A DNA stretch of 64,000 bases from a virus, in the IMG/VR virus record IMGVR_UViG_3300020416_001284, positions 1 through 64,000 of that record. One strand, 5' to 3'. Shown in pieces: positions 1 through 64,000 of the stretch. The translations under genes and the position numbers were made by a program. The notes under the pieces were generated by a model that had not been told where the DNA came from, made no database searches, and saw nothing but the letters and a program-made list of their open reading frames with translations. Numbering within the stretch: position 1 is the stretch's first letter; every line of letters begins with the position of its first letter.

Positions 1-211
1 CATCTTCTGTTAGATTTTTACGCACCTCTCGGAATACTTCTACTAATTTTTGAATATACTCTTCTGGAGATTCTTCTAACCCTATCTGACAATCCTCCCC
101 TCCATAATCTCTTAAACCATAATAAGGTGGAGATGTAACGCACATCCTCACCTTATCATCAATTTGTGATAGTGTCTCACGACAATCACCGAATAAAATA
201 GTATCTTTCAT
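1..211 (-). CDS. DNA methyltransferase, N-terminal part (runs off the window)
   Basis: The first 70 residues of a DNA (adenine-N6 or cytosine-N4) methyltransferase are present; the gene continues past the left edge. The visible protein begins MKDTILFGDC and contains TSPPYYGLRDY at about residues 29-39. That is the catalytic motif IV (S/N/D-PP-Y) of amino-methyltransferases, set very close to the N-terminus as in the beta/CcrM-like order. Its ATG overlaps the stop of the upstream gene by one base (TAATG), so the two are probably translationally coupled. Target specificity cannot be judged because the target-recognition region is missing. A role in protecting phage DNA or in gene regulation is inference. 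Confidence 0.85.
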   Translation of the reverse strand, partial: MKDTILFGDCRETLSQIDDKVRMCVTSPPYYGLRDYGGEDCQIGLEESPEEYIQKLVEVFREVRKNLTED

Positions 212-606
212 TAATAATCTGGTAATCTACCCTCTTGAGCCTTGTACATTCCAACAGATGTATTCACTAACTTCTCCTCTTGATTAACATCATCATACTG
301 TGAATAATGCAATATCTCTCTTGTTCTTCTATGCTTCACATACACTAACTCATGCCAACATTCTCTATTACATAGTAATAATGTATGAATGTTTTTGTGT
401 CTCATTGGTTTACCAGAAGTATATACACATTCTTTCTTTGGTTTAACACCAGTTTCAATAGTGATATACTGCGATACAGGATTCCATCCATCTTTAATAC
501 GTTTTTCATTGTCTACTGGGTCACCCTTAAAGTAAACCCACCCCTCTTCCCAATCACCATTTGGACGTTTCCAAATTACATAATCGTCTACTTGGGGTTC
601 ATACAT
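211..606 (-). CDS. Conserved phage hypothetical protein
   Basis: A 131-residue soluble protein rich in aromatic and charged residues (opening MYEPQVDDYVIWKRPNG). I recognise no domain. There is no signal peptide or membrane segment. It sits directly upstream of the methyltransferase with a one-base overlap and directly downstream of a 67-residue gene with no spacer, so the three probably share a transcript. The N-terminal stretch resembles a small beta-barrel reader-like fold in composition only. Function unknown. Confidence 0.7.
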   Translation of the reverse strand: MYEPQVDDYVIWKRPNGDWEEGWVYFKGDPVDNEKRIKDGWNPVSQYITIETGVKPKKECVYTSGKPMRHKNIHTLLLCNRECWHELVYVKHRRTREILHYSQYDDVNQEEKLVNTSVGMYKAQEGRLPDY

Positions 607-810
607 TTATCTGTCTAGTGATGCGAGTCCATCATCAAGAGTTCCTGCGGGAACTGCTCTTAATCTATCTGGTGCAATATCACCACGTTCGAGATAGAAT
701 TGTATCCACTCATCACAAGCTGCTTTACCTAAATTATCTGACTTAGGATCAATACTTGTCCATCCATTTGTAGATAATTCTTGAATCTTCCAACGTTTTT
801 CTTGAGTCAT
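607..810 (-). CDS. Small conserved hypothetical protein
   Basis: A 67-residue protein (opening MTQEKRWKIQELSTNGW). It is followed immediately by the next gene of the same strand, whose ATG starts one base after this stop. It lies just after a strong hairpin terminator (842-873), so it probably heads the transcript that goes on to the methyltransferase. No motif was recognised. Confidence 0.65.
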   Translation of the reverse strand: MTQEKRWKIQELSTNGWTSIDPKSDNLGKAACDEWIQFYLERGDIAPDRLRAVPAGTLDDGLASLDR

Positions 811-841
811 TAGATAATAATCTCCAGCACTAAGTATATAT

Positions 842-873
842 TAAAATACCCTATCAGTATAACTGATAGGGTA
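842..873 (-). terminator. Rho-independent terminator
   Basis: A perfect 12-bp inverted repeat (847-858 with 862-873) with a 3-nt loop is followed on the minus strand by TTTTAA. It lies just after the stop of the 40-residue gene at 881 and so ends the transcript that carries the structured RNA and its two downstream genes. Confidence 0.85.
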
Positions 874-880
874 CTAAATG

Positions 881-1003
881 TCAAATAAGGAACTCTGCAA
901 TGTAGTAATCAACAGTGATTTCTAACGCAGCTGCCTCTCTTTCACATTCTTCAATAAACTTTTCAATCATTGCATCAGTTTGGTTTAAATGATCTTTATT
1001 CAC
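881..1003 (-). CDS. 40-residue mini-protein, GTG start
   Basis: A short gene opening with GTG and encoding 40 residues, with a helical acidic core (MIEKFIEECEREAAALEIT). Its start overlaps the stop of the upstream gene by four bases (GTGA), which is a classic translational-coupling arrangement. It is followed at once by a terminator. It has no recognised family. The start overlap and coding-like composition make it more likely real than random. Confidence 0.55.
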   Translation of the reverse strand: MNKDHLNQTDAMIEKFIEECEREAAALEITVDYYIAEFLI

Positions 1004-1224
1004 GAGACTACCTCCTCGCCTGATTTGTTGAATGATTTGTTTAATAGTGGCACATAAAGTTCTCCATCATCTTTTAACATAGAGAGCATATTATTGAACC
1101 ACTCATTGTTCATGTGATGCTCTTCAAATGTCAATCTATAATCTTTAAGATAAGATTGACTCCACTCGTGATGGTAGGCCATTGAGTAATAATCAAAGTG
1201 AAAAATGTTGAGAGAGTGGGGCAT
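1000..1224 (-). CDS. Hypothetical protein, start uncertain
   Basis: The convincing coding part begins around the sequence NIFHFDYYSMAYHHEW and ends GEEVVS. Upstream ATGs exist at 1302, 1227 and 1224, but all lie within the 3' half of a candidate structured RNA (1207-1464). Residues read from there look like translated RNA structure rather than protein. The start at 1224 is given here; 1182 (MAYHHEW) or a non-ATG start near 1206 are alternatives. None has a clear Shine-Dalgarno sequence. No family recognised. It is coupled to the mini-gene downstream by a 4-base overlap. Confidence 0.5.
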   Translation of the reverse strand: MPHSLNIFHFDYYSMAYHHEWSQSYLKDYRLTFEEHHMNNEWFNNMLSMLKDDGELYVPLLNKSFNKSGEEVVS

Positions 1225-1464
1225 CATGACGGGTTTCACCCGAATGCCCAAATTTACCCTACGGGAATCGCTTACACCTGAACCCCCACCACTTTCAACC
1301 ATCAGTCTTATGTGTGCTGTGATAGGTTTCTTCCAACAATCATGTCTCTGCTTCTATTAGACTTACAGGACGTAATTTCTCTGCTGAACAGAGACAACCA
1401 TAGATCCTTGCATTTGTCAGAGTAGTCGGAAGGTTTGGGGCGTAGGAACCACATATCCCTCAAC
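1207..1464 (-). ncRNA. Candidate structured non-coding RNA or long leader RNA (258 nt)
   Basis: This stretch carries no convincing coding sequence but shows RNA-like organisation on the minus strand. Nine bases at the predicted 5' end (1464-1456) pair with nine at the 3' end (1215-1207), with four further pairs after a 3-nt bulge. Inside are a 6+5-bp stepped hairpin (1249-1219) with a GAA-type loop and a 7-bp helix joining 1395-1389 with 1350-1344. A competing 5-bp hairpin reuses the same CTCTG strand. A sigma70-type promoter places the start at the first base of the closing helix, and the 3' end is followed by ATTTTT. I cannot assign it to 6S, tmRNA, RNase P or a riboswitch class I can recall. 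Confidence 0.5.
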
Positions 1465-1470
1465 ATTTAT

Positions 1471-1499
1471 ATAATAGTATATTCACGAGTGAAAGTCAA
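1471..1499 (-). promoter_or_regulatory. Sigma70-type promoter for the structured RNA
   Basis: On the minus strand TTGACT (1499-1494) and TATTAT (1476-1471) are separated by exactly 17 bases. The start site expected 7 bases downstream is G1464, the first base of the RNA's terminal helix. The -35 box overlaps the stop codon of the upstream 72-residue gene. Confidence 0.7.
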
Positions 1500-1714
1500 G
1501 ACACTTGTGCCAGTTCTCTAAGTGCCACCATCTTTGTAAAAAGCCCATCGAGATTATAGAACAACTTATAATTCTCTGTTGTTACATAATGTCCTTTAAT
1601 GTCATTACCATCACAATGCCATCCATAAGACTCAACCTTTTCTTCTATACCATCTATTCTCATTTTCTTACTACCATCTAAGTAAGATAGGTATCGTTCG
1701 TCTAGGTTAATCAT
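1496..1714 (-). CDS. Small conserved hypothetical protein
   Basis: A 72-residue protein (opening MINLDERYLSYLDGSKKMRI) with mixed alpha/beta composition. It has no membrane segment and no recognised motif. An AT-rich stretch (1715-1803) precedes it and may hold a promoter, but no box is convincing. Its stop overlaps the promoter of the structured RNA downstream. Confidence 0.6.
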   Translation of the reverse strand: MINLDERYLSYLDGSKKMRIDGIEEKVESYGWHCDGNDIKGHYVTTENYKLFYNLDGLFTKMVALRELAQVS

Positions 1715-1803
1715 AGTTTTAAGAGGAATGTGAGGATACTATAACATAATATATGTAATATATCTATGAATTTAATATTCTCTTTAGACTCACGCAATAC
1801 TAT

Positions 1804-2004
1804 TTAATAATATTTCTCTCTATAATAATTTTCACCAACCTGAACTTCAATAGTATCAAAGATTCTATTTAATGAACGAGCAAACATTCTATAACCTGAT
1901 CCAACATATAATTGGCCTGCTACTACAGAAAATGTTGCAATACCCCAGAAGATATAATAAAATTTAGATTTAACTTGGTTCCTTTGTTTCTCTTTAGTAA
2001 TCAT
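1804..2004 (-). CDS. Small membrane protein
   Basis: A 66-residue protein with a basic N-terminus, one clear hydrophobic segment (about residues 16-35, FYYIFWGIATFSVVAGQLYV) and a hydrophilic C-terminal half. It is predicted to be a single-pass inner-membrane protein. Its start lies two bases after the stop of the upstream gene, so they are cotranscribed. Function unknown. Confidence 0.65.
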   Translation of the reverse strand: MITKEKQRNQVKSKFYYIFWGIATFSVVAGQLYVGSGYRMFARSLNRIFDTIEVQVGENYYREKYY

Positions 2005-2006
2005 AA

Positions 2007-2222
2007 TTAATCCTCAATAAATTTTCTAGGGTTTGTCATGTTTCTGGTTATCTCAACCACCTGATCTCTAATTTGCATCAACTCCTCATAACATTGTTGA
2101 TTGTATGCACAACTACGGAGATGATTGTCAGGTTTCATTAACGACTCAATGAAGATAGAATGAGCAGCATCCCATCTCTCATAAGGAGTTAACTTTTCAT
2201 CCAGAGATTTCTGATCCTTCAT
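2007..2222 (-). CDS. Small conserved hypothetical protein
   Basis: A 71-residue mostly helical protein (MKDQKSLDEKLTPYERWD at the start) with three Cys/His-poor amphipathic stretches. No motif recognised. Its first 26 bases overlap the end of a 56-residue gene in another frame. Confidence 0.6.
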   Translation of the reverse strand: MKDQKSLDEKLTPYERWDAAHSIFIESLMKPDNHLRSCAYNQQCYEELMQIRDQVVEITRNMTNPRKFIED

Positions 2223-2367
2223 TTAATTCACATTGCGGAGTTCCTTGAATTAGTATTTCAACTATTTCTATTTTAGCATCTGATTTCAAATACTTATCAG
2301 CACGAACACTCTCTATGATACTTTGGACATCAGAGCAACTTATTAAAGTAGCAATTAGAATTTCCAT
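2197..2367 (-). CDS. 56-residue conserved-looking mini-protein
   Basis: A short frame opening MEILIATLISCSDVQSIIES and ending QCELNEGSEISG. The N-terminal hydrophobic stretch followed by a Cys looks like a small secreted or lipoprotein-like leader, but the protein is too short to be sure. It overlaps the next gene by 26 bases. No strong ribosome-binding site was seen, which lowers certainty. Confidence 0.5.
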   Translation of the reverse strand: MEILIATLISCSDVQSIIESVRADKYLKSDAKIEIVEILIQGTPQCELNEGSEISG

Positions 2368-2393
2368 CACATTAGAGTGAGTGACTGAAGTAT

Positions 2394-2588
2394 TTATTTA
2401 ATGATCTCCCAATCCTTATCATCACTCTCCATCATAGAAAATAGATAACGACCAGAAATGGATGATAGAAATACTCTACCATCCTGACGATTATCCACTT
2501 TGCATGAATGTAGTCTATCCATTTTATTCACGAAACGATGAGTGGCTTCAAGTGATCTAGGTTTGACGTAGAGGAATTCAGATTTCAT
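2394..2588 (-). CDS. Small conserved hypothetical protein
   Basis: A 64-residue basic protein (MKSEFLYVKPRSLEATHRF at the start) with no recognised domain. It lies just downstream of the terminator that ends the DUF262-like gene, so it probably has its own start in the AT-rich gap before it. Confidence 0.6.
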   Translation of the reverse strand: MKSEFLYVKPRSLEATHRFVNKMDRLHSCKVDNRQDGRVFLSSISGRYLFSMMESDDKDWEIIK

Positions 2589-2618
2589 TGAAAGATTTGA
2601 ATTAACGATAGTATAACA

Positions 2619-2646
2619 TAAAAAAAGGGGGAAGTAAATCCCCCTT
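2619..2646 (-). terminator. Rho-independent terminator
   Basis: On the minus strand an 8-bp GC-rich stem (AAGGGGGA with TCCCCCTT, 639-646 and 625-632 of the third kilobase) is followed by a run of seven T. It sits immediately downstream of the DUF262-like gene. Confidence 0.85.
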
Positions 2647-2653
2647 GTACCAG

Positions 2654-3976
2654 TTAAGATAGGAGTTCGGTTCCTACTCGTACTCCACTAACATCAGAGT
2701 AAAAACCTTTCTTTACTCTACGAATGATGTCATTAAGAATCAAATAACGATGCTCAATGTTTATCTTTCGGGTTCCCTCACAAGAGTTCTTAAATGTGAG
2801 ATCATCACCAACTACTTCTTCATTTTCAGCATACTCGTATACATCTGTGAAGAATTTATCTTTTCTATTATACTCCTCATTATATAACTTCATAGCCTCT
2901 ACTGCTTCATCATAAGTTTGGATGCCATTACACATCATCCAAAATAGATTGAGAACTGTTGATTTACGTTTCAAAAGATTTTCTTCAAGAACATTGTCAT
3001 CAATCATCTCTAAGATGTACTGTGATACATCTTTAAAGAGTTGAATGTAAGCATCTTGTTCCCCTTTTGTTAAGAATGTACTCTTATAAAGATTATTCTT
3101 ACTTGTTTGGTTAATAGGGAAGAACTCTACAGAAATTTCTTTTGTTTCAGGATCTTCAGTTTCTTCAACTGCTTCAAGAGCAAAGTTAAGACACTCAGTT
3201 ATCCAATCTTGACCACAGAATCTCTTAGTAGGATCAGAAAATACTTTAGGTAGTAATCCTGAATTAGTAAGAATCTTATCTATATGACGAACAAAATCGG
3301 CCCATAGAGTATTCTTAGCATTACGAAGTTCTTGTGGATTAGGAAATACACCACTATTAGTATTAGTGAATATATCAGATAACCCTGTGTATCCGATTTG
3401 AGTATACTCACTAATAATACAACGACGACGATTTAAAGTTGATTGAACTGCTGATGGTAAATCAGAGAACTTATTTTTTTTGCGTGTTACTCTGAATGAA
3501 GTAGTAGAAGAATCGTTAAGATCTCTAATGTACTCATAATTACCTTCTGGAATGGCCCACTCATCATTAAATAGGTTCTGAAGAAACTTTAAACGATTGT
3601 TACCATCAAGAACAATATACTCAAATCCTTTCTTTAAAAGGTATTCATATAGTTGAATTGCTCTATCATGAGGATTTAACTCTTGAAGTCTATGAAGAGC
3701 GTGATCAATATTAACAACAACTATTACCCCTTCTATTCTATTCATCAACAACGACAACCAGAATAATCTCTTCTCTTTTGTTGTCCATGATTCAGGTCTT
3801 TGGAACTGAATCGGTGCTGTTGAAAGTTTGTAATTACTTACAATATTTCCGATGGGTAGTACCATTGGATCACTTTTTACTACGATGATTCTTTGATCAT
3901 CAAAATCAAAGTCATCTGGATCTACTGGAAATTGCTGATCTAAAAAGACCGCACTACCTGGTGTTACTTTAGTCAT
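2654..3976 (-). CDS. DUF262/ParB-like nuclease-fold protein
   Basis: A 440-residue protein. Residues about 60-140 hold the pattern of the ParB/DUF262 superfamily: a strand, a helix, then VLDGNNRLKFLQNLF at about residues 116-130, the counterpart of the DGQQR motif. The rest is helical with no second enzyme domain, so it is shorter than GmrSD-type DUF262-DUF1524 restriction enzymes. Proteins of this family in phages are usually of unknown role; ParB-like NTPase or nuclease activity is possible. It has its own leader (3977-4105, with an inverted repeat) and a terminator, so it is a single-gene unit. Confidence 0.65.
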   Translation of the reverse strand: MTKVTPGSAVFLDQQFPVDPDDFDFDDQRIIVVKSDPMVLPIGNIVSNYKLSTAPIQFQRPESWTTKEKRLFWLSLLMNRIEGVIVVVNIDHALHRLQELNPHDRAIQLYEYLLKKGFEYIVLDGNNRLKFLQNLFNDEWAIPEGNYEYIRDLNDSSTTSFRVTRKKNKFSDLPSAVQSTLNRRRCIISEYTQIGYTGLSDIFTNTNSGVFPNPQELRNAKNTLWADFVRHIDKILTNSGLLPKVFSDPTKRFCGQDWITECLNFALEAVEETEDPETKEISVEFFPINQTSKNNLYKSTFLTKGEQDAYIQLFKDVSQYILEMIDDNVLEENLLKRKSTVLNLFWMMCNGIQTYDEAVEAMKLYNEEYNRKDKFFTDVYEYAENEEVVGDDLTFKNSCEGTRKINIEHRYLILNDIIRRVKKGFYSDVSGVRVGTELLS

Positions 3977-4056
3977 CTTTTAAATAAGTTAATAAACTAC
4001 TGTTGGACTGGATGCACCCTTGTCTTAATATACGTTGAGGGATTAAGTAGGTTGCG

Positions 4057-4078
4057 AAATCAAACGTAAATTTGATTT
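4057..4078. repeat. Inverted repeat in the leader of the DUF262-like gene
   Basis: A perfect 8-bp palindromic pair (AAATCAAA / TTTGATTT) is separated by 6 bases in the 129-bp gap between the SprT-like and DUF262-like genes. There is no T-run after it in the minus direction, so it is more like an operator or leader hairpin than a terminator. I see no clear -35/-10 pair in the gap. Confidence 0.45.
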
Positions 4079-4105
4079 GTTGATACCATTATGGCATCGA
4101 TCTAT

Positions 4106-4528
4106 TTAGATGTCAAGTTGTATGTGGTATTCCTGATAAAGAACCTCCTCCATACGATGTGCTTCTAGTTCCCATGGCTGGTCACTATAGTCTGTCTCAG
4201 AGTGGTCTATACCCTTCCAGAGGCGTTGATTACGCTTATCTCTTAAATCACCACGCACATGCTGTAATACGTGCCAGAGTTCATGTAGAAGGGTCTTGGT
4301 ATACTCTTCCACAGTCATTCTATTGTGGATCTCAATCTCAAATTCACGAGGTCTGGAATCAGAATCAGTAATCCACTGCCAACCAAATACACCTTCTCTA
4401 AGTAAACCTTTATGGTCTACATGCACGAAGATCTTATGACGTGGAAGATACTTATCCACGAACCAAGTCACGATGCTTTCACATCTTCTTTGAGAATAAT
4501 TGTAACCAGAGTGACTAAGAAAGAGCAT
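4106..4528 (-). CDS. SprT-like zinc metalloprotease
   Basis: A 140-residue single-domain protein of the SprT/Spartan-like zincin type. The zinc site HELWH is at residues 82-86, and a downstream helix with ELEAHRMEE (about 119-127) supplies the likely third ligand. Phage SprT-like proteins are common, and their substrates are unknown. The start overlaps a 35-residue membrane mini-gene. Soluble, with no signal peptide. The motif evidence is good; the biological role is not known. Confidence 0.8.
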   Translation of the reverse strand: MLFLSHSGYNYSQRRCESIVTWFVDKYLPRHKIFVHVDHKGLLREGVFGWQWITDSDSRPREFEIEIHNRMTVEEYTKTLLHELWHVLQHVRGDLRDKRNQRLWKGIDHSETDYSDQPWELEAHRMEEVLYQEYHIQLDI

Positions 4529-4622
4529 AGTTAATTACCAGTTGAGCAACACGCACACCCCAGTTCATAAGAACCATAAAGGATGTGATGAAAATCAATT
4601 TTTCAGAACCAGTGAGTTGCAT
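4515..4622 (-). CDS. 35-residue membrane mini-protein
   Basis: A short frame MQLTGSEKLIFITSFMVLMN... ending NYALS, with one hydrophobic segment spanning most of its length. It overlaps the start of the metalloprotease by 14 bases, suggesting coupling. There is no strong ribosome-binding site. It is preceded by the terminator of the RCC1 gene upstream. Confidence 0.45.
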   Translation of the reverse strand: MQLTGSEKLIFITSFMVLMNWGVRVAQLVINYALS

Positions 4623-4646
4623 AATCATTCACGAACATATGCATTA

Positions 4647-4675
4647 TAAAACCCCTCACCATTTCTGGCAAGGGG
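4647..4675 (-). terminator. Rho-independent terminator
   Basis: On the minus strand a 10-bp stem (4675-4666 with 4661-4652) with a GAAA loop is followed by TTTTAT. It closes the tail-fibre transcript just after the RCC1 protein at 4720, separating late tail genes from the small early-type genes. Confidence 0.88.
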
Positions 4676-4719
4676 GCTGTGTGACAGTTGTTCAAGTGGA
4701 TTAATGCAGAACCATTAAA

Positions 4720-5985
4720 TTATTTCCTTAAAGCAAAGAAATTTTTATCAGTTGCCGATATACCACCTACTGCAAGCCAATTAGTAGAAGTTCCTACTTG
4801 TTTTGGTGAAGAAAAATTATATGTGCCAGATGATGGATTCATATTTTGATTAAGTCCCAACTGTCCCACTTCACCCTGCCCCCATGTCCATAATGTTCCA
4901 TCTGCTCTAATTGCTGCTGTTGAATCATTTATACTTGCTACACTATGATGATCTGTTTTCCATGTACCAGGTATTTGTTTTGGTGATGATATATCTGTAT
5001 TACTTGGTTGACCAAATCCTAATTTGCCACTACTAGCATTTCCCCATGCCCATAATGTTCCATCAGTTTTGGTTACAAATGCGGCACTACCTCCAACAGT
5101 TACACCTGCCCATGTGGTATCAGTTCCTAATTGAACTGGTGAATTCTTAGGAGGACCACCATTAAGTCCCAATGATCCTGAACCATTATTTCCCCATACC
5201 CATAATGATCCATCAGTTTTCTTTGCCACATTCAACGAACCTCCTCCACCTGCATTAATTGTTGCCCATGTAGTACCAGGTATTTGAGTTGGTGAAGAAC
5301 GTCTATAATTGAAAGGTTGACCTACTCCCATTCCAGCATTATCATTTTTTCCCCATGCCCATAAGGTTCCATTTTGTTTCATACAAAAAGCATACTCACT
5401 ACCACAACTTATTTGATCTGCTGTAATAGTCCAATCCGTATCAGTTCCTACTTGACATGGTGATGAACGATTTTTCTTGTCTCCTGGACCGTAAGCTTGA
5501 TTAAGTCCTAATATTCCATGCTGATTACTTCCCCATGTCCATAATGTTCCATCAGCTTTAGTTGCTATTACAGTTTCCCCATTTCTGGACATAGCACCTG
5601 ACCATGAACCTGGTAGTTGAGTTGGTGATGAACGGAGAACCGCAGTCGGAGGAAACCCTGGTTGATTAAGTCCCATTAGATTTCCGTATCCAGTTGTCCA
5701 TAGTGTTCCATCATCCTTACCTGCAAAAGAAACATAGTTACCAGCATTACCAGCATCCATGAAGACAGTCCAATTAGTATCTGTACCTATTTGAACTGGT
5801 GATGATCTTTTATTAGCTCCTGGTTGATTAGTCATTAATGTTCCATAAGTATTATTTCCCCATGCCCACAGTTGTCCCTTTATAAGTCCTGCTGCATGAT
5901 GCCACATAAGAGAAGCAGCACCACCACCCATTCCAATTAAACCTAGCATGGGTGATTCTTTTTTACTATTTTCAAGGTCTTTCAT
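4720..5985 (-). CDS. RCC1-propeller tail protein (421 aa)
   Basis: After a short N-terminal region containing PMLGLIGMGGGAASLMWHH (about residues 12-30), the whole protein is seven RCC1-type blades. Each follows the pattern K-T-D-G-T-L-W-x-W-G...G-x-L-G-x-N...SSP-x-Q-x-G...W. A seven-bladed beta-propeller is expected. In other organisms RCC1 folds bind proteins or DNA; in a phage tail operon a receptor-binding fibre tip is the natural inference. A strong AAGGAGG ribosome-binding site precedes the ATG. It is the last gene of the fibre transcript before a terminator, 13 bases after the neighbouring fibre gene. Confidence 0.85.
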   Translation of the reverse strand: MKDLENSKKESPMLGLIGMGGGAASLMWHHAAGLIKGQLWAWGNNTYGTLMTNQPGANKRSSPVQIGTDTNWTVFMDAGNAGNYVSFAGKDDGTLWTTGYGNLMGLNQPGFPPTAVLRSSPTQLPGSWSGAMSRNGETVIATKADGTLWTWGSNQHGILGLNQAYGPGDKKNRSSPCQVGTDTDWTITADQISCGSEYAFCMKQNGTLWAWGKNDNAGMGVGQPFNYRRSSPTQIPGTTWATINAGGGGSLNVAKKTDGSLWVWGNNGSGSLGLNGGPPKNSPVQLGTDTTWAGVTVGGSAAFVTKTDGTLWAWGNASSGKLGFGQPSNTDISSPKQIPGTWKTDHHSVASINDSTAAIRADGTLWTWGQGEVGQLGLNQNMNPSSGTYNFSSPKQVGTSTNWLAVGGISATDKNFFALRK

Positions 5986-5998
5986 ACTCTAGTCCTCC

Positions 5999-7762
5999 TT
6001 AATTAGATGCGTTGGTGAGGTTAGCAATTACCTTGAAACCAGAGTCACCTGTGGCAGCATCATCTGTGCAGATAATTGTATATGTGTAAATATCTAGTCC
6101 ATCATCACCACCAGCACTAGGAGCTTCACCACCTACCCATTCTTCTGTTACTGCATTACCATCAATCGTCAAGTTAGCAGAATAACCAGCAGCGGCTGCA
6201 GTAGTTATAAGAGTGACTGTAATACAATCACCAGCAAGCATTACGCTGTTCAGACTTGTACTACCATCAACTCTTATGTTTGGTGTGGCTGTCGTTGATT
6301 CTTGAGTAGTAAAATAATGAACCATACCATCTGCCAAATTAATATCTTGATTACCACTCAACTTACCCGCAGTTATCTTTACTTTCTCTATTAACTGTCC
6401 ATTATTTAATGTAATTCCACCATATGATGTCATGCTGACTAGTCCAACATAAGAACCAGTGGCATAGTTTGAAATAGTTAAATCATTATTAACTGCACGA
6501 TTCTGAATTCTCCAATGATCTGAATTATCATCTCCATCATCAGTAGAGATTTTAAAGTCAGCATCAAGACCCTCTGAAGATAGGATTTGCAATCCTTGGT
6601 TACCCGTTACTTGAACTCTACCACTCTCAGTGGCTTTCATAATTTCTGTGGTTCCTGCAGTTTTAAATGTTAATATGTGAGGTGCAGCAATGGTTCCTGC
6701 AGTCACAATACCTGCATTTCCTGCATCTATACCAGTATTATTAATCGTTACTCCTGTACCAATCGTGGCAGCAGTACCAACAATCTTACCTGTAACTATG
6801 ACACCACCACCTTTATCATTACTGGCCGTTTCAAAACGTTGTGCATTATCATAATAGAGTGATACGGCTCCGTTCTCAACAAACTTCGCTACATCTTCAC
6901 TACCAGCAGAATTTCTTACTATTAATTGTGTAGAATCAACATAAAGAAGTCCCGTACCCGTTTCCTGTATATAACTATGGTTTCCATCATGATATACCGA
7001 AAAATCTGATCCCGTCCCAAAAACTGCTTTTGAATTATCATTAAAGATCAAACTATTGGCAGATGCATCCCAAGTAACAGATGTAACTCCTGCCTGAGAA
7101 CCATTCAAATGAACATCCGATCCAAATGTACCAACACCTGCACTATTATTAAATCCTTCATTACCTGTCTGCTGTATTCCCTTGGTTGCAGTGATGATAC
7201 CAGTTGAATATATATCTACTACATTATTATAATTAAGAGTTTGTGCTGTTAATATACCTGTAACATATGCATTGGCTGCTGTTAATATACCAGATACAAC
7301 AGCATTACCAGGAATAGTGAGGGAATCATTCGCATCTCCTATAGTTAATGGTTGCTCAAAAGAACTAGTACCTACACTACCATCAGCAACAGTATTAAGT
7401 GAGAGTGCAGTTCCTAAAAGAGTACCAAAGAATGTTAAACCAGAAGTAGGAGCAGTAGTGAATGTAAGTGTTGAACCAGAGACAGTATAGTCATCTCCAG
7501 CATTTTGCATCACACCACCAACACTAATGATGAGTTGCTGAACATTTGCTGGTTCTACATTTACACCTGCTACTTGAAGAGTAAATGCAGTGGTTGATCC
7601 ATTAAATGAACTAGAAATATTATCTATCTCTCTTATATTAGATGCAGTCGAAGGATCTGTGCTTATCCATACGGTTCCATTCCACTCATATGTGAATCCC
7701 GAATTACTGTCAGTATAGGTATCACCCGTATCAGGAGCATCTGGAAAATTAAGTGTTGCCAT
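5999..7762 (-). CDS. Tail fibre protein
   Basis: A 587-residue fibre. The N-terminus (MATLNFPDAPDTGDTYTDS) is the small domain seen at the start of many marine phage fibres. Next comes a beta-rich domain (about 45-115) and repeats of the form x-G-I-L-T-A / GIVTAGT typical of triple beta-helical shafts. A module at about 230-315 (GSDFSVYHDGNHSYIQETG) is also present in the fibre at 33868. The C-terminal 120 residues are rich in Ala and Thr, with no catalytic motif. It presumably supports host recognition together with the neighbouring RCC1 proteins. A CATAAATA late-type box lies 27 bases upstream of the start. Confidence 0.8.
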   Translation of the reverse strand: MATLNFPDAPDTGDTYTDSNSGFTYEWNGTVWISTDPSTASNIREIDNISSSFNGSTTAFTLQVAGVNVEPANVQQLIISVGGVMQNAGDDYTVSGSTLTFTTAPTSGLTFFGTLLGTALSLNTVADGSVGTSSFEQPLTIGDANDSLTIPGNAVVSGILTAANAYVTGILTAQTLNYNNVVDIYSTGIITATKGIQQTGNEGFNNSAGVGTFGSDVHLNGSQAGVTSVTWDASANSLIFNDNSKAVFGTGSDFSVYHDGNHSYIQETGTGLLYVDSTQLIVRNSAGSEDVAKFVENGAVSLYYDNAQRFETASNDKGGGVIVTGKIVGTAATIGTGVTINNTGIDAGNAGIVTAGTIAAPHILTFKTAGTTEIMKATESGRVQVTGNQGLQILSSEGLDADFKISTDDGDDNSDHWRIQNRAVNNDLTISNYATGSYVGLVSMTSYGGITLNNGQLIEKVKITAGKLSGNQDINLADGMVHYFTTQESTTATPNIRVDGSTSLNSVMLAGDCITVTLITTAAAAGYSANLTIDGNAVTEEWVGGEAPSAGGDDGLDIYTYTIICTDDAATGDSGFKVIANLTNASN

Positions 7763-7788
7763 TCTTCACTACTACACTACTTTTTATT

Positions 7789-7796
7789 TATTTATG
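7789..7796 (-). promoter_or_regulatory. Late-promoter-like box (CATAAATA)
   Basis: A one-mismatch version of the T4 late promoter TATAAATA lies 27 bases upstream of the fibre start at 7762, on the same strand. Confidence 0.5.
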
Positions 7797-7806
7797 GTTC
7801 TACTGT

Positions 7807-9792
7807 TTATGGTTCTGCAATTTTAAGGGGGAATATACTCTGCCCATTACCAGGCCCTGCACCACAATATCCTATAAGTGGTGAATAATTACCAGGCACT
7901 TGAGTTGGTGAAGAAAGATCTACATTATTATTTCGTCCTAATTTTCCATATTTATTTCTTCCCCATACCCATAATGTATTATCAGTTTTAGTAGCAGCCG
8001 TCATGTTGTACCCACCTTGAACTGTTCTCCAAGTGGTACCAGGTATTTGTACCAACGCATTACTAGTAGGAGTAGTGCCATTATTTCCAATTTCACCATA
8101 AGCATTTACTCCCCAACACCACAGAGTTCCATCAGTACCAATAGCAGCTCCACCCCCAGATTCACGAGCAGTTACTCCTTGATTTACTTGTGACCAAGAA
8201 CCAGGCCCTCCCGTAACTTGTCTGGGAGATTTTGTAGGACCACCCATCGGTTGAGGTAATTGCTCACTATATTGACTTTCTCCCCATCCCCATAATGTTC
8301 CATCAAGTTTTACTGCATAACCCTGAGCCCATCCAGCAGTTATACTTGACCAGTTAGTACCAGGTAATTGAACTGGTGATGATCGATTTGCATTATTATT
8401 ATCTCCTAAAATTCCCCATCCATAATTTCCACCCCATGTCCACATGGTTCCATCTTGTTTAATGGCAAAAACTCCTGTTCCCACAGGATGCAGATGTTTT
8501 GGATCACTCGACCAGTTAAGACTGTTTCCTACTTGAGTCGGTGATGATACACCTACATTTGTGGTATCTGGATATCCTTGATTAAGTCCCAGTTGTCCAT
8601 AATTAGCACTTCCCCATGTCCATAATGATCCATCTGTTTTTACTGCTGCACTCAATCTACCACCTTTTCCAATATTTGTCCAATTAGTACCAGGTATTTG
8701 AGTCGGTGATGATATTTTAAGATTATTACTTTGATTAAGTCCCAATTGTCCCTGATCATTATCTCCCCATACCCATAGTGTTCCATCAGTTTTGGTGGCC
8801 ATTTGCCACTCCATATTTGTTCCACCCCGTCCATTACCAATATCATACCAATCCACCGCAGTTCCTAGTTGAGTGGGTGATGAAAGTGCTACTTCATTAT
8901 TAAATCCTAATTGACCTGCCGCACTTCTTCCCATTGCAAATAAATTTTTAGTTGTAGGATTATAACGCACTACCTCTTTTGCTTGCCATGATACACCTTC
9001 ATCCCTTGTAACTAATTCAAATACTTGTGCTTCTGCTGATCTAATATTAGTTAACAATGTAGGAGCAGTTCCCCCACTCCAACCAATACCTGTTGGCCAT
9101 GTTATAGTTCTATCAGTGGTAGTATCATCCTTTGTTCTTATAATATAATAAATTCCATTTTCCGTATTTGCAAATGATACTGTGGTATCAGCACTTTGAG
9201 TCATATAAATGAGATTACCACTACTCAAATCAATAGCAGTCGTTCCACTATTAGCAGTCACTGCTTGTTGTGATACTGGTCCAGAAGATACTCCATCTAA
9301 ATTACTACCATCCCCATACCAAGTTGTCGCAGTCATAACTCCAGCACTTATTTGTGAAGTTCCTGCACCTGGCCATCCACCATTATAACTAACTCCCAAT
9401 CCACCAGCATGACCTGAAACATTACCAGTTATATTTCCTGTGACTGGTCCTTCAAATCCAGTAGCAGTTACCACTCCCACAGTAATTGCAGGTTGAGATG
9501 TTAAATCAGTAACTGAACCAGTTAAATTTCCAGAGAATGAAGTTGCAGTGACTACACCTACACTTATATTAGGACCAGAATCAGCAAGTCTTTGTATATT
9601 TCCTGTGAGATTACCAACAAACGAACTAGCAGTTACAACACCAGCACTTACACTACTTCCTTGTTTAATACTTGTTGCAGAACCAGCAATATTACCCTCA
9701 AAACTAGTAGCAGTTATGACACCAGTAGCCGTAACTCCTGGAACTGTCATATTTCCAAGTGGTGCTATTAATTGGGCCTTTTCCTGACTCAT
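7807..9792 (-). CDS. Long RCC1-propeller tail fibre (661 aa)
   Basis: The N-terminal 170 residues are beta-solenoid-like repeats of the pattern GVVTATSFxGNxTG, starting MSQEKAQLIAPLG. This opening is shared with the proteins at 9812 and 12766, so it is probably a common attachment end. A linker domain follows (about 170-300, with TITWPTGIGWSGG). The C-terminal half (about 285-640) is seven RCC1 blades (KTDGTLWVWGDNDQGQLG type). It is a predicted tail fibre with a propeller tip. The promoter-like TAAATAACTAAAAAA leader upstream of the next gene suggests late expression. Confidence 0.85.
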   Translation of the reverse strand: MSQEKAQLIAPLGNMTVPGVTATGVITATSFEGNIAGSATSIKQGSSVSAGVVTASSFVGNLTGNIQRLADSGPNISVGVVTATSFSGNLTGSVTDLTSQPAITVGVVTATGFEGPVTGNITGNVSGHAGGLGVSYNGGWPGAGTSQISAGVMTATTWYGDGSNLDGVSSGPVSQQAVTANSGTTAIDLSSGNLIYMTQSADTTVSFANTENGIYYIIRTKDDTTTDRTITWPTGIGWSGGTAPTLLTNIRSAEAQVFELVTRDEGVSWQAKEVVRYNPTTKNLFAMGRSAAGQLGFNNEVALSSPTQLGTAVDWYDIGNGRGGTNMEWQMATKTDGTLWVWGDNDQGQLGLNQSNNLKISSPTQIPGTNWTNIGKGGRLSAAVKTDGSLWTWGSANYGQLGLNQGYPDTTNVGVSSPTQVGNSLNWSSDPKHLHPVGTGVFAIKQDGTMWTWGGNYGWGILGDNNNANRSSPVQLPGTNWSSITAGWAQGYAVKLDGTLWGWGESQYSEQLPQPMGGPTKSPRQVTGGPGSWSQVNQGVTARESGGGAAIGTDGTLWCWGVNAYGEIGNNGTTPTSNALVQIPGTTWRTVQGGYNMTAATKTDNTLWVWGRNKYGKLGRNNNVDLSSPTQVPGNYSPLIGYCGAGPGNGQSIFPLKIAEP

Positions 9793-9808
9793 GAGAATAT
9801 TTTTTAGT

Positions 9809-9816
9809 TATTTAGG
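9809..9816 (-). promoter_or_regulatory. Late-promoter-like box (CCTAAATA)
   Basis: A degenerate late box is followed by CTAAAAAA and then the ATG at 9792 after 16 bases. The extended sequence TAAATAACTAAAAAA also occurs before the genes at 12733 and 63971. Confidence 0.5.
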
Positions 9817-12733
9817 TGGATTTAAGAGCAAAAGTTGCCACACCATTTAAGTTAACAGAGTGCCATGTACCTGGTATTTGTGTTGGCGATGAAAGTTTTA
9901 CATTGTCAGCAGTTTGATTAAGTCCTAATACTCCAGTTTGATTTATCCCCCATGCCCACATTGTCCCATCAGTTTTAAGTCCCATAGCAGAACCATTATC
10001 ACCCGTCATACATTTTTTCCATGTAGTACCAGGAATTTGAGTTGGTGATGAATATCCATCATTATTATTATTTTGTCCAGCAGTTCCATTATCATTATTT
10101 CCCCAAGCCCATAATGTTCCATCAGTTTTGGTTACAACTGTACATAACCAACCTCCATAGGGTGTAACTTCATTCCAGTTAGTACCAGGAATTTGTCTTG
10201 GTGATGAATATTGTGTTGTATCATTTTGCCCTAGTCCTCCCTCTGCATTACTTCCCCATGCCCATAATGTTCCATCAGTCTTGGTTGCCATCATAACTCC
10301 ACCATAATAGTGTTGTGCTACTGATCTCCAATTAGTATTAGTACCTACTTGTTTTGGTGATGAATATTCTGTTTTATTATTGTGTCCTAATGTTCCATAT
10401 TCATTATAACCCCATGACCATAATGTTCCGTCAGTTTTAATTGCACCACAAGAGACAACTCCTGCAGTTAATTGGTATTCTCCAGTAGCCCATGTAGTAT
10501 TAGTTCCTACTTGAGTGGGTGATGAATAACCTCCACTTGATTGATTTTGTCCTAATACTCCACCAAAATTATACCCCCATGACCATAATGTTCCATCAGT
10601 TTTAGTTGCTAGACTGGACTGAGATCCGTGATTAACTGTTTTCCATGTAGTGCCAGGTACTTGAATGGGTGATGAACGATTATTTCCTGGTCCTGTATTA
10701 TTACCTAATTTTCCTTGAGCACTACTTCCCCACATCCATAATGTTCCATCGGATTTTAGTACGGAGTGATGACCACCATTACCAACTGAAGTGGTTAATC
10801 TACTCCATGTAGTACCAGGAATTTGAGTTGGTGATGAAACATTAGAATTTGATGGAGTATTAAGTCCCAAGTTTCCTGATTGATTTATCCCCCATACAAA
10901 TAGTGACCAATTCTTAGCCTCATTATTATAAGGTTCCCATCCATACCAAGTAACTCCACTATCCCTTGTGAGAAGTTGGAATTGTTGAGCAGCAGTTGCC
11001 GTATCACTAGTAAATAAAGTAGGAGCAACCCCACTACCATTCCATCTAACACCTGAAGGCCAAGTTATAGTTCCCTGTGTAGGATAAGTTCCTGAGCGAG
11101 CAATTGTCTGAGCACCAGCAGTAGGAGAAGATTCTGCAGTAATAGACCCAGTAGGAATAACAGTAGCTGCAGTAGCATCAGTGGTTGATTGAAGTGCTAA
11201 AAATACTGTGCCAGATATATTTGTAAGAGCACTGGATGGTGGTACAAAAGCACCTGTATAAACTGCGTTTCCTTTATTTACACGATAATTACTTAATATA
11301 CCATTAAAAAATGGAGCTCCACTATTATATGTTCCTCTTCTTCCAATATAAACAGTATTAGTATTATCCCAATTACGATTAGCAACCCCAGTTGCATCTA
11401 ATTTTCCATCTATGTATAATTTTGTTTGATCACCCGATGCACCCCTACACAAAGCTACATGATGCCATGCATTATCATCTACAGCAGTAGAACCTTCTGT
11501 AACAACATCATTACCATCTACCTGTTCATTCCAATCTATCACTCCACTTGCCACTTTCATTCTCAATCCAGAGTCCTGTACAGAAGATCTATTAAAGAAT
11601 GTCCAACCTGCATTAGAAGTTGATGTCTTCATCCAAAATTCAACTGTCCAAGCACCAGTTCCCCATTGCCAATCACTATCAGTAGCCATACTCAATCCAT
11701 CATCAGTTCCATCAAAAGTTACTCCACCAGTACTATATGATATATTATAATTACCACCCCCACCTGGTCTAATAAGAGTGATATCCATTGCCTCAGAGGT
11801 ATTTGCAAAAGATACTGTGGTAGATGTCTCCTGATCTATGGTGATTATATTACCAGCACTCAAGTCAATCGTTGTAGTGCTACTGTTTATAGTAACAGTT
11901 TGAGTATTGAAATTAGTTGCTGCAATACCTGTTAAATTACTACCATCACCATAAAGACTGGTAGCAGTAACCACTCCCACATGAATATTAGTTCCTTGTA
12001 CTACAGTTCCAGCTATACCAGTAGCACTTCCCGTTACATCACCAGTAACTGCACCCTGCAATTTATTAGTAATATTAATACTATTACCCATTCCACCATG
12101 ATTACTACAATAATAATAAAGAGGAGTGGGAGCATTTCTTGCTACTACTATCCTCGTATATGCACCCGCAGTTCCCTGAGTTCCATTTACAGTCACTCCA
12201 TCAGTATACTCCGTACTTCCTGCAGCATCAGCAGCAGTAGCAAGTCTTAAAGGGTGAGTCCCATTAGTTGAATCTGCCTGATCAAATGTATAAGTCGCAC
12301 CAGGATAAAGAGTAATAACGGGAGCCTCTACTCCATCAAGATAAAAAGCATTACCTCCACCAGTTTTTGAACCCACAGTAACTGTGTAAGTAACATTAGC
12401 AGCAGTGGAAGTTACTGCTCCTGCTTCAAATCCAGTACCTCTAGCCATACTGGTAGCAGTTCCTGTGAAATCTCCTACAAAACTACTAGCAGTCAATTGA
12501 CCAACTTTAATAGCAGATGAAGTTATAATTCCTGTTGCATTTCCTGTGAAATCTCCCGCAAAACTAGTAGCATTAAAAGCACCTAGATTTAAATTAGTTC
12601 CCTGTATAATACTCGTTGCACTTCCAACTATATCACCATCAAACGTCGCCGCAGTCATCACTCCAGATACTACAACCCCTGAAGCAGTTACTACTCCAAT
12701 AGGTTGTATTAATTGTGCCTTAGTCTGACTCAT
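9812..12733 (-). CDS. Multidomain RCC1 tail fibre with cupredoxin-like and LamG-like domains (973 aa)
   Basis: Domain order: the shared N-terminal attachment and solenoid repeats (1-110); a cupredoxin-like segment (about 115-222) with a His in GTHPLRL and a Cys-x2-His-x2-Met set in YYYCSNHGGMG; more solenoid repeats ending YGDGSNLTGIA; a LamG/concanavalin-like jelly roll (about 360-510, WTVEFWMK ... WHHVALCR ... LYIDGKLDATG); a linker with TITWPSGVRWNG; and seven RCC1 blades to the C-terminus. Cys-x2-His-x2-Met is what type-1 copper sites use, but copper binding here is inference. The LamG domain points to glycan recognition. Predicted receptor-binding fibre. Confidence 0.85.
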   Translation of the reverse strand: MSQTKAQLIQPIGVVTASGVVVSGVMTAATFDGDIVGSATSIIQGTNLNLGAFNATSFAGDFTGNATGIITSSAIKVGQLTASSFVGDFTGTATSMARGTGFEAGAVTSTAANVTYTVTVGSKTGGGNAFYLDGVEAPVITLYPGATYTFDQADSTNGTHPLRLATAADAAGSTEYTDGVTVNGTQGTAGAYTRIVVARNAPTPLYYYCSNHGGMGNSINITNKLQGAVTGDVTGSATGIAGTVVQGTNIHVGVVTATSLYGDGSNLTGIAATNFNTQTVTINSSTTTIDLSAGNIITIDQETSTTVSFANTSEAMDITLIRPGGGGNYNISYSTGGVTFDGTDDGLSMATDSDWQWGTGAWTVEFWMKTSTSNAGWTFFNRSSVQDSGLRMKVASGVIDWNEQVDGNDVVTEGSTAVDDNAWHHVALCRGASGDQTKLYIDGKLDATGVANRNWDNTNTVYIGRRGTYNSGAPFFNGILSNYRVNKGNAVYTGAFVPPSSALTNISGTVFLALQSTTDATAATVIPTGSITAESSPTAGAQTIARSGTYPTQGTITWPSGVRWNGSGVAPTLFTSDTATAAQQFQLLTRDSGVTWYGWEPYNNEAKNWSLFVWGINQSGNLGLNTPSNSNVSSPTQIPGTTWSRLTTSVGNGGHHSVLKSDGTLWMWGSSAQGKLGNNTGPGNNRSSPIQVPGTTWKTVNHGSQSSLATKTDGTLWSWGYNFGGVLGQNQSSGGYSSPTQVGTNTTWATGEYQLTAGVVSCGAIKTDGTLWSWGYNEYGTLGHNNKTEYSSPKQVGTNTNWRSVAQHYYGGVMMATKTDGTLWAWGSNAEGGLGQNDTTQYSSPRQIPGTNWNEVTPYGGWLCTVVTKTDGTLWAWGNNDNGTAGQNNNNDGYSSPTQIPGTTWKKCMTGDNGSAMGLKTDGTMWAWGINQTGVLGLNQTADNVKLSSPTQIPGTWHSVNLNGVATFALKST

Positions 12734-12746
12734 ATCTTTTTTTAGT

Positions 12747-12754
12747 TATTTATT
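12747..12754 (-). promoter_or_regulatory. Late-promoter-like box (AATAAATA)
   Basis: One mismatch from TATAAATA. It is followed by ACTAAAAAAAGAT and the ATG at 12733, leaving a very short leader with no Shine-Dalgarno sequence. Confidence 0.5.
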
Positions 12755-12765
12755 GAACTTCTTTA

Positions 12766-15348
12766 TCATGAAGATAATTTGAATGCCATTCCAAATCCAG
12801 CACCACCAGAAGCCTCCATCCAATCAGTACCAGGAATTTGAGTTGGAGATGAACGTTGTGTTAGATCATTGAGTCCTAATGATCCATACGTTCCACTATT
12901 GGTATTATCTCCCCATGTCCATAATGTACCATCAGTTTTGGTTGCTTGTGATTGAAATTCTGCAGCAACTGCTTGACTCCAGGTAGTACCAGGTATTTGA
13001 ACTGGTGATGAATATAATATTGCAGTATTCAATCCTAAGTTTCCACGCGTACCATCTCCCCATGCCCATGCTGTTCCATCAGTTTTGGTTGCCACCACGT
13101 AAGGTTGTGTTCCAATAGAGATATTCTTCCAAGTGGTTCCAGGTACTTGTCTTGGGGATGAATAATTGGTTCTATTATTTTGTCCTGTTGCTCCATCATG
13201 TCCTCTTCCCCACATCCATAATGTTCCATTCGTTTTAATTGCTGCACTAACATCCCTACCACAAACGGGATCCGACCAATCACTACCAGTTCCTATTTGA
13301 CATGGTGATGACTTTCTATTAGCACCTGATGATTCATTAAGTCCTAAGGATCCATCCCCATTACCTCCCCATGTCCACAAGGTTCCATCAGTCTTAGTAG
13401 CCATTGTTTGCCTATATCCACAAGTAACTTTAGACCAGTTAACACCAGGTATTTGTGTTGGCGATGATTTTTTCGTGTCGCCTGATCCTGGCCAAGAAGC
13501 TGTTTCATTAAGTCCCAATTCTCCTCCTAGATTACGTCCCCATGACCATAATGTTCCATCAGTCTTGATTGCTAAATGAAATGCATCATCCCCTGCTGAA
13601 TGACTCCACGTGGTATCTGCTCCTATTTGAGCTGGTGATGAATATCCATCATTAACATCATTTTGTCCTAATTCTCCACCCTCATTATGTCCCCATGCCC
13701 ATAATGTTCCATCCGTTTTAACTGATATCCAAGAGTTAGAAGTGTCTGCACCCGCACTACCTTCTAAAGGCATTTGATTCCAAGTAGTACCAGGTATTTG
13801 AGTAGGTGATGACCGACTTGTTAAATTATTTTGTGCTAATTGTCCATAATTATTATATCCCCATGCCCATAAAGTGTAAGGACCGCCTGTAGGATTGTCT
13901 TTCATCTCCTCCCATGCCTGATAAGATGCTCCCGTGTCACCAGTCGTCAAATGAAAGATTTGGAATGCAGCGGATCTTCGATTATTAATAAGTGTAGGAG
14001 TTAGATTATCTTTCCACTTAACAGTAGAGGGCCATGTTATACTATAAGTAATTGCAGTTGTTCCTGAGGCGGTAACAGTTTGAGCACCAGCAGTAGGAGA
14101 ACTAGTTGCATTGAGAGTATTACCGACTGCTGCTGCCGTATCATCAGTAGTTGATTGACAACATAATAGTTTAGTATTGGTTACATTCGTAAGGGCTGAT
14201 GATGGAGGTGTAAAATTCTTTGTATAAAGTGCTGTTCCTACTACTAAACGAAGATTAGATATAACTCCATTCGTATACTCAGAATTTTCTCCTACAAGAT
14301 TTCCAATACTTGCTGTAGTTGGACTATAATCATATGAATCACTAAAACTAGCTCGAGCAATTCCATTTATGTATCCAGTGGTAACTCCACCAGTTCTTAC
14401 AAAAGCCCAATGATACCATACACCTGTTGTTATTGCTCCTACAACTTCTATTGCTCTTCCACCAGCATTAGAAGTGAAGAAAACAAAATCACCACTAGCA
14501 TCAGTTCCTACGTTAAAACCACTACCTCTAGTAGTAGCAAAGTGCGTTTGCCAATTAGTTAAAGTATCCTGTTTTACCCAATACTCAAGAGTAAAATCAC
14601 TCGTACCTGGAGCCGTGATTAAGGTAGTGTCTAATCTATCATCCGATCCATCAAAATCTACACCACCAGTGGAAAGACTTATATTCCAAGCTTCTGCAGA
14701 AGAAGTATCAGGATTTCTGATGATTGTTAGTTGTTCTGCAGGAGAAGTGCTGGCAAATCCAACAGTAGTCTCAGCTCCATCAACACTTTGAGTCAAATAA
14801 ATCAGATTTCCATATGATAAATCAATTATAGTTTCATCACCACTTGCAGTAACTTCTTGAGCAATGTATGCACTCGATCCTGCTCCTGTTAAATTAGCCC
14901 CATTACCATGATATTGAATAGCAGTACATACACCAACATTTAAATTGACACCAGGCGTAACACTTGCTGCTAATCCAGTTATATTTCCCGTTACATCTCC
15001 CGTCACATTTCCCGCAAAACTCGTAGCAGTTACAAGACCTACATTTAGATTTGGTGTTCCTGTTAATCCTGCTGCCTTACCTACTGCATCTCCTATAAAA
15101 CTTGTTGCTGTTGTAAGACCTAAATTTAAATTTGGTGTTCCTGTTAAGTTTGCAGCATGTCCTGTTCCATCTCCTACAAAACTTGTGGCAGTAACTACTC
15201 CAACATTTAAATTAGGACTACCAGTTAACCCAGTTACTACTCCACCCTCGCCACTAAAAGAACTTGCAGTTATAACGCCCGTAGCATTCATGCCAGGCAA
15301 ATTCATATTTTCCTGAGGATCAACTAATTGGGCCTTTGGTTCAGACAT
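12766..15348 (-). CDS. RCC1 tail fibre with LamG-like domain (860 aa)
   Basis: It starts MSEPKAQLVDPQENM, the shared attachment end, followed by four solenoid repeats (NLNVGVVTATSFVGDGTG type, about 20-155). A LamG-like domain at about 235-395 contains DFTLEYWVKQD, WYHWAFVRTGG and GYINGIARASF. A short TITWP linker and seven RCC1 blades (about 480-860) follow. It is paralogous to 9812 but lacks the cupredoxin-like insert. It is transcribed from a perfect TATAAATA late box (15385-15392). The promoter region is shared head to head with the hldD-like gene. Confidence 0.85.
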   Translation of the reverse strand: MSEPKAQLVDPQENMNLPGMNATGVITASSFSGEGGVVTGLTGSPNLNVGVVTATSFVGDGTGHAANLTGTPNLNLGLTTATSFIGDAVGKAAGLTGTPNLNVGLVTATSFAGNVTGDVTGNITGLAASVTPGVNLNVGVCTAIQYHGNGANLTGAGSSAYIAQEVTASGDETIIDLSYGNLIYLTQSVDGAETTVGFASTSPAEQLTIIRNPDTSSAEAWNISLSTGGVDFDGSDDRLDTTLITAPGTSDFTLEYWVKQDTLTNWQTHFATTRGSGFNVGTDASGDFVFFTSNAGGRAIEVVGAITTGVWYHWAFVRTGGVTTGYINGIARASFSDSYDYSPTTASIGNLVGENSEYTNGVISNLRLVVGTALYTKNFTPPSSALTNVTNTKLLCCQSTTDDTAAAVGNTLNATSSPTAGAQTVTASGTTAITYSITWPSTVKWKDNLTPTLINNRRSAAFQIFHLTTGDTGASYQAWEEMKDNPTGGPYTLWAWGYNNYGQLAQNNLTSRSSPTQIPGTTWNQMPLEGSAGADTSNSWISVKTDGTLWAWGHNEGGELGQNDVNDGYSSPAQIGADTTWSHSAGDDAFHLAIKTDGTLWSWGRNLGGELGLNETASWPGSGDTKKSSPTQIPGVNWSKVTCGYRQTMATKTDGTLWTWGGNGDGSLGLNESSGANRKSSPCQIGTGSDWSDPVCGRDVSAAIKTNGTLWMWGRGHDGATGQNNRTNYSSPRQVPGTTWKNISIGTQPYVVATKTDGTAWAWGDGTRGNLGLNTAILYSSPVQIPGTTWSQAVAAEFQSQATKTDGTLWTWGDNTNSGTYGSLGLNDLTQRSSPTQIPGTDWMEASGGAGFGMAFKLSS

Positions 15349-15370
15349 ATTATAACTACAATAATACTAC

Positions 15371-15399
15371 TTGCTTTTCCTATTTATTTATACTATAAT
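15371..15399 (+). promoter_or_regulatory. Sigma70-type promoter of the hldD-like gene
   Basis: TTGCTT (15371-15376), a 17-base spacer and a perfect TATAAT (15394-15399) lie on the plus strand. The predicted start near 15406 leaves only about 7 bases before the ATG at 15413, so the message would be nearly leaderless. Confidence 0.7.
15385..15392 (-). promoter_or_regulatory. T4-type late promoter (TATAAATA)
   Basis: A perfect TATAAATA on the minus strand, upstream of the RCC1 fibre starting at 15348. It lies inside the spacer of the opposing sigma70-type promoter. Confidence 0.75.
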
Positions 15400-15412
15400 C
15401 CAAACAAAAACT

Positions 15413-16192
15413 ATGATCATAATTACTGGACATGAAGGATTTATTGGAAAGAAATTTCTAGAAAAACTAAAAGATAAAGAGATTGTCACAGTTGAAAAAA
15501 GGAACAGTTGGCACTTTCGTAGTTTTAATGAGTGGCACAAGATAGAACTCATACTACATCAGGGTGCTATCTCTGATACTACATGCACTAATCTAAAAGC
15601 AATCAATCACTTTAATGTAGAGTTTACTCAGTGGTTATTCGAGCAAGCAATCAGATATCAAATACCAATGAAGTATGCATCCTCTGCATCTGTCTATGGT
15701 AATACATCTGATACAATCAATCCTCTTAACTACTATGCAATATCCAAAGTCATCTCAGACTATTGGGTTCAAGACCACATGGATGAGTTTAAATTAATAC
15801 AAGGATTTAGATACTTTAATGTCTATGGAGAAGGTGAAGAACATAAGGAAGACCAAGCAAGCCCAGTATCCAAATTCACTAAGCAAGTTAAAGATGTAGG
15901 AGCTCTCAAACTATTTGAAGGGTCTGATAAGTTCCTTAGAGACTTTATATGTGTAGATGATGTTGTGGATATTGTATTGAATAACGATAAACCATCTGGT
16001 ATCTATGATTTAGGTACAAGCAATCCAACTAGTTTTCAAGAAGTAGGAGAACTAGTAGCAGAAAAATATAATGGTATCATAAAATATATCCCATTCCCCG
16101 AACACTTAAAGGGTAAGTATCAAACCTACACTTGTGCTAAAAAGGAATGGGATTATAAGTTTACTACTATTAAAGAGTATCTCCAGGTATAA
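15413..16192 (+). CDS. hldD: ADP-L-glycero-D-manno-heptose 6-epimerase (HldD-like)
   Basis: A 259-residue extended short-chain dehydrogenase that should convert ADP-D-glycero-manno-heptose to the L-glycero form. It has the NAD(P)-binding GHEGFIG (6-12) and the HldD signature HQGAISDTT (49-57, like HEGACSSTTE). The catalytic Y108-x3-K112 is in YYAISK. The family-typical C-terminal series is also present: FRYFNVYGEGEEHK, KLFEGSDKFLRDF, and YIPFPEHLKGKYQ. It is about 50 residues shorter than cellular HldD. The upstream ATG at 15371 is rejected because it lies inside the promoter. It is the only plus-strand gene between 0 and 63 kb, and its end overlaps the cupin gene tail to tail by 23 bases. 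Confidence 0.88.
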   Translation: MIIITGHEGFIGKKFLEKLKDKEIVTVEKRNSWHFRSFNEWHKIELILHQGAISDTTCTNLKAINHFNVEFTQWLFEQAIRYQIPMKYASSASVYGNTSDTINPLNYYAISKVISDYWVQDHMDEFKLIQGFRYFNVYGEGEEHKEDQASPVSKFTKQVKDVGALKLFEGSDKFLRDFICVDDVVDIVLNNDKPSGIYDLGTSNPTSFQEVGELVAEKYNGIIKYIPFPEHLKGKYQTYTCAKKEWDYKFTTIKEYLQV

Positions 16193-16532
16193 CCCTGTGA
16201 GAATCTTCATCAAAATGCTGAGTAGAGAACTCAAATAGTTCTGCGTCTTCTATTGCTACCATCTGATGCCTTGTATATCTACAACAATGAAAACTATCAC
16301 CAGGTTCTAGGATCATTGTCTTTGCATCTTCTAAGTTATCTGTCGGGCCATAAAACAAATGGATCTTCCCTGATTGTAAGTAGAAGGTCTCATCTTTTAA
16401 TATATGATAGTGCCATGAACACCTATGGTTTCTCTTAATAAACAATAACTTACCACAATACTCTGATGAGTTGGCAATCCATTTCTCCCAACCCCATCCT
16501 TTAGGTACAAATTTTGGTTTAGTTTCTCTCAT
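16170..16532 (-). CDS. Cupin-domain protein
   Basis: A 120-residue single cupin. The first motif is in CSWHYHILKDETFYLQSG (about 38-55, His-x-His and Glu) and the second is in LEPGDSFHCCRYTRHQM (about 75-92), giving the usual metal ligands. The pattern resembles the small mannose-6-phosphate isomerase or sugar-binding cupins found in surface-polysaccharide clusters. The substrate cannot be read from sequence. Its start overlaps the HAD gene stop by four bases, and it is the last gene of the decoration operon. Confidence 0.75.
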   Translation of the reverse strand: MRETKPKFVPKGWGWEKWIANSSEYCGKLLFIKRNHRCSWHYHILKDETFYLQSGKIHLFYGPTDNLEDAKTMILEPGDSFHCCRYTRHQMVAIEDAELFEFSTQHFDEDSHRVIPGDTL

Positions 16533-16879
16533 CGTTTATCATTAAAGAATACTTTATCAGGCCATGCCTTATCATCTATGAAGTAATCTGCATGTGGTTT
16601 ACCCATAATCAACTCATGATACTTACATCCCCAATCGTTCAATTGTTTCTCTGTAAGTTCAAATAAAACCTCTTTTGCTTTTATTGCAGCATCAAAATGA
16701 GTTTGATCGGAAAACCTACCCATTGCTCGTGCAGTGAAGTAGATAATATAATTACCCTCATCATAAAGTTTATTTAGTACCTTGATCCTCTGTTTCCAAG
16801 GTTCTGCTTTATGGTAATCTCTACCCACTGTGGGAGTACAAATAGTACCATCAATATCAACACAGTATCTTTTTGACAT
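16529..16879 (-). CDS. HAD-family phosphatase of sugar cluster
   Basis: A 116-residue HAD hydrolase with catalytic D8-x-D10-G-T (VDIDGTICTP). The second motif is in YFTARAMG (about 47-54), and the acidic motif IV is in DYFIDDKAW (about 98-106). It belongs to the small 'capsular biosynthesis' HAD group rather than the GmhB family proper. Placed beside the heptose kinase and nucleotidyltransferase, it is the obvious candidate for the heptose-bisphosphate phosphatase step, but that is inference from context. The start overlaps the kinase gene by 23 bases. Confidence 0.75.
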   Translation of the reverse strand: MSKRYCVDIDGTICTPTVGRDYHKAEPWKQRIKVLNKLYDEGNYIIYFTARAMGRFSDQTHFDAAIKAKEVLFELTEKQLNDWGCKYHELIMGKPHADYFIDDKAWPDKVFFNDKR

Positions 16880-17597
16880 CTTCCTCCGTTAGTACATAAG
16901 TTCCTCGATGTGACACAGCCACTGCTGCTGCTTTATTGGCAAGAGGTATTGCTTCCTCCATCCTACCATACTTTAAATATCCATAGGTAAGTGCAGCAAG
17001 GAATGTATCCCCTGCACCTACTACATCAAATACATTTACCTTCTCTGCTGGATATAAATCACCTTTATACTCTGCTCCCTCACCACCTCTAGTTATAATT
17101 AAATTTTCATAATTATAATATGACATTCTTTCATACTCAAGTTCATTAACTTTAATATATGCATCAGCAGGTAAATTAGTTTTCTTACTATCAATAAAAA
17201 CTGGTCCCTCAAACCACTCCACCAACTCAAACATTTTCTCTTGGGTTATAAATCCTTTATCATAATCAGATATAACAAGTGCATCATAGGTAGATTTCCA
17301 CTCATCTGGAAACTCAAATGAAATAGGGGTTATCTCTGGTTCTTCATCGGAACGGAAGATCTGTTGATTAGACTTCTCATCTATAAATCTTGTCTTAATG
17401 ATCTTCTCTGGATGAGTAGAAGTATAAGTTTCCACTCTAAATGACATAAGATTCTCTCTTACATTCCATACCATCCCCTTACTTGTCACTCCTCTCTTAT
17501 ATTGTAAGATAGGAACAGGAGCCTCTGGACTCAACCTCTTAGCATCTCCATAGAAATACCTGTCTTCACAACTATCTCCAATTAATAATACTTTCAT
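16857..17597 (-). CDS. Heptose 7-phosphate kinase-like (PfkB family, HldE domain I)
   Basis: A 246-residue PfkB/ribokinase-family protein. Its N-terminus, GDSCEDRYFYGDAKRLSPEA, matches the HldE kinase signature (GD..LDRY.YG....SPEAPVPV). The catalytic base is D197 in VGAGDTFLA (193-201). It is about 70 residues shorter than the usual HldE kinase domain. The conserved GGAANV substrate or lid motif reads GMVWNV (41-46). It should phosphorylate D-glycero-D-manno-heptose 7-phosphate at C1 if active. It overlaps the nucleotidyltransferase gene by 4 bases. In many bacteria the two activities are fused as HldE; here they are split. Confidence 0.8.
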   Translation of the reverse strand: MKVLLIGDSCEDRYFYGDAKRLSPEAPVPILQYKRGVTSKGMVWNVRENLMSFRVETYTSTHPEKIIKTRFIDEKSNQQIFRSDEEPEITPISFEFPDEWKSTYDALVISDYDKGFITQEKMFELVEWFEGPVFIDSKKTNLPADAYIKVNELEYERMSYYNYENLIITRGGEGAEYKGDLYPAEKVNVFDVVGAGDTFLAALTYGYLKYGRMEEAIPLANKAAAVAVSHRGTYVLTEEDVKKILC

Positions 17598-17995
17598 AGA
17601 TTTTTAATCTTACTAATAGTACTGCTGCTGGCATAACCACCAACTCTTGGAAGAAATCTTACTTCCTTGGCAAACTCTGCTCCTACTACCTCACCGTCTC
17701 TCCAATCATCACCAAGTAATAGTATATCAGGACTATACATTTCTACCAAGTCCTCTAACTCTTGTCTCGTATCAAATGTCAACACAGTATCAATATACTT
17801 AATTGCTTCTAACATTGCAACCCTATATCCAGCACTATGAACTGGTTTACCACCACCCTTATCTTCACTGATCTTCTCATCAGTATCAGTGGCTACAATA
17901 ACCTTCTCTCCTAGTGATCTTGCAACCTTGAATAATTGCACATGACCTGGATGAAGAATGTCAAAAGTTCCATTTACGAATACAGTTTTACACAC
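17594..17995 (-). CDS. rfaE2: Heptose 1-phosphate adenylyltransferase-like (HldE domain II)
   Basis: A 133-residue cytidylyltransferase-fold protein with VNGTFDILHPGH at 7-18 (the HxGH nucleotide-binding site). The C-terminal signature GYASSSTISKI is the counterpart of the STT-I motif in RfaE domain II. It would join AMP to heptose 1-phosphate to give ADP-heptose. A glycerol-3-phosphate cytidylyltransferase is the alternative, but the directly adjacent HldE-type kinase and the nearby hldD-like gene favour the heptose role. It overlaps the upstream oxygenase gene by 8 bases. Confidence 0.82.
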   Translation of the reverse strand: MCKTVFVNGTFDILHPGHVQLFKVARSLGEKVIVATDTDEKISEDKGGGKPVHSAGYRVAMLEAIKYIDTVLTFDTRQELEDLVEMYSPDILLLGDDWRDGEVVGAEFAKEVRFLPRVGGYASSSTISKIKNL

Positions 17996-18749
17996 GATAA
18001 ACCTCGTCTACAGTTACCATACTTGCTCTTTTGTTAATGATTCTATTCACTTCAGGATCATCTTTCTGTTCCTCAGTAGGTATATATATTGCCTTTGAAT
18101 TAACAGGACAATTCTCTACTGGATCAGTAAGATAATATACTGCTATACTCTTTCTATAACGCCCCTCAGGACACTCCAAAGGGGTAGGAAGTCCATGATA
18201 TGAGTTTTGGGTAGTATCGAACATTACTGCACGATTAAAGAGTGTATCAGTGGAAGTTATACATTGTTTTCTATCTGATGACCAAAACTCTAATTGGCCT
18301 TTCCACTCAGGATTCCAGTTCTCAGCAAGATAAACAATAAGATTTAACTTCCGTTGGAGTTTCAGTTTAGGATGAATAGAATAGTCAAGATGTATGTTTA
18401 GTTTACCACCTTTTCCATGCATATGCAACCCTCCACCATGTAAACCCACATCAGGGTACAACTTCTTGATACCCGTAATCTTCTGTAGTTTAGAAATAAA
18501 GGAAGGGGAATTCAAGTAACAAAATGTAGAGTATAAGTTCCTTGGAAACAAATTCCATGTATTACAAGCCTTCTTATTCTCTAAGGGATTATTATATACA
18601 TACCAGACATCAGAATTGTAATCAGGAAACTCCCGACTTAATGACATCGCAGTCTCATCATCAAAGAAGTTATCTATTACTACATGATTAAATGGTTGTC
18701 CTTTGATGAACTCAGATTTTAATTTAGAAACTTCAAGTCGATTGATCAT
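17988..18749 (-). CDS. 2OG-Fe(II) oxygenase
   Basis: A 253-residue double-stranded beta-helix oxygenase. Iron ligands H120-x-D122 (NIHLDYSIHP) and H185 (NSYHGLP), and a 2-oxoglutarate-binding R199 (YRKSIAVYY), are in the right order and spacing for the prolyl-4-hydroxylase-like group. Such enzymes hydroxylate proteins, sugars or small molecules; the substrate here is unknown. It is part of the sugar operon, with a 4-base overlap with the gene upstream. Confidence 0.8.
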   Translation of the reverse strand: MINRLEVSKLKSEFIKGQPFNHVVIDNFFDDETAMSLSREFPDYNSDVWYVYNNPLENKKACNTWNLFPRNLYSTFCYLNSPSFISKLQKITGIKKLYPDVGLHGGGLHMHGKGGKLNIHLDYSIHPKLKLQRKLNLIVYLAENWNPEWKGQLEFWSSDRKQCITSTDTLFNRAVMFDTTQNSYHGLPTPLECPEGRYRKSIAVYYLTDPVENCPVNSKAIYIPTEEQKDDPEVNRIINKRASMVTVDEVYRV

Positions 18750-19378
18750 ATATAATTGTCTTCTGTAAAGATTGTATCATACATATTCATCTCCTTATGA
18801 ACATGGTGCAGGTCACAAGGATCAAATCTATCCCCCGTACCAATCATCAACTCTCTATCAATTTTACCATGTTCTCCCTCAGTATACAAGAAGTTCTCAT
18901 CTAATGTAGCAAGATAATTTGAATTGGCCCACCAGAAATTACCACTATAATGTGGGTATGGTTTCATTCTTAACTTAACTCCCACTGAATCATACTCCTC
19001 TAATTTATCAATACACTCTCTCCATTTATCAATCACATAATATTCTAAAAATAATCTCCATGCATGTAGTTGAGGAACAAACTGTCTACTTGCTCCCTTT
19101 GCATGAAAGAATAATACTTTATAATCTGGATTCTCCTTAGAGAACTTATACATTGATTCAACAGTCTCACCCTCATCCTTAGTCAATCGTTTATTGTACT
19201 GAACTCTTGCCTTCTCTGGTAATGAAAACATCTCTGCTTCTCCCACAATACCAATATGAATAAACTCACAAGAATCCATTAATCCAGATGTGTGTAATCT
19301 ATGCATCTGTTGTTGATATATCAAACCAGATAATTCAGTCTGATATAGGTGGTAAAAAATTGCTAATTTTTGTAACAT
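18746..19378 (-). CDS. Glycosyltransferase-like protein
   Basis: About 210 residues from the ATG at 19378; an earlier ATG at 19399 is possible but deeper inside the upstream gene. It has features of a group of surface-sugar transferase-like proteins in phages and bacteria: VLFFHAKGASR near the middle, WRLFLEYYVIDKW, and the HYSGNFWWANSNYL motif near residue 145. No DxD metal motif is obvious. Assignment as a glycosyltransferase rests on the HYSGNFWWA pattern and on operon context. Confidence 0.6.
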   Translation of the reverse strand: MLQKLAIFYHLYQTELSGLIYQQQMHRLHTSGLMDSCEFIHIGIVGEAEMFSLPEKARVQYNKRLTKDEGETVESMYKFSKENPDYKVLFFHAKGASRQFVPQLHAWRLFLEYYVIDKWRECIDKLEEYDSVGVKLRMKPYPHYSGNFWWANSNYLATLDENFLYTEGEHGKIDRELMIGTGDRFDPCDLHHVHKEMNMYDTIFTEDNYI

Positions 19379-19772
19379 AATGTTTGTAGAACTCTTCAAA
19401 TTCAGATGATCCGTAAAAATATCGTTTCCCCTCCCTCATATATATGAACGGCACATTAAACTTTCCTAACTCTGCTAATATCTCATCTGTGATTTCCTTT
19501 CCTGCATTCACAACTTCTAACCATTTACCATAAGGCCAATCCTTTACACTCACCATTATACCAATATCTTTAGGAAACATCCACTCTGGTAAAACTCCTT
19601 GGGCCCAGAAACATTGATACCTTTTACACTGAGAAGGTCTATTAGGATGTATTGAGCATCCATTTTTAATAAACCTACAAGGATTACCTGGTGTTATATG
19701 TTGCCCATATACTTCATGATTGAGATACCTACAACATAAATCACATTCACCACATTCTCTAACCTGCTCCAT
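19335..19772 (-). CDS. YkgJ-like Cys-rich metal-binding protein
   Basis: A 145-residue protein with an N-terminal cluster of eight cysteines (CGECDLCC at 7-14, then Cys at about 32, 38, 49 and 54) matching the YkgJ / zinc- or iron-chelating domain family. Members occur near oxygenase and sugar genes, but the reaction is unknown; a metal or Fe-S cluster is expected. Its neighbours are a 2OG-Fe(II) oxygenase-like gene and a transferase, overlapping by 14 and about 44 bases. Confidence 0.7.
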   Translation of the reverse strand: MEQVRECGECDLCCRYLNHEVYGQHITPGNPCRFIKNGCSIHPNRPSQCKRYQCFWAQGVLPEWMFPKDIGIMVSVKDWPYGKWLEVVNAGKEITDEILAELGKFNVPFIYMREGKRYFYGSSEFEEFYKHYVTKISNFLPPISD

Positions 19773-20370
19773 GAAAGAAAAAGAGTTGAACTAATCTACA
19801 GTTATCATATGTAGTTCCAAACCAATCCCCATTTGAGTGCCATAAGAAAGGATTAAACATCACCAAACGATTATATTTAAATCCAATATTGTCCGTACAT
19901 ATCCACTTAGATTCATCCTTTCCTTCCGTATCAAAAAATTTTACCATATCATCATGAGAATTTATACCATACTTAGCAGCTTCTTCCATATTAGGAGCTG
20001 TCTCCCATCCAATTTCTTTGTGCTTCCAGAACTTAGTTCCTGCTGTGGGATGAAAAATAGGAGTTAAATAAAGAACTCCTGCCCATACTAATCCTGGATT
20101 TGGATCAAAATGTATATGCTGAGAACCATACTGTCCTTCTTTGGTTATTCTAAAATAAGAACACTTATTCTCTGGTTTTGTGACAAGTTGTTCTCCTACT
20201 ACTGCGGAACATGCCTCTGTCATCTCCTCCTCACCATGACTATCACTACTATCCCTTCCAGGCCAATTCTTACCACCCAATCTTTGATACTGTTGTTCTA
20301 ATGCATATGCACGAACAGCATCAGGATTATCTAAGAAACCATCAACAATAATTAAATTTCTACGTCTCAT
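19759..20370 (-). CDS. DUF6445-like 2OG-Fe(II) oxygenase
   Basis: A 203-residue protein opening with the family-typical NLIIVDGFLDNPDAVRAYAL. The putative iron ligands are H87-x-D89 (HIHFDPNPG) and H178 (FLWHSNG), with R192 for 2-oxoglutarate. This layout fits the DUF6445 group, whose members have the oxygenase fold but an unproved substrate. It is coupled to the GT9-like gene upstream by a 4-base overlap. Confidence 0.7.
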   Translation of the reverse strand: MRRRNLIIVDGFLDNPDAVRAYALEQQYQRLGGKNWPGRDSSDSHGEEEMTEACSAVVGEQLVTKPENKCSYFRITKEGQYGSQHIHFDPNPGLVWAGVLYLTPIFHPTAGTKFWKHKEIGWETAPNMEEAAKYGINSHDDMVKFFDTEGKDESKWICTDNIGFKYNRLVMFNPFLWHSNGDWFGTTYDNCRLVQLFFFHGAG

Positions 20371-21257
20371 AGTATTCTTAATAAATCGTGTTTAACATCT
20401 TCAAAGGGTTGATTCCAATCTCCTTGAACTGACTGTGTATATATTCTCATTTTATCACCAAACCAGAAGTCTTGCAACCACAAATAATAAGGATCTTTTG
20501 GAACCACTGTCCATATAGGTGTATTTAATCCTGCACATACAATAGGAATACATGTAGAACTACTAATGGTCAAGTCTAGTCTAGAGATGGCTGCAAATGT
20601 ATCATCCCATGTTTCAAACCATGATCTCTTGTGTTCATGAAGAGGAATAACATTAGAGGGTATATCATCTATTCCATCATCCTTATGTAAAGAATACAAC
20701 TCAACATTTGGAAGAGATCCTAACTCTTCAAAATACTGAGCAGGGATAATTGTATCTTTTTCAAATGTAGTATTGCCTGTCCATCTAACACCTATTTTAA
20801 ATTTATCGCTGGGCGGTATGATCCTTTTCCATTTAGTGAGGTATTCCTCAGTAGGTTCAAGATAAGGTTCAATGGGAACTTGATCCTGAGTCACACCCAA
20901 TGCAACAGGAACTTCACCCACAGGAACCCAGTAATCATAATCCTCAAAATCTTCTACCTCAGTAATATGTATTACTTTATCAATACTTTTTATTCTTGCG
21001 ATAACAGTATAAGATGACCAATAGTTAGTTGCAAAAACCACTCTCATTCCTCTCTCTACAAAATTATGAGAGAACTTTGCCCCAAATAATTCATCACCTA
21101 TTCCAGCTTCACCAGTGATTAATATAGTCTTACCTGTTTCAAATCTTGCATTCCATATGGGTTTTTTATGTTTATAAGAATATGCTCCCCACCGACTAGT
21201 CAACCTCTCAGTGTGCATCTTCACTAAGAGTTCTCTAAATTCTATAGGGTTGCCCAT
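20367..21257 (-). CDS. GT9/heptosyltransferase-like glycosyltransferase
   Basis: A 296-residue GT-B type protein. The N-terminal half has a Rossmann start (TILITGEAGIGDELFGAKF, about 49-67), like the GDxL donor of heptosyltransferases. The C-terminal half has KIGVRWTGNTTFEKD (about 153-167) and DLTISSSTCIPIVCAGLNTP (about 231-250), the counterpart of the family's D-x-x-I-S-x-D-T-x-x-x-H-L-A-G-A nucleotide-sugar motif. The usual Asp/His of that motif are changed. A heptose donor is suggested by the operon but not shown by sequence. Confidence 0.68.
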   Translation of the reverse strand: MGNPIEFRELLVKMHTERLTSRWGAYSYKHKKPIWNARFETGKTILITGEAGIGDELFGAKFSHNFVERGMRVVFATNYWSSYTVIARIKSIDKVIHITEVEDFEDYDYWVPVGEVPVALGVTQDQVPIEPYLEPTEEYLTKWKRIIPPSDKFKIGVRWTGNTTFEKDTIIPAQYFEELGSLPNVELYSLHKDDGIDDIPSNVIPLHEHKRSWFETWDDTFAAISRLDLTISSSTCIPIVCAGLNTPIWTVVPKDPYYLWLQDFWFGDKMRIYTQSVQGDWNQPFEDVKHDLLRIL

Positions 21258-21910
21258 TGTGCTAGTGTCTCTCTTGCTATTCGTAAGGACTTTGGTTTAT
21301 CACCTGTTCCCACATGAATAAGAAAAGGCCTTTGCCAATCCTCTGGACATATACCCTGATACTTTAATCCATACTTTGCAAGATTAAAAGACAATGCAAA
21401 CTCATCTGCATAATGACCCCATCCACGATTCCATTCACCTGGTTCATCATTGTTTGGAACTGCTAAATCAGAGATTTGTTGTGATGTAAGAGGTATAGGT
21501 TCCCATAAATCATGAGTTAAATTAGATGTCACCACAAAGTTAGTAGCAATTCCCACATCTCTACCATCCCTTTTAAAGTATGGTATTCTGTCAGCATAAT
21601 ACTTCGTGCTAATATTATAATTATCATTAAATGCAACATAAGCAGGATCTTTTACAATCTGTTGCACATCAGGAAAATGAGGATGAATAAGCATATCTGC
21701 ATCACACAGCATGTTTAGATCAGCATCTCTACCATCCTCAAACACTTGCATCTTCTCATAATTAATCGGATAATCAGGAAACTTTCTTTGAGTTATCAAA
21801 TTAATCAGGAACCCATGTCTTTCCGCATAGGATTTAATAGTAGGAAAGGTTAATGCAAAAAGTTCTGGAAAGAAATCATTGATGTTAAGGACATGAATAA
21901 GTTTTTTCAT
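21242..21910 (-). CDS. Glycosyltransferase (GT-A, DxD) protein
   Basis: A 222-residue protein with a GT-A-like start (KKLIHVLNINDFFPELFALT) and a DAD motif at 70-72 (LCDADMLI), typical of metal-dependent transferases such as galactosyltransferase-like families. A conserved-looking GWGHYADEFALSF near residue 165 could be the acceptor-side acid. The donor is unknown. It overlaps the upstream gene by 1 base and the downstream gene by 16. Confidence 0.65.
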   Translation of the reverse strand: MKKLIHVLNINDFFPELFALTFPTIKSYAERHGFLINLITQRKFPDYPINYEKMQVFEDGRDADLNMLCDADMLIHPHFPDVQQIVKDPAYVAFNDNYNISTKYYADRIPYFKRDGRDVGIATNFVVTSNLTHDLWEPIPLTSQQISDLAVPNNDEPGEWNRGWGHYADEFALSFNLAKYGLKYQGICPEDWQRPFLIHVGTGDKPKSLRIARETLAQWATL

Positions 21911-22866
21911 TATAAAGTAATCTCCTCCATTTTTAAGTTAAGATCTGAGTTCTCAGGTAATGAATAAGGTGTTTTATTATCTTCCCATAATTGCATAGCA
22001 TGTTCGGGTCTCCATGTAAAGGGAAGATCTCTTGAGACTGACATGTGCATTACATAAGGATCAAGAGGCATAAACATACTAACATGTTTTCCCCATAACT
22101 CACTAATAGTATCACCCTCCCATGAAGCTGCATCAGTTCCTGTTACTTGTAATCGATCAAAAGTTTCTTTATGTTTCTTGAATACTTTTGCCTTGAGCAT
22201 GAATGTTTCATGAGTATACCATGTTGTTCTATAATATCCTATAGGTGTAGGTACTACTGTGCAAGGTCTTACATAATAATCAAGTGTTGGGTTTGATGCA
22301 AAAGGAAACATCTGAACAAAACATTGAGGAAAGATCCCTACATCTCTATCAGTTCTTCCATCAAATTCTTTAACTTGTAAATTAGCTTCCTCATCCGATA
22401 CTCCTACTGACCATAAAGATTTTCTAAAAGTATCACGAGGACCAATTACATTTATCAAATGGTCTAGATAATACCATGCATATACCATCCTTTGAATTGC
22501 ATCAGGATAATGAAGATGATCATCATCTACAATATACACAAAGTCTTCATCAGATAAATCATAAATGTAATCATAAGCCACCTTTACAGAAAATCTTGAT
22601 TGTATATGAGGATCTTGTCCTTCTGTGTCTCTATCTCCTAAAAAATCAAAAGTAACTTTCTTCTTTGACTCTTCACATATTTTTGTAAGACTCTCTCTAA
22701 AGTATTCACTAGATCTATCATCAATAATATGATAATCTACATCCTCAATATTCTCCATGTTTTTAAGAACAGAGTTAACACAACGAAGAGCACACTCTGT
22801 CTTATTCACAATCCTCTTTGATTGGATTGAAGCCTTATCACATGTTCTAGTGATGATATGAAGCAT
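21910..22866 (-). CDS. Family-2-like glycosyltransferase
   Basis: A 318-residue GT-A protein. IITRTCDK opens the nucleotide-binding half, YHIIDDRSSEYF (45-56) matches the GT2 D-D-x-S motif, and YIVDDDHLHYPDA (111-123) carries the metal-binding D-D-D. The remainder is helical with no membrane segment, so it acts in the cytoplasm. Start and stop each share one base with the neighbours, so the operon is tight. Donor and acceptor unknown. Confidence 0.75.
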   Translation of the reverse strand: MLHIITRTCDKASIQSKRIVNKTECALRCVNSVLKNMENIEDVDYHIIDDRSSEYFRESLTKICEESKKKVTFDFLGDRDTEGQDPHIQSRFSVKVAYDYIYDLSDEDFVYIVDDDHLHYPDAIQRMVYAWYYLDHLINVIGPRDTFRKSLWSVGVSDEEANLQVKEFDGRTDRDVGIFPQCFVQMFPFASNPTLDYYVRPCTVVPTPIGYYRTTWYTHETFMLKAKVFKKHKETFDRLQVTGTDAASWEGDTISELWGKHVSMFMPLDPYVMHMSVSRDLPFTWRPEHAMQLWEDNKTPYSLPENSDLNLKMEEITL

Positions 22867-23477
22867 CAGTGTAAATTACCTGCAATGGAAATTCTATAGT
22901 CATCACTAGTCTGAAAAGGATATACAATATGTAAAAGTTTTGCAGGAAACATTACAATCCTCCCTTCCCATCCACTTTCTACAAACATCGGACAATTAGT
23001 AATATTACCAAGCACTGAAGTATAAACAAACTGAAAAGTAGATGTTAACTGCCTTGTTCTTGATTTCTTACAGTTCTCCATGTTCCTTTCATCTTCTAAT
23101 TTAAATGGAATATGCAACCATGCAACAAAACTCAAAGTACCATCATGATTATGAAGGGGATTTACCTCTAGTTTCTTTTGCATATTTACCCATACGGATT
23201 CTACTTTTAAATTTTTATTTGGATTCTCTTTGGGATAATAATCCCATTTTTTCTGATATGCTCTACCCATCTCCTCTAGATAGGGATCAAGAAATTGTCT
23301 ACTCTTGGTTATTTCATATTCTTTTGTGATCTGACCTGCAAGAGACTGATTCATTTTTACGATATCTTTATCATTAGTATGAATATCTACTATCTCTTGG
23401 TTAAGAGTCTGATATATCTCAGGAGGAATCTTACCATTAGTAAGTCCTACGTTTGGAAGATGTGCATGATCAAACAT
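22866..23477 (-). CDS. 2OG-Fe(II) oxygenase (PF13759-like)
   Basis: About 203 residues from the ATG at 23477 (MFDHAHLPNVGL). The ATG at 23534 lies far inside the upstream gene and adds an unlikely hydrophobic leader. Ligands: H109 and H111 (NPLHNHDGTLSFVAWLH), a late His in AKLLHIVYPF, and an Arg in YRISIAGNLH at the C-terminus. The NPxHxH-x6-FVAWLH layout is that of the phage-enriched '2OG-Fe(II) oxygenase family, DUF/PF13759' group. Substrate unknown. Confidence 0.75.
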   Translation of the reverse strand: MFDHAHLPNVGLTNGKIPPEIYQTLNQEIVDIHTNDKDIVKMNQSLAGQITKEYEITKSRQFLDPYLEEMGRAYQKKWDYYPKENPNKNLKVESVWVNMQKKLEVNPLHNHDGTLSFVAWLHIPFKLEDERNMENCKKSRTRQLTSTFQFVYTSVLGNITNCPMFVESGWEGRIVMFPAKLLHIVYPFQTSDDYRISIAGNLH

Positions 23478-24084
23478 TATTTTCTTTCTCCACAGGATTA
23501 TATACCAAAGGATTATATATTTCTCCTTTATCAATATTCATAGAAATACACATTCTCCTTCCTTTTGTAGGGGGAACTTCATGGTGTAACATGGCTGGCC
23601 ATAGGGCAAGCATACCATTTTGGGGTTGAAGTGTCAATGGTTGATTGTTATTATTTACTCCATCGTTCAATACACTTTCAAAAATAACAGGAGCACAACC
23701 AGGTTCTACATCCACATAATAACAACATGCAAAATCAGTTGGAAAATGTGAATGTCTCTTTGTCCATTCAGTATCTTCATACATCATAGCCCACAAATTG
23801 GTAGCCTTAAACTCAATATCATCACACTCATAATATCCTGCACAAATAAACTTACATGCATCTAGAACTCTATCAACTATAAGTTTGAACTTTGGATTCT
23901 CTTGGTGAGTTACCCATGAACTGTGCCATGCCTTTACATTACTCTTAGTGGTCTCTGGAAATTTCTGTCGGTGTTCCAGTATCACCTGCTTTAGATACTT
24001 ATTCATCTCTACATGATCCTCCAGAATGGTAGTAAAAACTGCCATTGGTTTAGAAACATGTTGTATCTCAAATCGACTACTCAT
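23470..24084 (-). CDS. 2OG-Fe(II) oxygenase
   Basis: A 204-residue protein of the same fold as its downstream neighbour but a different branch: TKRHSHFPTDFACCYYVDV (about 108-126) supplies the first His pair. AMLHHEVPPTKGRRMCISMNI near the C-terminus supplies the distal His and the 2-oxoglutarate-binding Arg. The conserved ...LALWPAMLHHEV is typical. It overlaps both neighbours (4 and 8 bases). Confidence 0.75.
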   Translation of the reverse strand: MSSRFEIQHVSKPMAVFTTILEDHVEMNKYLKQVILEHRQKFPETTKSNVKAWHSSWVTHQENPKFKLIVDRVLDACKFICAGYYECDDIEFKATNLWAMMYEDTEWTKRHSHFPTDFACCYYVDVEPGCAPVIFESVLNDGVNNNNQPLTLQPQNGMLALWPAMLHHEVPPTKGRRMCISMNIDKGEIYNPLVYNPVEKENNV

Positions 24085-24809
24085 GTTTTTGCCACCCTTC
24101 CATCTAATGTAATAGTTGATAAATCATGAGGGTTGTCATATGCATACACACCATCCTGCACAATTCCAAACATATCAAATCTCATCATTGCATCTGCTGT
24201 TGTTATTATACCATGATGAATGGCATATGACACTAGGTTCTTTGCCATAAGAGGATCAATAGAATATGCATGAGCCCTACATATAAATCTATCTAGTCCT
24301 TGATGATCTGATGCATGTGGTGGAATAGTATCATTATTCCTTAAACTACCTGCTATTTGCTCACTACCACCCAAATAAACAATATTATTAAGATAGTTAT
24401 GTCTCAGATAAGGTTTTACCATTACAGCATCATGTTCTAATATAACAATGGGCATATCTTTGTCAAGACACATACACCACAAACTATAATGAGAGAGAAA
24501 GCAGGCTATCTGAGTCATTAACAGATCTGCTCTTTTTAATCTCAAAAAATTAACAAATGCCTGACCCTGTAAGAACTCAGGAACCTTGATAGTTCCCAGT
24601 TCACCTATTGGTTTACCTAGATCATGCTGCTGAACTTTAATCTTAGAATCAGTAGCATCAAATGCAGGAAACATTTGAACATTTGGTTGTCCTACTTTTT
24701 GACAAGACTCATAACATTGTTGAGTTAATTTTTGAGAAACTTCATTACCTTGAATAGAGATGATATAAGTCCCCTCTATAGACATCTCAAGTTGACTATA
24801 ATAATTCAT
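24081..24809 (-). CDS. Glycosyltransferase family 25-like
   Basis: A 242-residue GT25 (LPS/collagen galactosyltransferase-like) protein. It shows the family pattern of an early ISIQGNE... start, MFPAFDATD (46-54), a conserved QIACFLSHYSLWCMCL (100-115) and the ILEHDAVM metal motif at 123-130 (E-x-D). GT25 enzymes add galactose or related sugars to LPS or, in animals, to hydroxylysine. The neighbouring oxygenases make a hydroxylate-then-glycosylate route conceivable (inference). Confidence 0.75.
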   Translation of the reverse strand: MNYYSQLEMSIEGTYIISIQGNEVSQKLTQQCYESCQKVGQPNVQMFPAFDATDSKIKVQQHDLGKPIGELGTIKVPEFLQGQAFVNFLRLKRADLLMTQIACFLSHYSLWCMCLDKDMPIVILEHDAVMVKPYLRHNYLNNIVYLGGSEQIAGSLRNNDTIPPHASDHQGLDRFICRAHAYSIDPLMAKNLVSYAIHHGIITTADAMMRFDMFGIVQDGVYAYDNPHDLSTITLDGRVAKT

Positions 24810-25627
24810 AATGCTTCAGGATAAAATGTCTCATAATACCAACGATTATTATCTATAACCATCTTTGATTGCTTTTTTGTCATCACTTTTGGCCATCTAG
24901 GTTCTAACTTCTCCAATTTAGTTCTTGTTTTATGACTCACGAGTGCTCTATAAGTCGTATCATGTTCATAATAGTCTGGTTTTGGTATATTGTCAAAGTC
25001 GTGCTCAAAGTTTGGTTCTCCTAACCATTGATATATTTGTTGTAGTGATTCTCTTGGATTCTCATTAAAATCTTCGTGCCTACAAAAAAAGAAACTATTG
25101 GGATTCTTCTGTGCTACTTCAATTAGATGAGGAAGTGTCTGTAATGGACGGCCTAAAAGAGATTGAGTATCTGTACAATACATCTCCATCCTTTTTTCAA
25201 ATGGTTCTTGATAAGTAGTCTGATTAGGTACTTGTGGATATTTCCATATAAGAGACTCAAAAGAACAAATGATATCTCTTAAATCTCTCAGTATCACCAG
25301 ATATTTAGAGGTAGGATCAATTGCAAAAGTAGTAGGAAACCACTCTGACCATAACCTTGACTTAGAGAAGACAATGGGTTTATCAGTCATTGCCTCAAGC
25401 CATCCTCTCATTCCCTGACGGAGGAAATTAATATATGATTTATTTAATACATCTTTATCTAATGCTATAAACTCTGATACTTCATTTGATCTTGTTTGAC
25501 ATGCATCAAAAAAGTAAGGCATACAGCATGTGCCTGTTGTAAATATTCTTGGATTCTCATTCAAGATATTCATAATAAGTGTTGAAGCAGTTCTAGGAAG
25601 ACCTAGACAATAATGAAGTTGTTGCAT
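24806..25627 (-). CDS. PAPS-dependent sulfotransferase
   Basis: A 273-residue sulfotransferase-fold protein. The 5'-phosphosulfate loop is at residues 8-17 (LGLPRTASTL), just after the first strand as required. The 3'-phosphate-binding motif is in LVILRDLRDIICSFES (about 110-125), with Arg and Ser. It would transfer sulfate from PAPS to a sugar or tyrosine; Tyr- and glycan-sulfotransferases cannot be told apart here. An AATAAATA late-type box lies just upstream. It overlaps the GT25 gene by four bases. Confidence 0.78.
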   Translation of the reverse strand: MQQLHYCLGLPRTASTLIMNILNENPRIFTTGTCCMPYFFDACQTRSNEVSEFIALDKDVLNKSYINFLRQGMRGWLEAMTDKPIVFSKSRLWSEWFPTTFAIDPTSKYLVILRDLRDIICSFESLIWKYPQVPNQTTYQEPFEKRMEMYCTDTQSLLGRPLQTLPHLIEVAQKNPNSFFFCRHEDFNENPRESLQQIYQWLGEPNFEHDFDNIPKPDYYEHDTTYRALVSHKTRTKLEKLEPRWPKVMTKKQSKMVIDNNRWYYETFYPEAL

Positions 25628-25644
25628 AATAAAGTGATTTTGAT

Positions 25645-25652
25645 TATTTATT
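25645..25652 (-). promoter_or_regulatory. Late-promoter-like box (AATAAATA)
   Basis: A one-mismatch T4 late box over the stop codon of the RCC1 gene, 17 bases before the sulfotransferase ATG. It could give the downstream half of the sugar operon its own late start. Confidence 0.4.
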
Positions 25653-26883
25653 CTTTAATAGCATGACCACTACCATAACCACCTTTGATCTCCACCCAAG
25701 TACCAGGAAGTAGAACTGGTGATGAACGACTGACTTTATCATTTAGTCCCAATCCTCCATATGAAATACCTCTTCCCCATATGTAAAAATTACCATCGGC
25801 TTTTTTACAGGCTGTTACATCCTCTACTGAAATGGTATTGGCTTCACTGTTATCAAACACACCAGGAGTTGCAGTTGCCCAAGTCCCAGGAATTTGAGTT
25901 GGTGATGATCTTCTCATAGTTCCTCCTATATTTAGTCCCATTTCTCCAACTCCTCCTGATCCCCATGTCCATAGTGTTCCATCAGTTTTAGTTGCCATAA
26001 CCCTTCTAAAATCCCCACCATAGTTCAGTGCTAGATAATCCCAATTAGTATTAGTTCCTATTTGAATTGGTGATGATGCTCCACTACCATAATTGACTGT
26101 GGGAGAACCACCACTTCCATTCAACCCTAGTGTTCCTTGTCCATTATCCCCCCACATCCATAGTGTTCCATCAGTTTTGATGGCTCCAGCTGTATACTTT
26201 CCAATTGCCAGTTGTTTCCACGTTGTACCTGGCATTTGAACTGGTGATGATCGCATTGTAGGGGCATTATTGACCCACATCAATGCACTACCCGTTCCCC
26301 ACATCCACAGGGTTCCATCAGTTTTAATTCCTCCCATAGTTTGCAGTCCTCCCTGTATATATTTCCAATCAGTATCAGTTCCTACTTGAGCTGGAGAAGA
26401 TATCCTGTTTCCTTGTGTGTTCTGTCCTAAAAATCCTTCAAAACTATATCCACATGTCCATAGTGTTCCATCAGTTTTAAGTGAAATTTGACCATAACCA
26501 GCAGCGACTGAATACTTCCAATCAGTACCAGTTCCTATTTGCATTGGTGATGATCTTTTACCGTTACTAGGTCCTAAGTTGTAACCTGACATCCCACCTT
26601 CATTCTTCCCCCATGCCCACATTGTTCCATCCTTCTTCCCCGCCGTTACATTATAACCAGTAAGACCTCCTATCCATTTCCAAGTAGAATCAGTTCCTAC
26701 TTGAGTGGGTGATGAACGATTAAAACTTGTATTATTACCATTAAGTCCTAAAGATCCATCTCTATTATATCCCCATGACCATAATTCTCCCCCCCACTGA
26801 TAACCACCCGTAGTCCCAGCCACGGATTGATCATACCATTCATCTAATGTCCACGTATTGGTTCTTAAAGCAGGTGTAGCCAT
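25648..26883 (-). CDS. RCC1-propeller tail protein inside the sugar operon (411 aa)
   Basis: A short N-terminal segment (MATPALRTNTWTLDEWYDQS) of the W-x-L-x-x-V/W-Y type, also found in the proteins at 30687 and 32644, is followed by seven RCC1 blades. The start shares one base with the stop of the upstream glycosyltransferase, so expression of a fibre-type protein is directly coupled to a sugar enzyme. It is a predicted receptor-binding or decoration substrate protein. Blade 3 has WTCG instead of WxWG and blade 4 lacks the GxLG turn, suggesting diversification. Confidence 0.83.
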   Translation of the reverse strand: MATPALRTNTWTLDEWYDQSVAGTTGGYQWGGELWSWGYNRDGSLGLNGNNTSFNRSSPTQVGTDSTWKWIGGLTGYNVTAGKKDGTMWAWGKNEGGMSGYNLGPSNGKRSSPMQIGTGTDWKYSVAAGYGQISLKTDGTLWTCGYSFEGFLGQNTQGNRISSPAQVGTDTDWKYIQGGLQTMGGIKTDGTLWMWGTGSALMWVNNAPTMRSSPVQMPGTTWKQLAIGKYTAGAIKTDGTLWMWGDNGQGTLGLNGSGGSPTVNYGSGASSPIQIGTNTNWDYLALNYGGDFRRVMATKTDGTLWTWGSGGVGEMGLNIGGTMRRSSPTQIPGTWATATPGVFDNSEANTISVEDVTACKKADGNFYIWGRGISYGGLGLNDKVSRSSPVLLPGTWVEIKGGYGSGHAIKE

Positions 26884-27581
26884 TATACTTTATAGGATCC
26901 TTTGAACCTATTTATCCCCAAAACCTCCTCACATTTATCATAGAAGTAAACATTATATATCTGTTCACGAGCAGAGAATAAATGATAAAACATCTCCACT
27001 CCTAAATGATTTGAATATGTAGTACCGATACCCCATTCTCCACGACCCTTCCCAAGATCCCAGACTCCCTGTTTAGGCCTACGTTGGAAGTGAGTTGGTG
27101 GATACATCTCAACTTCTAGTCCTCTTTCTTGTGCTGCATAGGTGTAATATCCACAACAATCAGCCTTCCTATGATCAGGTTTAACACTCAATCTTCCAAA
27201 GTCCTCATACATCTGACGAGTCAAGCAAAATGCTGATGGTGCAACATAATTGTGCTCATCATTATCCAGATGCATTCCTCTCTGCACATTACCAATTAAC
27301 TTTCCTTTCTCTGCTTGCTCAAATGTATATTCAAGTGCATAAGCATTTAAAGGAATACAATCAACATCTAATAAAAGAACAGTATCATATTTCTGTTCTA
27401 CAAATAACTGATTAAATCCATAGTCAACAGCATCAGGATGAATAACCTCCTCTCCATGTGTCTGAGAACATAATGGAAGAAAGTCTGCTGTTGTATTAAA
27501 CTTCTTAACTACCTCTGCCTGAAGTCTTACAATATCAGTATCAAGAGAAAGATTATAAAAGGTAAATATTGCTCTCTTCAT
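26883..27581 (-). CDS. Glycosyltransferase-like protein (DxD)
   Basis: A 232-residue protein with a GT-A-like start (KRAIFTFYNLSLD) and a DVD motif at 72-74 (VLLLDVDCIPL). GNVQRGMHLDNDEHNYVAPSAF at about 97-118 resembles the acceptor-binding part of small hexosyltransferases. There is no membrane segment. It is directly coupled upstream of the RCC1 gene and overlaps the oxygenase gene by four bases. Donor unknown. Confidence 0.68.
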   Translation of the reverse strand: MKRAIFTFYNLSLDTDIVRLQAEVVKKFNTTADFLPLCSQTHGEEVIHPDAVDYGFNQLFVEQKYDTVLLLDVDCIPLNAYALEYTFEQAEKGKLIGNVQRGMHLDNDEHNYVAPSAFCLTRQMYEDFGRLSVKPDHRKADCCGYYTYAAQERGLEVEMYPPTHFQRRPKQGVWDLGKGRGEWGIGTTYSNHLGVEMFYHLFSAREQIYNVYFYDKCEEVLGINRFKGSYKV

Positions 27582-28198
27582 AAACCATCCCCTACTTTTA
27601 CATATAAGTTACCTGACACCACATACCTTGGTTCTTCTAAGGGTAATTGTCTACTTCGATGAACCAACCAACCAGGAAATATAATCCAAGTATTTTCCAT
27701 AGGTAAGATCTCTTGCATTCGAGTTCCACGTGCCTCTGATTTTCTTGGATCATGAAACTCTGTACCTCCAGCAGTTCCATCACCAGGATCATGAAGATAA
27801 TACACACCCGATAGAAATGAAGGGTTATGATCGTGCCAAGGGTTAGATTCTTTTTGATCTATACCTTTCCATCCTTTATATACCCATGCACCTGAACCAG
27901 TAAACTCTAATGCATTTTGATTAGAACAAAAACCATCTACAGTCGCAAGATAATTCCTACATGCATTATAGAATTCTTCTCTTAACTTCAACCAGACAGC
28001 AGGTGCATCATCTCGAAATAACATTACCCAAGTTTGATACTTAGGTGTTAAGTCATTATCAGTATACATCTTCTGCTCTATCATCCAGTCAGTGCAAGCC
28101 ATCATCTCTTGCTTGTCCTGAGGTGTGATGGATGGACACTTACTCCTTACTATATGAGTAGGGAATAGATCATATTTCATAGTATCTACCATTCCCAA
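27578..28198 (-). CDS. 2OG-Fe(II) oxygenase (PF13759-like)
   Basis: A 206-residue protein. NPWHDHNPSFLSGVYYLHDP (119-138) carries the iron-binding His pair H122/H124. H180 is in GWLVHRSR, and R191 in PRYVVSGNLYV is expected to bind 2-oxoglutarate. It is a clear member of the phage-rich PF13759 group. MKYDLFPTH (ATG at 28180) is the likely family start; the 28198 ATG overlaps the upstream gene by 13 bases and is also possible. Confidence 0.8.
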   Translation of the reverse strand: MGMVDTMKYDLFPTHIVRSKCPSITPQDKQEMMACTDWMIEQKMYTDNDLTPKYQTWVMLFRDDAPAVWLKLREEFYNACRNYLATVDGFCSNQNALEFTGSGAWVYKGWKGIDQKESNPWHDHNPSFLSGVYYLHDPGDGTAGGTEFHDPRKSEARGTRMQEILPMENTWIIFPGWLVHRSRQLPLEEPRYVVSGNLYVKVGDGL

Positions 28199-29487
28199 TT
28201 CTCCATAATTTCATATAGTTTATCTATGGTCTTATCCCAACTATTATACTCCATTTGCTGCAATACTACAACGTTATCAGGATACCATCTCATATCCTTA
28301 GTTTCCCATGTTATATATCCCATTAAAGGGGGAAGAACTATCACTCTTGCTCCCATTGCACCAGCTAAGTGAGCAACAGAAGTACAAGAAGTAATAATTA
28401 AATCTGCCTCCTCAAAAATATCATAGGTATCATTCCATGTCTTAATACTTGGAGCAAGATCCCATACATTTGCATTCTTCGGTATATCACTATCTTCCAT
28501 TTGTACTGAGAATAATTGCCCAAACTTATCAAGTCCTAACATCTTCTCTATTGGAATACTTCTAAACTGCTCATGTTCAAACTGAGCACTACCTTTCCAA
28601 CGAATACAAATCTTCTTACGACCATTCGCAATCCGATTCATTTCTGGAACAGGATTTGCTCTCTTCTTAAAGTATGGAAAAGTCACACCCTCCATAGGAT
28701 CATTAAGTCCTAAGAAGTAAGGAGCTGACATTGCAGGAACATACTTATCCCACTGGGTCTTCGCTATCTGTTCTGGTTCATATAAATTCTCAAACCCACA
28801 TGAACCTAATAAAGGTATCAATTCTTTAGGAGAAAATATCTTAACTGTCTTACAGTATTTCTTAAGATGTTCTACATAACGAACAAATATCATTCCATCA
28901 CCCAGACCTCCTTCCAGATAAAAAGCAATGGTATCTACTGTCTCACCATTCCATCTATACTGCTCACCTATATTATACTTACTCCGCAATATCCACTCAT
29001 GACCCCATACTCTTAATTCATCTATAGCACCTACACGAATATACTTATATCCTTCTTGAAACTTATCTTCTGCTAATAAATGCCATCCATAATTAAATGA
29101 TGCTCTTACATTTGTATCTGCAATTGGTGCTAATAATTTCCTGGTTTGATTTAATTTACCTTGAGCTGTCATATACAACCCTAAGTCTACTATATAACCC
29201 TCATTATTTTTCCACTTTTTAGGAAGAGATCTAAGAATGGCCTCTGCTTCTGGTGCTCTTTCTAAGTAATAAAGAATTTTTGCTTTATGAATAAGCACGG
29301 TTTCATTAGGAGTGACTTTCTCTACACACTCCAGTGCCTTACTATAATTCTTTTCTTCATGATGAATACCTGCCAAAAGGAACATTATTTGCTCATCCTT
29401 TTCTCTTTTCAAATATGCAATAGCAAGTTCTCGTGCAGCAGGAAATTCCTTTGCATCAAAGAGTTCATTAATAAGTTGTGGAATCAT
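28186..29487 (-). CDS. TPR-GT9 (heptosyltransferase-like) glycosyltransferase
   Basis: A 433-residue fusion. Residues about 1-160 are TPR-like helical repeats (AAREL-AIAYLKREKDEQIMFLLAG...NYSKALECVEKV). Residues about 180-430 form a GT-B domain of the GT9/heptosyltransferase type, with KKICIRWKGSAQFEHEQFRSIP and EADLIITSCTSVAHLAGAMG near 365-384. This second motif keeps the family's T-S-V-A-H-L-A-G-A core including the His. TPR-GT fusions often modify proteins rather than lipids, which fits a protein-glycosylation reading of the operon (inference). Confidence 0.8.
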   Translation of the reverse strand: MIPQLINELFDAKEFPAARELAIAYLKREKDEQIMFLLAGIHHEEKNYSKALECVEKVTPNETVLIHKAKILYYLERAPEAEAILRSLPKKWKNNEGYIVDLGLYMTAQGKLNQTRKLLAPIADTNVRASFNYGWHLLAEDKFQEGYKYIRVGAIDELRVWGHEWILRSKYNIGEQYRWNGETVDTIAFYLEGGLGDGMIFVRYVEHLKKYCKTVKIFSPKELIPLLGSCGFENLYEPEQIAKTQWDKYVPAMSAPYFLGLNDPMEGVTFPYFKKRANPVPEMNRIANGRKKICIRWKGSAQFEHEQFRSIPIEKMLGLDKFGQLFSVQMEDSDIPKNANVWDLAPSIKTWNDTYDIFEEADLIITSCTSVAHLAGAMGARVIVLPPLMGYITWETKDMRWYPDNVVVLQQMEYNSWDKTIDKLYEIMENWEW

Positions 29488-30065
29488 TTTTTCAATCCAA
29501 GATTAGGTCTACCATCAAATACTCTATCCTTAAACTCTCCTTCTGCATCAACATAGTGCATAAAGAGTTGGTATTGCGTCTCCCCTTCAAACTTATCTCT
29601 CCAATGTTCTAACTCGGTTCCATGATAGACCACCATATCTCCTACATCAAGAGGAACCTCATGACTCTTACCAGCATAATCTTTTATCCATATAGGCCAT
29701 TGCTTCTCATAATCTCCACCTAAACATATAGTCACTGAGTATTGACACTCTGGTCTATCACTATGTCTTTCAAGTACAGAACCGTTCTTATAGATTCTTG
29801 CATATGTATATTGGGGTATTAACCGTTTTCCTACTATTTTACCTATATCCTCGGTGGACATATACATTGCCATATCAAAGGCAGGATCTCCATAAAGACA
29901 ATGAGAGTTAGGAGCTTGGTCATCTCCTCTTAAACTAGAATCATTCTGTGCTCTAAGAGTAAAGTAATTACGAAGAAATAGCGAAAAATAAGGAACGACA
30001 TATCCTTTAACTTTTTGGAATCCCTGATTTTGAAAAAGTGTCATAAATATTTTTCTGAGTGGCAA
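29484..30065 (-). CDS. 2OG-Fe(II) oxygenase-like protein
   Basis: A 193-residue protein with H101-x-D103 in LERHSDRPECQYSVTI and H154 in GTELEHWRDKF, the ligand pattern of a phage-frequent oxygenase group. The expected 2-oxoglutarate-binding Arg after the second His is not obvious (QYQLFMHYV). The first ATG is used here; MTLFQNQGF at 30044 is an alternative. The 5' end lies inside the upstream oxygenase gene by up to 59 bases. Confidence 0.72.
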   Translation of the reverse strand: MPLRKIFMTLFQNQGFQKVKGYVVPYFSLFLRNYFTLRAQNDSSLRGDDQAPNSHCLYGDPAFDMAMYMSTEDIGKIVGKRLIPQYTYARIYKNGSVLERHSDRPECQYSVTICLGGDYEKQWPIWIKDYAGKSHEVPLDVGDMVVYHGTELEHWRDKFEGETQYQLFMHYVDAEGEFKDRVFDGRPNLGLKK

Positions 30066-30642
30066 CCCAACTTACTAATGTATATCTATGTCCCCACGTA
30101 ACTGGATGTACCTTATGTACAAAATCTTTATATGATGGGAATGCTATCATCATACCCTTTTTAGGTTTAATCGTCAACCCCAGTTCAGGAAATTCTAGTT
30201 CTCCCCCACCATACTGATCATTCAAATAGAAAAGAAAGGAAACATCTCGTTCCATCAGTGGTTCCCATTGACGAGTTTCATAATTAAATTTTTCTCCATC
30301 ATTATGTGCTTTATAGTGACCACCTGGAGGATATCCTAAAAACTGAACGGGTTCATATGATTTAAATTCACACTTATATTTTGGCACTACATAATTAACA
30401 AAACAAGCAGCAACAGCTTCTTCAAGTTTTTTCGACAATTCCTTGGTTATAGTATACCACAAAGTATTACGAACTTCTAAATCAGTCTGATTTTTATCTT
30501 GATCATCTTCCCCCTCATTAATAATAGTTGCTTGAGAAATATTTTTTTTATCATTCGTAAGGAGCATTATCTCCTCAATATGTTCTTCAGGAATTACATT
30601 CTGCTGTATAATAATCAAGTCATATGGATTGTGTAGTAGCAT
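30007..30642 (-). CDS. Prolyl-4-hydroxylase-like 2OG-Fe(II) oxygenase
   Basis: A 211-residue P4Hc-type protein. YPPGGHYKAHNDGE (104-117) carries H113-x-D115. FVHKVHPVTWGHRYTLVSWV (175-194) carries the distal His and R186. FLFYLNDQYGGGELEFPE and KPKKGMMIAFPS are family hallmarks. This subfamily hydroxylates proline in proteins in other systems; here the substrate is unknown. It is the first gene of the sugar/oxygenase operon, with a 44-base gap after the RCC1 gene upstream. Confidence 0.85.
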   Translation of the reverse strand: MLLHNPYDLIIIQQNVIPEEHIEEIMLLTNDKKNISQATIINEGEDDQDKNQTDLEVRNTLWYTITKELSKKLEEAVAACFVNYVVPKYKCEFKSYEPVQFLGYPPGGHYKAHNDGEKFNYETRQWEPLMERDVSFLFYLNDQYGGGELEFPELGLTIKPKKGMMIAFPSYKDFVHKVHPVTWGHRYTLVSWVATQKNIYDTFSKSGIPKS

Positions 30643-30686
30643 AATAAAAAATGATTTAGTTGTTGATAGATGTATTTTATATAGTG

Positions 30687-31910
30687 TTAGAAGGATTGTT
30701 TTCCCATAGTAACTTTAGCAGAAGTATCAGCCTCACTAACATAAGATATATCCCATTGACCAGGTATTTGAACTGGTGATGAACGATTTGTTTTACTATT
30801 ATCTCCAATCACACCCTGATAATTAGCTCCCCATCCCCACAGACTTCCATCAGTTTTAACGGCCATAACATTTCTTATGAATCCTCGAGCCTCACTCCAA
30901 TCTGTACCCGTTCCTACTTGAGTTGGTGACGAAATATTTTTACTAGGAGAACCTTCATTTTGTCCCATTTCTCCCTTTTCATTAGATCCCCATGTCCACA
31001 ATGTTCCATCAGTTTTAACTGCCACAGTTGCTTGTAAAGCGATAGAATTTATTTTAGACCATGTAGTCTCAGTTCCTACTTGAGTTGGTGATGAACGATA
31101 AGTTCTATCATTGTGTCCTATATTACCGAGATTATTATTTCCCCATGACCATAGACTTCCATCAGTCTTAATTGCATGAGCTCCTGTTGCACTAGCTCCA
31201 CATATTATTGCCCAATTAGTATCAGTTCCTACTTGTTTAGGTGATGAATAACTTGTTTGATTATTATGTCCTAATATTCCATTACCTGAACCTCCCCACA
31301 TCCATAGTGTTCCATCAGTTTTAATTGCTCCACTAGAATTATAACCAGTACTTAACGAACCAATACTCGTAGACCACGTAGTATCAGTTCCTACTTGTCT
31401 TGGTGATGATTCTCCACCAGAGGGCCATGATATCGTAGAATTAAGTCCCAGTTGTCCATCAGTATTAACTCCCCATGCCCATAGGGTTCCATTAGTTTTG
31501 ACAGCCATTGTATTATATTCACCCCACACTGCATGAGCCCAATCAGTACCAGTACCTAGTTGAACTGGTGAGGAATACTTATCAGAACTTCCTGCAGGTC
31601 CAGGAGCAGACTCATTTAAACCCAACATTCCTTTGAAGTTTACTCCCCATGTCCAGAAGGTTCCATCCGTTTTAATTCCTCCCACCGCATATGCACCACT
31701 TCCCATTCTACTCCAATCAGTACCAGGTATTTGAAGTGGTGATGAACGTCCTGGTGATGTATCATTTTGTGCTAAGTTTCCAACCTCATTATATCCCCAA
31801 ACATAAAATTTATCTGGTAAACCAGTATAACTCCAAATACCTCCCTGATTTATTTTATTATAAACCTGGTCGAGTTCCCATACACCCTGTTCTTTATCAG
31901 TGATAGCCAT
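30687..31910 (-). CDS. RCC1-propeller tail protein (407 aa)
   Basis: The N-terminal 30 residues (MAITDKEQGVWELDQVYNK) have the GVW-x-L-x-Q-V motif shared with the protein at 32644. Seven RCC1 blades follow (YVWGYNEVGNLA to GWGANYQGVIG). The C-terminal AKVTMGKQSF probably closes the propeller. It is predicted to be a fibre tip or baseplate decoration. It lies 3 bases after the 234-residue protein and immediately before the oxygenase/sugar operon. Confidence 0.85.
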   Translation of the reverse strand: MAITDKEQGVWELDQVYNKINQGGIWSYTGLPDKFYVWGYNEVGNLAQNDTSPGRSSPLQIPGTDWSRMGSGAYAVGGIKTDGTFWTWGVNFKGMLGLNESAPGPAGSSDKYSSPVQLGTGTDWAHAVWGEYNTMAVKTNGTLWAWGVNTDGQLGLNSTISWPSGGESSPRQVGTDTTWSTSIGSLSTGYNSSGAIKTDGTLWMWGGSGNGILGHNNQTSYSSPKQVGTDTNWAIICGASATGAHAIKTDGSLWSWGNNNLGNIGHNDRTYRSSPTQVGTETTWSKINSIALQATVAVKTDGTLWTWGSNEKGEMGQNEGSPSKNISSPTQVGTGTDWSEARGFIRNVMAVKTDGSLWGWGANYQGVIGDNSKTNRSSPVQIPGQWDISYVSEADTSAKVTMGKQSF

Positions 31911-31913
31911 AGT

Positions 31914-32618
31914 TTATCCAAATGCATAACGGGTTGTTAATCCATCTGGTTTATAAAATCCTACTTCTACATCCTCTGTTGCAGTTCCAATTCCTGTAGA
32001 TCTGGTTCCAATTTTTTCATTAGTATGAATACCAGCATATGATGTAAGTGCTTTTGCCACAGTAGAAGTATCAATACCTGATATTATACCATCTATTCTA
32101 TCAGATAGCAACCCACGTATTCCAGCAATCTTTGCTTCTTTGGTAATATATGCCTCATGATTTGTCTTAATCTTATTGGCAAGAGTGCTTACAGTTGTTC
32201 CACGATAGAATGCTTCTGTGGTTAATCCTGCATTTGCTGTTGCACTACTTAAGAATGCTGTTGCGGCCTCATACTTATAACCTGATGCTGATGCATAAAC
32301 ACTATCTGCATAGGTTCCTAATTCTGTTTTACGAAGATCTAATTCCATCTCATATACAAGAGTCTTCCATTCTCTTACAAATTCGTGAATCTTACCCGTG
32401 ATATCACTTATCCATTCTGCATCTGTGATCTCATGTATATGATTACTATCATCCGTACTTACACCATCATCGGCAGTTCCATAATAATATTGTCCCCACT
32501 CAAAAGTATGTACTAATCCACTAAGATTAGGATGAACCGCCCCATTAGTTGCTTTAGTAGTAGCTTCCGATACGCCCGTCACGGAATCTACTTTTATCCA
32601 TTTAATATTTTTGGCCAT
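31914..32618 (-). CDS. Hypothetical tail-region protein
   Basis: A 234-residue protein with no recognised domain. It has a central helical stretch (HEITDAEWISDITGKIHEFVREWKTLVYEME, about 60-95) and Ala/Ser/Thr-rich flanks. The C-terminal 40 residues (GTRSTGIGTATEDVEVGFYKPDG) look like a fibre end. It lies between two RCC1 genes and has its own perfect late promoter, so a structural or fibre-assembly role is likely by context only. Confidence 0.6.
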   Translation of the reverse strand: MAKNIKWIKVDSVTGVSEATTKATNGAVHPNLSGLVHTFEWGQYYYGTADDGVSTDDSNHIHEITDAEWISDITGKIHEFVREWKTLVYEMELDLRKTELGTYADSVYASASGYKYEAATAFLSSATANAGLTTEAFYRGTTVSTLANKIKTNHEAYITKEAKIAGIRGLLSDRIDGIISGIDTSTVAKALTSYAGIHTNEKIGTRSTGIGTATEDVEVGFYKPDGLTTRYAFG

Positions 32619-32640
32619 GGTCGCTCGATTACTTTTCTTT

Positions 32641-32648
32641 TATTTATA
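32641..32648 (-). promoter_or_regulatory. T4-type late promoter (TATAAATA)
   Basis: A perfect late box on the minus strand, 22 bases upstream of the ATG at 32618 and overlapping the end of the RCC1 gene at 32644. Confidence 0.72.
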
Positions 32649-33855
32649 ACTGTGATGGAGTAAGAAGTGGTTTCAGAATATAAGATACTCGGTCACAAAC
32701 ACAGACTTGATCGTTATTCAAACTAGAATAAGAAGTTAGTGTTCCTAATTGAGTTGGTGATGAAAGTTGGTGAACGGTGCTGCTGTTGTTGTTATGGTCT
32801 AATGATCCATAATTTCCATTACCCCAGTTCCATATTGTTCCATCAGTTTTACTGGCCCAAAACTTCCGTCCAGGATCACTATAAGTACCCCAGACATGCT
32901 TCCAATCAGTCCCAGTTCCCATTTGTCTTGGTGATGAATAATCGCTTGTATCATTTTGACCTAATTCTCCTTGTTCATTACCTCCCCATGACCACATTGT
33001 TCCATCAGTTTTGACTGCTACCACACCAGATTCATCTGATGAACTTGAACCTGCTACATCTGACCAAGTAGTATCAGTTCCTACTTGTTTGGGTGATGAA
33101 TAATTTGTTTTATTATTAAGTCCTAATTCTCCTACCTCATTATTTCCCCATGTCCACAGTGTTCCATCAGTTTTAAGTGATAACATAGTTGAACCAGACA
33201 CAACAATCTTTGACCAAGTAGTATTAGTTCCTACTTGTTTTGGTGATGAATATTGTGTGTTGCTATTATGTCCTAATCTACCACCACCACCACTTCCCCA
33301 TGTCCACAATGTTCCATCACTTTTAATAGCCCCAACACTGTAACCTGCAGATATCTTACTAGTCCAAGTAGTATTAGTTCCTACTTGTCTTGGTGATGAA
33401 TAATGTGTGTTGTTATTCTGTCCTAATGCTCCAGCAGAATTTCTTCCCCACATCCATAGTGTTCCATCAGTTTTGACGGCCATTGACGTATAATTTTTAC
33501 TTTTAACCGTATCCCACGTAGTATCAGTTCCTACTTGAGTTGGTGATGAATAATTTGTTCCATTGTTTTGTCCTAAGGGTCCATAACTTTGATTATATCC
33601 AGCTACCCATAATGTTCCATCGTCTCTGGTTCCCAGAAAAGACTCCTTTCCAGTATCAATACTTCTCCACCCCGTCGCTAATGTACCGCCAAGTTGAGTT
33701 GGTGATGAACGTGATGCACCATCACCATTTTCATTATTCAAGATCTCACCATAATTACCCTGACCCATTGCCTGAAGATAAAAAGCTTGCTCCCATAAAC
33801 TCTGGAGCTGCTTATCCCTTACCTGTTGTAAACCCCATACACCTTTTCTAGTCAT
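32644..33855 (-). CDS. RCC1-propeller tail protein (403 aa)
   Basis: It starts MTRKGVWGLQQVRDKQL, the GVWxLQQVR type of end shared with 30687, then seven RCC1 blades (LQAMGQGNYGEIL to NWGNGNYGSLDH). The first blade is degenerate. The C-terminus SYSSLNNDQVCVCDRVSYIL differs from other paralogues. A clear AGGAGG site lies 8 bases before the start. It is predicted to be a receptor-binding tail component. Confidence 0.85.
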   Translation of the reverse strand: MTRKGVWGLQQVRDKQLQSLWEQAFYLQAMGQGNYGEILNNENGDGASRSSPTQLGGTLATGWRSIDTGKESFLGTRDDGTLWVAGYNQSYGPLGQNNGTNYSSPTQVGTDTTWDTVKSKNYTSMAVKTDGTLWMWGRNSAGALGQNNNTHYSSPRQVGTNTTWTSKISAGYSVGAIKSDGTLWTWGSGGGGRLGHNSNTQYSSPKQVGTNTTWSKIVVSGSTMLSLKTDGTLWTWGNNEVGELGLNNKTNYSSPKQVGTDTTWSDVAGSSSSDESGVVAVKTDGTMWSWGGNEQGELGQNDTSDYSSPRQMGTGTDWKHVWGTYSDPGRKFWASKTDGTIWNWGNGNYGSLDHNNNSSTVHQLSSPTQLGTLTSYSSLNNDQVCVCDRVSYILKPLLTPSQL

Positions 33856-33867
33856 AAATCAATCCTC

Positions 33868-36348
33868 CTAAGATGTAATCTGCTTACCAGATGCAGTGAT
33901 TTCTAATCTATCTGCTTGGTTGGCATATCCTCGTAACTTATAACCTGATGCAAGATACTTAGGTTTCTCACAGAGTTCAACAGTAGACTCAGCAGGAATA
34001 ACCATATCATAACAGAGATATGATTGAATATTATTACTTCCATCTGTCCATGCAACTCTTGCTTTTACATCATTGGATCCATCATCATTCGCAAGAAGAA
34101 TGCTTTGAACAACAGAAGGATTAGAAGTAGAAGTATAGATATCAGTCATGGTAGAACCAGAGGTAATATCAACCTGTGCATCCCAGAAATCTGTATCCTC
34201 TTTATATTCTATGATAATTGTTGCTTCTAATGCAGACGCTGTATCGGACTGCAATTCGATTGTTTCACTTGGACCAAGAACCTTAGGTTGCTTAAGTAAT
34301 TCAACAGCTGAACCTGCAGGAACTGGTATATTATGTGCAATGGAGAAACTTGATTGTATCTCACCACTGATTGATGCTTCAGAACCACTGATATTACATA
34401 TGTGAATAGAGTGAACAATCGTTCTGTGATCAGTACTTGCATTTGCAGTCAATGCAGTTGCCATTGAGGTAGTAACATCATACTGAGTTGCACCACTGAT
34501 ACTAGTATTAAACTCACCAGATCCACCAGCAGCAATACCAGTTATTAAACTACCATCACCAACAAATGATGTAGCAGTACAAACTCCTGTTACTACAACA
34601 CCACCGTAAGCCGTCTCAAAGGTTTTTGAATTATCACAGTAGAGAGCAACATTTCCATTACCTGCAGCAACTATACTATTTTCCCAAGAACCTGAAGCAT
34701 AATTTTGAATATTTAAATTTCCATCAGCTCGAGCTTGGAAACTCCAATAATCTGCATTATCATCTCCATCATCAGCTAAAAGTCGTAACTCTCCTTGTTG
34801 ACCTTCACCTCCAATAACACTTAACCTTGCAGCACTTGTACCATTAGTAATGTTGACACCTGCTGAGACTGTTTTTAAAACTTCAGTATTATCATTATAG
34901 AGCGATACAGCTCCGTCAGCAACTGCTTTTATCATGTCTTCACTACCACCAGCATTCATTAAATTAAGTTCGCTGGTCTGAATTATTAAATGACCTGTGC
35001 CAGAATCTACTATTCTTGAATGTTCTGAATCATGATATAGTTGTAAATCTGATCCAGCCCCGATAGCAAGTTTAGTTAGATCTTGAAAGAGTAATTTATC
35101 ATTTGATGCATCCCAAGTAATAGAAGTAACACCTGCCTGAGATCCTATAATATTAATATCATTTCTCAATGTAGTCATTCCCACTACATCCAGTGATCCT
35201 GAGTTAGCAGTTCCTAATGAAGTAACACCAGAAACATTCACATTACTTGTAAAGGTTGCTGAAGTTCCAGTGTTAATATTATCTGTAGACGCAACACCAG
35301 TTAGTCCTGAACCATTACCAGTGATAATACCAGTTACTGATATACCATTAGGATTAACCACTAAGGATGCTGTTCCACCAGCCACTACTCCTACATGATC
35401 AGTAGATGGGAAGTAGAGACCAGTGTTTGGATCACCTGTATAGTAAATACTTGCCTGAGAAGTAGTACCTCCTGTATATCCAATTGCACCAAAAGCATTA
35501 TCTCCATACTTACTTACAAACTTACCACCCATATTAAATGGTGCAGCATCTACCCAGACTGCAGTATTTCCTATTCCTAAAGTCTCTTCATCAAACCATA
35601 CAAAAGTTCTACCATATTCCGTACTATACCATAAATCACCATTACTAGGAGATGACGGTGCTTCACTACTAATACTTACACTTCCGCTTCCACCACCACC
35701 ACCAGAAATAGAAATATCTATCGTAGTTCCATCGGTTTTAAATGTATTTCCTGCACCAATAAAATTAAGGGTAGTGAATCCATAACCAACTATCCCCTGT
35801 GTACTACCAATACCAATTCCCCCACCAGTATTGAGAAGATTTACACCATCACCATAATAAGTGACCATCCCAACGGCCGCTCCAATAGTTGCTCCAACAC
35901 CTGAAGCATCTTTGGTGAAGATAACATTGGCAATTGTACCAATACCACTATAGTTTATATTAGTACCTTGAGCATTAGTAATAATACCAACTGGCATATT
36001 ACCTGTACCAACTACCTGTAAACTACCAGTACTCGTAACACCACTGACATTCAGTTCATCTAACGTACCTAGAGTAATTCCAGTAGATACACCCGTTATG
36101 ACTAAATTAGTAGCTTGTAACGATACTGCATCAACAGTTGTTATTATTCCTGTCGTACTCCTCAGAGTAACAATCGTACCTACACCGCTTGCATTTATAT
36201 CAGTTACCGCAATTCCACCCTTAACATCCAGTTCAGTCGCAGGAATTGTACTTCCTATACCTACTTTATTAGTGGACGCATCAGCAAAAATAAGATCGGT
36301 ATCTACTTCGAGTCCGTTCTTTACTACAAAATTCTTATTTACAGCCAT
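33868..36348 (-). CDS. Large tail fibre
   Basis: An 826-residue fibre with an N-terminal MAVNKNFVVKNGLEVDTDLIFAD, an opening common in marine phage fibres. It has solenoid repeats rich in G-I-x-T / GVTSTGSLQV (about 25-190), a middle module WDAAPFNMGGKFVSKYGD, and a YHDSEHSRIVDSGTGHLII module (about 435-490) shared with 5999. A C-terminal beta domain follows (about 660-826, with ELLKQPKVLGPSETIEL and YDMVIPAESTVELCEKPKYL, a tandem repeat). A perfect late promoter precedes it. Predicted long or side tail fibre. Confidence 0.8.
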   Translation of the reverse strand: MAVNKNFVVKNGLEVDTDLIFADASTNKVGIGSTIPATELDVKGGIAVTDINASGVGTIVTLRSTTGIITTVDAVSLQATNLVITGVSTGITLGTLDELNVSGVTSTGSLQVVGTGNMPVGIITNAQGTNINYSGIGTIANVIFTKDASGVGATIGAAVGMVTYYGDGVNLLNTGGGIGIGSTQGIVGYGFTTLNFIGAGNTFKTDGTTIDISISGGGGGSGSVSISSEAPSSPSNGDLWYSTEYGRTFVWFDEETLGIGNTAVWVDAAPFNMGGKFVSKYGDNAFGAIGYTGGTTSQASIYYTGDPNTGLYFPSTDHVGVVAGGTASLVVNPNGISVTGIITGNGSGLTGVASTDNINTGTSATFTSNVNVSGVTSLGTANSGSLDVVGMTTLRNDINIIGSQAGVTSITWDASNDKLLFQDLTKLAIGAGSDLQLYHDSEHSRIVDSGTGHLIIQTSELNLMNAGGSEDMIKAVADGAVSLYNDNTEVLKTVSAGVNITNGTSAARLSVIGGEGQQGELRLLADDGDDNADYWSFQARADGNLNIQNYASGSWENSIVAAGNGNVALYCDNSKTFETAYGGVVVTGVCTATSFVGDGSLITGIAAGGSGEFNTSISGATQYDVTTSMATALTANASTDHRTIVHSIHICNISGSEASISGEIQSSFSIAHNIPVPAGSAVELLKQPKVLGPSETIELQSDTASALEATIIIEYKEDTDFWDAQVDITSGSTMTDIYTSTSNPSVVQSILLANDDGSNDVKARVAWTDGSNNIQSYLCYDMVIPAESTVELCEKPKYLASGYKLRGYANQADRLEITASGKQITS

Positions 36349-36376
36349 TTGGGTTCACTCTCCCCCTATTTTTTAT

Positions 36377-36384
36377 TATTTATA
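36377..36384 (-). promoter_or_regulatory. T4-type late promoter (TATAAATA)
   Basis: A perfect late box on the minus strand 28 bases before the fibre start at 36348, within the end of the Gly-rich protein gene. Confidence 0.72.
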
Positions 36385-38515
36385 CCTTCTCTATCTTAAT
36401 CGTACCTACCACTCCACTATGCCCACCTATAGTAGCAGAATCAATAGGAATAGTAGCATATCCACGTCCACCTGTACCACCTGTACTACCATCATTACCA
36501 CCAAAACCACCTTGAGAACCACCACCTCCACCACCATCACCATTAAATTGCCCATTACCTCCGTTGAACTGATAATTTAAACCTGCTTTATATCCTCTAA
36601 TAACAGGAGTAGTAAAAATAGAAGTTGATTTTTGACCATTCTGACCAGTAAAGAATGTAGTGGATCCAATAGAAACGCAAGGTGCTATTCCTTGGTTAGC
36701 CCAATAATTACCAATTGTACATCTAGCAACTTGACCTCCTTGTCGTGCTGTAGTATTAGCAGTAGGCATATCACCAGTATTGCTATTAAATGGGAAATAT
36801 CCAAATGATCTTATATCTGGTTCAGCACCAATACCTCCCCCATCTCCAGCACCACCCACACTACCTTGTCCTCCACCGCCACCACCTCCAACGGCAACTA
36901 ACAATTCACCACCTTGATAGAAGAAAGATCCACCACCACCATTACCACCAATACCCGTTCCACCAGTTTGTCCAGCAGTAGCACTTATAGGAACACCACC
37001 AGAAGGCCACATTCTTGCTCCTAAATTGACGACATATTCTTGCTGTTGTGTAAGAGTCATTGTCCAAACACTTACTCCCCCTTCACCACCAGCAGTTCCA
37101 TTCTCGGACTCAGCACCGCCAGCTGCTTTCATTGTTATCTTAACAGTAACATCTTCCTCTGGTGCATTTATTGAATATATTCTGTTCCAATTACCAGTAG
37201 GTTCCAATGAGTCTGAAGGAATTATTTCCAATGCTTCATCTTCTAAGTTAACTACCTTTGTACTATAAAGCGTAGCATTAACATCAAATTCCTCTAAATG
37301 CAGTATACTTCTATCAACATCTGCTCCTGCCACATCATAATTAACAACATCAGATAATAATGGGGAATTAACTGCACCAGGATAACTAATACTACATGCA
37401 ACAGTATGAATTCCTGCAACGGTATCATTAATAGTTAAAATCCTTGTAGCACCACCACTGACTGTACGAGTGGTAGTATTAGTAGGATTCTCACCATTAA
37501 CTTTCCATTGATAAACCAGATTAGGATCTACTGGTACTGAACCACCTGTAAGATTATCAATAAATGGGTAAATATATCTTTTTTCGTCTATTCCAGGAGC
37601 GGTTCCTGTTTGATAATCAATAAGAATACCTGCTGCTGCACAATCTGTCACAAATTTATTATAAGAACCCGCCACACTGGCTGGTGTCATACTACCAGAA
37701 TTATCTATCCATAAGGTAACAGTTGTTCCTGCAGCATAACTATCTAGATTTGCAGCCTCAAACCAATTTGAGATATGTCCAACTCTATTCTCATCTCTGT
37801 TTACATCAGTAACAATATAATCTGTAGGAGCAACACTTGGAAGTATAACATTTGCAGGGCCTGCACCTCCCCTGAGAGGTACTCTGAAAATGTTAAATGG
37901 TCTTGTAGGCCATTTATTTCTAAAGGCCGTCCAATCATCATTAATATCCTCTGTCACCGTCGTGTTTGTTTGATCAATCACTGCAATACAAGGGGCAGGA
38001 ACTCCTGCTCCAGTGGATGATCCAATTGATGCCAACACACTAAATGTTGCATCATTATCTACAGCAATAGTAGAACTAGTAGGTTGCTGAAGAATAACAA
38101 TGGTAGCACCAACTTGAATTTCAACAGTATCTGAATTTAATGGAGCATTAGGAGCATTACCCGTAGAACGTGCTGTACCTGCAGTAATAGGATCACTCGT
38201 TCCATATGCAGATGCCTCATAACTTGCTTCTAAGTAAAACTCTCTTCCACTATCATTAAAGTTTAGTTCATTTAAAGTAAGTGTAGTAGTAGCAGTACCT
38301 GTGATAGTAGAACTAGTTGCTATGGGACCATAACCAGTCTCATACCATTGATAAGAAATAGATCCTGTTCCAACGGGAAGAGCTGTTGCAATTCCTATTA
38401 AATTGATAGTGGAAGATTCTGTTGTAAGACCTACAGGTTGAGTGGTATAAGAAAGGAAAGGTCCGTTTAAATCAAGAGTAGTAGGAGTACTCCTATATGC
38501 TTTAAATCCTATCAT
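36380..38515 (-). CDS. Gly-rich adhesin-like tail protein with VWA-type MIDAS motif
   Basis: A 711-residue structural protein. Ig-like segments (about 15-160, with QPVGLTTESSTINLIG and YQWYETGYGP) come first. At about 170-330 sits an integrin/VWA-like segment whose WIDNSGSMTPASV carries the D-x-S-x-S metal-adhesion motif. A second Ig-like part (YQWKVNGENP) follows, and the C-terminal 250 residues are highly Gly-rich (GGGGGGG and GGDGGG runs), like Gly-rich phage adhesin tips. Metal-dependent adhesion is inference. It overlaps the giant structural gene upstream by 4 bases. Confidence 0.78.
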   Translation of the reverse strand: MIGFKAYRSTPTTLDLNGPFLSYTTQPVGLTTESSTINLIGIATALPVGTGSISYQWYETGYGPIATSSTITGTATTTLTLNELNFNDSGREFYLEASYEASAYGTSDPITAGTARSTGNAPNAPLNSDTVEIQVGATIVILQQPTSSTIAVDNDATFSVLASIGSSTGAGVPAPCIAVIDQTNTTVTEDINDDWTAFRNKWPTRPFNIFRVPLRGGAGPANVILPSVAPTDYIVTDVNRDENRVGHISNWFEAANLDSYAAGTTVTLWIDNSGSMTPASVAGSYNKFVTDCAAAGILIDYQTGTAPGIDEKRYIYPFIDNLTGGSVPVDPNLVYQWKVNGENPTNTTTRTVSGGATRILTINDTVAGIHTVACSISYPGAVNSPLLSDVVNYDVAGADVDRSILHLEEFDVNATLYSTKVVNLEDEALEIIPSDSLEPTGNWNRIYSINAPEEDVTVKITMKAAGGAESENGTAGGEGGVSVWTMTLTQQQEYVVNLGARMWPSGGVPISATAGQTGGTGIGGNGGGGSFFYQGGELLVAVGGGGGGGQGSVGGAGDGGGIGAEPDIRSFGYFPFNSNTGDMPTANTTARQGGQVARCTIGNYWANQGIAPCVSIGSTTFFTGQNGQKSTSIFTTPVIRGYKAGLNYQFNGGNGQFNGDGGGGGGSQGGFGGNDGSTGGTGGRGYATIPIDSATIGGHSGVVGTIKIEKV

Positions 38516-41500
38516 GCGAAGTTCTGTCCTCCTACAATACCGTAAAGTCCCTCACCCGAATCCGTAATATTATCTCCATCAAATATCATGAATGAATAAA
38601 TGTCAGTTTTCTCTGCAGTAGTTGTAACCGTTGGAACAACAGCAGCAGGCCACTTAACAGGTATTGCCGTTCCACTGACATCCTTAAAGGTATCTATACC
38701 TACAGAATAACCCGTGCTATCTTGTAAGATTTTAACACTGAACGCAGTGGATCCCGATGGGGGATTCTTAAGAGTAAACGAAGTAACTGCCTCATCTACG
38801 GTTAATTTAAATGATTGTGCTATTGCTAAATCAATTGTTACCACACCACTAGAAATATCAAGTACTTCCACATTTTCATGATAAGTCTTAAATCGAGTTA
38901 AACCTTCTAAATCAATGGTTGATCGTGGAATTCCTGTTCCCAATCCAACTTTATTACCCGACGTTGTAGTAAGAGCACTTCCTACATTTAACGTGCTAGC
39001 CGTTACAATTCCAGTTACTATGTTACTTGACGAACTATCCAGATTATAAGTTGTTGCACTTAGTGCTCCACCAACTTGAAGATCCTTAGTTGTAGTAAAT
39101 CCAGCAAAGATTGCGGTATTGCGAACATAGATATCAGTCGTTCCTGTTCCAGTGGTTCCTACATCGAGGTTATAATGAGGAACAGTTGTACCAATACCAA
39201 CTCTCTTCAGATCAAGAGGATATATTCCAGTTCCTAAACCAGCTGGAGTTGGACTCCACTGACTATCATCATCAAGGTTAGTTAGAGCAGAACCATCACC
39301 TTTGAAACTTGTAGCAGTAATAATACCTGTAACTTCTACATTACCCACAAAGGTTGATAGACCTACAACACTAAGTTTAAATCCACTAGAAGTAGTACCA
39401 ATACCAACACCAGTACCATCAACTGCAAATAGTGATGCTCCAGCACCAACCTGAAGTGAATTAACACCAGGAGTAGTGGTTCCGATTCCTACACCATCAA
39501 AGACCTGAATAGAAGTGTTTGTAGAAATACTTACATTACCATAGCGATACCAATCATTCTCTGTAGTATAAATCCAACCAGTATATCCACCCTTAGTAGG
39601 GTTAGCAAAATAAGTTATGTCACCAGGGTTACCAGATAGAGAAGGTGTTCCAACTCCAATGGTTTGCTTCCTTGAAACTGTAGCATCACCCTGTAAGAAT
39701 AAGGAGGTAGCCTCAATACCCTTAGTGGAAGTAGAAGTAAGTTTGTTAGTAAAGACGACTGGACCATCAAACTCAGAAATGATATCTGAATTAGGTCCAC
39801 CTTCAACCGCTAATGATCTACTAACAGTTACTTCAAGTGGAGTAATAACATTAAATCCGATACTAGCAGCACCCTGAGATGCATCTTCACCAGTAACAGT
39901 AGGAAGAGGAGTATTAAATACCTGTTCTTTACCTGTAGAGGAATTTACTTTCTTATTACCAATATAGAAATCACCAGCATCATTCATACCAGTGTAAACA
40001 TTCACACCACCATCAAGTTTGGTAGATTGTGATAGAAGTTCCTCTTGAGCACTTAAACTACGATCTTGCTTTTCAGGAAGTCCAGTAGAATAGTTACCTG
40101 GCCCAAATCCCACATATTCAAAGGTATGACCAGAGGTACGAATAATAGAATTTCTATGGAATTCAATAGGACGGCAATCGATTCTTGTTAATACTGTGTT
40201 ATTAGTATGAGTAGTTGCTTCTGTTCCTTGGACTCCTCTAAAGACAGCAACTGGGTTTCCAGTAACTGTAGTTTTAACTCTTACAATCTCCGAACCAATT
40301 CGTAAATAATCACCAATATTAAGGTCTAAATTAGTAACATTAGTAATTTCAATATTTGTTGCCGATTCTGTTAGAACCGCAGCAGAAAGAGTAGTTGTAA
40401 TACCTGCATATTGAGGAATTTGTCTACCTGTAATATTTTCATCTGTCTCAGAAACATTACCACCAGCAGAGGCATACCCAAATTTATAGGTATGCATTGT
40501 GCCACTAGCATCAGGAGCTGTTGTACCTATACCAATACTAACATTAAATGAATTCTGATCATTAATCTTTTTAATAATGAAATCACCACGATAGAGAGAT
40601 CTATCAGATCCACCTAACTTCACCTTATTATCTACACTTAAACCATGTCTTTGTGCAGTAGTAACAACACCAACTCCAGTAGTTTTGTTAAAGTTAAAGT
40701 TAGTAACATTTAATGCCTGACCAGTAACATGAGCACTAGCCGCTGATAAATCAGTTGCTCCTATTCCTGCGGTACTAGCTGCACCAATCGTAGATGCAGA
40801 TGCCACCTGAATAGTGTTATCTGTTCCTACTCCAGTAATCCTATAAAGAGTATTAAACTCATTATTACTATTAGGTTTAACTCCTCTGATATCCAATGTA
40901 TCACCTATGTTATCATAGATGTTAGTAACAGTTACAACACCAACAGCATAAGGAGAATGAGTACCAACACCAATGATAGTAAGAGCATCACCAATCTTAT
41001 ATCCAGTACCACCATCCATGATCTTCACAGAGACCAAGTTACCAGAACTATTGGTTTGGATTCTTGCAGTGGCGTTCTTTCCTACAGTACTTACACCAGA
41101 AGCAAAATCTCCTGCGACTAACTTAGCATCATAAATGTATGCAGCAGTTCCATTACCATATCCAGTACCACTCTGTGCAATAGCAACCTTAGTAACACGA
41201 TTCAATCCATGATCCAGAGAAGTGAAAATAGTATGAGCTGTTCCTGCAGTATTAGAAGTAATCTGAGTTATTCCGACTCCAATATTCCAATCTAAGATTC
41301 CTTTATCTATAGTTTCTTTAGTAATACTATTTTGAAGTTCATTGAGAACAACCTGACCAATAGGACTTGAAACAGCATAAGAATCAGATTCTTTCGGATC
41401 AGACTTGGCATTATCCCTATTAGTCTGAGGATAGAAATTCTGAATAGGTTGAGAATATCTTTCCGTAGAGAAAGGACTTGCAGATGGTTTATTAGATGCG

Positions 41501-44427
41501 TTAGTTAAGGATAAATGATAGATACCATCCTGACTTCCAGCAACATACTCCTGAATTTCCTCAGATCTATAAACTTGGAAAGTTCCTGCATACTTCTTCT
41601 GAGTAAATGTAGGAAGACTAGTAGTTCTGGAATTAATGTCACTAGTCATCGTTCCAAGACTAGTTGCATTAGTTACTGTAAATTCTCTGGCACTTGGTAT
41701 TCCAACAACATTAAAGGTTCCATTATAACCAGAATTTGCCGTTCCTACTGGGTTGTCTGCACTCTTTACATTCTTGATTTCAACCTGAGAACCCTCTTTT
41801 AATCCATGAGGTAATTCTGAAAGATAATAAGCTGTGTTACCTACCCAATGAACATGTGCAAGGAAACTAAAGTTTCGTGCCTCATTCTTATTACCTAAGG
41901 TTACTGTAGTAGGACTAAAGAATGTAGCAACTTCTGCATCTGTTGCACCTGTTACAGTACTTGATTCTTGTATTACATATCCATCAATAGGAGGACGTGC
42001 AGATGAAATTCCACTACCTGCAGGAAGAACATAACGAGCACGATATACAGTATCAATAAGGTTTCTTGTATCAGGAGTTCTTTCAATAAAGGTTCTTGGT
42101 GTTGCATTACCTAAAGTAGTTGCACCCAAACTTGTAATACATGAATAAACATCATTATCAGTAGCCGCTATTCCAACAGTAATATACCATTGACTCTCAT
42201 TAGCATCCCATTGAACAGGATGACCAATATCTCCTGCAATTTTATCCGAAACTCTACTTACAACATCAAGAATACCACCCTTACTATTAATAGTGATAGC
42301 ATCTCCACCAGTTGCATCATTTAATGTCTGACCAATCTTGATTTGATTAGTACCAATACCAGAAGTAATGGCATAATAGACAGTATTTGAATCTAATCCA
42401 TCAGGAAGGTGTCCATTCTGTGCAATAACACGAATACTTTCACCTTCGATAAAGGTATGAGGTTTTGTGAAAGTAAGAGTATTAGAACTGATACTACTAA
42501 TACCTGATGTCCTTGCAACTTGGAATGTCTTCTCATATGAAGTCTGACCTGAATAACTAGTCACCAACTCAGTATTAGGCATCACAATTCGTGCCTTCTT
42601 CTGATTAATTACTCCTGTAACAGGATCGGGAATAAGAACATTTAATTGGTCATTCTCTTGAGCACCTACTCTATATCCTTCAAGAACAGTGGCAGGTTTA
42701 ACAGCCTGGTTAGTTTGATCATAAAGATATAAACGACTGGTTGATCCTATACCAGCAACGGAATCAGTTTTATTAACATCTATAGCATCAAATTCAACTG
42801 CTAATGTTGTTGTTTCTATTTCTTTTGGAGGAATAATATGAGTAAGATATCCAACATCATCTCTAGGAAAAGCATCCTTTTTAAATCCTTGAGCAACTAA
42901 TGATTTTGAACCAAAGTTAGAGTTAGAGTTAGTAACAGATAAGTCACCACCAGAGTCTACAGTTAAGTGCTCAGAGTAACCAATCGCAAAGACAGAAACA
43001 CACTGTATAACAGCATCATTAGTTGCCTTAATATGATAGTTTCTATAAGAAGGTTTATAAACAGCCTTTGAATCTGAATTTATATTTTCATTTCCTGCAA
43101 AAGTACTATCCTTATATTCTCCACTATCCTCATCATACTTAACAAAAGCATTATTATCCTTCTGCAGACCTATACCTGTATACTGAGCACAAACCATAGA
43201 CTTAAATCCTGTGGCATTGTTACCATCAGCAAACATACCACACATACCATAAACTGATCTTAATGAACAGTTAAAGACATATGGAGAAGCAGAGGTAACA
43301 GTATCAACTTCAAGACTGATGGTTGAACCAGTTACAGAAGGCAGTGGATTAACAGGAGCATTTAGTACCTGATATTTAAATTCACTAATTCCTGATGAAT
43401 CACTACTAACAACATCACTAACCACATAGTTTCCACTATATCCATCAGCAGTAATTCCTTCAATTTGGAATGCAGTATCTACATCTAATCCCTTAATAGG
43501 AGTTGTAGCGGTAACCGTAATAATAGTAGATGTAGTAGATCCATCACCTGCTTTAATACTGGATATACCAACAGCCCCACCCATAGGACCAACAATACGA
43601 TATTCATTAACACTAGGTTGAATATCAAGTCCTGATGAAGGATAATCGGGTTCGATTTCACGACCAGAAGAAGGACCATATGCAAGACCTACCTTTTCAT
43701 AATACATGTCCAGATCAGTTCTGGCTGCATCAAAATCCGATATAAATGCATCGTCAATCTTTACATCATTTACACCATCGGCATATTCAAATACTGTGAG
43801 TTTGTGGTGAGAGAAATTAGGAACAAACTTATTAACAGTATAATCCTTATAAACAGATCCATTAGGATTACCATCAAATATAGTAAGTTGCCAAAGATAA
43901 CAAGAACCTGTTACTCGGAAGATAGCAGATCTTTCAATCGCATCATTTTCAGGATTAGGAACATACTTAGGTCTTATTTTTGTCTTTCTTAAATCAAAAC
44001 CAACAAGAGAAGTACCACGAGGTAGAATCACACCCCCGTAGACACTATTCATCTTATAGAGAGCATTATCTGATGTGGTTAAATCAAAGTTAGTTGAAAG
44101 AGACCATGCAGGGAAATCATCAGAAGTATTACCATCTCTTAATCTATAATTATCCGCACCATCTGGAATCCATCCTGGTCTATTATCTACAATATGCTCA
44201 CCAGGATAAAGAAGAATGGTAGTCTTACCAAATCTATCATTATCTAGACCTTTCTGATATGAAAATCTTGCTGACTCAACCAGAGCCCTTTGGATTGTCT
44301 TAAATGGACGGGTTAATGAATTTCCTTGATTCTCAATACTATCTGTTGCATCCAAATCATTTGGATTAACATAGAGAATATTACCACGAACATTCTTCAG
44401 GAAATTATCTAGACGACTTAGAGGCAT
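38512..44427 (-). CDS. Giant virion structural protein, beta-helical (1971 aa)
   Basis: A 1971-residue structural protein. The first 60 residues include ILYVNPNDLDATD and LTRPFKTIQRALVESARF, the N-terminal signature of pectate-lyase-like parallel beta-helices. Beta-rich segments and repeats fill the middle. The last 350 residues are fibre-like: QVFDGVGIGTTTPGV, GLGTGIPRSTIDLEGL, and the terminal GEGLYGIVGGQNFA. Homologues in marine T4-like phages are baseplate- or fibre-associated; whether it replaces gp10 or a short tail fibre is not decidable here. A GATAAATA late-type box lies upstream. Confidence 0.78.
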   Translation of the reverse strand: MPLSRLDNFLKNVRGNILYVNPNDLDATDSIENQGNSLTRPFKTIQRALVESARFSYQKGLDNDRFGKTTILLYPGEHIVDNRPGWIPDGADNYRLRDGNTSDDFPAWSLSTNFDLTTSDNALYKMNSVYGGVILPRGTSLVGFDLRKTKIRPKYVPNPENDAIERSAIFRVTGSCYLWQLTIFDGNPNGSVYKDYTVNKFVPNFSHHKLTVFEYADGVNDVKIDDAFISDFDAARTDLDMYYEKVGLAYGPSSGREIEPDYPSSGLDIQPSVNEYRIVGPMGGAVGISSIKAGDGSTTSTIITVTATTPIKGLDVDTAFQIEGITADGYSGNYVVSDVVSSDSSGISEFKYQVLNAPVNPLPSVTGSTISLEVDTVTSASPYVFNCSLRSVYGMCGMFADGNNATGFKSMVCAQYTGIGLQKDNNAFVKYDEDSGEYKDSTFAGNENINSDSKAVYKPSYRNYHIKATNDAVIQCVSVFAIGYSEHLTVDSGGDLSVTNSNSNFGSKSLVAQGFKKDAFPRDDVGYLTHIIPPKEIETTTLAVEFDAIDVNKTDSVAGIGSTSRLYLYDQTNQAVKPATVLEGYRVGAQENDQLNVLIPDPVTGVINQKKARIVMPNTELVTSYSGQTSYEKTFQVARTSGISSISSNTLTFTKPHTFIEGESIRVIAQNGHLPDGLDSNTVYYAITSGIGTNQIKIGQTLNDATGGDAITINSKGGILDVVSRVSDKIAGDIGHPVQWDANESQWYITVGIAATDNDVYSCITSLGATTLGNATPRTFIERTPDTRNLIDTVYRARYVLPAGSGISSARPPIDGYVIQESSTVTGATDAEVATFFSPTTVTLGNKNEARNFSFLAHVHWVGNTAYYLSELPHGLKEGSQVEIKNVKSADNPVGTANSGYNGTFNVVGIPSAREFTVTNATSLGTMTSDINSRTTSLPTFTQKKYAGTFQVYRSEEIQEYVAGSQDGIYHLSLTNASNKPSASPFSTERYSQPIQNFYPQTNRDNAKSDPKESDSYAVSSPIGQVVLNELQNSITKETIDKGILDWNIGVGITQITSNTAGTAHTIFTSLDHGLNRVTKVAIAQSGTGYGNGTAAYIYDAKLVAGDFASGVSTVGKNATARIQTNSSGNLVSVKIMDGGTGYKIGDALTIIGVGTHSPYAVGVVTVTNIYDNIGDTLDIRGVKPNSNNEFNTLYRITGVGTDNTIQVASASTIGAASTAGIGATDLSAASAHVTGQALNVTNFNFNKTTGVGVVTTAQRHGLSVDNKVKLGGSDRSLYRGDFIIKKINDQNSFNVSIGIGTTAPDASGTMHTYKFGYASAGGNVSETDENITGRQIPQYAGITTTLSAAVLTESATNIEITNVTNLDLNIGDYLRIGSEIVRVKTTVTGNPVAVFRGVQGTEATTHTNNTVLTRIDCRPIEFHRNSIIRTSGHTFEYVGFGPGNYSTGLPEKQDRSLSAQEELLSQSTKLDGGVNVYTGMNDAGDFYIGNKKVNSSTGKEQVFNTPLPTVTGEDASQGAASIGFNVITPLEVTVSRSLAVEGGPNSDIISEFDGPVVFTNKLTSTSTKGIEATSLFLQGDATVSRKQTIGVGTPSLSGNPGDITYFANPTKGGYTGWIYTTENDWYRYGNVSISTNTSIQVFDGVGIGTTTPGVNSLQVGAGASLFAVDGTGVGIGTTSSGFKLSVVGLSTFVGNVEVTGIITATSFKGDGSALTNLDDDSQWSPTPAGLGTGIYPLDLKRVGIGTTVPHYNLDVGTTGTGTTDIYVRNTAIFAGFTTTKDLQVGGALSATTYNLDSSSSNIVTGIVTASTLNVGSALTTTSGNKVGLGTGIPRSTIDLEGLTRFKTYHENVEVLDISSGVVTIDLAIAQSFKLTVDEAVTSFTLKNPPSGSTAFSVKILQDSTGYSVGIDTFKDVSGTAIPVKWPAAVVPTVTTTAEKTDIYSFMIFDGDNITDSGEGLYGIVGGQNFA

Positions 44428-44456
44428 CTTATTTGCACGATAGTTCTATTATGATT

Positions 44457-44464
44457 TATTTATC
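44457..44464 (-). promoter_or_regulatory. Late-promoter-like box (GATAAATA)
   Basis: One mismatch from TATAAATA, 29 bases before the start of the giant structural gene and after the bidirectional terminator. Confidence 0.55.
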
Positions 44465-44483
44465 ATCCCAAAGTTCCGTGCTT

Positions 44484-44535
44484 AAAAAGTAATAAGGACA
44501 AAAAACCACGGAGAATTTTTTGCCCTTATTTTTGA
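44484..44535. terminator. Bidirectional hairpin terminator
   Basis: Arms 44491-44505 and 44516-44530 pair over 14 of 15 positions around a 10-nt loop, with T-runs on both outer sides. For the minus strand it lies after the 60-residue gene and before the giant structural gene. Confidence 0.72.
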
Positions 44536-44554
44536 ATTAAAAGTTGATTTTCCC

Positions 44555-44737
44555 TTACAAAGGATCAGTATATGTTAACATGTCTTCTGGACAGTTATCC
44601 CTTACAAAATGCAACACATTCATAAACTCCTCAACTGTTTCACACTCTACTGTTTTTGTATCTCCTTCATCTGAATAGAGATGCACTTTACGTTGAATTG
44701 TATCCACAACACAACGGGAAAGATACTCATCTTCCAT
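44555..44737 (-). CDS. Small hypothetical protein
   Basis: A 60-residue acidic protein (MEDEYLSRCVVDTIQRKVHL at the start) with a beta-beta-alpha look. It has an AAGG-type ribosome-binding site. It lies between the tail-accessory gene and the terminator. No family recognised. Confidence 0.6.
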   Translation of the reverse strand: MEDEYLSRCVVDTIQRKVHLYSDEGDTKTVECETVEEFMNVLHFVRDNCPEDMLTYTDPL

Positions 44738-44767
44738 TAGAAACCTTACAATGATCTATACAGTATA

Positions 44768-45001
44768 CTATGATTCCCCATATATGTCAAGACGGTCAGC
44801 CATGATCATATAATAACAATCCACAGGTAATCCCTGAGTTTGCAAATGAACTTCAAGACCCTGCACCCTTTTCACCACAAGACCTTGCTTTGCTCCTACT
44901 TCTGTGAGATGCACTGTAATGGTCGATAAATCAACTAACTTCTCCCATTCTTCTGGGAGATTAATTAGTTTCTTTTGGGTTCTTCCGTGTAAAATTTCCA
45001 T
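44768..45001 (-). CDS. Stand-alone fibre C-terminal-type domain protein
   Basis: A 77-residue protein that matches the end of the neighbouring 342-residue protein at 46503. LINLPEEWEKLVDLSTITVHLT (here) aligns with VIELPEYWNGLVDSDSITVQL. Both end in a C-Y/F-Y/H-x-I-x-A/G-x-R segment (PVDCYYMIMADR / PIDCFYHIYGER). It therefore looks like a free copy of a fibre-associated domain. It starts 2 bases after the stop of the structural gene upstream. Confidence 0.68.
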   Translation of the reverse strand: MEILHGRTQKKLINLPEEWEKLVDLSTITVHLTEVGAKQGLVVKRVQGLEVHLQTQGLPVDCYYMIMADRLDIYGES

Positions 45002-45003
45002 AA

Positions 45004-46503
45004 TTAAGAATCTACTACATTTCTTATAGTTAGGTTATCTAAATGTTGTTGTAAAGTATTGAGTCTATCCACAATTTCATTTTGAGCCCCAATACCCACT
45101 CTAAAACCCCATATTGGTAAACTATAATGTTCATTCCTTTCTGTTCTTAAAGAATTTACTCCTTCCACTAGACTAGGATTAGAGGTATCGTTAGCTCCAC
45201 GAAGAGTCGTCTCTTTAGTACTCGAAACTCCAATAGCATCCGTAATAGCAGTATCTAAAGCAGAAGGACATGCAGAAAGAGTTCCATAAAGACTATCAAT
45301 ATCATCTACCTCTACCGTTAGAGTATCATTCTCAGCTGCTTTAGCAGCACTTCCTACACTTGCTTTAGGGTAAGCAGAAAATCCCACTCTCCAATAACAT
45401 ACTCCTGAACCATTTTTAGGAGGTTCTATAATAGGAGTTCCACTTGGTTCAATTGAATATCCCTCAAGATCAGGATTCCATGCCATAGCAGCATTCGGAT
45501 ATCCAGAATTATCAAGTCCAATAGAAACTCCCATTCCAATATTAGCAGTTTGCATTATTCCTACTGTCTGAGGTAAAAATGGATCTGCATCTTTGGATAA
45601 TGAATATTTTTCTCTACCTGAATTTGCAAAATTAGCAGGATCATCGAGTACATCAAAAGATCCATAGTTTCCATTATCTAAGGGTGCTTTAACACTTCTA
45701 AGAGCAATGCTGTCAAGAGTAAGAACATTAACCCTTGAGACAGTAGTGGCAATACCTACCAGTGTGGTAATCTCCGATAAATCTGTGAATCCTGTAGTAA
45801 TTCCAGTAATCTTGGTTGTTCCTGAAAAAACATTAAGATCTTTAGGTTCGATAATTTGACCTACTTTTAATTTTTCAGAAAGACCTGCTCCTACTGGTTG
45901 CATGACGGTTAAAGTAGATTCTCCTTGGGTTATAGTTCCAATAAAACCTCCTACCAAGGTATTGCCAATATCATCTGAATAAGGTTCATTATAATATTTT
46001 ATGCCATAATAATTCCGAGGATCAAATCCAAAGGTATAACCAACCCCAAGACCTCTTGCATTTTGACTGTTAATTGGAAAAATCTCTATATTTCCATCAG
46101 GACGCAAAAGAATAAGAGTATTACCAAAGTAATTATCATCGTCTTCGCTTGATGGAAATTTAAAATCTGATTTTTTAGTATATCCTCCTCCAGATAGTTT
46201 AGTACAAACAAGACTATATTCAGTAGGATCTACCGTATCATTAATATTAGTGACTCTCCAGAACATATCAGTCTTACAGACTCCTACTATTCTATCATTA
46301 TAAGCAGTCTCAACATCATTAAATGCTTCATTGACCTCATCACATTGATCCAATAGATCCTTATCTAATTTATGAATTGCCTGATCATACGGAAGTTTAT
46401 CATTATCAACAATAATTACTCTACTCTGCAATCCATCAATGGCCTCCAATGCACCTTGAAGATCCTCCCCTGCTTGTGAAAAAAGTTTAGATGATAATGT
46501 CAT
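45004..46503 (-). CDS. Virion structural protein
   Basis: A 499-residue protein. A helical N-terminus (about 1-70, with two coiled-coil-like stretches) is followed by beta-rich parts (LLRPDGNIEIFPIN, GFIGTITQGESTLTV) and a helical end (NEIVDRLNTLQQHLDNL). No enzyme motif is visible. It lies between the two proteins sharing the fibre C-terminal-type domain, within the baseplate cluster. It shares its start base with the stop of the 342-residue gene. Confidence 0.65.
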   Translation of the reverse strand: MTLSSKLFSQAGEDLQGALEAIDGLQSRVIIVDNDKLPYDQAIHKLDKDLLDQCDEVNEAFNDVETAYNDRIVGVCKTDMFWRVTNINDTVDPTEYSLVCTKLSGGGYTKKSDFKFPSSEDDDNYFGNTLILLRPDGNIEIFPINSQNARGLGVGYTFGFDPRNYYGIKYYNEPYSDDIGNTLVGGFIGTITQGESTLTVMQPVGAGLSEKLKVGQIIEPKDLNVFSGTTKITGITTGFTDLSEITTLVGIATTVSRVNVLTLDSIALRSVKAPLDNGNYGSFDVLDDPANFANSGREKYSLSKDADPFLPQTVGIMQTANIGMGVSIGLDNSGYPNAAMAWNPDLEGYSIEPSGTPIIEPPKNGSGVCYWRVGFSAYPKASVGSAAKAAENDTLTVEVDDIDSLYGTLSACPSALDTAITDAIGVSSTKETTLRGANDTSNPSLVEGVNSLRTERNEHYSLPIWGFRVGIGAQNEIVDRLNTLQQHLDNLTIRNVVDS

Positions 46504-47531
46504 TACTCTTCCTCCCTAACATCATAAGTAAAACCAGCAATTGAATAATCGGATTGATCGCCTGGATAATCTGCTGGAGATTCTCCCTCATATTCAGGAA
46601 TATTTTTTTGAACATCTTTTCTTTCACCGTATATATGATAAAAACAATCAATTGGTTTATCATCTGCTTCCTTTACAACTATTCTTTGGTTATCAACTTC
46701 CGCTATATTGAGATGAAAATGTCTATCTCCAATCGGTTGTAATTGCACAGTTATACTATCAGAATCAACTAAACCATTCCAATACTCAGGTAATTCTATC
46801 ACATTCTTATCCTTAAGTCTACCTCTTACATATACATCAGATGTAGGGCCTTCTACACAAACATGTCTGAGTCGATGTCCTTCTTTAGATGGGTGCTTAA
46901 TATCAAATGACTTTGCTCCACTAGATTTACCACTACATGGACTTACATTTCCAATAAAAATAGGAGCCTTCACAAAAGAACTAACTTTTCTCGCACCATA
47001 ATCAACAGAAAAACCTGATCTAACTTTATATCCTGTTTCATTACATGAACCTGTTCTAATCAATTGTCCAGTATGCATCTTCATCCCTACATGAGTAAAC
47101 TCTCCTATTAGTTTTGTTCTAGGACTAACTATATCAATATCAGTATCATTAAGAATATTAATAACTAAAGAACTAACTTCTATTCCTACATGCCCCGCAC
47201 CACGATCACCAAGCATCACATCGATAGGGTTAGGTGGAAGATTAGCTTTAGTTGTTACCTTAAAAATAGATTCAGCTTTTGCTTTAGGATTAGTTGCTGG
47301 ATTAGGTCGTGCAACCATCAATGCTGCTTCAGGTTTATTAGGTCGAGGATATGAAAGAGGACTACCAACAAGAACAGCACCACTAGCAAATGCAGTTCCT
47401 GGAATAGCAGTCGGTCCTATTCCCAAACAAAGAGGATCTCTTTCTGCAAGGATAGGACTCCCTTCATTTCCTGCTTGGGCCGTAGCAACTTGTAATTGAC
47501 TTCCTACATGAACGTTTACAAATTCAGCCAT
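46503..47531 (-). CDS. Tail protein with fibre C-terminal-type domain
   Basis: A 342-residue protein. The N-terminal 220 residues are beta-rich with Pro-rich linkers. The C-terminal part (about 225-320) is FDIKHPSKEGHRLRHVCVEGP followed by VYVRGRLKDKNVIELPEYW and PIDCFYHIYGERKDV, a domain common at the ends of phage fibres. A partner or chaperone role is possible. It is coupled by one base to the genes on each side. Confidence 0.68.
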   Translation of the reverse strand: MAEFVNVHVGSQLQVATAQAGNEGSPILAERDPLCLGIGPTAIPGTAFASGAVLVGSPLSYPRPNKPEAALMVARPNPATNPKAKAESIFKVTTKANLPPNPIDVMLGDRGAGHVGIEVSSLVINILNDTDIDIVSPRTKLIGEFTHVGMKMHTGQLIRTGSCNETGYKVRSGFSVDYGARKVSSFVKAPIFIGNVSPCSGKSSGAKSFDIKHPSKEGHRLRHVCVEGPTSDVYVRGRLKDKNVIELPEYWNGLVDSDSITVQLQPIGDRHFHLNIAEVDNQRIVVKEADDKPIDCFYHIYGERKDVQKNIPEYEGESPADYPGDQSDYSIAGFTYDVREEE

Positions 47532-48184
47532 TATCCTAAACTCCCTATTACTTTTGCCATTGCCTTATAAAATTGCTCCAGAGTAATATTACCTTGACCA
47601 GGAACTGTAAAGAAATCTCCACCTTCAATTAATTTCCAACTTCCTACATTAAATTCACATTTTCCTGGAGTATTAACTTCCATTTTTTCAGTTTCTACCT
47701 CAAAATTGTCACCAGACTGGAATGAAACAGTCCCAGCCTCTACATTAAATTTTGTATTTGCATTTACACTAACATATCCAGTTTTATCCCCATCACCAGT
47801 TGCAATAAGATCAATAGACATGGCAGATAATCTTATTCTTCCTTTAGGAGCATGAATATTAATATCCCCATTCTCTGCATACCATACACCTGCTACATCC
47901 TGAACTGGTACTTCTCCACAAGCAATCTGAAATGTAGAAGGAGCACTACAAATAATACTACCGTCAAGTTCTCCTCCTTGCTGTAACCCTATGTATTGAG
48001 CACGTTTAAAAGGAGAAGGGAAAATACGACGAAGTTGAACAGCCATCTTGGCATTATTGGGATTGGTATGCCCATAATATGTTCCACCTTCAGTAGTATT
48101 AAACTGATTCTTCTTATAGATTTTAGTCTCCCCTTTATTTTGAGGAGCCTTTTTTTCCTGATGCTTCCAATAACTTTGTGTCAT
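47531..48184 (-). CDS. Baseplate needle or spike-like beta-helical protein
   Basis: A 217-residue protein. After a basic start (MTQSYWKHQEKKAPQNKG), about residues 50-190 are a regular run of short beta strands (GDINIHAPKGRIRLSAMSIDL, VSVNANTKFNVEAGTVSF), as in gp5/VgrG-type beta-helical needles. It directly follows the gp5-like hub gene, sharing one base, so it may supply the needle part that T4 fuses onto gp5. No enzyme site seen. Confidence 0.68.
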   Translation of the reverse strand: MTQSYWKHQEKKAPQNKGETKIYKKNQFNTTEGGTYYGHTNPNNAKMAVQLRRIFPSPFKRAQYIGLQQGGELDGSIICSAPSTFQIACGEVPVQDVAGVWYAENGDINIHAPKGRIRLSAMSIDLIATGDGDKTGYVSVNANTKFNVEAGTVSFQSGDNFEVETEKMEVNTPGKCEFNVGSWKLIEGGDFFTVPGQGNITLEQFYKAMAKVIGSLG

Positions 48185-51100
48185 TATGTTACCCTCGTTC
48201 TAGCATTAGGGCCTGAATTCCCAACACAGTCAATAACCTGCAGTACACTTGTTCCCTCAGGAAACTCATTAAAATTTTCTCTATGGAATTTCAAAACAGG
48301 AATAAGAAAAGCATTAAGACCATTTTTAGTATTTATGTAAACCTCAGGAAGTTCTCTAAATCCAGAACCACATTTAGTTACTCTAATACTTAAAATCCCG
48401 CCATCACATTCTTCAATAACTGCCTCTGCACCATTAGCAGGTTCAATTACCACCGTATCATCACAACAATTATAACCAAAACCAGGATTTGCTACAATGA
48501 TAGACTCTAAACAAGCAATAACTCTATAAGTATCACTTGGAGGACAGGTTGTAGGGACAATAGGTATACACTTACCACTACCAGCAGGATCTTTCATATA
48601 TCCTGGGGGACACGCATCAGGTACACATATACCATTTTCTTTATGTTGGCCTGGAGGACACTCATCGAAAGGTACACATACTCCATTTACTCTATGCTCA
48701 CCTGGAGGACAATCATCTGGTACACACCTCTGTTGTCTAACATCCCAATGCTCTCCTGGAGGGCAAGGATCGGGTCTACATACACCATTATCAAAATAAT
48801 ATCCTGGAGGACACTCATCACCCTTTTCAGGACAATCAGGAGCAGTAACTAACACTCTCATATCATCACATACACCCCAGTCCTCATCATCTAACTTATC
48901 TTGCATACATTGATCGACTGCCATTCCTGATGTCTCTAAGAAATTCCTAATATCACAATCACTAAAACCTAAATTCTTGGCATAGATATAATCCCTATCA
49001 CAGGTAAATACAGGTTCCTCTGGACCAGTACCATCAGTATCCTTACTTGTAAATTTATTAATTCCAAATAATGATTTAGTATTACTTGCAACCATTTCCT
49101 CATCATTTTGAAAAGGATTTAAAGAAGATGCAATTATCTCACCTTCACTGGGTTTCGCAGAATAAGATTGAGTAGTTACTTCGACTTCCTCTGTAGTAAC
49201 TATATCAACCAAAGTAACTGTCTGTATAACCTCTCCACTATAAGAATCTCCTTGATCCCATGTTTTATCTTCAATCGTAAGGAAATCTAAAACCTGACCA
49301 CTTATTCTAGGATTATCTCTCCACTTATATCTAATAGTAATATCTCCTGTTCCTTTAATAGTCCCACACGTACCATCAGCATTTTTTACAAAAACAGCTT
49401 CTCCACTTAAAATTTGAAGTTCCGCATTTATATCAAATCCACCTGCAGAATCATCATCAAACTCAAGAAGTGTTGCAGTTGCCCATCGAACATCACCTGG
49501 TGCTTTTAACCCCTGAAAAACAATACTATGATCCTGATTACGATTTTCTCTAAGCACTGTACTTACTTGAGTAATCATCTCACGCTCAGGTTTAGTACCT
49601 TTCCTAAGAACCCATGCTAATGCACCAGGATTATTCTTCCAACCCCTCCTACCATCAGGTTGAAATGCGTTTAAAATAGTACCTTCTATTGTTTTTGTAG
49701 TAGGAATTGGATTACCCTGTTCATCTGTATCAACTTCAATAGTAACTTCAAAAAATGTAGAATTATTATGAGATTTAAAGACAGTAGTTGATCCTAAGAA
49801 TGTACCATCAAAAGTGATACTTCCTTGATTGTCTGCCTGAACCTCAAAATAATAATCACCAGACTCCTTAATTAAAGCAGACCATGTTCCAGTTTGAGGA
49901 GTATTACCTAATTCCTCAGTAACTGAAGGAAAAACTCCATAGTTCTGTAAGAAAGGAGACCATCCTTGAGAATCATTTATAACCCATGCCTCAGGATCCT
50001 GTCTTCTTAACTCTGGTGCTACATGATACCACTCATCATAATCTATAGTAACTTTAGTAAATACATCCTCTCTATAACCAGCAACTCGATATATTAAATC
50101 CTTTAAACCTTCTCTTGGTTCTATTATCTGTGGTATATCACTTAAAGTATCCTGAATGAAAGTTCCTTTATACACTCCATCAAAATAGAACCACCACTGT
50201 GCTGTTCCTGCAGGATAATCAGGATCAGTTCCATCAATTCTTTCCACATATGTAACATCTTTCACATAATAAGGATTATTAGGATCAGGAATAGCATCCT
50301 CATAAGCCCTAGTACCTGGATCCACGAAGACTACATCAATTCCATCACCAAACAAACCACCCCATTGAATATCCGTCATATCTTGGGGTAATATTGACTC
50401 TCTTACAAGAGTAGATCCAGGTATCATATCTTCAGTAAAATTACGATCAATACAAACCTTTTGTTTTGCAGGTAATGTAATACAATCTCCCAGATATAAG
50501 GTAGCAACCTCACCGTAACTATAAGGAGTATCCCAATCCCCATTAGCACGATGAACAATTGTTTGACATCTATCAGCCCATGTCCTATTCATTCCACCCC
50601 AGTCTCCATTCTTCCAAGGTTTATATCCCCATCCAGTTTCTTTTACTAGTACAGCAGTGACTCCAATACCCGTCTTGGGAATAACCTTACCTCCAAAATT
50701 ACAAATAGGTGTAATCTTATCTCCTACGGAATAACCTTTTCCTCCATTTCTAACAGATACTCCAGTAATATTACCTTCCTGAGTTGATCTTACAATATCA
50801 AAAGCTAATGAAGTTCCACTTCCACCTTTAGTTAATAAATTAGTGGTTCCCTCTCCATATCCAGTACCAGGATTCAATAATCTAATTGCAATAACACTAC
50901 CATTCTCATTCACCCCAGTAACTTCTACTTGAGCATTCCTACAACTCATATTATCATCTGGTATTTGATCTATAATACAAATTTTACCTCCCATCTTAGG
51001 ATGATTCTCACAATAATAATATAAAGTATCAGGTGCTGTTTGGGCCACTCCAATCTGCACATAAGATCCAGGTTTACCAGCTTCTCCTTCCTTAACTACT

Positions 51101-54100
51101 CCAACAGTATATTCCACTCCACAATTACTAATAACTGTTTCAGTCGTTGTTCTAAAAGGATCATTAGAATTTGCAATAATCTCACCTGATGCTGGTGTTC
51201 CTTTAGGGGGAGCTCCTCCTTTCCTTAGAACCCATGCTAAAGCAGCTGGATTGCGATCATCTGCATCAGATTTAAGAGCAACTCCATGCTTATGTTTAGT
51301 TGCATTTTCGATGGAAGCAGTTATAGTATGTGTTCCAGTTCTTATAACCTCAACCTCCAAGAATTTAGAAACTCTATGAGGTCCATTTTTAAGATCTATT
51401 CCTTGTTCATAGGTTTTAACGTCAGTTATAGTAACAGTATCTACTAAGTTAACGGCTTGTTCTACTATAGCATCTGGTTGCTTAGATGTATATGGTACGG
51501 TATGATCCTTGACCCATGTTATATCCTCGATGGTAAACGAATCAAGAGCAAATCCCTTACTGGATAGATCAGCCCATTCCAACTTAAGTGTTACAGGACC
51601 AGTTCCAGTAATACTTCTACCATCATCAGAAAACTTTCCGTTCCCGCCAGTAATAGTAATAGTAGCATTTGTATCAAATCCACCTGCAGGATCATCATCA
51701 ATCTGAAGGTATGTATCAGTTACTCGCTTAAGACCATCAGGATCCATCCCGTTGAAGATGATAGGATGAGTACTATTAATAGATTCAGTTTGTACAGTAG
51801 ATTCTATTTCTAAACTAGGAATAGGATCTGTTGCTCCCACATAAATCCCATCAAAAGTAATAGTTCCTCTATTATCTGCTTGTAATTCAAAAGTATAAGT
51901 TCCTGGTCCCATCTCTTCATCAATCTCCACTTCCCACGTACCTTCATGACGTCCAGGTTCAGCTGGTTGTGTTCCAGGATATCTCCCATAAGTCTGTAGA
52001 AATGGAGACCATCCAAATTGGTCTGTTAGTACCCATGCATCAGCAGGTAAACCATCTTTAGCTAATGGCCACTCATCGGGATCATCTACTGTAGTAACTA
52101 CATCACAGTTATGAATTCCATCTTCCTTTTCTGAGAATCTAAAAGGATGAATTTTAACCTCATCATACCAAAATGTATCAATTTCCTCTGTGTCTTCACC
52201 CCTTCTCAATTCTAATTCATCAACACCTACTTTAAGTATTAATCCATTAGAAGGTGATGACTGATCAAAAACATATGTCCTCCCTCTCTCTAAAGTATAT
52301 CCATCTGAACATAAATTTCTCTGCACCATATTATCAATCATATACTTAGAGTTAATGATCTCATCATCTCTGCGATTATACTTAACAGAGACATTAAAAG
52401 TAGTAATCCCTGCACTAGGTGGAGGAGCATTACCAACTATTCTAAAGTTTGCGTTAGTTATTCCTCCAGTGGCAGTAAACTCATTACTAAGAACCAATGT
52501 ATCATTTTTAATATCAGTAATAACAGTACCTTCTGGAAGAATATCCGTGTCTAGTACGGTTACTTCCATTCCTATTAAATCAGATGGTTCCAATCCACCT
52601 ATAAGAGGTTCAAAATTATAATTCTCAACTGTATTACTTCCAGTTTCAACATTACCAACAAAATCTTGAACATTAGGATCTACATCCACAGGCCCTAAAA
52701 CAGATTCTAATACTGCTCCTCTTCCACCTCCACACTCATCAGATACATGAACAAAAGGTGCTTCAGTATAATTACCACTCTCAATTATATCAATACCCAT
52801 TAATTGACCAAAATTTTCTTCTGCTGTACTTACGACAGGATTTCCTTTTGCACCTGATCCTTCTCCACCCCAAAAAGTAACACTAGGAGGTCCACATTCA
52901 TCAGGGCCCATGTCCCCACATTCCTTCACAGTATCTTCAGCAATCTTTGAAGGATCAAATTTATACTTATAATCCCCAATATTAGTAGGAACTTTAGTTG
53001 CATCTTTAAATGTCTCTCCAACTTTTTTAGCTTTCTCAAAAATATTATCAGTATTTAAAGTAATCTTTACAGGAGCACCACCATCTAAAAGATTCCATTC
53101 TTTAACAACAGGATCTCCTGCTTTAGGAGTTACTTCACAATTTAAGATGTTCATTATAGAACTTAAAACATCCCCAATAGAGCCTAAAACATCGGTTGCT
53201 CCCCCCATAACATTAGAAATAGTTCCAATAGCACCTTCAATCAATGCAGACAACTGACCAACAACCTGCCCAACAAAATTAGAAACAAAATTTTCTATTA
53301 AACAACTGCTCGTATTTACTGCTTTATTAACAATTCCCATCAATCCTTGCCCAACCATATTAGGCATTTCAGATATTGCTAAATTAAAAGCACAAGAAGA
53401 AACTTTAATTGCCTTGTTTATTAATTCATTACTCGCAAACTTACCAGACAAAGGACCAGCGGCAGTGATCTTATTCATCATCTGGTTAATCATCCGCAGC
53501 ACTTTTTTCTGTGCTTTCTTCATGACTGTATTAAGATAACCACTTATCAACTTTACTTGTTTCTTCAAGGTTGCAGAAATAGCCTCTACAGATCTCTCTG
53601 CATGATCCAGAGTCTCCAAACTTTGTCTAAGAATACTATTGTTCCCTATTAAACCTTTTTTTAATCTCTCAACATCTTTTATAGAATTCTCAATCGCTGC
53701 AGACATCCCACCTACAGTATTTTTCGCACCGTCTAATGTAGGAAATTGCCACTTTGCTTCCTCTCTAGGAGAGTTTTGATCGGCATCCCATTTTGATATG
53801 GGTGAAAATCCAGACATTTCCCCTCCCAATGCCCTGGAATTACCTGTTTGAGTCTCAGGAAGGTTATACGCAGTATTAGTAGGATCAAATCCACTTTCTG
53901 CACTATACGGACTTCCTCCTTGTAAAGGAAGATCGGGAGTCATATTAGGAGCAATTCTTTCAATGAAGTACTCCCCTGTTTGCATATCTCTGCTTACATA
54001 TACAAAAGTACCACGAGGAAGCATCGGTAACCCCAGACATTCTCCTCTTAATCCTGAAGTAGTGAAAGGAGGATAAGCCCAAGGTAATGAACCTGGATCT

Positions 54101-54306
54101 GCATCTGCAGGATGCACCCCACAAATCATTATCTTAAATCGTGTAAGAAAAGGTTTCGCAGCAAAACCATCTGGTTTACTATATTTCTCTTCTTGCTGTG
54201 TTTTAATAAAACTTATGTCATCAGCAATCTGAGCCAGTTGCATTCTGCTCTGACCCAGTTGCTCCTCAACTAGTTTTCTTGCATATCTTTTAAGTTGAGT
54301 ATCCAT
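48184..54306 (-). CDS. Giant gp5-like baseplate hub protein (2040 aa)
   Basis: The N-terminal 130 residues look like the gp5/VgrG OB-fold hub (GVHPADADPGSLPWAYPPF ... LPRGTFVYVSRD). Helical and beta-rich segments follow. Two PA14-like domains share GWSPFLQ-Y (about 765 and 1435-1500). A cupredoxin-like segment near residue 1100 has YYYCENHPKMGG. Around 1830-1920 there are five tandem CPPGxxxxxxGxC repeats. No lysozyme catalytic site was recognised, unlike T4 gp5. The protein is far larger than T4 gp5 (575 residues). It forms a coupled unit with the needle-like gene downstream. Confidence 0.75.
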   Translation of the reverse strand: MDTQLKRYARKLVEEQLGQSRMQLAQIADDISFIKTQQEEKYSKPDGFAAKPFLTRFKIMICGVHPADADPGSLPWAYPPFTTSGLRGECLGLPMLPRGTFVYVSRDMQTGEYFIERIAPNMTPDLPLQGGSPYSAESGFDPTNTAYNLPETQTGNSRALGGEMSGFSPISKWDADQNSPREEAKWQFPTLDGAKNTVGGMSAAIENSIKDVERLKKGLIGNNSILRQSLETLDHAERSVEAISATLKKQVKLISGYLNTVMKKAQKKVLRMINQMMNKITAAGPLSGKFASNELINKAIKVSSCAFNLAISEMPNMVGQGLMGIVNKAVNTSSCLIENFVSNFVGQVVGQLSALIEGAIGTISNVMGGATDVLGSIGDVLSSIMNILNCEVTPKAGDPVVKEWNLLDGGAPVKITLNTDNIFEKAKKVGETFKDATKVPTNIGDYKYKFDPSKIAEDTVKECGDMGPDECGPPSVTFWGGEGSGAKGNPVVSTAEENFGQLMGIDIIESGNYTEAPFVHVSDECGGGRGAVLESVLGPVDVDPNVQDFVGNVETGSNTVENYNFEPLIGGLEPSDLIGMEVTVLDTDILPEGTVITDIKNDTLVLSNEFTATGGITNANFRIVGNAPPPSAGITTFNVSVKYNRRDDEIINSKYMIDNMVQRNLCSDGYTLERGRTYVFDQSSPSNGLILKVGVDELELRRGEDTEEIDTFWYDEVKIHPFRFSEKEDGIHNCDVVTTVDDPDEWPLAKDGLPADAWVLTDQFGWSPFLQTYGRYPGTQPAEPGRHEGTWEVEIDEEMGPGTYTFELQADNRGTITFDGIYVGATDPIPSLEIESTVQTESINSTHPIIFNGMDPDGLKRVTDTYLQIDDDPAGGFDTNATITITGGNGKFSDDGRSITGTGPVTLKLEWADLSSKGFALDSFTIEDITWVKDHTVPYTSKQPDAIVEQAVNLVDTVTITDVKTYEQGIDLKNGPHRVSKFLEVEVIRTGTHTITASIENATKHKHGVALKSDADDRNPAALAWVLRKGGAPPKGTPASGEIIANSNDPFRTTTETVISNCGVEYTVGVVKEGEAGKPGSYVQIGVAQTAPDTLYYYCENHPKMGGKICIIDQIPDDNMSCRNAQVEVTGVNENGSVIAIRLLNPGTGYGEGTTNLLTKGGSGTSLAFDIVRSTQEGNITGVSVRNGGKGYSVGDKITPICNFGGKVIPKTGIGVTAVLVKETGWGYKPWKNGDWGGMNRTWADRCQTIVHRANGDWDTPYSYGEVATLYLGDCITLPAKQKVCIDRNFTEDMIPGSTLVRESILPQDMTDIQWGGLFGDGIDVVFVDPGTRAYEDAIPDPNNPYYVKDVTYVERIDGTDPDYPAGTAQWWFYFDGVYKGTFIQDTLSDIPQIIEPREGLKDLIYRVAGYREDVFTKVTIDYDEWYHVAPELRRQDPEAWVINDSQGWSPFLQNYGVFPSVTEELGNTPQTGTWSALIKESGDYYFEVQADNQGSITFDGTFLGSTTVFKSHNNSTFFEVTIEVDTDEQGNPIPTTKTIEGTILNAFQPDGRRGWKNNPGALAWVLRKGTKPEREMITQVSTVLRENRNQDHSIVFQGLKAPGDVRWATATLLEFDDDSAGGFDINAELQILSGEAVFVKNADGTCGTIKGTGDITIRYKWRDNPRISGQVLDFLTIEDKTWDQGDSYSGEVIQTVTLVDIVTTEEVEVTTQSYSAKPSEGEIIASSLNPFQNDEEMVASNTKSLFGINKFTSKDTDGTGPEEPVFTCDRDYIYAKNLGFSDCDIRNFLETSGMAVDQCMQDKLDDEDWGVCDDMRVLVTAPDCPEKGDECPPGYYFDNGVCRPDPCPPGEHWDVRQQRCVPDDCPPGEHRVNGVCVPFDECPPGQHKENGICVPDACPPGYMKDPAGSGKCIPIVPTTCPPSDTYRVIACLESIIVANPGFGYNCCDDTVVIEPANGAEAVIEECDGGILSIRVTKCGSGFRELPEVYINTKNGLNAFLIPVLKFHRENFNEFPEGTSVLQVIDCVGNSGPNARTRVT
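48535..48825 (-). repeat. Cys-rich tandem repeat in the hub protein
   Basis: Five units of the form CPPGxH/Y...GxC(V/R)P, each with two cysteines, plus a partial CPP, encoded near the C-terminus of the gp5-like protein. Similar in spacing to small EGF/TIL-like repeats. Confidence 0.75.
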
Positions 54307-54312
54307 TAGTTA

Positions 54313-54579
54313 TTATTCGTCGTATACTCTGCACTCAAATGCGTCTGGATGATTATCACAATAGACTTCTAGATGCTGATCCTCATGTCTTGTATGATAA
54401 TCATTAATCTTACCTTCATTAGTATTTACTTCATCACCTTTATGGTATTCATCATACTCTGCATGAACATCCTTAAGGTCTGCTTCACTATACTCTAACA
54501 TACCATGATTGATATGCTCTTTACCATCTTTAGGGTCAAGATAAACTTCGTGCTCTAAATCGTGTTTTGGAGTAGTCAT
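54313..54579 (-). CDS. Small acidic, His-rich conserved-looking protein
   Basis: An 88-residue hydrophilic protein rich in Asp, Glu and His (DLEHEVYLDPKDGKEHINHG; YHTRHEDQHLEVYCDNHPDAFECRVYDE). It has two cysteines and many histidines, which could bind metal. A strong AGGAGG ribosome-binding site lies upstream, and it is 6 bases before the hub gene. No family recognised. Confidence 0.65.
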   Translation of the reverse strand: MTTPKHDLEHEVYLDPKDGKEHINHGMLEYSEADLKDVHAEYDEYHKGDEVNTNEGKINDYHTRHEDQHLEVYCDNHPDAFECRVYDE

Positions 54580-54609
54580 ACTAGGCCTCCTAAGTACTTA
54601 TTCATTATA

Positions 54610-56043
54610 TCATGAATTAGGGGATTTAACACCGAAAGCATCTCTTACTAAGTTTAATCCAGTAAAAGCCTTGGTTCCGTCACCATAATGACATAAATCC
54701 GCTATCATATATATACCACTATCCCGACGCTTACTTCCAGTTTGGGTTTTCTTTGTAGTCATTTCCTCGAATTCACAATAAATCAAATCACCTGCATGTA
54801 AACTTAAATCTACATCTATAACAATCTCCGTAAACACATTCATCTTTTGTCTATAATTTTGATGTGACTGCTGGAAAGTAGTCTGTACATCATAATTAAG
54901 TTCAGCTGTCTCTTCTACTTGTTTCTCTACAGTTTGTTGTCCCTTTACTGGAGCAAATGCTGCTCTAGTTCTTTCAATACCAAATAGTACCTTCTCCCCA
55001 TCAGCATTCGTTCTATATTCTTTATTAAGTACAGGTAAAGTTCTTCCTGCAGTAACTCCATTACCTTTACTCTTCCCCTCTCCATCCGTTTCTACAAATA
55101 ATTCATTATACTTATACTGTTCTTCTGGTGCTAAATTTGGATTATAAACTTCCAATACAGTTCCTCTAGCAGATGATTCAAATTCTGCTAGAGCATTAAC
55201 ACTTCTTTGATTAAAGGAAAATAAAATCTTACCATCAGCAGGAGCAGGTCCACCCTCCCCATTCAAAGGAGCAATTAAAGGAAGTTCTTCATCTGCTGAA
55301 GCCTTTTTATTTTCAACAAATGTTTTAATGTCTTTATTAGTCATATCAAATAATTTATCAAGAGATTTAAAATGAAATCCCGTTGATGTTTGCCAAAAAA
55401 GATACCCTGCAGTTTTTCCTGTAGGACTCTTACCTTCTGAGGTTTGTACCTTTTCAGGAATAGCAAGTTTTTGAAGATCTAAAATCATATCAAAAGGATA
55501 TCTTTCATTACCCCATTCATGATATTGATTCTCAGTGGGATCAATATCTATGCGATTCGCTGATCTTAAATCTCCCTTAAAGATAGTGTTCACAAGTTCA
55601 GATATCTTTCCACTATAGTGTCTCCTACACCTATTCCTAACCAGAGTATTATCAAATGCTTCTTTACCCACAGCTGTTATAATAAAAGTTTGATTCTGAA
55701 AAGATTGTTTAGAAGAGAGTACACTCGCTAATCTTAAATCTAAACCATCCTCATTTGCTAAACTCACCTTATTACCTTTCATATCTTCTATTTCAAATAC
55801 TATTTCTTCGGTTCCTGTACCAAATTCACCATCCAATAAACCAACAGCCTCCCCATCCTCATCTTTATCAGGCACAGTATTACCAGTATCAGCCAAATAA
55901 CCAGTCACTTCAATATAAGGAGAAAAAATACTTTCCCTATATTCAAGACGAGCAGTACCTGCCCTGAGATCTATTGTCTCTTCAGGGTTGATATTAGATT
56001 TAATCTCAAACCAATTAAATTTTAAGGATTCCTTTACTGCCAT
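54610..56043 (-). CDS. gp27: Baseplate hub protein (gp27-like)
   Basis: A 477-residue hub protein. Its N-terminus (ESLKFNWFEIKSNINPEETIDL) and the segments GTARLEYRESIFSPYIEVTGYLAD and HYSGKISELVNTIFKGDL fit the gp27-type tube-forming hub. Its position between tape-measure genes and the gp5-like gene matches the T4 order of hub genes. It would bridge the tail tube and the gp5-like spike. Length differs from T4 gp27 (391 residues), and the family call is by pattern and context. Confidence 0.75.
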   Translation of the reverse strand: MAVKESLKFNWFEIKSNINPEETIDLRAGTARLEYRESIFSPYIEVTGYLADTGNTVPDKDEDGEAVGLLDGEFGTGTEEIVFEIEDMKGNKVSLANEDGLDLRLASVLSSKQSFQNQTFIITAVGKEAFDNTLVRNRCRRHYSGKISELVNTIFKGDLRSANRIDIDPTENQYHEWGNERYPFDMILDLQKLAIPEKVQTSEGKSPTGKTAGYLFWQTSTGFHFKSLDKLFDMTNKDIKTFVENKKASADEELPLIAPLNGEGGPAPADGKILFSFNQRSVNALAEFESSARGTVLEVYNPNLAPEEQYKYNELFVETDGEGKSKGNGVTAGRTLPVLNKEYRTNADGEKVLFGIERTRAAFAPVKGQQTVEKQVEETAELNYDVQTTFQQSHQNYRQKMNVFTEIVIDVDLSLHAGDLIYCEFEEMTTKKTQTGSKRRDSGIYMIADLCHYGDGTKAFTGLNLVRDAFGVKSPNS

Positions 56044-56055
56044 ATATCTTTTTTA

Positions 56056-58662
56056 TTATACTTCTATTGGCTGTATATATGTAGTAGTATTCTCAATGAC
56101 CGTCATACCACCAGTACCATAAGAGGGTCGAGTATCTAACCCCGCTGCCATATCCTTGTCTTGACCACCACCCCCTAACCAATCTACGTATTCTTCTCCC
56201 ATATCTCCTCCAGAAGAAGAACCACCACCACCGCCAGCGGCAGCTGCCATTGCACTCTCAGCAGTTCCTTTAGTGCCACCACCAGGTTTACCAGGGAAAA
56301 ATGATTTCGCAATGGTAGGCATCAACAAAGGCATTCCCAAAGGAGTTAAGAATAAAAGATTAGGGATTTTAGTTAATTTACCACCCTCTACCCAATTTTT
56401 GAGAACGGGTATATGTTGAGCAAAAAATCCTAAGAATTCTTGCACACCTGGAAGGCCTTCTAACATTCCTTTAAGAGAAAAACCTTTATTCAAAACCTCC
56501 TTCCATGCCTTAGGAATGGGAAGGGGTCTCAACAAAAGTTTGGGAATTCCAGGTATTTTAGCATCTATTATTTGCTTATATATTGGAAGTTTACCCAGTA
56601 TATCAGACAATATCTGACCTGGATTAATATCAGGAATAGGAACTGTTGGGAAATTCGCAATAAGATTGGTTACTCCTCTACCAAGCCAATCTTTTAGTGC
56701 TACCATTGCTCCACCTATTTTTTTGAAAGTCCAAGGCAATGCAGTCATCAACATCCATTTTGCAAACTTCAAAGGAAGTCCTGCTATTCCTCCTATTAAT
56801 TTAAATAATCCTCCACCAAATATGAAATCCACAAACAGTTTACCAACATTAGCAGCCCCTTTAATAATTTGCATCAACAAACCACCACCAAAAAGATATT
56901 TGGCAAATTTTGCTATTCCCCCACCAACTGCTTTTAACAGACTTAATAATCCACCACCAAATATCCAATCCACCATTGCTTTACCAATCTTTCCTGCACC
57001 CGTAACCATTCCCTTTAAAGTTTCTCCTAATTGACTGGCTGCTGCACCCCATCCTTTTCCTAAGAAACCTTCATATAAGAAATCACCTATAAACATACCA
57101 ATTCCTTCACCTATTAACATCCCCACAACAGGAATAGGTATAAGATTACCTAAAATACCTCCCAATGCTGCACCTATTCCTTTAAAAGCAGCTCTACCAA
57201 TTCCTTCTCCTGATATAATAGAAATACCAGCAACAATCAAAGGACCTACAATAGGTATCTTTATTCCCTTAGCAACTTTTTTAAACACCTTTGCCATTCC
57301 TTTAATATTTCCCATCATTCCCTTCATTCCTTTACCAATTTTACTGGCATGTTTACCGAGTACACCTCCTAGTTTGTCTACTTTTCCTGTTACTTTTGGT
57401 GCTAATTTTCCTAATCTATTAGCATTCTTACTCAGAAATTTTTGAACAACTGGTGCTTTCTTACTAATAAGACTACTAGTTTTCTTAAATGTACTTTTAA
57501 GAGCCTTATCAGGCCCTCCTTTTTTGATCCAATTTCCTACATTCTTTGGTCTTAATTTACCAGCAGTTTTACTAATATTCTTACTAAGACGACCAACAGG
57601 AGACTTCCTAAATGCACTCTTTAAACCAGAAACTCTTTTTTTCTGTTGTTGAAGAAACTTAGCAGGTTTACTAGTCTTCCATTTTTTCTCTAAACTCTTT
57701 TGCCACTTAGGTTGAGTGCTTTTAAATGCACTTGGATTCTTACGTGCAGCTCTTTTTACTCTCTTAAGTGCCTCACTTTGAGACATACCCTGTTTACGGT
57801 ATTGATCATATAATCTCTTTCCACTCTTACCAAACCTCTTATTAACACTTCTTTGAGTTTTAGTTAACTTAGTTTTGCCTGGTTTTCCTCCTTTTCCTCC
57901 TCCTGGTTTTTTACTGAATGCACCAGATCTTGCTGCAACCAATGCTGCAATCAGAGCACCATTAACTACTGTAGTAAATAACTTTCCAAACTTATTGAAT
58001 AATTCAACGGCTCCTTCTCCACCGATTGCTTTAAGTCCAGTTTTTAAAGCATCTATTCCCTTATATGCTAAATCAATTCCACCCACCACAAACTCAACAA
58101 ATTTCTCAAACGCCGTAATTAGAAACTTGGCAATGGGTCTTATTATATTAAAAATTTTCTTTAATAATGGCATCAATGCCACTAATTTATTAAGTATAAC
58201 TCCAAAAGCTACCCATTGCAGCCAATTACCAATACCCAATCCTGGAATGGTGGGCATCTTCATTCCACTTTTAGATTCTTTAGGTTTTGCTTTCGGTTTC
58301 TCAATTTTCTCTTCTCTAGTTTTTCTCTTCTCTTCTTGTAATGCCTTTCTCTTATTAACTCTTTCTTTTTGTTTAGCACTCTGAGTATCTTTTAATATAT
58401 CTCTTACTTGTATTACTTGCTTCTTGATAATAACTACATCCGAATCTCCTGTAGTTTTACTTACAGGGGCAAGATCCTGTGCAGCAGGAACTAACCCCAT
58501 ACTAGGTCTAACTGCTAATGCTCCACCCTTTTCTTCTTTTTTTACTAATTGACCTCCACGTTCTTTACCACCCCTATTCATCAATTTATCAGTACTTACC
58601 TTTTTCTTTCTCCCCTTTAAAAGACTTCTACCTAGTCCTCTTGCTACCATTCCTAATACCAT
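56056..58662 (-). CDS. Tape-measure-like tail protein (868 aa)
   Basis: An 868-residue protein. It has a very basic N-terminal third (Lys/Arg-rich, including a coiled coil about 90-130 with KQKERVNKRKALQEEKRKTRE). Several hydrophobic Gly-rich segments (about 470-660, such as GAALGGILGNLIPIPVVGMLI and repeated FIFGGGL units) are of the type that let tape measures cross membranes. An acidic Gly/Ser tail (SAMAAAAGGGGGSSSGG) follows. Its position before gp27 fits a tape measure. It has a GGGAGG-type ribosome-binding site. Confidence 0.68.
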   Translation of the reverse strand: MVLGMVARGLGRSLLKGRKKKVSTDKLMNRGGKERGGQLVKKEEKGGALAVRPSMGLVPAAQDLAPVSKTTGDSDVVIIKKQVIQVRDILKDTQSAKQKERVNKRKALQEEKRKTREEKIEKPKAKPKESKSGMKMPTIPGLGIGNWLQWVAFGVILNKLVALMPLLKKIFNIIRPIAKFLITAFEKFVEFVVGGIDLAYKGIDALKTGLKAIGGEGAVELFNKFGKLFTTVVNGALIAALVAARSGAFSKKPGGGKGGKPGKTKLTKTQRSVNKRFGKSGKRLYDQYRKQGMSQSEALKRVKRAARKNPSAFKSTQPKWQKSLEKKWKTSKPAKFLQQQKKRVSGLKSAFRKSPVGRLSKNISKTAGKLRPKNVGNWIKKGGPDKALKSTFKKTSSLISKKAPVVQKFLSKNANRLGKLAPKVTGKVDKLGGVLGKHASKIGKGMKGMMGNIKGMAKVFKKVAKGIKIPIVGPLIVAGISIISGEGIGRAAFKGIGAALGGILGNLIPIPVVGMLIGEGIGMFIGDFLYEGFLGKGWGAAASQLGETLKGMVTGAGKIGKAMVDWIFGGGLLSLLKAVGGGIAKFAKYLFGGGLLMQIIKGAANVGKLFVDFIFGGGLFKLIGGIAGLPLKFAKWMLMTALPWTFKKIGGAMVALKDWLGRGVTNLIANFPTVPIPDINPGQILSDILGKLPIYKQIIDAKIPGIPKLLLRPLPIPKAWKEVLNKGFSLKGMLEGLPGVQEFLGFFAQHIPVLKNWVEGGKLTKIPNLLFLTPLGMPLLMPTIAKSFFPGKPGGGTKGTAESAMAAAAGGGGGSSSGGDMGEEYVDWLGGGGQDKDMAAGLDTRPSYGTGGMTVIENTTTYIQPIEV

Positions 58663-58666
58663 CTTA

Positions 58667-61459
58667 TTATCCTCCCATCAAATCAGAAATACCCAAAGAT
58701 GATATAACCATTGATCTTTGAGAAGATTGTATAGGAATTCTAAACTGAGGAACATCAGAATTACTTCTAGTCTGTGCTTGATCCTCTTTAGGAATAGTAG
58801 GTAAAGTAATTGTTTTGTTCTCACCCTTTTGTACGTTGGGTTTTCCTGGTGCCATTTTTTCTGCCATTCTCTTAGCACCATCCAACATACTTCCACGTTT
58901 ATCAAAATCAGTCAACCCCATAGTCATATGATCAACAGCACCTAATGCCCATCTCTTCCATCCTTGAGGTTTATTTACTTCCCCTCCACCTTGTAAGTAT
59001 TGAACCAATCCTCCTGTATAATAATGATTAGTTTTCATATTTCTATAATTATTAATTAACCCTCCATTATTAACCTCTACATTAGGTTCTTTGAATTCAG
59101 GTTTATTAGTTCCTCCACCCATCGCATTCATAGATTCCATAGTATCAACACCATACTGCTGAACTGCAGGAGCTGAGACAACAAATTCACCAGGAGTTAA
59201 CATTGCAGGAACTGTACCTTCCTTGTCACTTGAAGATTTAGAAGAAGGAGCACCAGCAGCTGCATTCATATTCTCTAAAGTATCAGTCCCATACTTATTA
59301 ACTGCTCCTTTACTCATTACAAACTCACCAGGAGTTAGCATCGCAGGAACTGTATCCTTATTACCACTTCCAGGAACTTTTCCACCTGTATTAAATCCTG
59401 TAACAGGTCCACCACCCTTCCAATGACCCATTTCTTTCAATTTTTCAGTGACTCTCTGAGGATTTAAGTGTTCCATATTACTCTCACGATCCATCTCCAT
59501 TGCTGCATCTCTTTTTGCCATAGTTGCTTTTCCTGCATCACTCTTATTAAGAATAGGATAAAGAGTTTCTGGTTTAATACCTACCAGATTTCCCCTATCA
59601 TCAGGATATTGTATGACATCCATAAAATTAATATTTTCATATCCAGGAACCTTACGTATCTGCTCAACCAATTGAGTCTGATGTTCTATTAAATCAGGCA
59701 TCCCAATAGAACCACCAATATCAGTGTAAGTTTCTTCATCCTTTATTACTTCATCACCTTTTGTTATCACATGCTGTTGAAATTTTTCATCACGGAAAAC
59801 AAACTGCTCTGGATATTTTTGACCCGTCCTATACCCAGTTTGGCCAAAATGAGATGTATCTCTACCTGCCCAATAATCTCCCTCTGGACTAACTGCTTCC
59901 CCACCTTTTTTAAAATGCTGAACTAAACCACCTTGATTATATTTCTGAATGAAAGTCCTAGCTACTCCACCTTCATTGTAATGATAAGTTCCACCACCAT
60001 CTTCTTCATAAGGAGAAATCGGAACCACTCCTCCACCACTCATCTCTACTTGATTACCAGTTTCTTGAATTTCCTCTTTAGGTATAACATCTTTTTGTGG
60101 TTTTTCTTTTTTCTTACCACCCCCACCAGCCATTTTGGCTATGCCCCAAATAGCAACACCTCCCAACACAGCAGCAGCTGCCCAAGGATTTGCAGCAATA
60201 GCCATCACTAACTTAGGAATAATAGCCGTTAAAAGACCCACTACCCCTTTCACTAATCCACCTAAAGGAGTAAGAAATAAAAGAGCAGCAGTGGTTAATG
60301 TAGGCCACCAATCCTTGAAAAACTTTCCAAGACTCTTTATCTTATCCTGATTCTTAGGATTACCAAACCATTTCATTATTTTATTTAAAAGCACTCCAAT
60401 TACAACAGTCTTGACGAAATTCATTACAGTATCCCAGATACTACTAAATGGTTTCACCATTGCACTAATAGCTTTTCCAATTCCAGCAGCTGCTTTTCCT
60501 ACTCCTTCTAACTTATCCTCTCTTTTACCTCTTTTCTTTCGTGCTGCTTCTTTCTGAGCATCCCTTGCTTCCTTTCTATCACCCTTAAAATCTAAACGCA
60601 ATACCTTTAATATATCATCAAGAACATCCCTTATTCCTTTCAAACCTTCTGTTTCTGCTTCTTTGTCATCTTTAGCTGCAGGAAGTTCTGCAGGTGGATC
60701 TACAGGTTTTGCTCCCCTAATAGAATCAGCTGAAATTTTAGATTTTTTAAATCTTATCTTCCTTTCTTCAGGACTCAAATATTCTCCTTCTTCATCTTCA
60801 CCCATCACTCGTGATCTAAAATCATCATCCAATACAGTTCCTTTCTTTAAATCTTCTGCACTAATCTTTTTCTTCTTTGCTACTGGTTTTTTCTTTGGTA
60901 TCTTTCTTGCAGTAGGTTTCTTCCTTGGTTTTTTCTTTGATTTCTTTTTGGTGGCTGCAGCTTTATTTACTGCATCAAATTTTGATTCTGTTTCCTTAAA
61001 TTCTTTCTCATCATCCGTCATTGGAACTGAAGCATTATATTCTGCTACTTCTTCTGGTGTGGCATGAGCAGCATCAAATTCTTCATCCTTTTCACCACGT
61101 ATATCATCTAAAACATCATCCAATCCTTCAGGTATCTCTTCTTCAGATGCTTTTTCTTCAGCTGTTTTTTCTTCTTTTATATCATCTACTACTTCCTTTA
61201 TATTATCCTCCCCTATATCCTTTACTACTTCCTCTACCTTTTCCTTCGCTGCCTTCAATTCCTCAATCTTCTTCTCAAGTGCAAGAACACGAACCAAAGT
61301 TTTCCTTTGCATTCCAAAGGACTTGCTTAATGTCTTATGTAAATCAGCAATTTGAATAGGTAACTTTTTTTCAAGCTCTTCAACTCTACCCTCTAACTTA
61401 AAATGAGGATCATGAGCACTCCTTAAAGATTGTATTAGATTTTGGTTTCCTTTAGGCAT
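58667..61459 (-). CDS. Tail tape-measure-like protein with LTPGEF repeats (930 aa)
   Basis: A 930-residue protein. An N-terminal coiled coil (about 20-110) is followed by an acidic then a very Lys-rich region (KKKSKKKPRKKPTARK, about 165-200). A long hydrophobic block comes next (about 340-450, with TVVIGVLLNKIMKWFG and MAIAANPWAAAAVLGG), and then two copies of the tape-measure hallmark VPAMLTPGEFV-S (about 705 and 755). The C-terminus is less ordered. It is one of two tape-measure-like neighbours; T4 uses gp29 here. It overlaps the 55-residue gene upstream by 8 bases. Confidence 0.75.
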   Translation of the reverse strand: MPKGNQNLIQSLRSAHDPHFKLEGRVEELEKKLPIQIADLHKTLSKSFGMQRKTLVRVLALEKKIEELKAAKEKVEEVVKDIGEDNIKEVVDDIKEEKTAEEKASEEEIPEGLDDVLDDIRGEKDEEFDAAHATPEEVAEYNASVPMTDDEKEFKETESKFDAVNKAAATKKKSKKKPRKKPTARKIPKKKPVAKKKKISAEDLKKGTVLDDDFRSRVMGEDEEGEYLSPEERKIRFKKSKISADSIRGAKPVDPPAELPAAKDDKEAETEGLKGIRDVLDDILKVLRLDFKGDRKEARDAQKEAARKKRGKREDKLEGVGKAAAGIGKAISAMVKPFSSIWDTVMNFVKTVVIGVLLNKIMKWFGNPKNQDKIKSLGKFFKDWWPTLTTAALLFLTPLGGLVKGVVGLLTAIIPKLVMAIAANPWAAAAVLGGVAIWGIAKMAGGGGKKKEKPQKDVIPKEEIQETGNQVEMSGGGVVPISPYEEDGGGTYHYNEGGVARTFIQKYNQGGLVQHFKKGGEAVSPEGDYWAGRDTSHFGQTGYRTGQKYPEQFVFRDEKFQQHVITKGDEVIKDEETYTDIGGSIGMPDLIEHQTQLVEQIRKVPGYENINFMDVIQYPDDRGNLVGIKPETLYPILNKSDAGKATMAKRDAAMEMDRESNMEHLNPQRVTEKLKEMGHWKGGGPVTGFNTGGKVPGSGNKDTVPAMLTPGEFVMSKGAVNKYGTDTLENMNAAAGAPSSKSSSDKEGTVPAMLTPGEFVVSAPAVQQYGVDTMESMNAMGGGTNKPEFKEPNVEVNNGGLINNYRNMKTNHYYTGGLVQYLQGGGEVNKPQGWKRWALGAVDHMTMGLTDFDKRGSMLDGAKRMAEKMAPGKPNVQKGENKTITLPTIPKEDQAQTRSNSDVPQFRIPIQSSQRSMVISSLGISDLMGG

Positions 61460-61619
61460 TCGCTTGTTGCTGTTTGAGTTTCTCTTCCTCTAAGTGTGCT
61501 CTCAACATCTCAACATACACGTCCCTTTCCCAAGGAATCATGTTTTCAATCTCAGTTAATGAATATTTATGATACTGCATGAGAGAAAAATTAAGTTTAA
61601 AATAATTTTCCAGACTCAT
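61452..61619 (-). CDS. 55-residue baseplate-cluster mini-protein
   Basis: A short helical gene opening MSLENYFKLNFSLMQYHKYS and containing LTEIENMIPWERDVYVEML, the 'Y-S-L-x-E-I-E-x-M-I-P-W-E-R-x-x-Y' pattern common to small tail-assembly proteins of marine phages just after gp26. It overlaps the tape-measure-like gene by 8 bases and lies 11 bases after gp26. It may correspond to the small hub-assembly protein position of T4 gp51, which is inference. Confidence 0.72.
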   Translation of the reverse strand: MSLENYFKLNFSLMQYHKYSLTEIENMIPWERDVYVEMLRAHLEEEKLKQQQANA

Positions 61620-61630
61620 GTATATCATTC

Positions 61631-62350
61631 CTATCCGAAAAAACTTGAAAGTCCCTCCAATACAACTTCATTCTCTACTTTAGTCTTAGGATTCTTAAAC
61701 TTGACTGTATGAGAAAGTTTAGGCATAGTCTCAAAGAAAGTTTCAATCTCTTTAAACTGAGAGGAATTCATTTGATCCAAGAAAGAAGTAATCTCCTTCT
61801 TAGTGCAATCAGCGGCTGCCCAAACCTCTTCTTCATTATAAATTTTATCTATACATGAAGCAATCAAATCAAAGGACTGATCCATATTTGCATCTTGCCC
61901 AAAATCAAAATTATTTTTAATAAACTCTGCAAGAGAAGGATACTTCATCTCCATCATCAAGTTAGAATCTAATTTAATTTGCTTGGTATGTTCATCGTTC
62001 TTTACTACTTTGATGTCATCAATAAGAACCTTCACGGGAACATAAGTTTCATTGTCATCAGGGCAAAGAAGTTTAACTTCAAGATCTTCTCCGACAGACT
62101 TACCCCGAATATTAAGGAACAAATACTCAATATCAAATGTAGGAAGAGTATCTACTTTAATTCCTTTTGTCTGAATACAAGACTTTATAACATTCTTGAT
62201 AGCAGTCGTTATTTCTTTTACATCTTCTCCTTCTAAAGCTAAAACCAATAATTTCTCTTCTTTAACTAAAAAAGGTCTATATTGAATTGTTTGTCCAGTC
62301 GAAGGTAATTCCAACTCATACGTCGGGGTGGCAATCTTTGGTAAAGGCAT
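61631..62350 (-). CDS. gp26: Baseplate hub subunit gp26-like
   Basis: A 239-residue protein matching the T4-type gp26 hub family in its start (PLPKIATPTYELELPSTGQ), the FLVKEEKLLVLALEG segment (about 28-42) and TFDIEYLFLNIRGKSVGE (about 68-85). The C-terminus is ENEVVLEGLSSFFG. gp26 is a central hub component needed to build the baseplate. It lies between the mini-gene and the tail-tube/cap-like gene, as in other marine T4-like phages. Confidence 0.8.
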   Translation of the reverse strand: MPLPKIATPTYELELPSTGQTIQYRPFLVKEEKLLVLALEGEDVKEITTAIKNVIKSCIQTKGIKVDTLPTFDIEYLFLNIRGKSVGEDLEVKLLCPDDNETYVPVKVLIDDIKVVKNDEHTKQIKLDSNLMMEMKYPSLAEFIKNNFDFGQDANMDQSFDLIASCIDKIYNEEEVWAAADCTKKEITSFLDQMNSSQFKEIETFFETMPKLSHTVKFKNPKTKVENEVVLEGLSSFFG

Positions 62351-62393
62351 AATATCCTATAGAAATTTCAGTGTATTTTATTTAGCAGGTTTA

Positions 62394-63038
62394 CTAGAAT
62401 ACTGGATAAGGAGCTTGTTTAACTCTTGTTGCATTAGTAATATATCTACTAAAGTTAAAATTAACAGTACATTTTAATGTCTGTGCTGCTTCATAAGTAA
62501 CAGGCATTGCATTAATACTGATAGGATATGCATTTAAAAACTCATATTCTAAAGAAGGTGACTTATAATCTCTCTCAAATTTCTTAATTTGAATTATTGT
62601 TTGATACTGTCTTGGAAAGTTTACTCTATAAAAATAATTTGGATTAGCACTATCCTGTTCATTAACAATATATCCAATCCATGTTTCAAAAAACTGTATC
62701 TGCTTATAATCCCTATCAACTAAAAAAGTAAAAGATGCAGTGGTATCATATTGCCTTCTATGAACATGTCTCTCTGTTATTCCAGTATGATCATTAGTAA
62801 GTTCAGCAGTAGCTAAAGAAGTTCCAGGTAAAGAGGCCTCTATGCACGACAAAGTATAATCCAAATCAGACCTTGAATTAGGAATTAACCCATTAGTTGC
62901 ATTTTGACCTGTTGGTCCTTCTATTCCTCCAGCAATAGCAGATGGGGGATTAAACCAACATTCATAATGTGTAGTTAACGCAGTATTTAAAATAGAAGAT
63001 TTTAACCTCTCTACTGCGGTTGGTTGAGGGGTACGCAT
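62394..63038 (-). CDS. Tail-tube or tube-cap protein (gp48/gp54/gp19-like)
   Basis: A 214-residue tail-tube-fold protein. ALTTHYECWFNPPS (about 19-32) and GITERHVHRRQYDTTASFTFLVDRDY (about 85-110) are followed by FFETWIGYI and the end VNFNFSRYITNATRVKQ. These fit the T4-type tube family that includes gp19, gp48 and gp54. Given its place beside gp26, a tube-initiator or cap role (gp48/54) is more likely than the main tube, but the sequence alone does not settle it. Confidence 0.68.
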   Translation of the reverse strand: MRTPQPTAVERLKSSILNTALTTHYECWFNPPSAIAGGIEGPTGQNATNGLIPNSRSDLDYTLSCIEASLPGTSLATAELTNDHTGITERHVHRRQYDTTASFTFLVDRDYKQIQFFETWIGYIVNEQDSANPNYFYRVNFPRQYQTIIQIKKFERDYKSPSLEYEFLNAYPISINAMPVTYEAAQTLKCTVNFNFSRYITNATRVKQAPYPVF

Positions 63039-63046
63039 TATAGACC

Positions 63047-63054
63047 CATAAATA
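63047..63054 (+). promoter_or_regulatory. Late-promoter-like box (CATAAATA)
   Basis: One mismatch from the T4 late box, on the plus strand in the 48-bp divergent gap, 32 bases before gp4. Confidence 0.5.
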
Positions 63055-63086
63055 TTACTACTTGATATATTATGTAGTCAAGATAA

Positions 63087-63539
63087 ATGGGAGAAAGTAA
63101 AAAAAGTTTATTTAAACCCATATTTCCCAAAAAATACAAGGGAAATCCAAATAATATTATATGCCGTAGTACTTGGGAAACCAAATTCTGCAACTATTGT
63201 GATCTAAATGAAAATATTCTTGAGTGGGGAAGTGAAGAATTCTATATTAAATATGTCTCTCCTCTTGATAATCGGTTTCATAAGTATTATCCAGACTTTA
63301 TTATTAAGGTCAAGGAAAGTACAGGTCAAATTAAAACTTATGTGATTGAGGTAAAACCCAAAAAGCAAACTCGACCTCCTAAAAAGAAAAAGAAAGTGAC
63401 TCAATCATATCTCTATGAATGTAAAACCTATGCTGTTAACACGGCTAAATGGGCAGCAGCCAGAGAGTTCTGTAATGATAGAAAAATTGAATTCAAAATC
63501 ATTACCGAACAAGAACTAGGAATATATCATGGTAGATAG
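63087..63539 (+). CDS. gp4: Head completion nuclease gp4-like
   Basis: A 150-residue protein of the T4 gp4 (gp50) head completion family. It shows PKKYKGNPNNIICRSTWETKF at the start, followed by ILEWGSEEFYIKY and the nuclease-like YPDFIIKVKE and VIEVKPKKQT, the D...E-x-K arrangement of PD-(D/E)xK enzymes. T4 gp4 acts on filled heads before tail joining; a DNA end-processing role is likely. First of a plus-strand block; gp53 follows with an 11-base overlap. Confidence 0.85.
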   Translation: MGESKKSLFKPIFPKKYKGNPNNIICRSTWETKFCNYCDLNENILEWGSEEFYIKYVSPLDNRFHKYYPDFIIKVKESTGQIKTYVIEVKPKKQTRPPKKKKKVTQSYLYECKTYAVNTAKWAAAREFCNDRKIEFKIITEQELGIYHGR

Positions 63540-63951
63540 TTTTCTTCCTGAAGAGAATCCTTTTAATGAGGAGTATTTTGAACAATATTCCCAACAAGTA
63601 GGTGATAATAGAATTGCACCTATCAAAGAAGAATTGAAGGAGATGAGTGATCCTGAAGAGATGATGCTTCTTATCATGGATACCTTAAAAGATGTAGAAG
63701 TAGTGCCTGACGTAGGACAATATTATACATTCATTTACACTGCCAAAACTCGCAGAATGCAATATGATCAACATCCCCTTGTCGCAGTAACTGATATACA
63801 AAGATGGGGATTTAGAGGTATCAATTATCACTGGGGTAAATTCAGAAACTATACATGGGAAGAGATCGGAGGAGTCCTCTATGTGGTTCGACCCAGTGAA
63901 ATAAATGACCTACGTGACATATCTTATGCTTATTTCTTAACAACACTATAA
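63529..63951 (+). CDS. gp53: Baseplate wedge gp53-like
   Basis: A 140-residue wedge protein matching the gp53 pattern: DVGQYYTFIYTAKTRRMQYDQHP (about 62-84), VTDIQRWGFRGINYHW and YVVRPSEINDLRDISY. In T4, gp53 joins wedges into the hexagonal baseplate. It overlaps gp4 by 11 bases on the same strand and is followed by a late promoter and another gene. Confidence 0.8.
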   Translation: MVDSFLPEENPFNEEYFEQYSQQVGDNRIAPIKEELKEMSDPEEMMLLIMDTLKDVEVVPDVGQYYTFIYTAKTRRMQYDQHPLVAVTDIQRWGFRGINYHWGKFRNYTWEEIGGVLYVVRPSEINDLRDISYAYFLTTL

Positions 63952-63954
63952 ATA
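63947..63954 (+). promoter_or_regulatory. T4-type late promoter (TATAAATA)
   Basis: A perfect late box at the end of gp53, extended by ACTAAAAAATA and followed 16 bases later by an ATG. It shares the TAAATAACTAAAAAA extension seen before two fibre genes on the other strand. Confidence 0.75.
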
Positions 63955-63970
63955 ACTAAAAAATAATTTA

Positions 63971-64000
63971 ATGTCTCAATATAAGGGCAACGATACCAGT
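63971..64000 (+). CDS. Start of a further baseplate or structural gene (cut by the window)
   Basis: Ten codons are visible (MSQYKGNDTS). The position after gp53 suggests a baseplate protein, but nothing more can be read. No Shine-Dalgarno sequence is seen. Confidence 0.4.
   Translation, partial: MSQYKGNDTS

Follow-up and report, generated by a model that had tools for sequence, protein, structure and literature searches.

A putative glycosylation and sulfation system for RCC1 tail fibres in the late fibre region of a marine cyanophage-like myovirus

An operon in which enzyme genes are interleaved with RCC1 fibre genes probably encodes a late-expressed system for glycosylation and sulfation of the RCC1 tail fibres of the phage itself, with heptose as the likely donor in this phage (probability about 0.6). 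The window analysed covers positions 1 to 64,000 of the IMG/VR record IMGVR_UViG_3300020416_001284. The source phage is a Kyanoviridae-like, marine cyanophage-like myovirus, whose host is inferred solely from core-gene similarity. The block consists of 21 overlapping ORFs on the minus strand (16170-30642) and one convergent epimerase gene on the plus strand; all features given below lie on the minus strand unless noted. Intergenic gaps within the block range from -65 to +20 bp, and the next RCC1 gene follows after +44 bp. The tight, overlapping operon of the initial annotation is thereby retained, its count of about 17 genes being slightly low. The gene order was found again in about 20 other IMG/VR contigs, hence the block is no assembly artefact.

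RCC1 genes were called with PF00415/PF25390, except for the gene at 4720, which was called by its repeat sequence. As had been described initially, one RCC1 gene lies inside the block (25648-26883; PF00415/PF25390), and RCC1 and repeat-rich fibre genes are found on both sides. The six flanking RCC1 genes begin at 4720, 7807, 9812, 12766, 30687 and 32644. Shaft sequences precede the RCC1 propeller in 7807-9792 (PF25390, 1.8e-51), shaft and LamG in 9812-12733 (PF25390, 3.8e-51; PF02210), and shaft repeats and a LamG lectin domain in 12766-15348 (PF13385, 2.1e-16; PF00415, 1.5e-43). On the other side, 30687-31910 (PF25390, 1.7e-50) and 32644-33855 (PF00415, 6.7e-36) flank a syntenically conserved gene (31914-32618), and a repeat-rich tail-fibre protein is encoded at 33868-36348. 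The T4-type late promoter sequence TATAAATA is present upstream of the RCC1/enzyme operon (32641-32648), directly ahead of the conserved gene, and also at 15385-15392 and 36377-36384. All three minus-strand sites of the window and 24 of 25 sites in relatives are located just upstream of fibre genes. From the enzyme block to the RCC1 genes behind one such site no gap exceeds 44 bp, and the block is therefore predicted from sequence to be under a late promoter common to the fibre genes. Early expression of the enzymes, which the initial annotation had named as an observation that would speak against fibre modification, is argued against by this shared promoter. No acceptor motif was found, and none is proposed: SSP/STP, the motif seen in the propeller repeats, appears to be generic to RCC1 proteins of bacteria.

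Two proteins of the block have a GT9-type GT-B fold. The first, TPR-GT9 (28186-29487; AF2 pLDDT 91.9), combines an N-terminal TPR superhelix with a GT9-like GT-B domain, and the nearest Foldseek structures to its model were OGT and SPINDLY, both protein O-glycosyltransferases of the TPR type, followed by TibC, with WaaF matched too. For the second, GT9b (20367-21257; pLDDT 80.5), Foldseek matches 1-9 were all GT9/heptosyltransferase structures, including WaaF, WaaC and TibC. Fold comparison was used because comparing the GT9 domain by sequence with solved structures gave nothing credible. The assignment of two GT9-like proteins is thus backed by fold and hardly by sequence: PF01075 (GT9, CAZy) matched 5 of 23 family members with a best E of 0.016, PF13844 (GT41) matched neither the window protein nor the GT9-like family, and a distant-homology scan from a five-member GT9 alignment was unproductive, the members being too divergent. 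The GxGD Asp197 of TPR-GT9 is invariant (23/23); it may correspond to D110 of TibC, the catalytic base that follows the first strand, as judged by eye via the WaaC GD motif. The column matching the heptose-site residue Asp261 of WaaC, placed by a weak local hhalign match, holds Cys in 21 and Ser in 2 of the 23 members, so donor specificity may differ.

The initial annotation had likened these enzymes to the BAHT heptosyltransferases TibC/AAH (PMC4358343). The analogy stands for the protein-glycosyltransferase/heptosyltransferase fold of both models and for the proposed transfer of ADP-heptose onto a repetitive surface protein encoded nearby; it fails for the BAHT hallmarks. The N-terminal beta-barrel is not present in the AF2 models (TPR-GT9 starts with the TPR superhelix, GT9b with only two helices) and the four-Cys iron finger is absent, the GT domains holding four scattered and two cysteines. 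BAHT membership is ruled out on these two grounds. The phage enzymes carry a TPR or sulfotransferase N-terminus instead of the barrel, and their putative substrate is an RCC1 propeller fibre, whereas that of BAHT enzymes is a beta-helix autotransporter. With OGT/SPINDLY (GT41), its best whole-chain PDB matches, TPR-GT9 shares the order of TPR superhelix and GT-B catalytic domain, but it has no GT41 profile match, a GT9-like catalytic half and probably a different donor.

The link between GT9 and RCC1 extends far beyond the source contig. Among 79 IMG/VR loci fetched by RCC1 alone, 53 contain a GT9-family ORF, and in all 53 the nearest RCC1 gene is on the GT9 strand (median gap 43 bp); 29 of these 53 ORFs are fused to a sulfotransferase. 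The reverse scan found RCC1 in 70 of 73 sulfotransferase::GT9 loci, on the same strand in 70/70 and with a median gap of -3 bp. Altogether, the environmental phage fragments in which RCC1 stands next to a GT9-type enzyme number well above a hundred; no RCC1::GT9 fusion occurs in the set. In 49 T4-like control contigs, GT9 is present in 14/15 with RCC1 vs 0/34 without (p 2e-11; p = 9e-6 once related RCC1-positive contigs were merged). Clear GT9 matches among 50,697 phage records were obtained in three phages (AG-345-E08, S-SRM01, BUCT-ZZ01), all RCC1 carriers; in the Synechococcus phages S-SRM01 (host KCZYC6) and BUCT-ZZ01 (host PCC 7942), RCC1 adjoins GT9. The podovirus MW202512 has a GT9-family protein without an RCC1 match. 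psbA was uninformative as a host marker over the RCC1/GT9 contigs, since most are fragments. On a Taylorbacteria contig (Patescibacteria), RCC1 occurs together with GT9::sulfotransferase, another GT9 and an OGT homologue of family GT41. The Taylorbacteria genome is the only one of 188 Patescibacteria-class genomes surveyed in which the GT9 family was found, thus the family is not a general CPR feature. An APS kinase-like P-loop kinase/nucleotidyltransferase near many sulfotransferase::GT9 genes was considered as a PAPS supply and dropped as evidence, because its homologues extend to phages of Stenotrophomonas, Xanthomonas and Clavibacter in which no GT9 match was obtained.

A receptor-binding fibre linked to a receptor-modifying enzyme would likewise co-occur tightly, as gtr operons near the tailspikes of temperate phages illustrate. 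The enzymes could accordingly change the host surface glycan bound by the RCC1 fibres, in line with the alternative named in the initial annotation, and block superinfection or the sticking of progeny to debris, fibre and enzyme travelling together through their shared glycan. We regard this as possible, if rather doubtful. GT25, GT2 and HldD are similar to LPS enzymes, the heptose genes of cyanophage SynMITS9220M01 were interpreted as LPS synthesis (PMC7378029), and receptor modification is the reading given to glycosyltransferases of the pelagimyophage host-recognition region (PMC7029224). However, most published cyanobacterial LPS structures, including those of marine Synechococcus WH8102 and CC9311, are without heptose (PMC4515613, PMC4390846), although it is reported for Spirulina (PMC4515613). 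No membrane segment was predicted in any block protein, and the block genes include no flippase, polymerase or lipid-carrier enzyme. A late promoter shared with the fibres would also be late for excluding competitors, the fold of TPR-GT9 resembles protein glycosyltransferases, and RCC1 is the sole constant neighbour of GT9 over diverse contigs. Finally, the RCC1/GT9 pair is present on a contig of the Patescibacteria, a group generally regarded as being without LPS.

The ADP-heptose synthesis genes that the initial annotation saw in the operon were confirmed, with kinase, adenylyltransferase and 6-epimerase all present; the three TIGRFAM matches are all below the curated cut-offs. The HldD-like ADP-glyceromanno-heptose 6-epimerase is encoded on the plus strand (15413-16192; TIGR02197, 3.4e-62) from an ATG, where the ORF tool had placed a TTG start at 15371. 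It is 36% identical to E. coli RfaD and retains the YASSA, YxxxK and HK catalytic motifs. Its 3' end overlaps by 23 bp, on opposite strands, with the gene of a cupin metal enzyme (16170-16532; PF07883), followed by an EcbF/BcbF-like HAD phosphatase (16529-16879; TIGR01689, 1.5e-7; PDB 9iqw, 2e-10; DIDGT motif), a short PfkB form of the HldE kinase domain (16857-17597; TIGR02198, 1.3e-36; phrog_8133; GAGDTF motif) and the HldE nucleotidyltransferase domain (17594-17995; TIGR02199, 8.5e-28). No GmhA isomerase was found in the block. The cupin, in which H41/H43/E48/H89 are invariant across 7 homologues, has L-ribose isomerase as its nearest PDB match (E 0.0028), and its gene accompanies nucleotidyltransferase and kinase genes in other phages; it may be an aldose-ketose isomerase replacing GmhA. 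The HAD phosphatase is a candidate for the GmhB role.

Heptose genes are facultative, yet recurrent beside RCC1/GT9 in divergent lineages. Compact loci elsewhere have the order RCC1-RCC1-ST::GT9-RCC1-RCC1-X-NT-cupin-kinase-HldD, and their kinases share 38-43% identity with that of the window. The survey of co-occurrence suggested initially was only partly favourable: the combination recurs in divergent phages, but RCC1 and GT9 occur without heptose genes in S-SRM01, BUCT-ZZ01, G208, G222, G223 and G236. Since GT9 pairs with RCC1 in these as well, heptose is not established as a universal donor. Conversely, the cassette is found without RCC1/GT9 in two control contigs and in P-SSM2 and S-CAM3; P-SSM2, S-CAM1 and S-CAM3 have the same five genes in the same order adjoining tail-fibre genes, with a NodU-like carbamoyltransferase in place of RCC1 and GT9. 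P-SSM2 and S-CAM3, together with G208, where the same enzyme block continues directly into the RCC1 genes without the cassette, and S-SRM01, which has a GDP-mannose-dehydratase-like epimerase instead, would fit two unrelated neighbours, namely a mobile heptose/LPS cassette beside a fibre-modifying GT9/sulfotransferase set with a different sugar donor. We consider this improbable, as the cassette adjoins RCC1/GT9 in several lineages whose kinases are just 38-46% identical, and the kinase is enriched in RCC1-positive contigs (6/15 vs 2/34, p 0.007, the contigs not being independent).

The remaining block genes encode further modifying enzymes. The sulfotransferase reported initially was recovered (24806-25627; PF13469, 2.3e-11), and many other phages encode a related domain as a fusion with GT9. 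For the four other glycosyltransferases claimed, two assignments are firm, a GT2 (21910-22866; PF00535, 3.4e-7) and a GT25 family enzyme (24081-24809; PF01755, 1.3e-12). Three GT-like proteins were assigned by motif alone, with no Pfam match: 18746-19360 (homologue gp342 of S-SRM01, 46%), the syntenically conserved 21242-21910 (DAD motif) and 26883-27581 (DxD-type motif), whose gene overlaps the RCC1 gene of the block by 1 bp. Five of the claimed seven 2OG-Fe(II) oxygenases are firm by Pfam: OG1 (17988-18749; PF13640, 6.4e-15), OG2 (22866-23534; PF13759, 9.3e-12), OG3 (23470-24084; PF13759, 2.4e-10), OG4 (27578-28198; PF13759, 5.6e-9) and OG6 (30007-30642; PF13640, 1.9e-16). The other two are plausible, OG5 (29484-30065) by an HxD...H motif with no Pfam match and a DUF6445 protein (19759-20370; PF20043, 3.6e-13). 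A CxxCxxCC-type Cys-rich protein (19335-19772; phrog_9155; homologues in S-SRM01, L215 and L066) is a repeated neighbour of GT9/RCC1. Combinations of oxygenases and glycosyltransferases are known to modify phage DNA, and hypermodification of bases by these enzymes was considered as well. It was rejected as very improbable on the oxygenase class, PF13640/PF13759 with no TET/JBP match; the position of the genes in a late fibre operon and their coupling to RCC1 also speak against it.

For the modification of RCC1 fibres, we infer a mechanism with RCC1 as acceptor and ADP-heptose as donor, including the order of the steps and the role of the cupin. The RCC1 beta-propeller proteins would be the receptor-binding parts of the tail fibres and would be modified in the host cytoplasm during progeny assembly by enzymes from their own operon. 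ADP-heptose would be made from host sedoheptulose 7-phosphate, with the cupin taking the isomerase step and the kinase, HAD phosphatase, nucleotidyltransferase and HldD those that follow. The TPR arm of TPR-GT9 would hold the RCC1 protein while the enzyme adds the first sugar, and its extension may fall to GT9b, GT2 and GT25 together with the remaining GT-like proteins; the sulfotransferase would add sulfate, and the 2OG oxygenases would hydroxylate either fibre residues, making acceptors, or the sugars. The coat possibly serves receptor-binding specificity, protection or stability.

The initial annotation had considered a phage modifying its own repetitive fibres to be new. Virion glycosylation by phage-encoded enzymes as such is already known: glycosyltransferases encoded by mycobacteriophages Che8 and Rita are thought to act on their own virion proteins (PMC11256854). 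There the targets are capsid proteins, whereas here RCC1 tail fibres are proposed, with sulfation and nucleotide-sugar genes in the fibre operon. In T4-like marine phages, host-recognition clusters rich in glycosyltransferases likewise lie in the fibre region and overlap in their gene classes, rfaE among them, but are read as modifying the host O-chain, and RCC1-GT9 coupling is not described in the available part of that work (PMC7029224). We give about even odds to a wider claim, that RCC1 fibres of environmental phages have a dedicated GT9, often sulfotransferase-fused, which glycosylates and sulfates the receptor-binding propeller, with ADP-heptose made on site in some lineages; this would be a general, hitherto undescribed route by which phages tailor host-recognition proteins post-translationally, and at least one CPR bacterium would have it too. 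RCC1 and GT9/sulfotransferase would form a two-gene unit simple enough for co-expression. If the proposal is true, many aquatic phages have receptor-binding parts that carry a covalent sugar/sulfate layer, which host-range prediction from fibre sequence, fibre structure prediction and recombinant fibre reagents would miss. It would also give a function to the 'LPS' genes long seen in cyanophage fibre regions and explain why phages encode heptose synthesis in hosts whose LPS is mostly without heptose.

The window covers the initial 64 kb of a virus record of 70.8 kb. Because a core gene (61631-62350) shows 73-78% identity to baseplate-hub proteins of Kyanoviridae (among them SynMITS9220M01, P-TIM68 and S-SM2), the virus is most likely a cyanomyovirus, from which we infer the host. 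Flanked by fibre genes, 21 minus-strand ORFs with start/stop overlaps (16170-30642) and one convergent epimerase gene (HldD, 15413-16192, plus strand) form an enzyme block, which also encodes HldE kinase and HldE nucleotidyltransferase as two short proteins, an EcbF-like HAD protein, a metal cupin, GT2, GT25 and a sulfotransferase. The three heptose enzymes scored under the curated NCBIfam cut-offs and were assigned by best match, the 36% identity of HldD to E. coli RfaD across almost the full length, and conserved co-location. The initial annotation had counted seven oxygenases and four other glycosyltransferase-like proteins; five 2OG oxygenases were confirmed by Pfam and two are plausible, while GT2 and GT25 stand as families and three more proteins are GT-like by motif only.

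Among 50,697 phage records, GT9 matches were found in AG-345-E08, S-SRM01, BUCT-ZZ01 and, weakly, one podovirus, and RCC1 matches in the same three phages and a distant Clostridioides phage; an RCC1 gene immediately precedes the GT9 gene in both S-SRM01 and BUCT-ZZ01. Scanning IMG/VR with RCC1 queries only gave 79 loci, 53 with GT9 (36 of 44 for loci of at least 12 kb), always on the same strand and with a median gap of 43 bp. A scan with sulfotransferase::GT9 fusions (ST::GT9) gave 73 new loci; RCC1 was present in 70, at a median gap of -3 bp and in 64 cases no more than 150 bp away. For comparison, an unrelated fibre-adjacent gene was used to pick 49 T4-like contigs as controls. GT9 was present in 14/15 RCC1-positive contigs, the lone exception being a 26-kb fragment, versus 0/34 RCC1-negative ones; these contigs are partly redundant, and merging related RCC1-positive contigs gave p ~9e-6. 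No description of the RCC1-GT9 pair was found in a literature search with most subscription journals beyond its reach. Linkage of fibres and enzymes is also predicted if the enzymes modify the host receptor, which we consider less likely than modification of the fibres.

Podovirus MW202512, without an RCC1 match, encodes a GT9-family TPR protein (L006 9305-10882) and an FkbM-type methyltransferase close to the gene for its major capsid protein; possibly, the same logic is applied there to another virion protein. A small Cys-rich protein (CxxCxxCC type) adjoins GT9/RCC1 genes in several distinct phages (window 19335-19772; L003 15897-16265; L215 5865-6242 and 8833-9201).

The window contains seven RCC1 genes, the one at 4720 being recognised from its repeats; those at 9812 and 12766 encode shaft repeats, then a LamG lectin domain, then the RCC1 propeller. 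Relatives of a related RCC1 protein are annotated as tail proteins in PHROGs, and eleven RCC1-like proteins were reported for a jumbo coliphage (PMC7247149). In closer related contigs, enzymes are typically 76-87% identical to those of the window, whereas RCC1 proteins reach only 38-48% to the best window match; these are best matches, not strict orthologue pairs, and the contrast is smaller in more distant contigs. This pattern would be expected of receptor-binding parts beside conserved machinery. RCC1 fibre genes form a tandem array at 4720-15348, which grows to six genes in the related contigs L216 and L217 and has the look of a receptor-binding repertoire under diversification.

AlphaFold models of the GT9-like proteins had pLDDT values of 91.9 (TPR-GT9, 28186-29487, minus strand) and 80.5 (GT9b, 20367-21257, minus strand). 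Both models match TibC in fold: GT9b matched a Veillonella GT9 (2.6e-8), WaaF, WaaC and TibC best in the PDB; the full TPR-GT9 chain was closest to OGT and SPINDLY, followed by TibC (1.2e-4) just before WaaF (1.4e-4). TM-scores were modest (0.3-0.57) and therefore indicate fold class, not close kinship. The GxGD Asp is invariant, the position that aligns, weakly, with WaaC Asp261 is Cys in 21/23 members, and sequence profiles barely detect GT9; the most fitting label for the family is 'divergent GT9-like'. Folds of this protein-glycosyltransferase type argue against receptor modification.

An N-terminal sulfotransferase is present in 29/53 GT9 ORFs beside RCC1; in the window, both are separate genes of one operon. 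In BUCT-ZZ01, the GT9 encoded immediately behind an RCC1 gene (L004 8281-9996) is instead extended at its C-terminus by a part that, judged by eye, looks like a SAM methyltransferase. A Candidatus Taylorbacteria contig (L049, JARIGY010000094.1, 2273-9960) encodes GT41 (OGT family), GT9::sulfotransferase (the reverse of the phage order), a second TPR-GT9, a GT2-like protein and RCC1; the GT9 family occurs in 1/188 genomes of this class. Judging by the fusions, glycosyl transfer and sulfate transfer appear to belong to a single process. The genes of this CPR contig adjoin fibre-like repeats and a TatC-like gene. Downstream of ST::GT9 in L264 (10532-11317), an APS-kinase-like P-loop kinase is fused to an NMNAT-like nucleotidyltransferase; homologues occur in 49/152 RCC1/GT9 loci and a few Stenotrophomonas, Xanthomonas and Clavibacter phages.

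The five-gene heptose cassette is mobile. In P-SSM2 and S-CAM3 it is part of the fibre region although both phages lack RCC1 and GT9, and it lies beside RCC1/GT9 in 11/73 ST::GT9 loci and several RCC1 loci, whose heptose kinases are 38-43% identical to that of the window. Where the arrangement is most compact, only RCC1, ST::GT9, a single kinase-like gene and the heptose genes can be recognised. Sugar isomerases are among the relatives of the cupin, which is found together with nucleotidyltransferase and kinase and may replace GmhA. Co-occurrence of heptose genes with RCC1 fibres recurs, but the RCC1-GT9 pairings of G208, G222, G223, G236, S-SRM01 and BUCT-ZZ01 contain no heptose kinase, which counts against a universal heptose role. 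Cyanobacterial LPS examined is mostly without heptose (PMC4515613, PMC4390846); heptose supply by the phage therefore fits a phage product rather than a modified receptor, given the presumed host. A NodU-like carbamoyltransferase, which possibly decorates the same sugar further, adjoins the cassette in P-SSM2 (L007 7805-9607) and S-CAM3 and lies near RCC1/GT9 in L087 (18223-19911).

The T4 late-promoter core, TATAAATA, has three minus-strand sites (15385, 32641, 36377), each a short distance upstream of a fibre-region gene, and is rarer than chance elsewhere in the window. In related loci, 24/25 sites fall within the 80 bp that precede the start of a gene, almost always a fibre gene; one site in L047 lies 17 bp ahead of the first enzyme. 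The enzyme block comes after one such site with no gap >44 bp between, so that late, joint production of fibres and enzymes is predicted. Receptor modification fits poorly with this predicted timing and with the lack of membrane components. Modification of its own fibres by the phage is the best explanation, with a probability of roughly 60%, and heptose is the likely donor in the system of the window.
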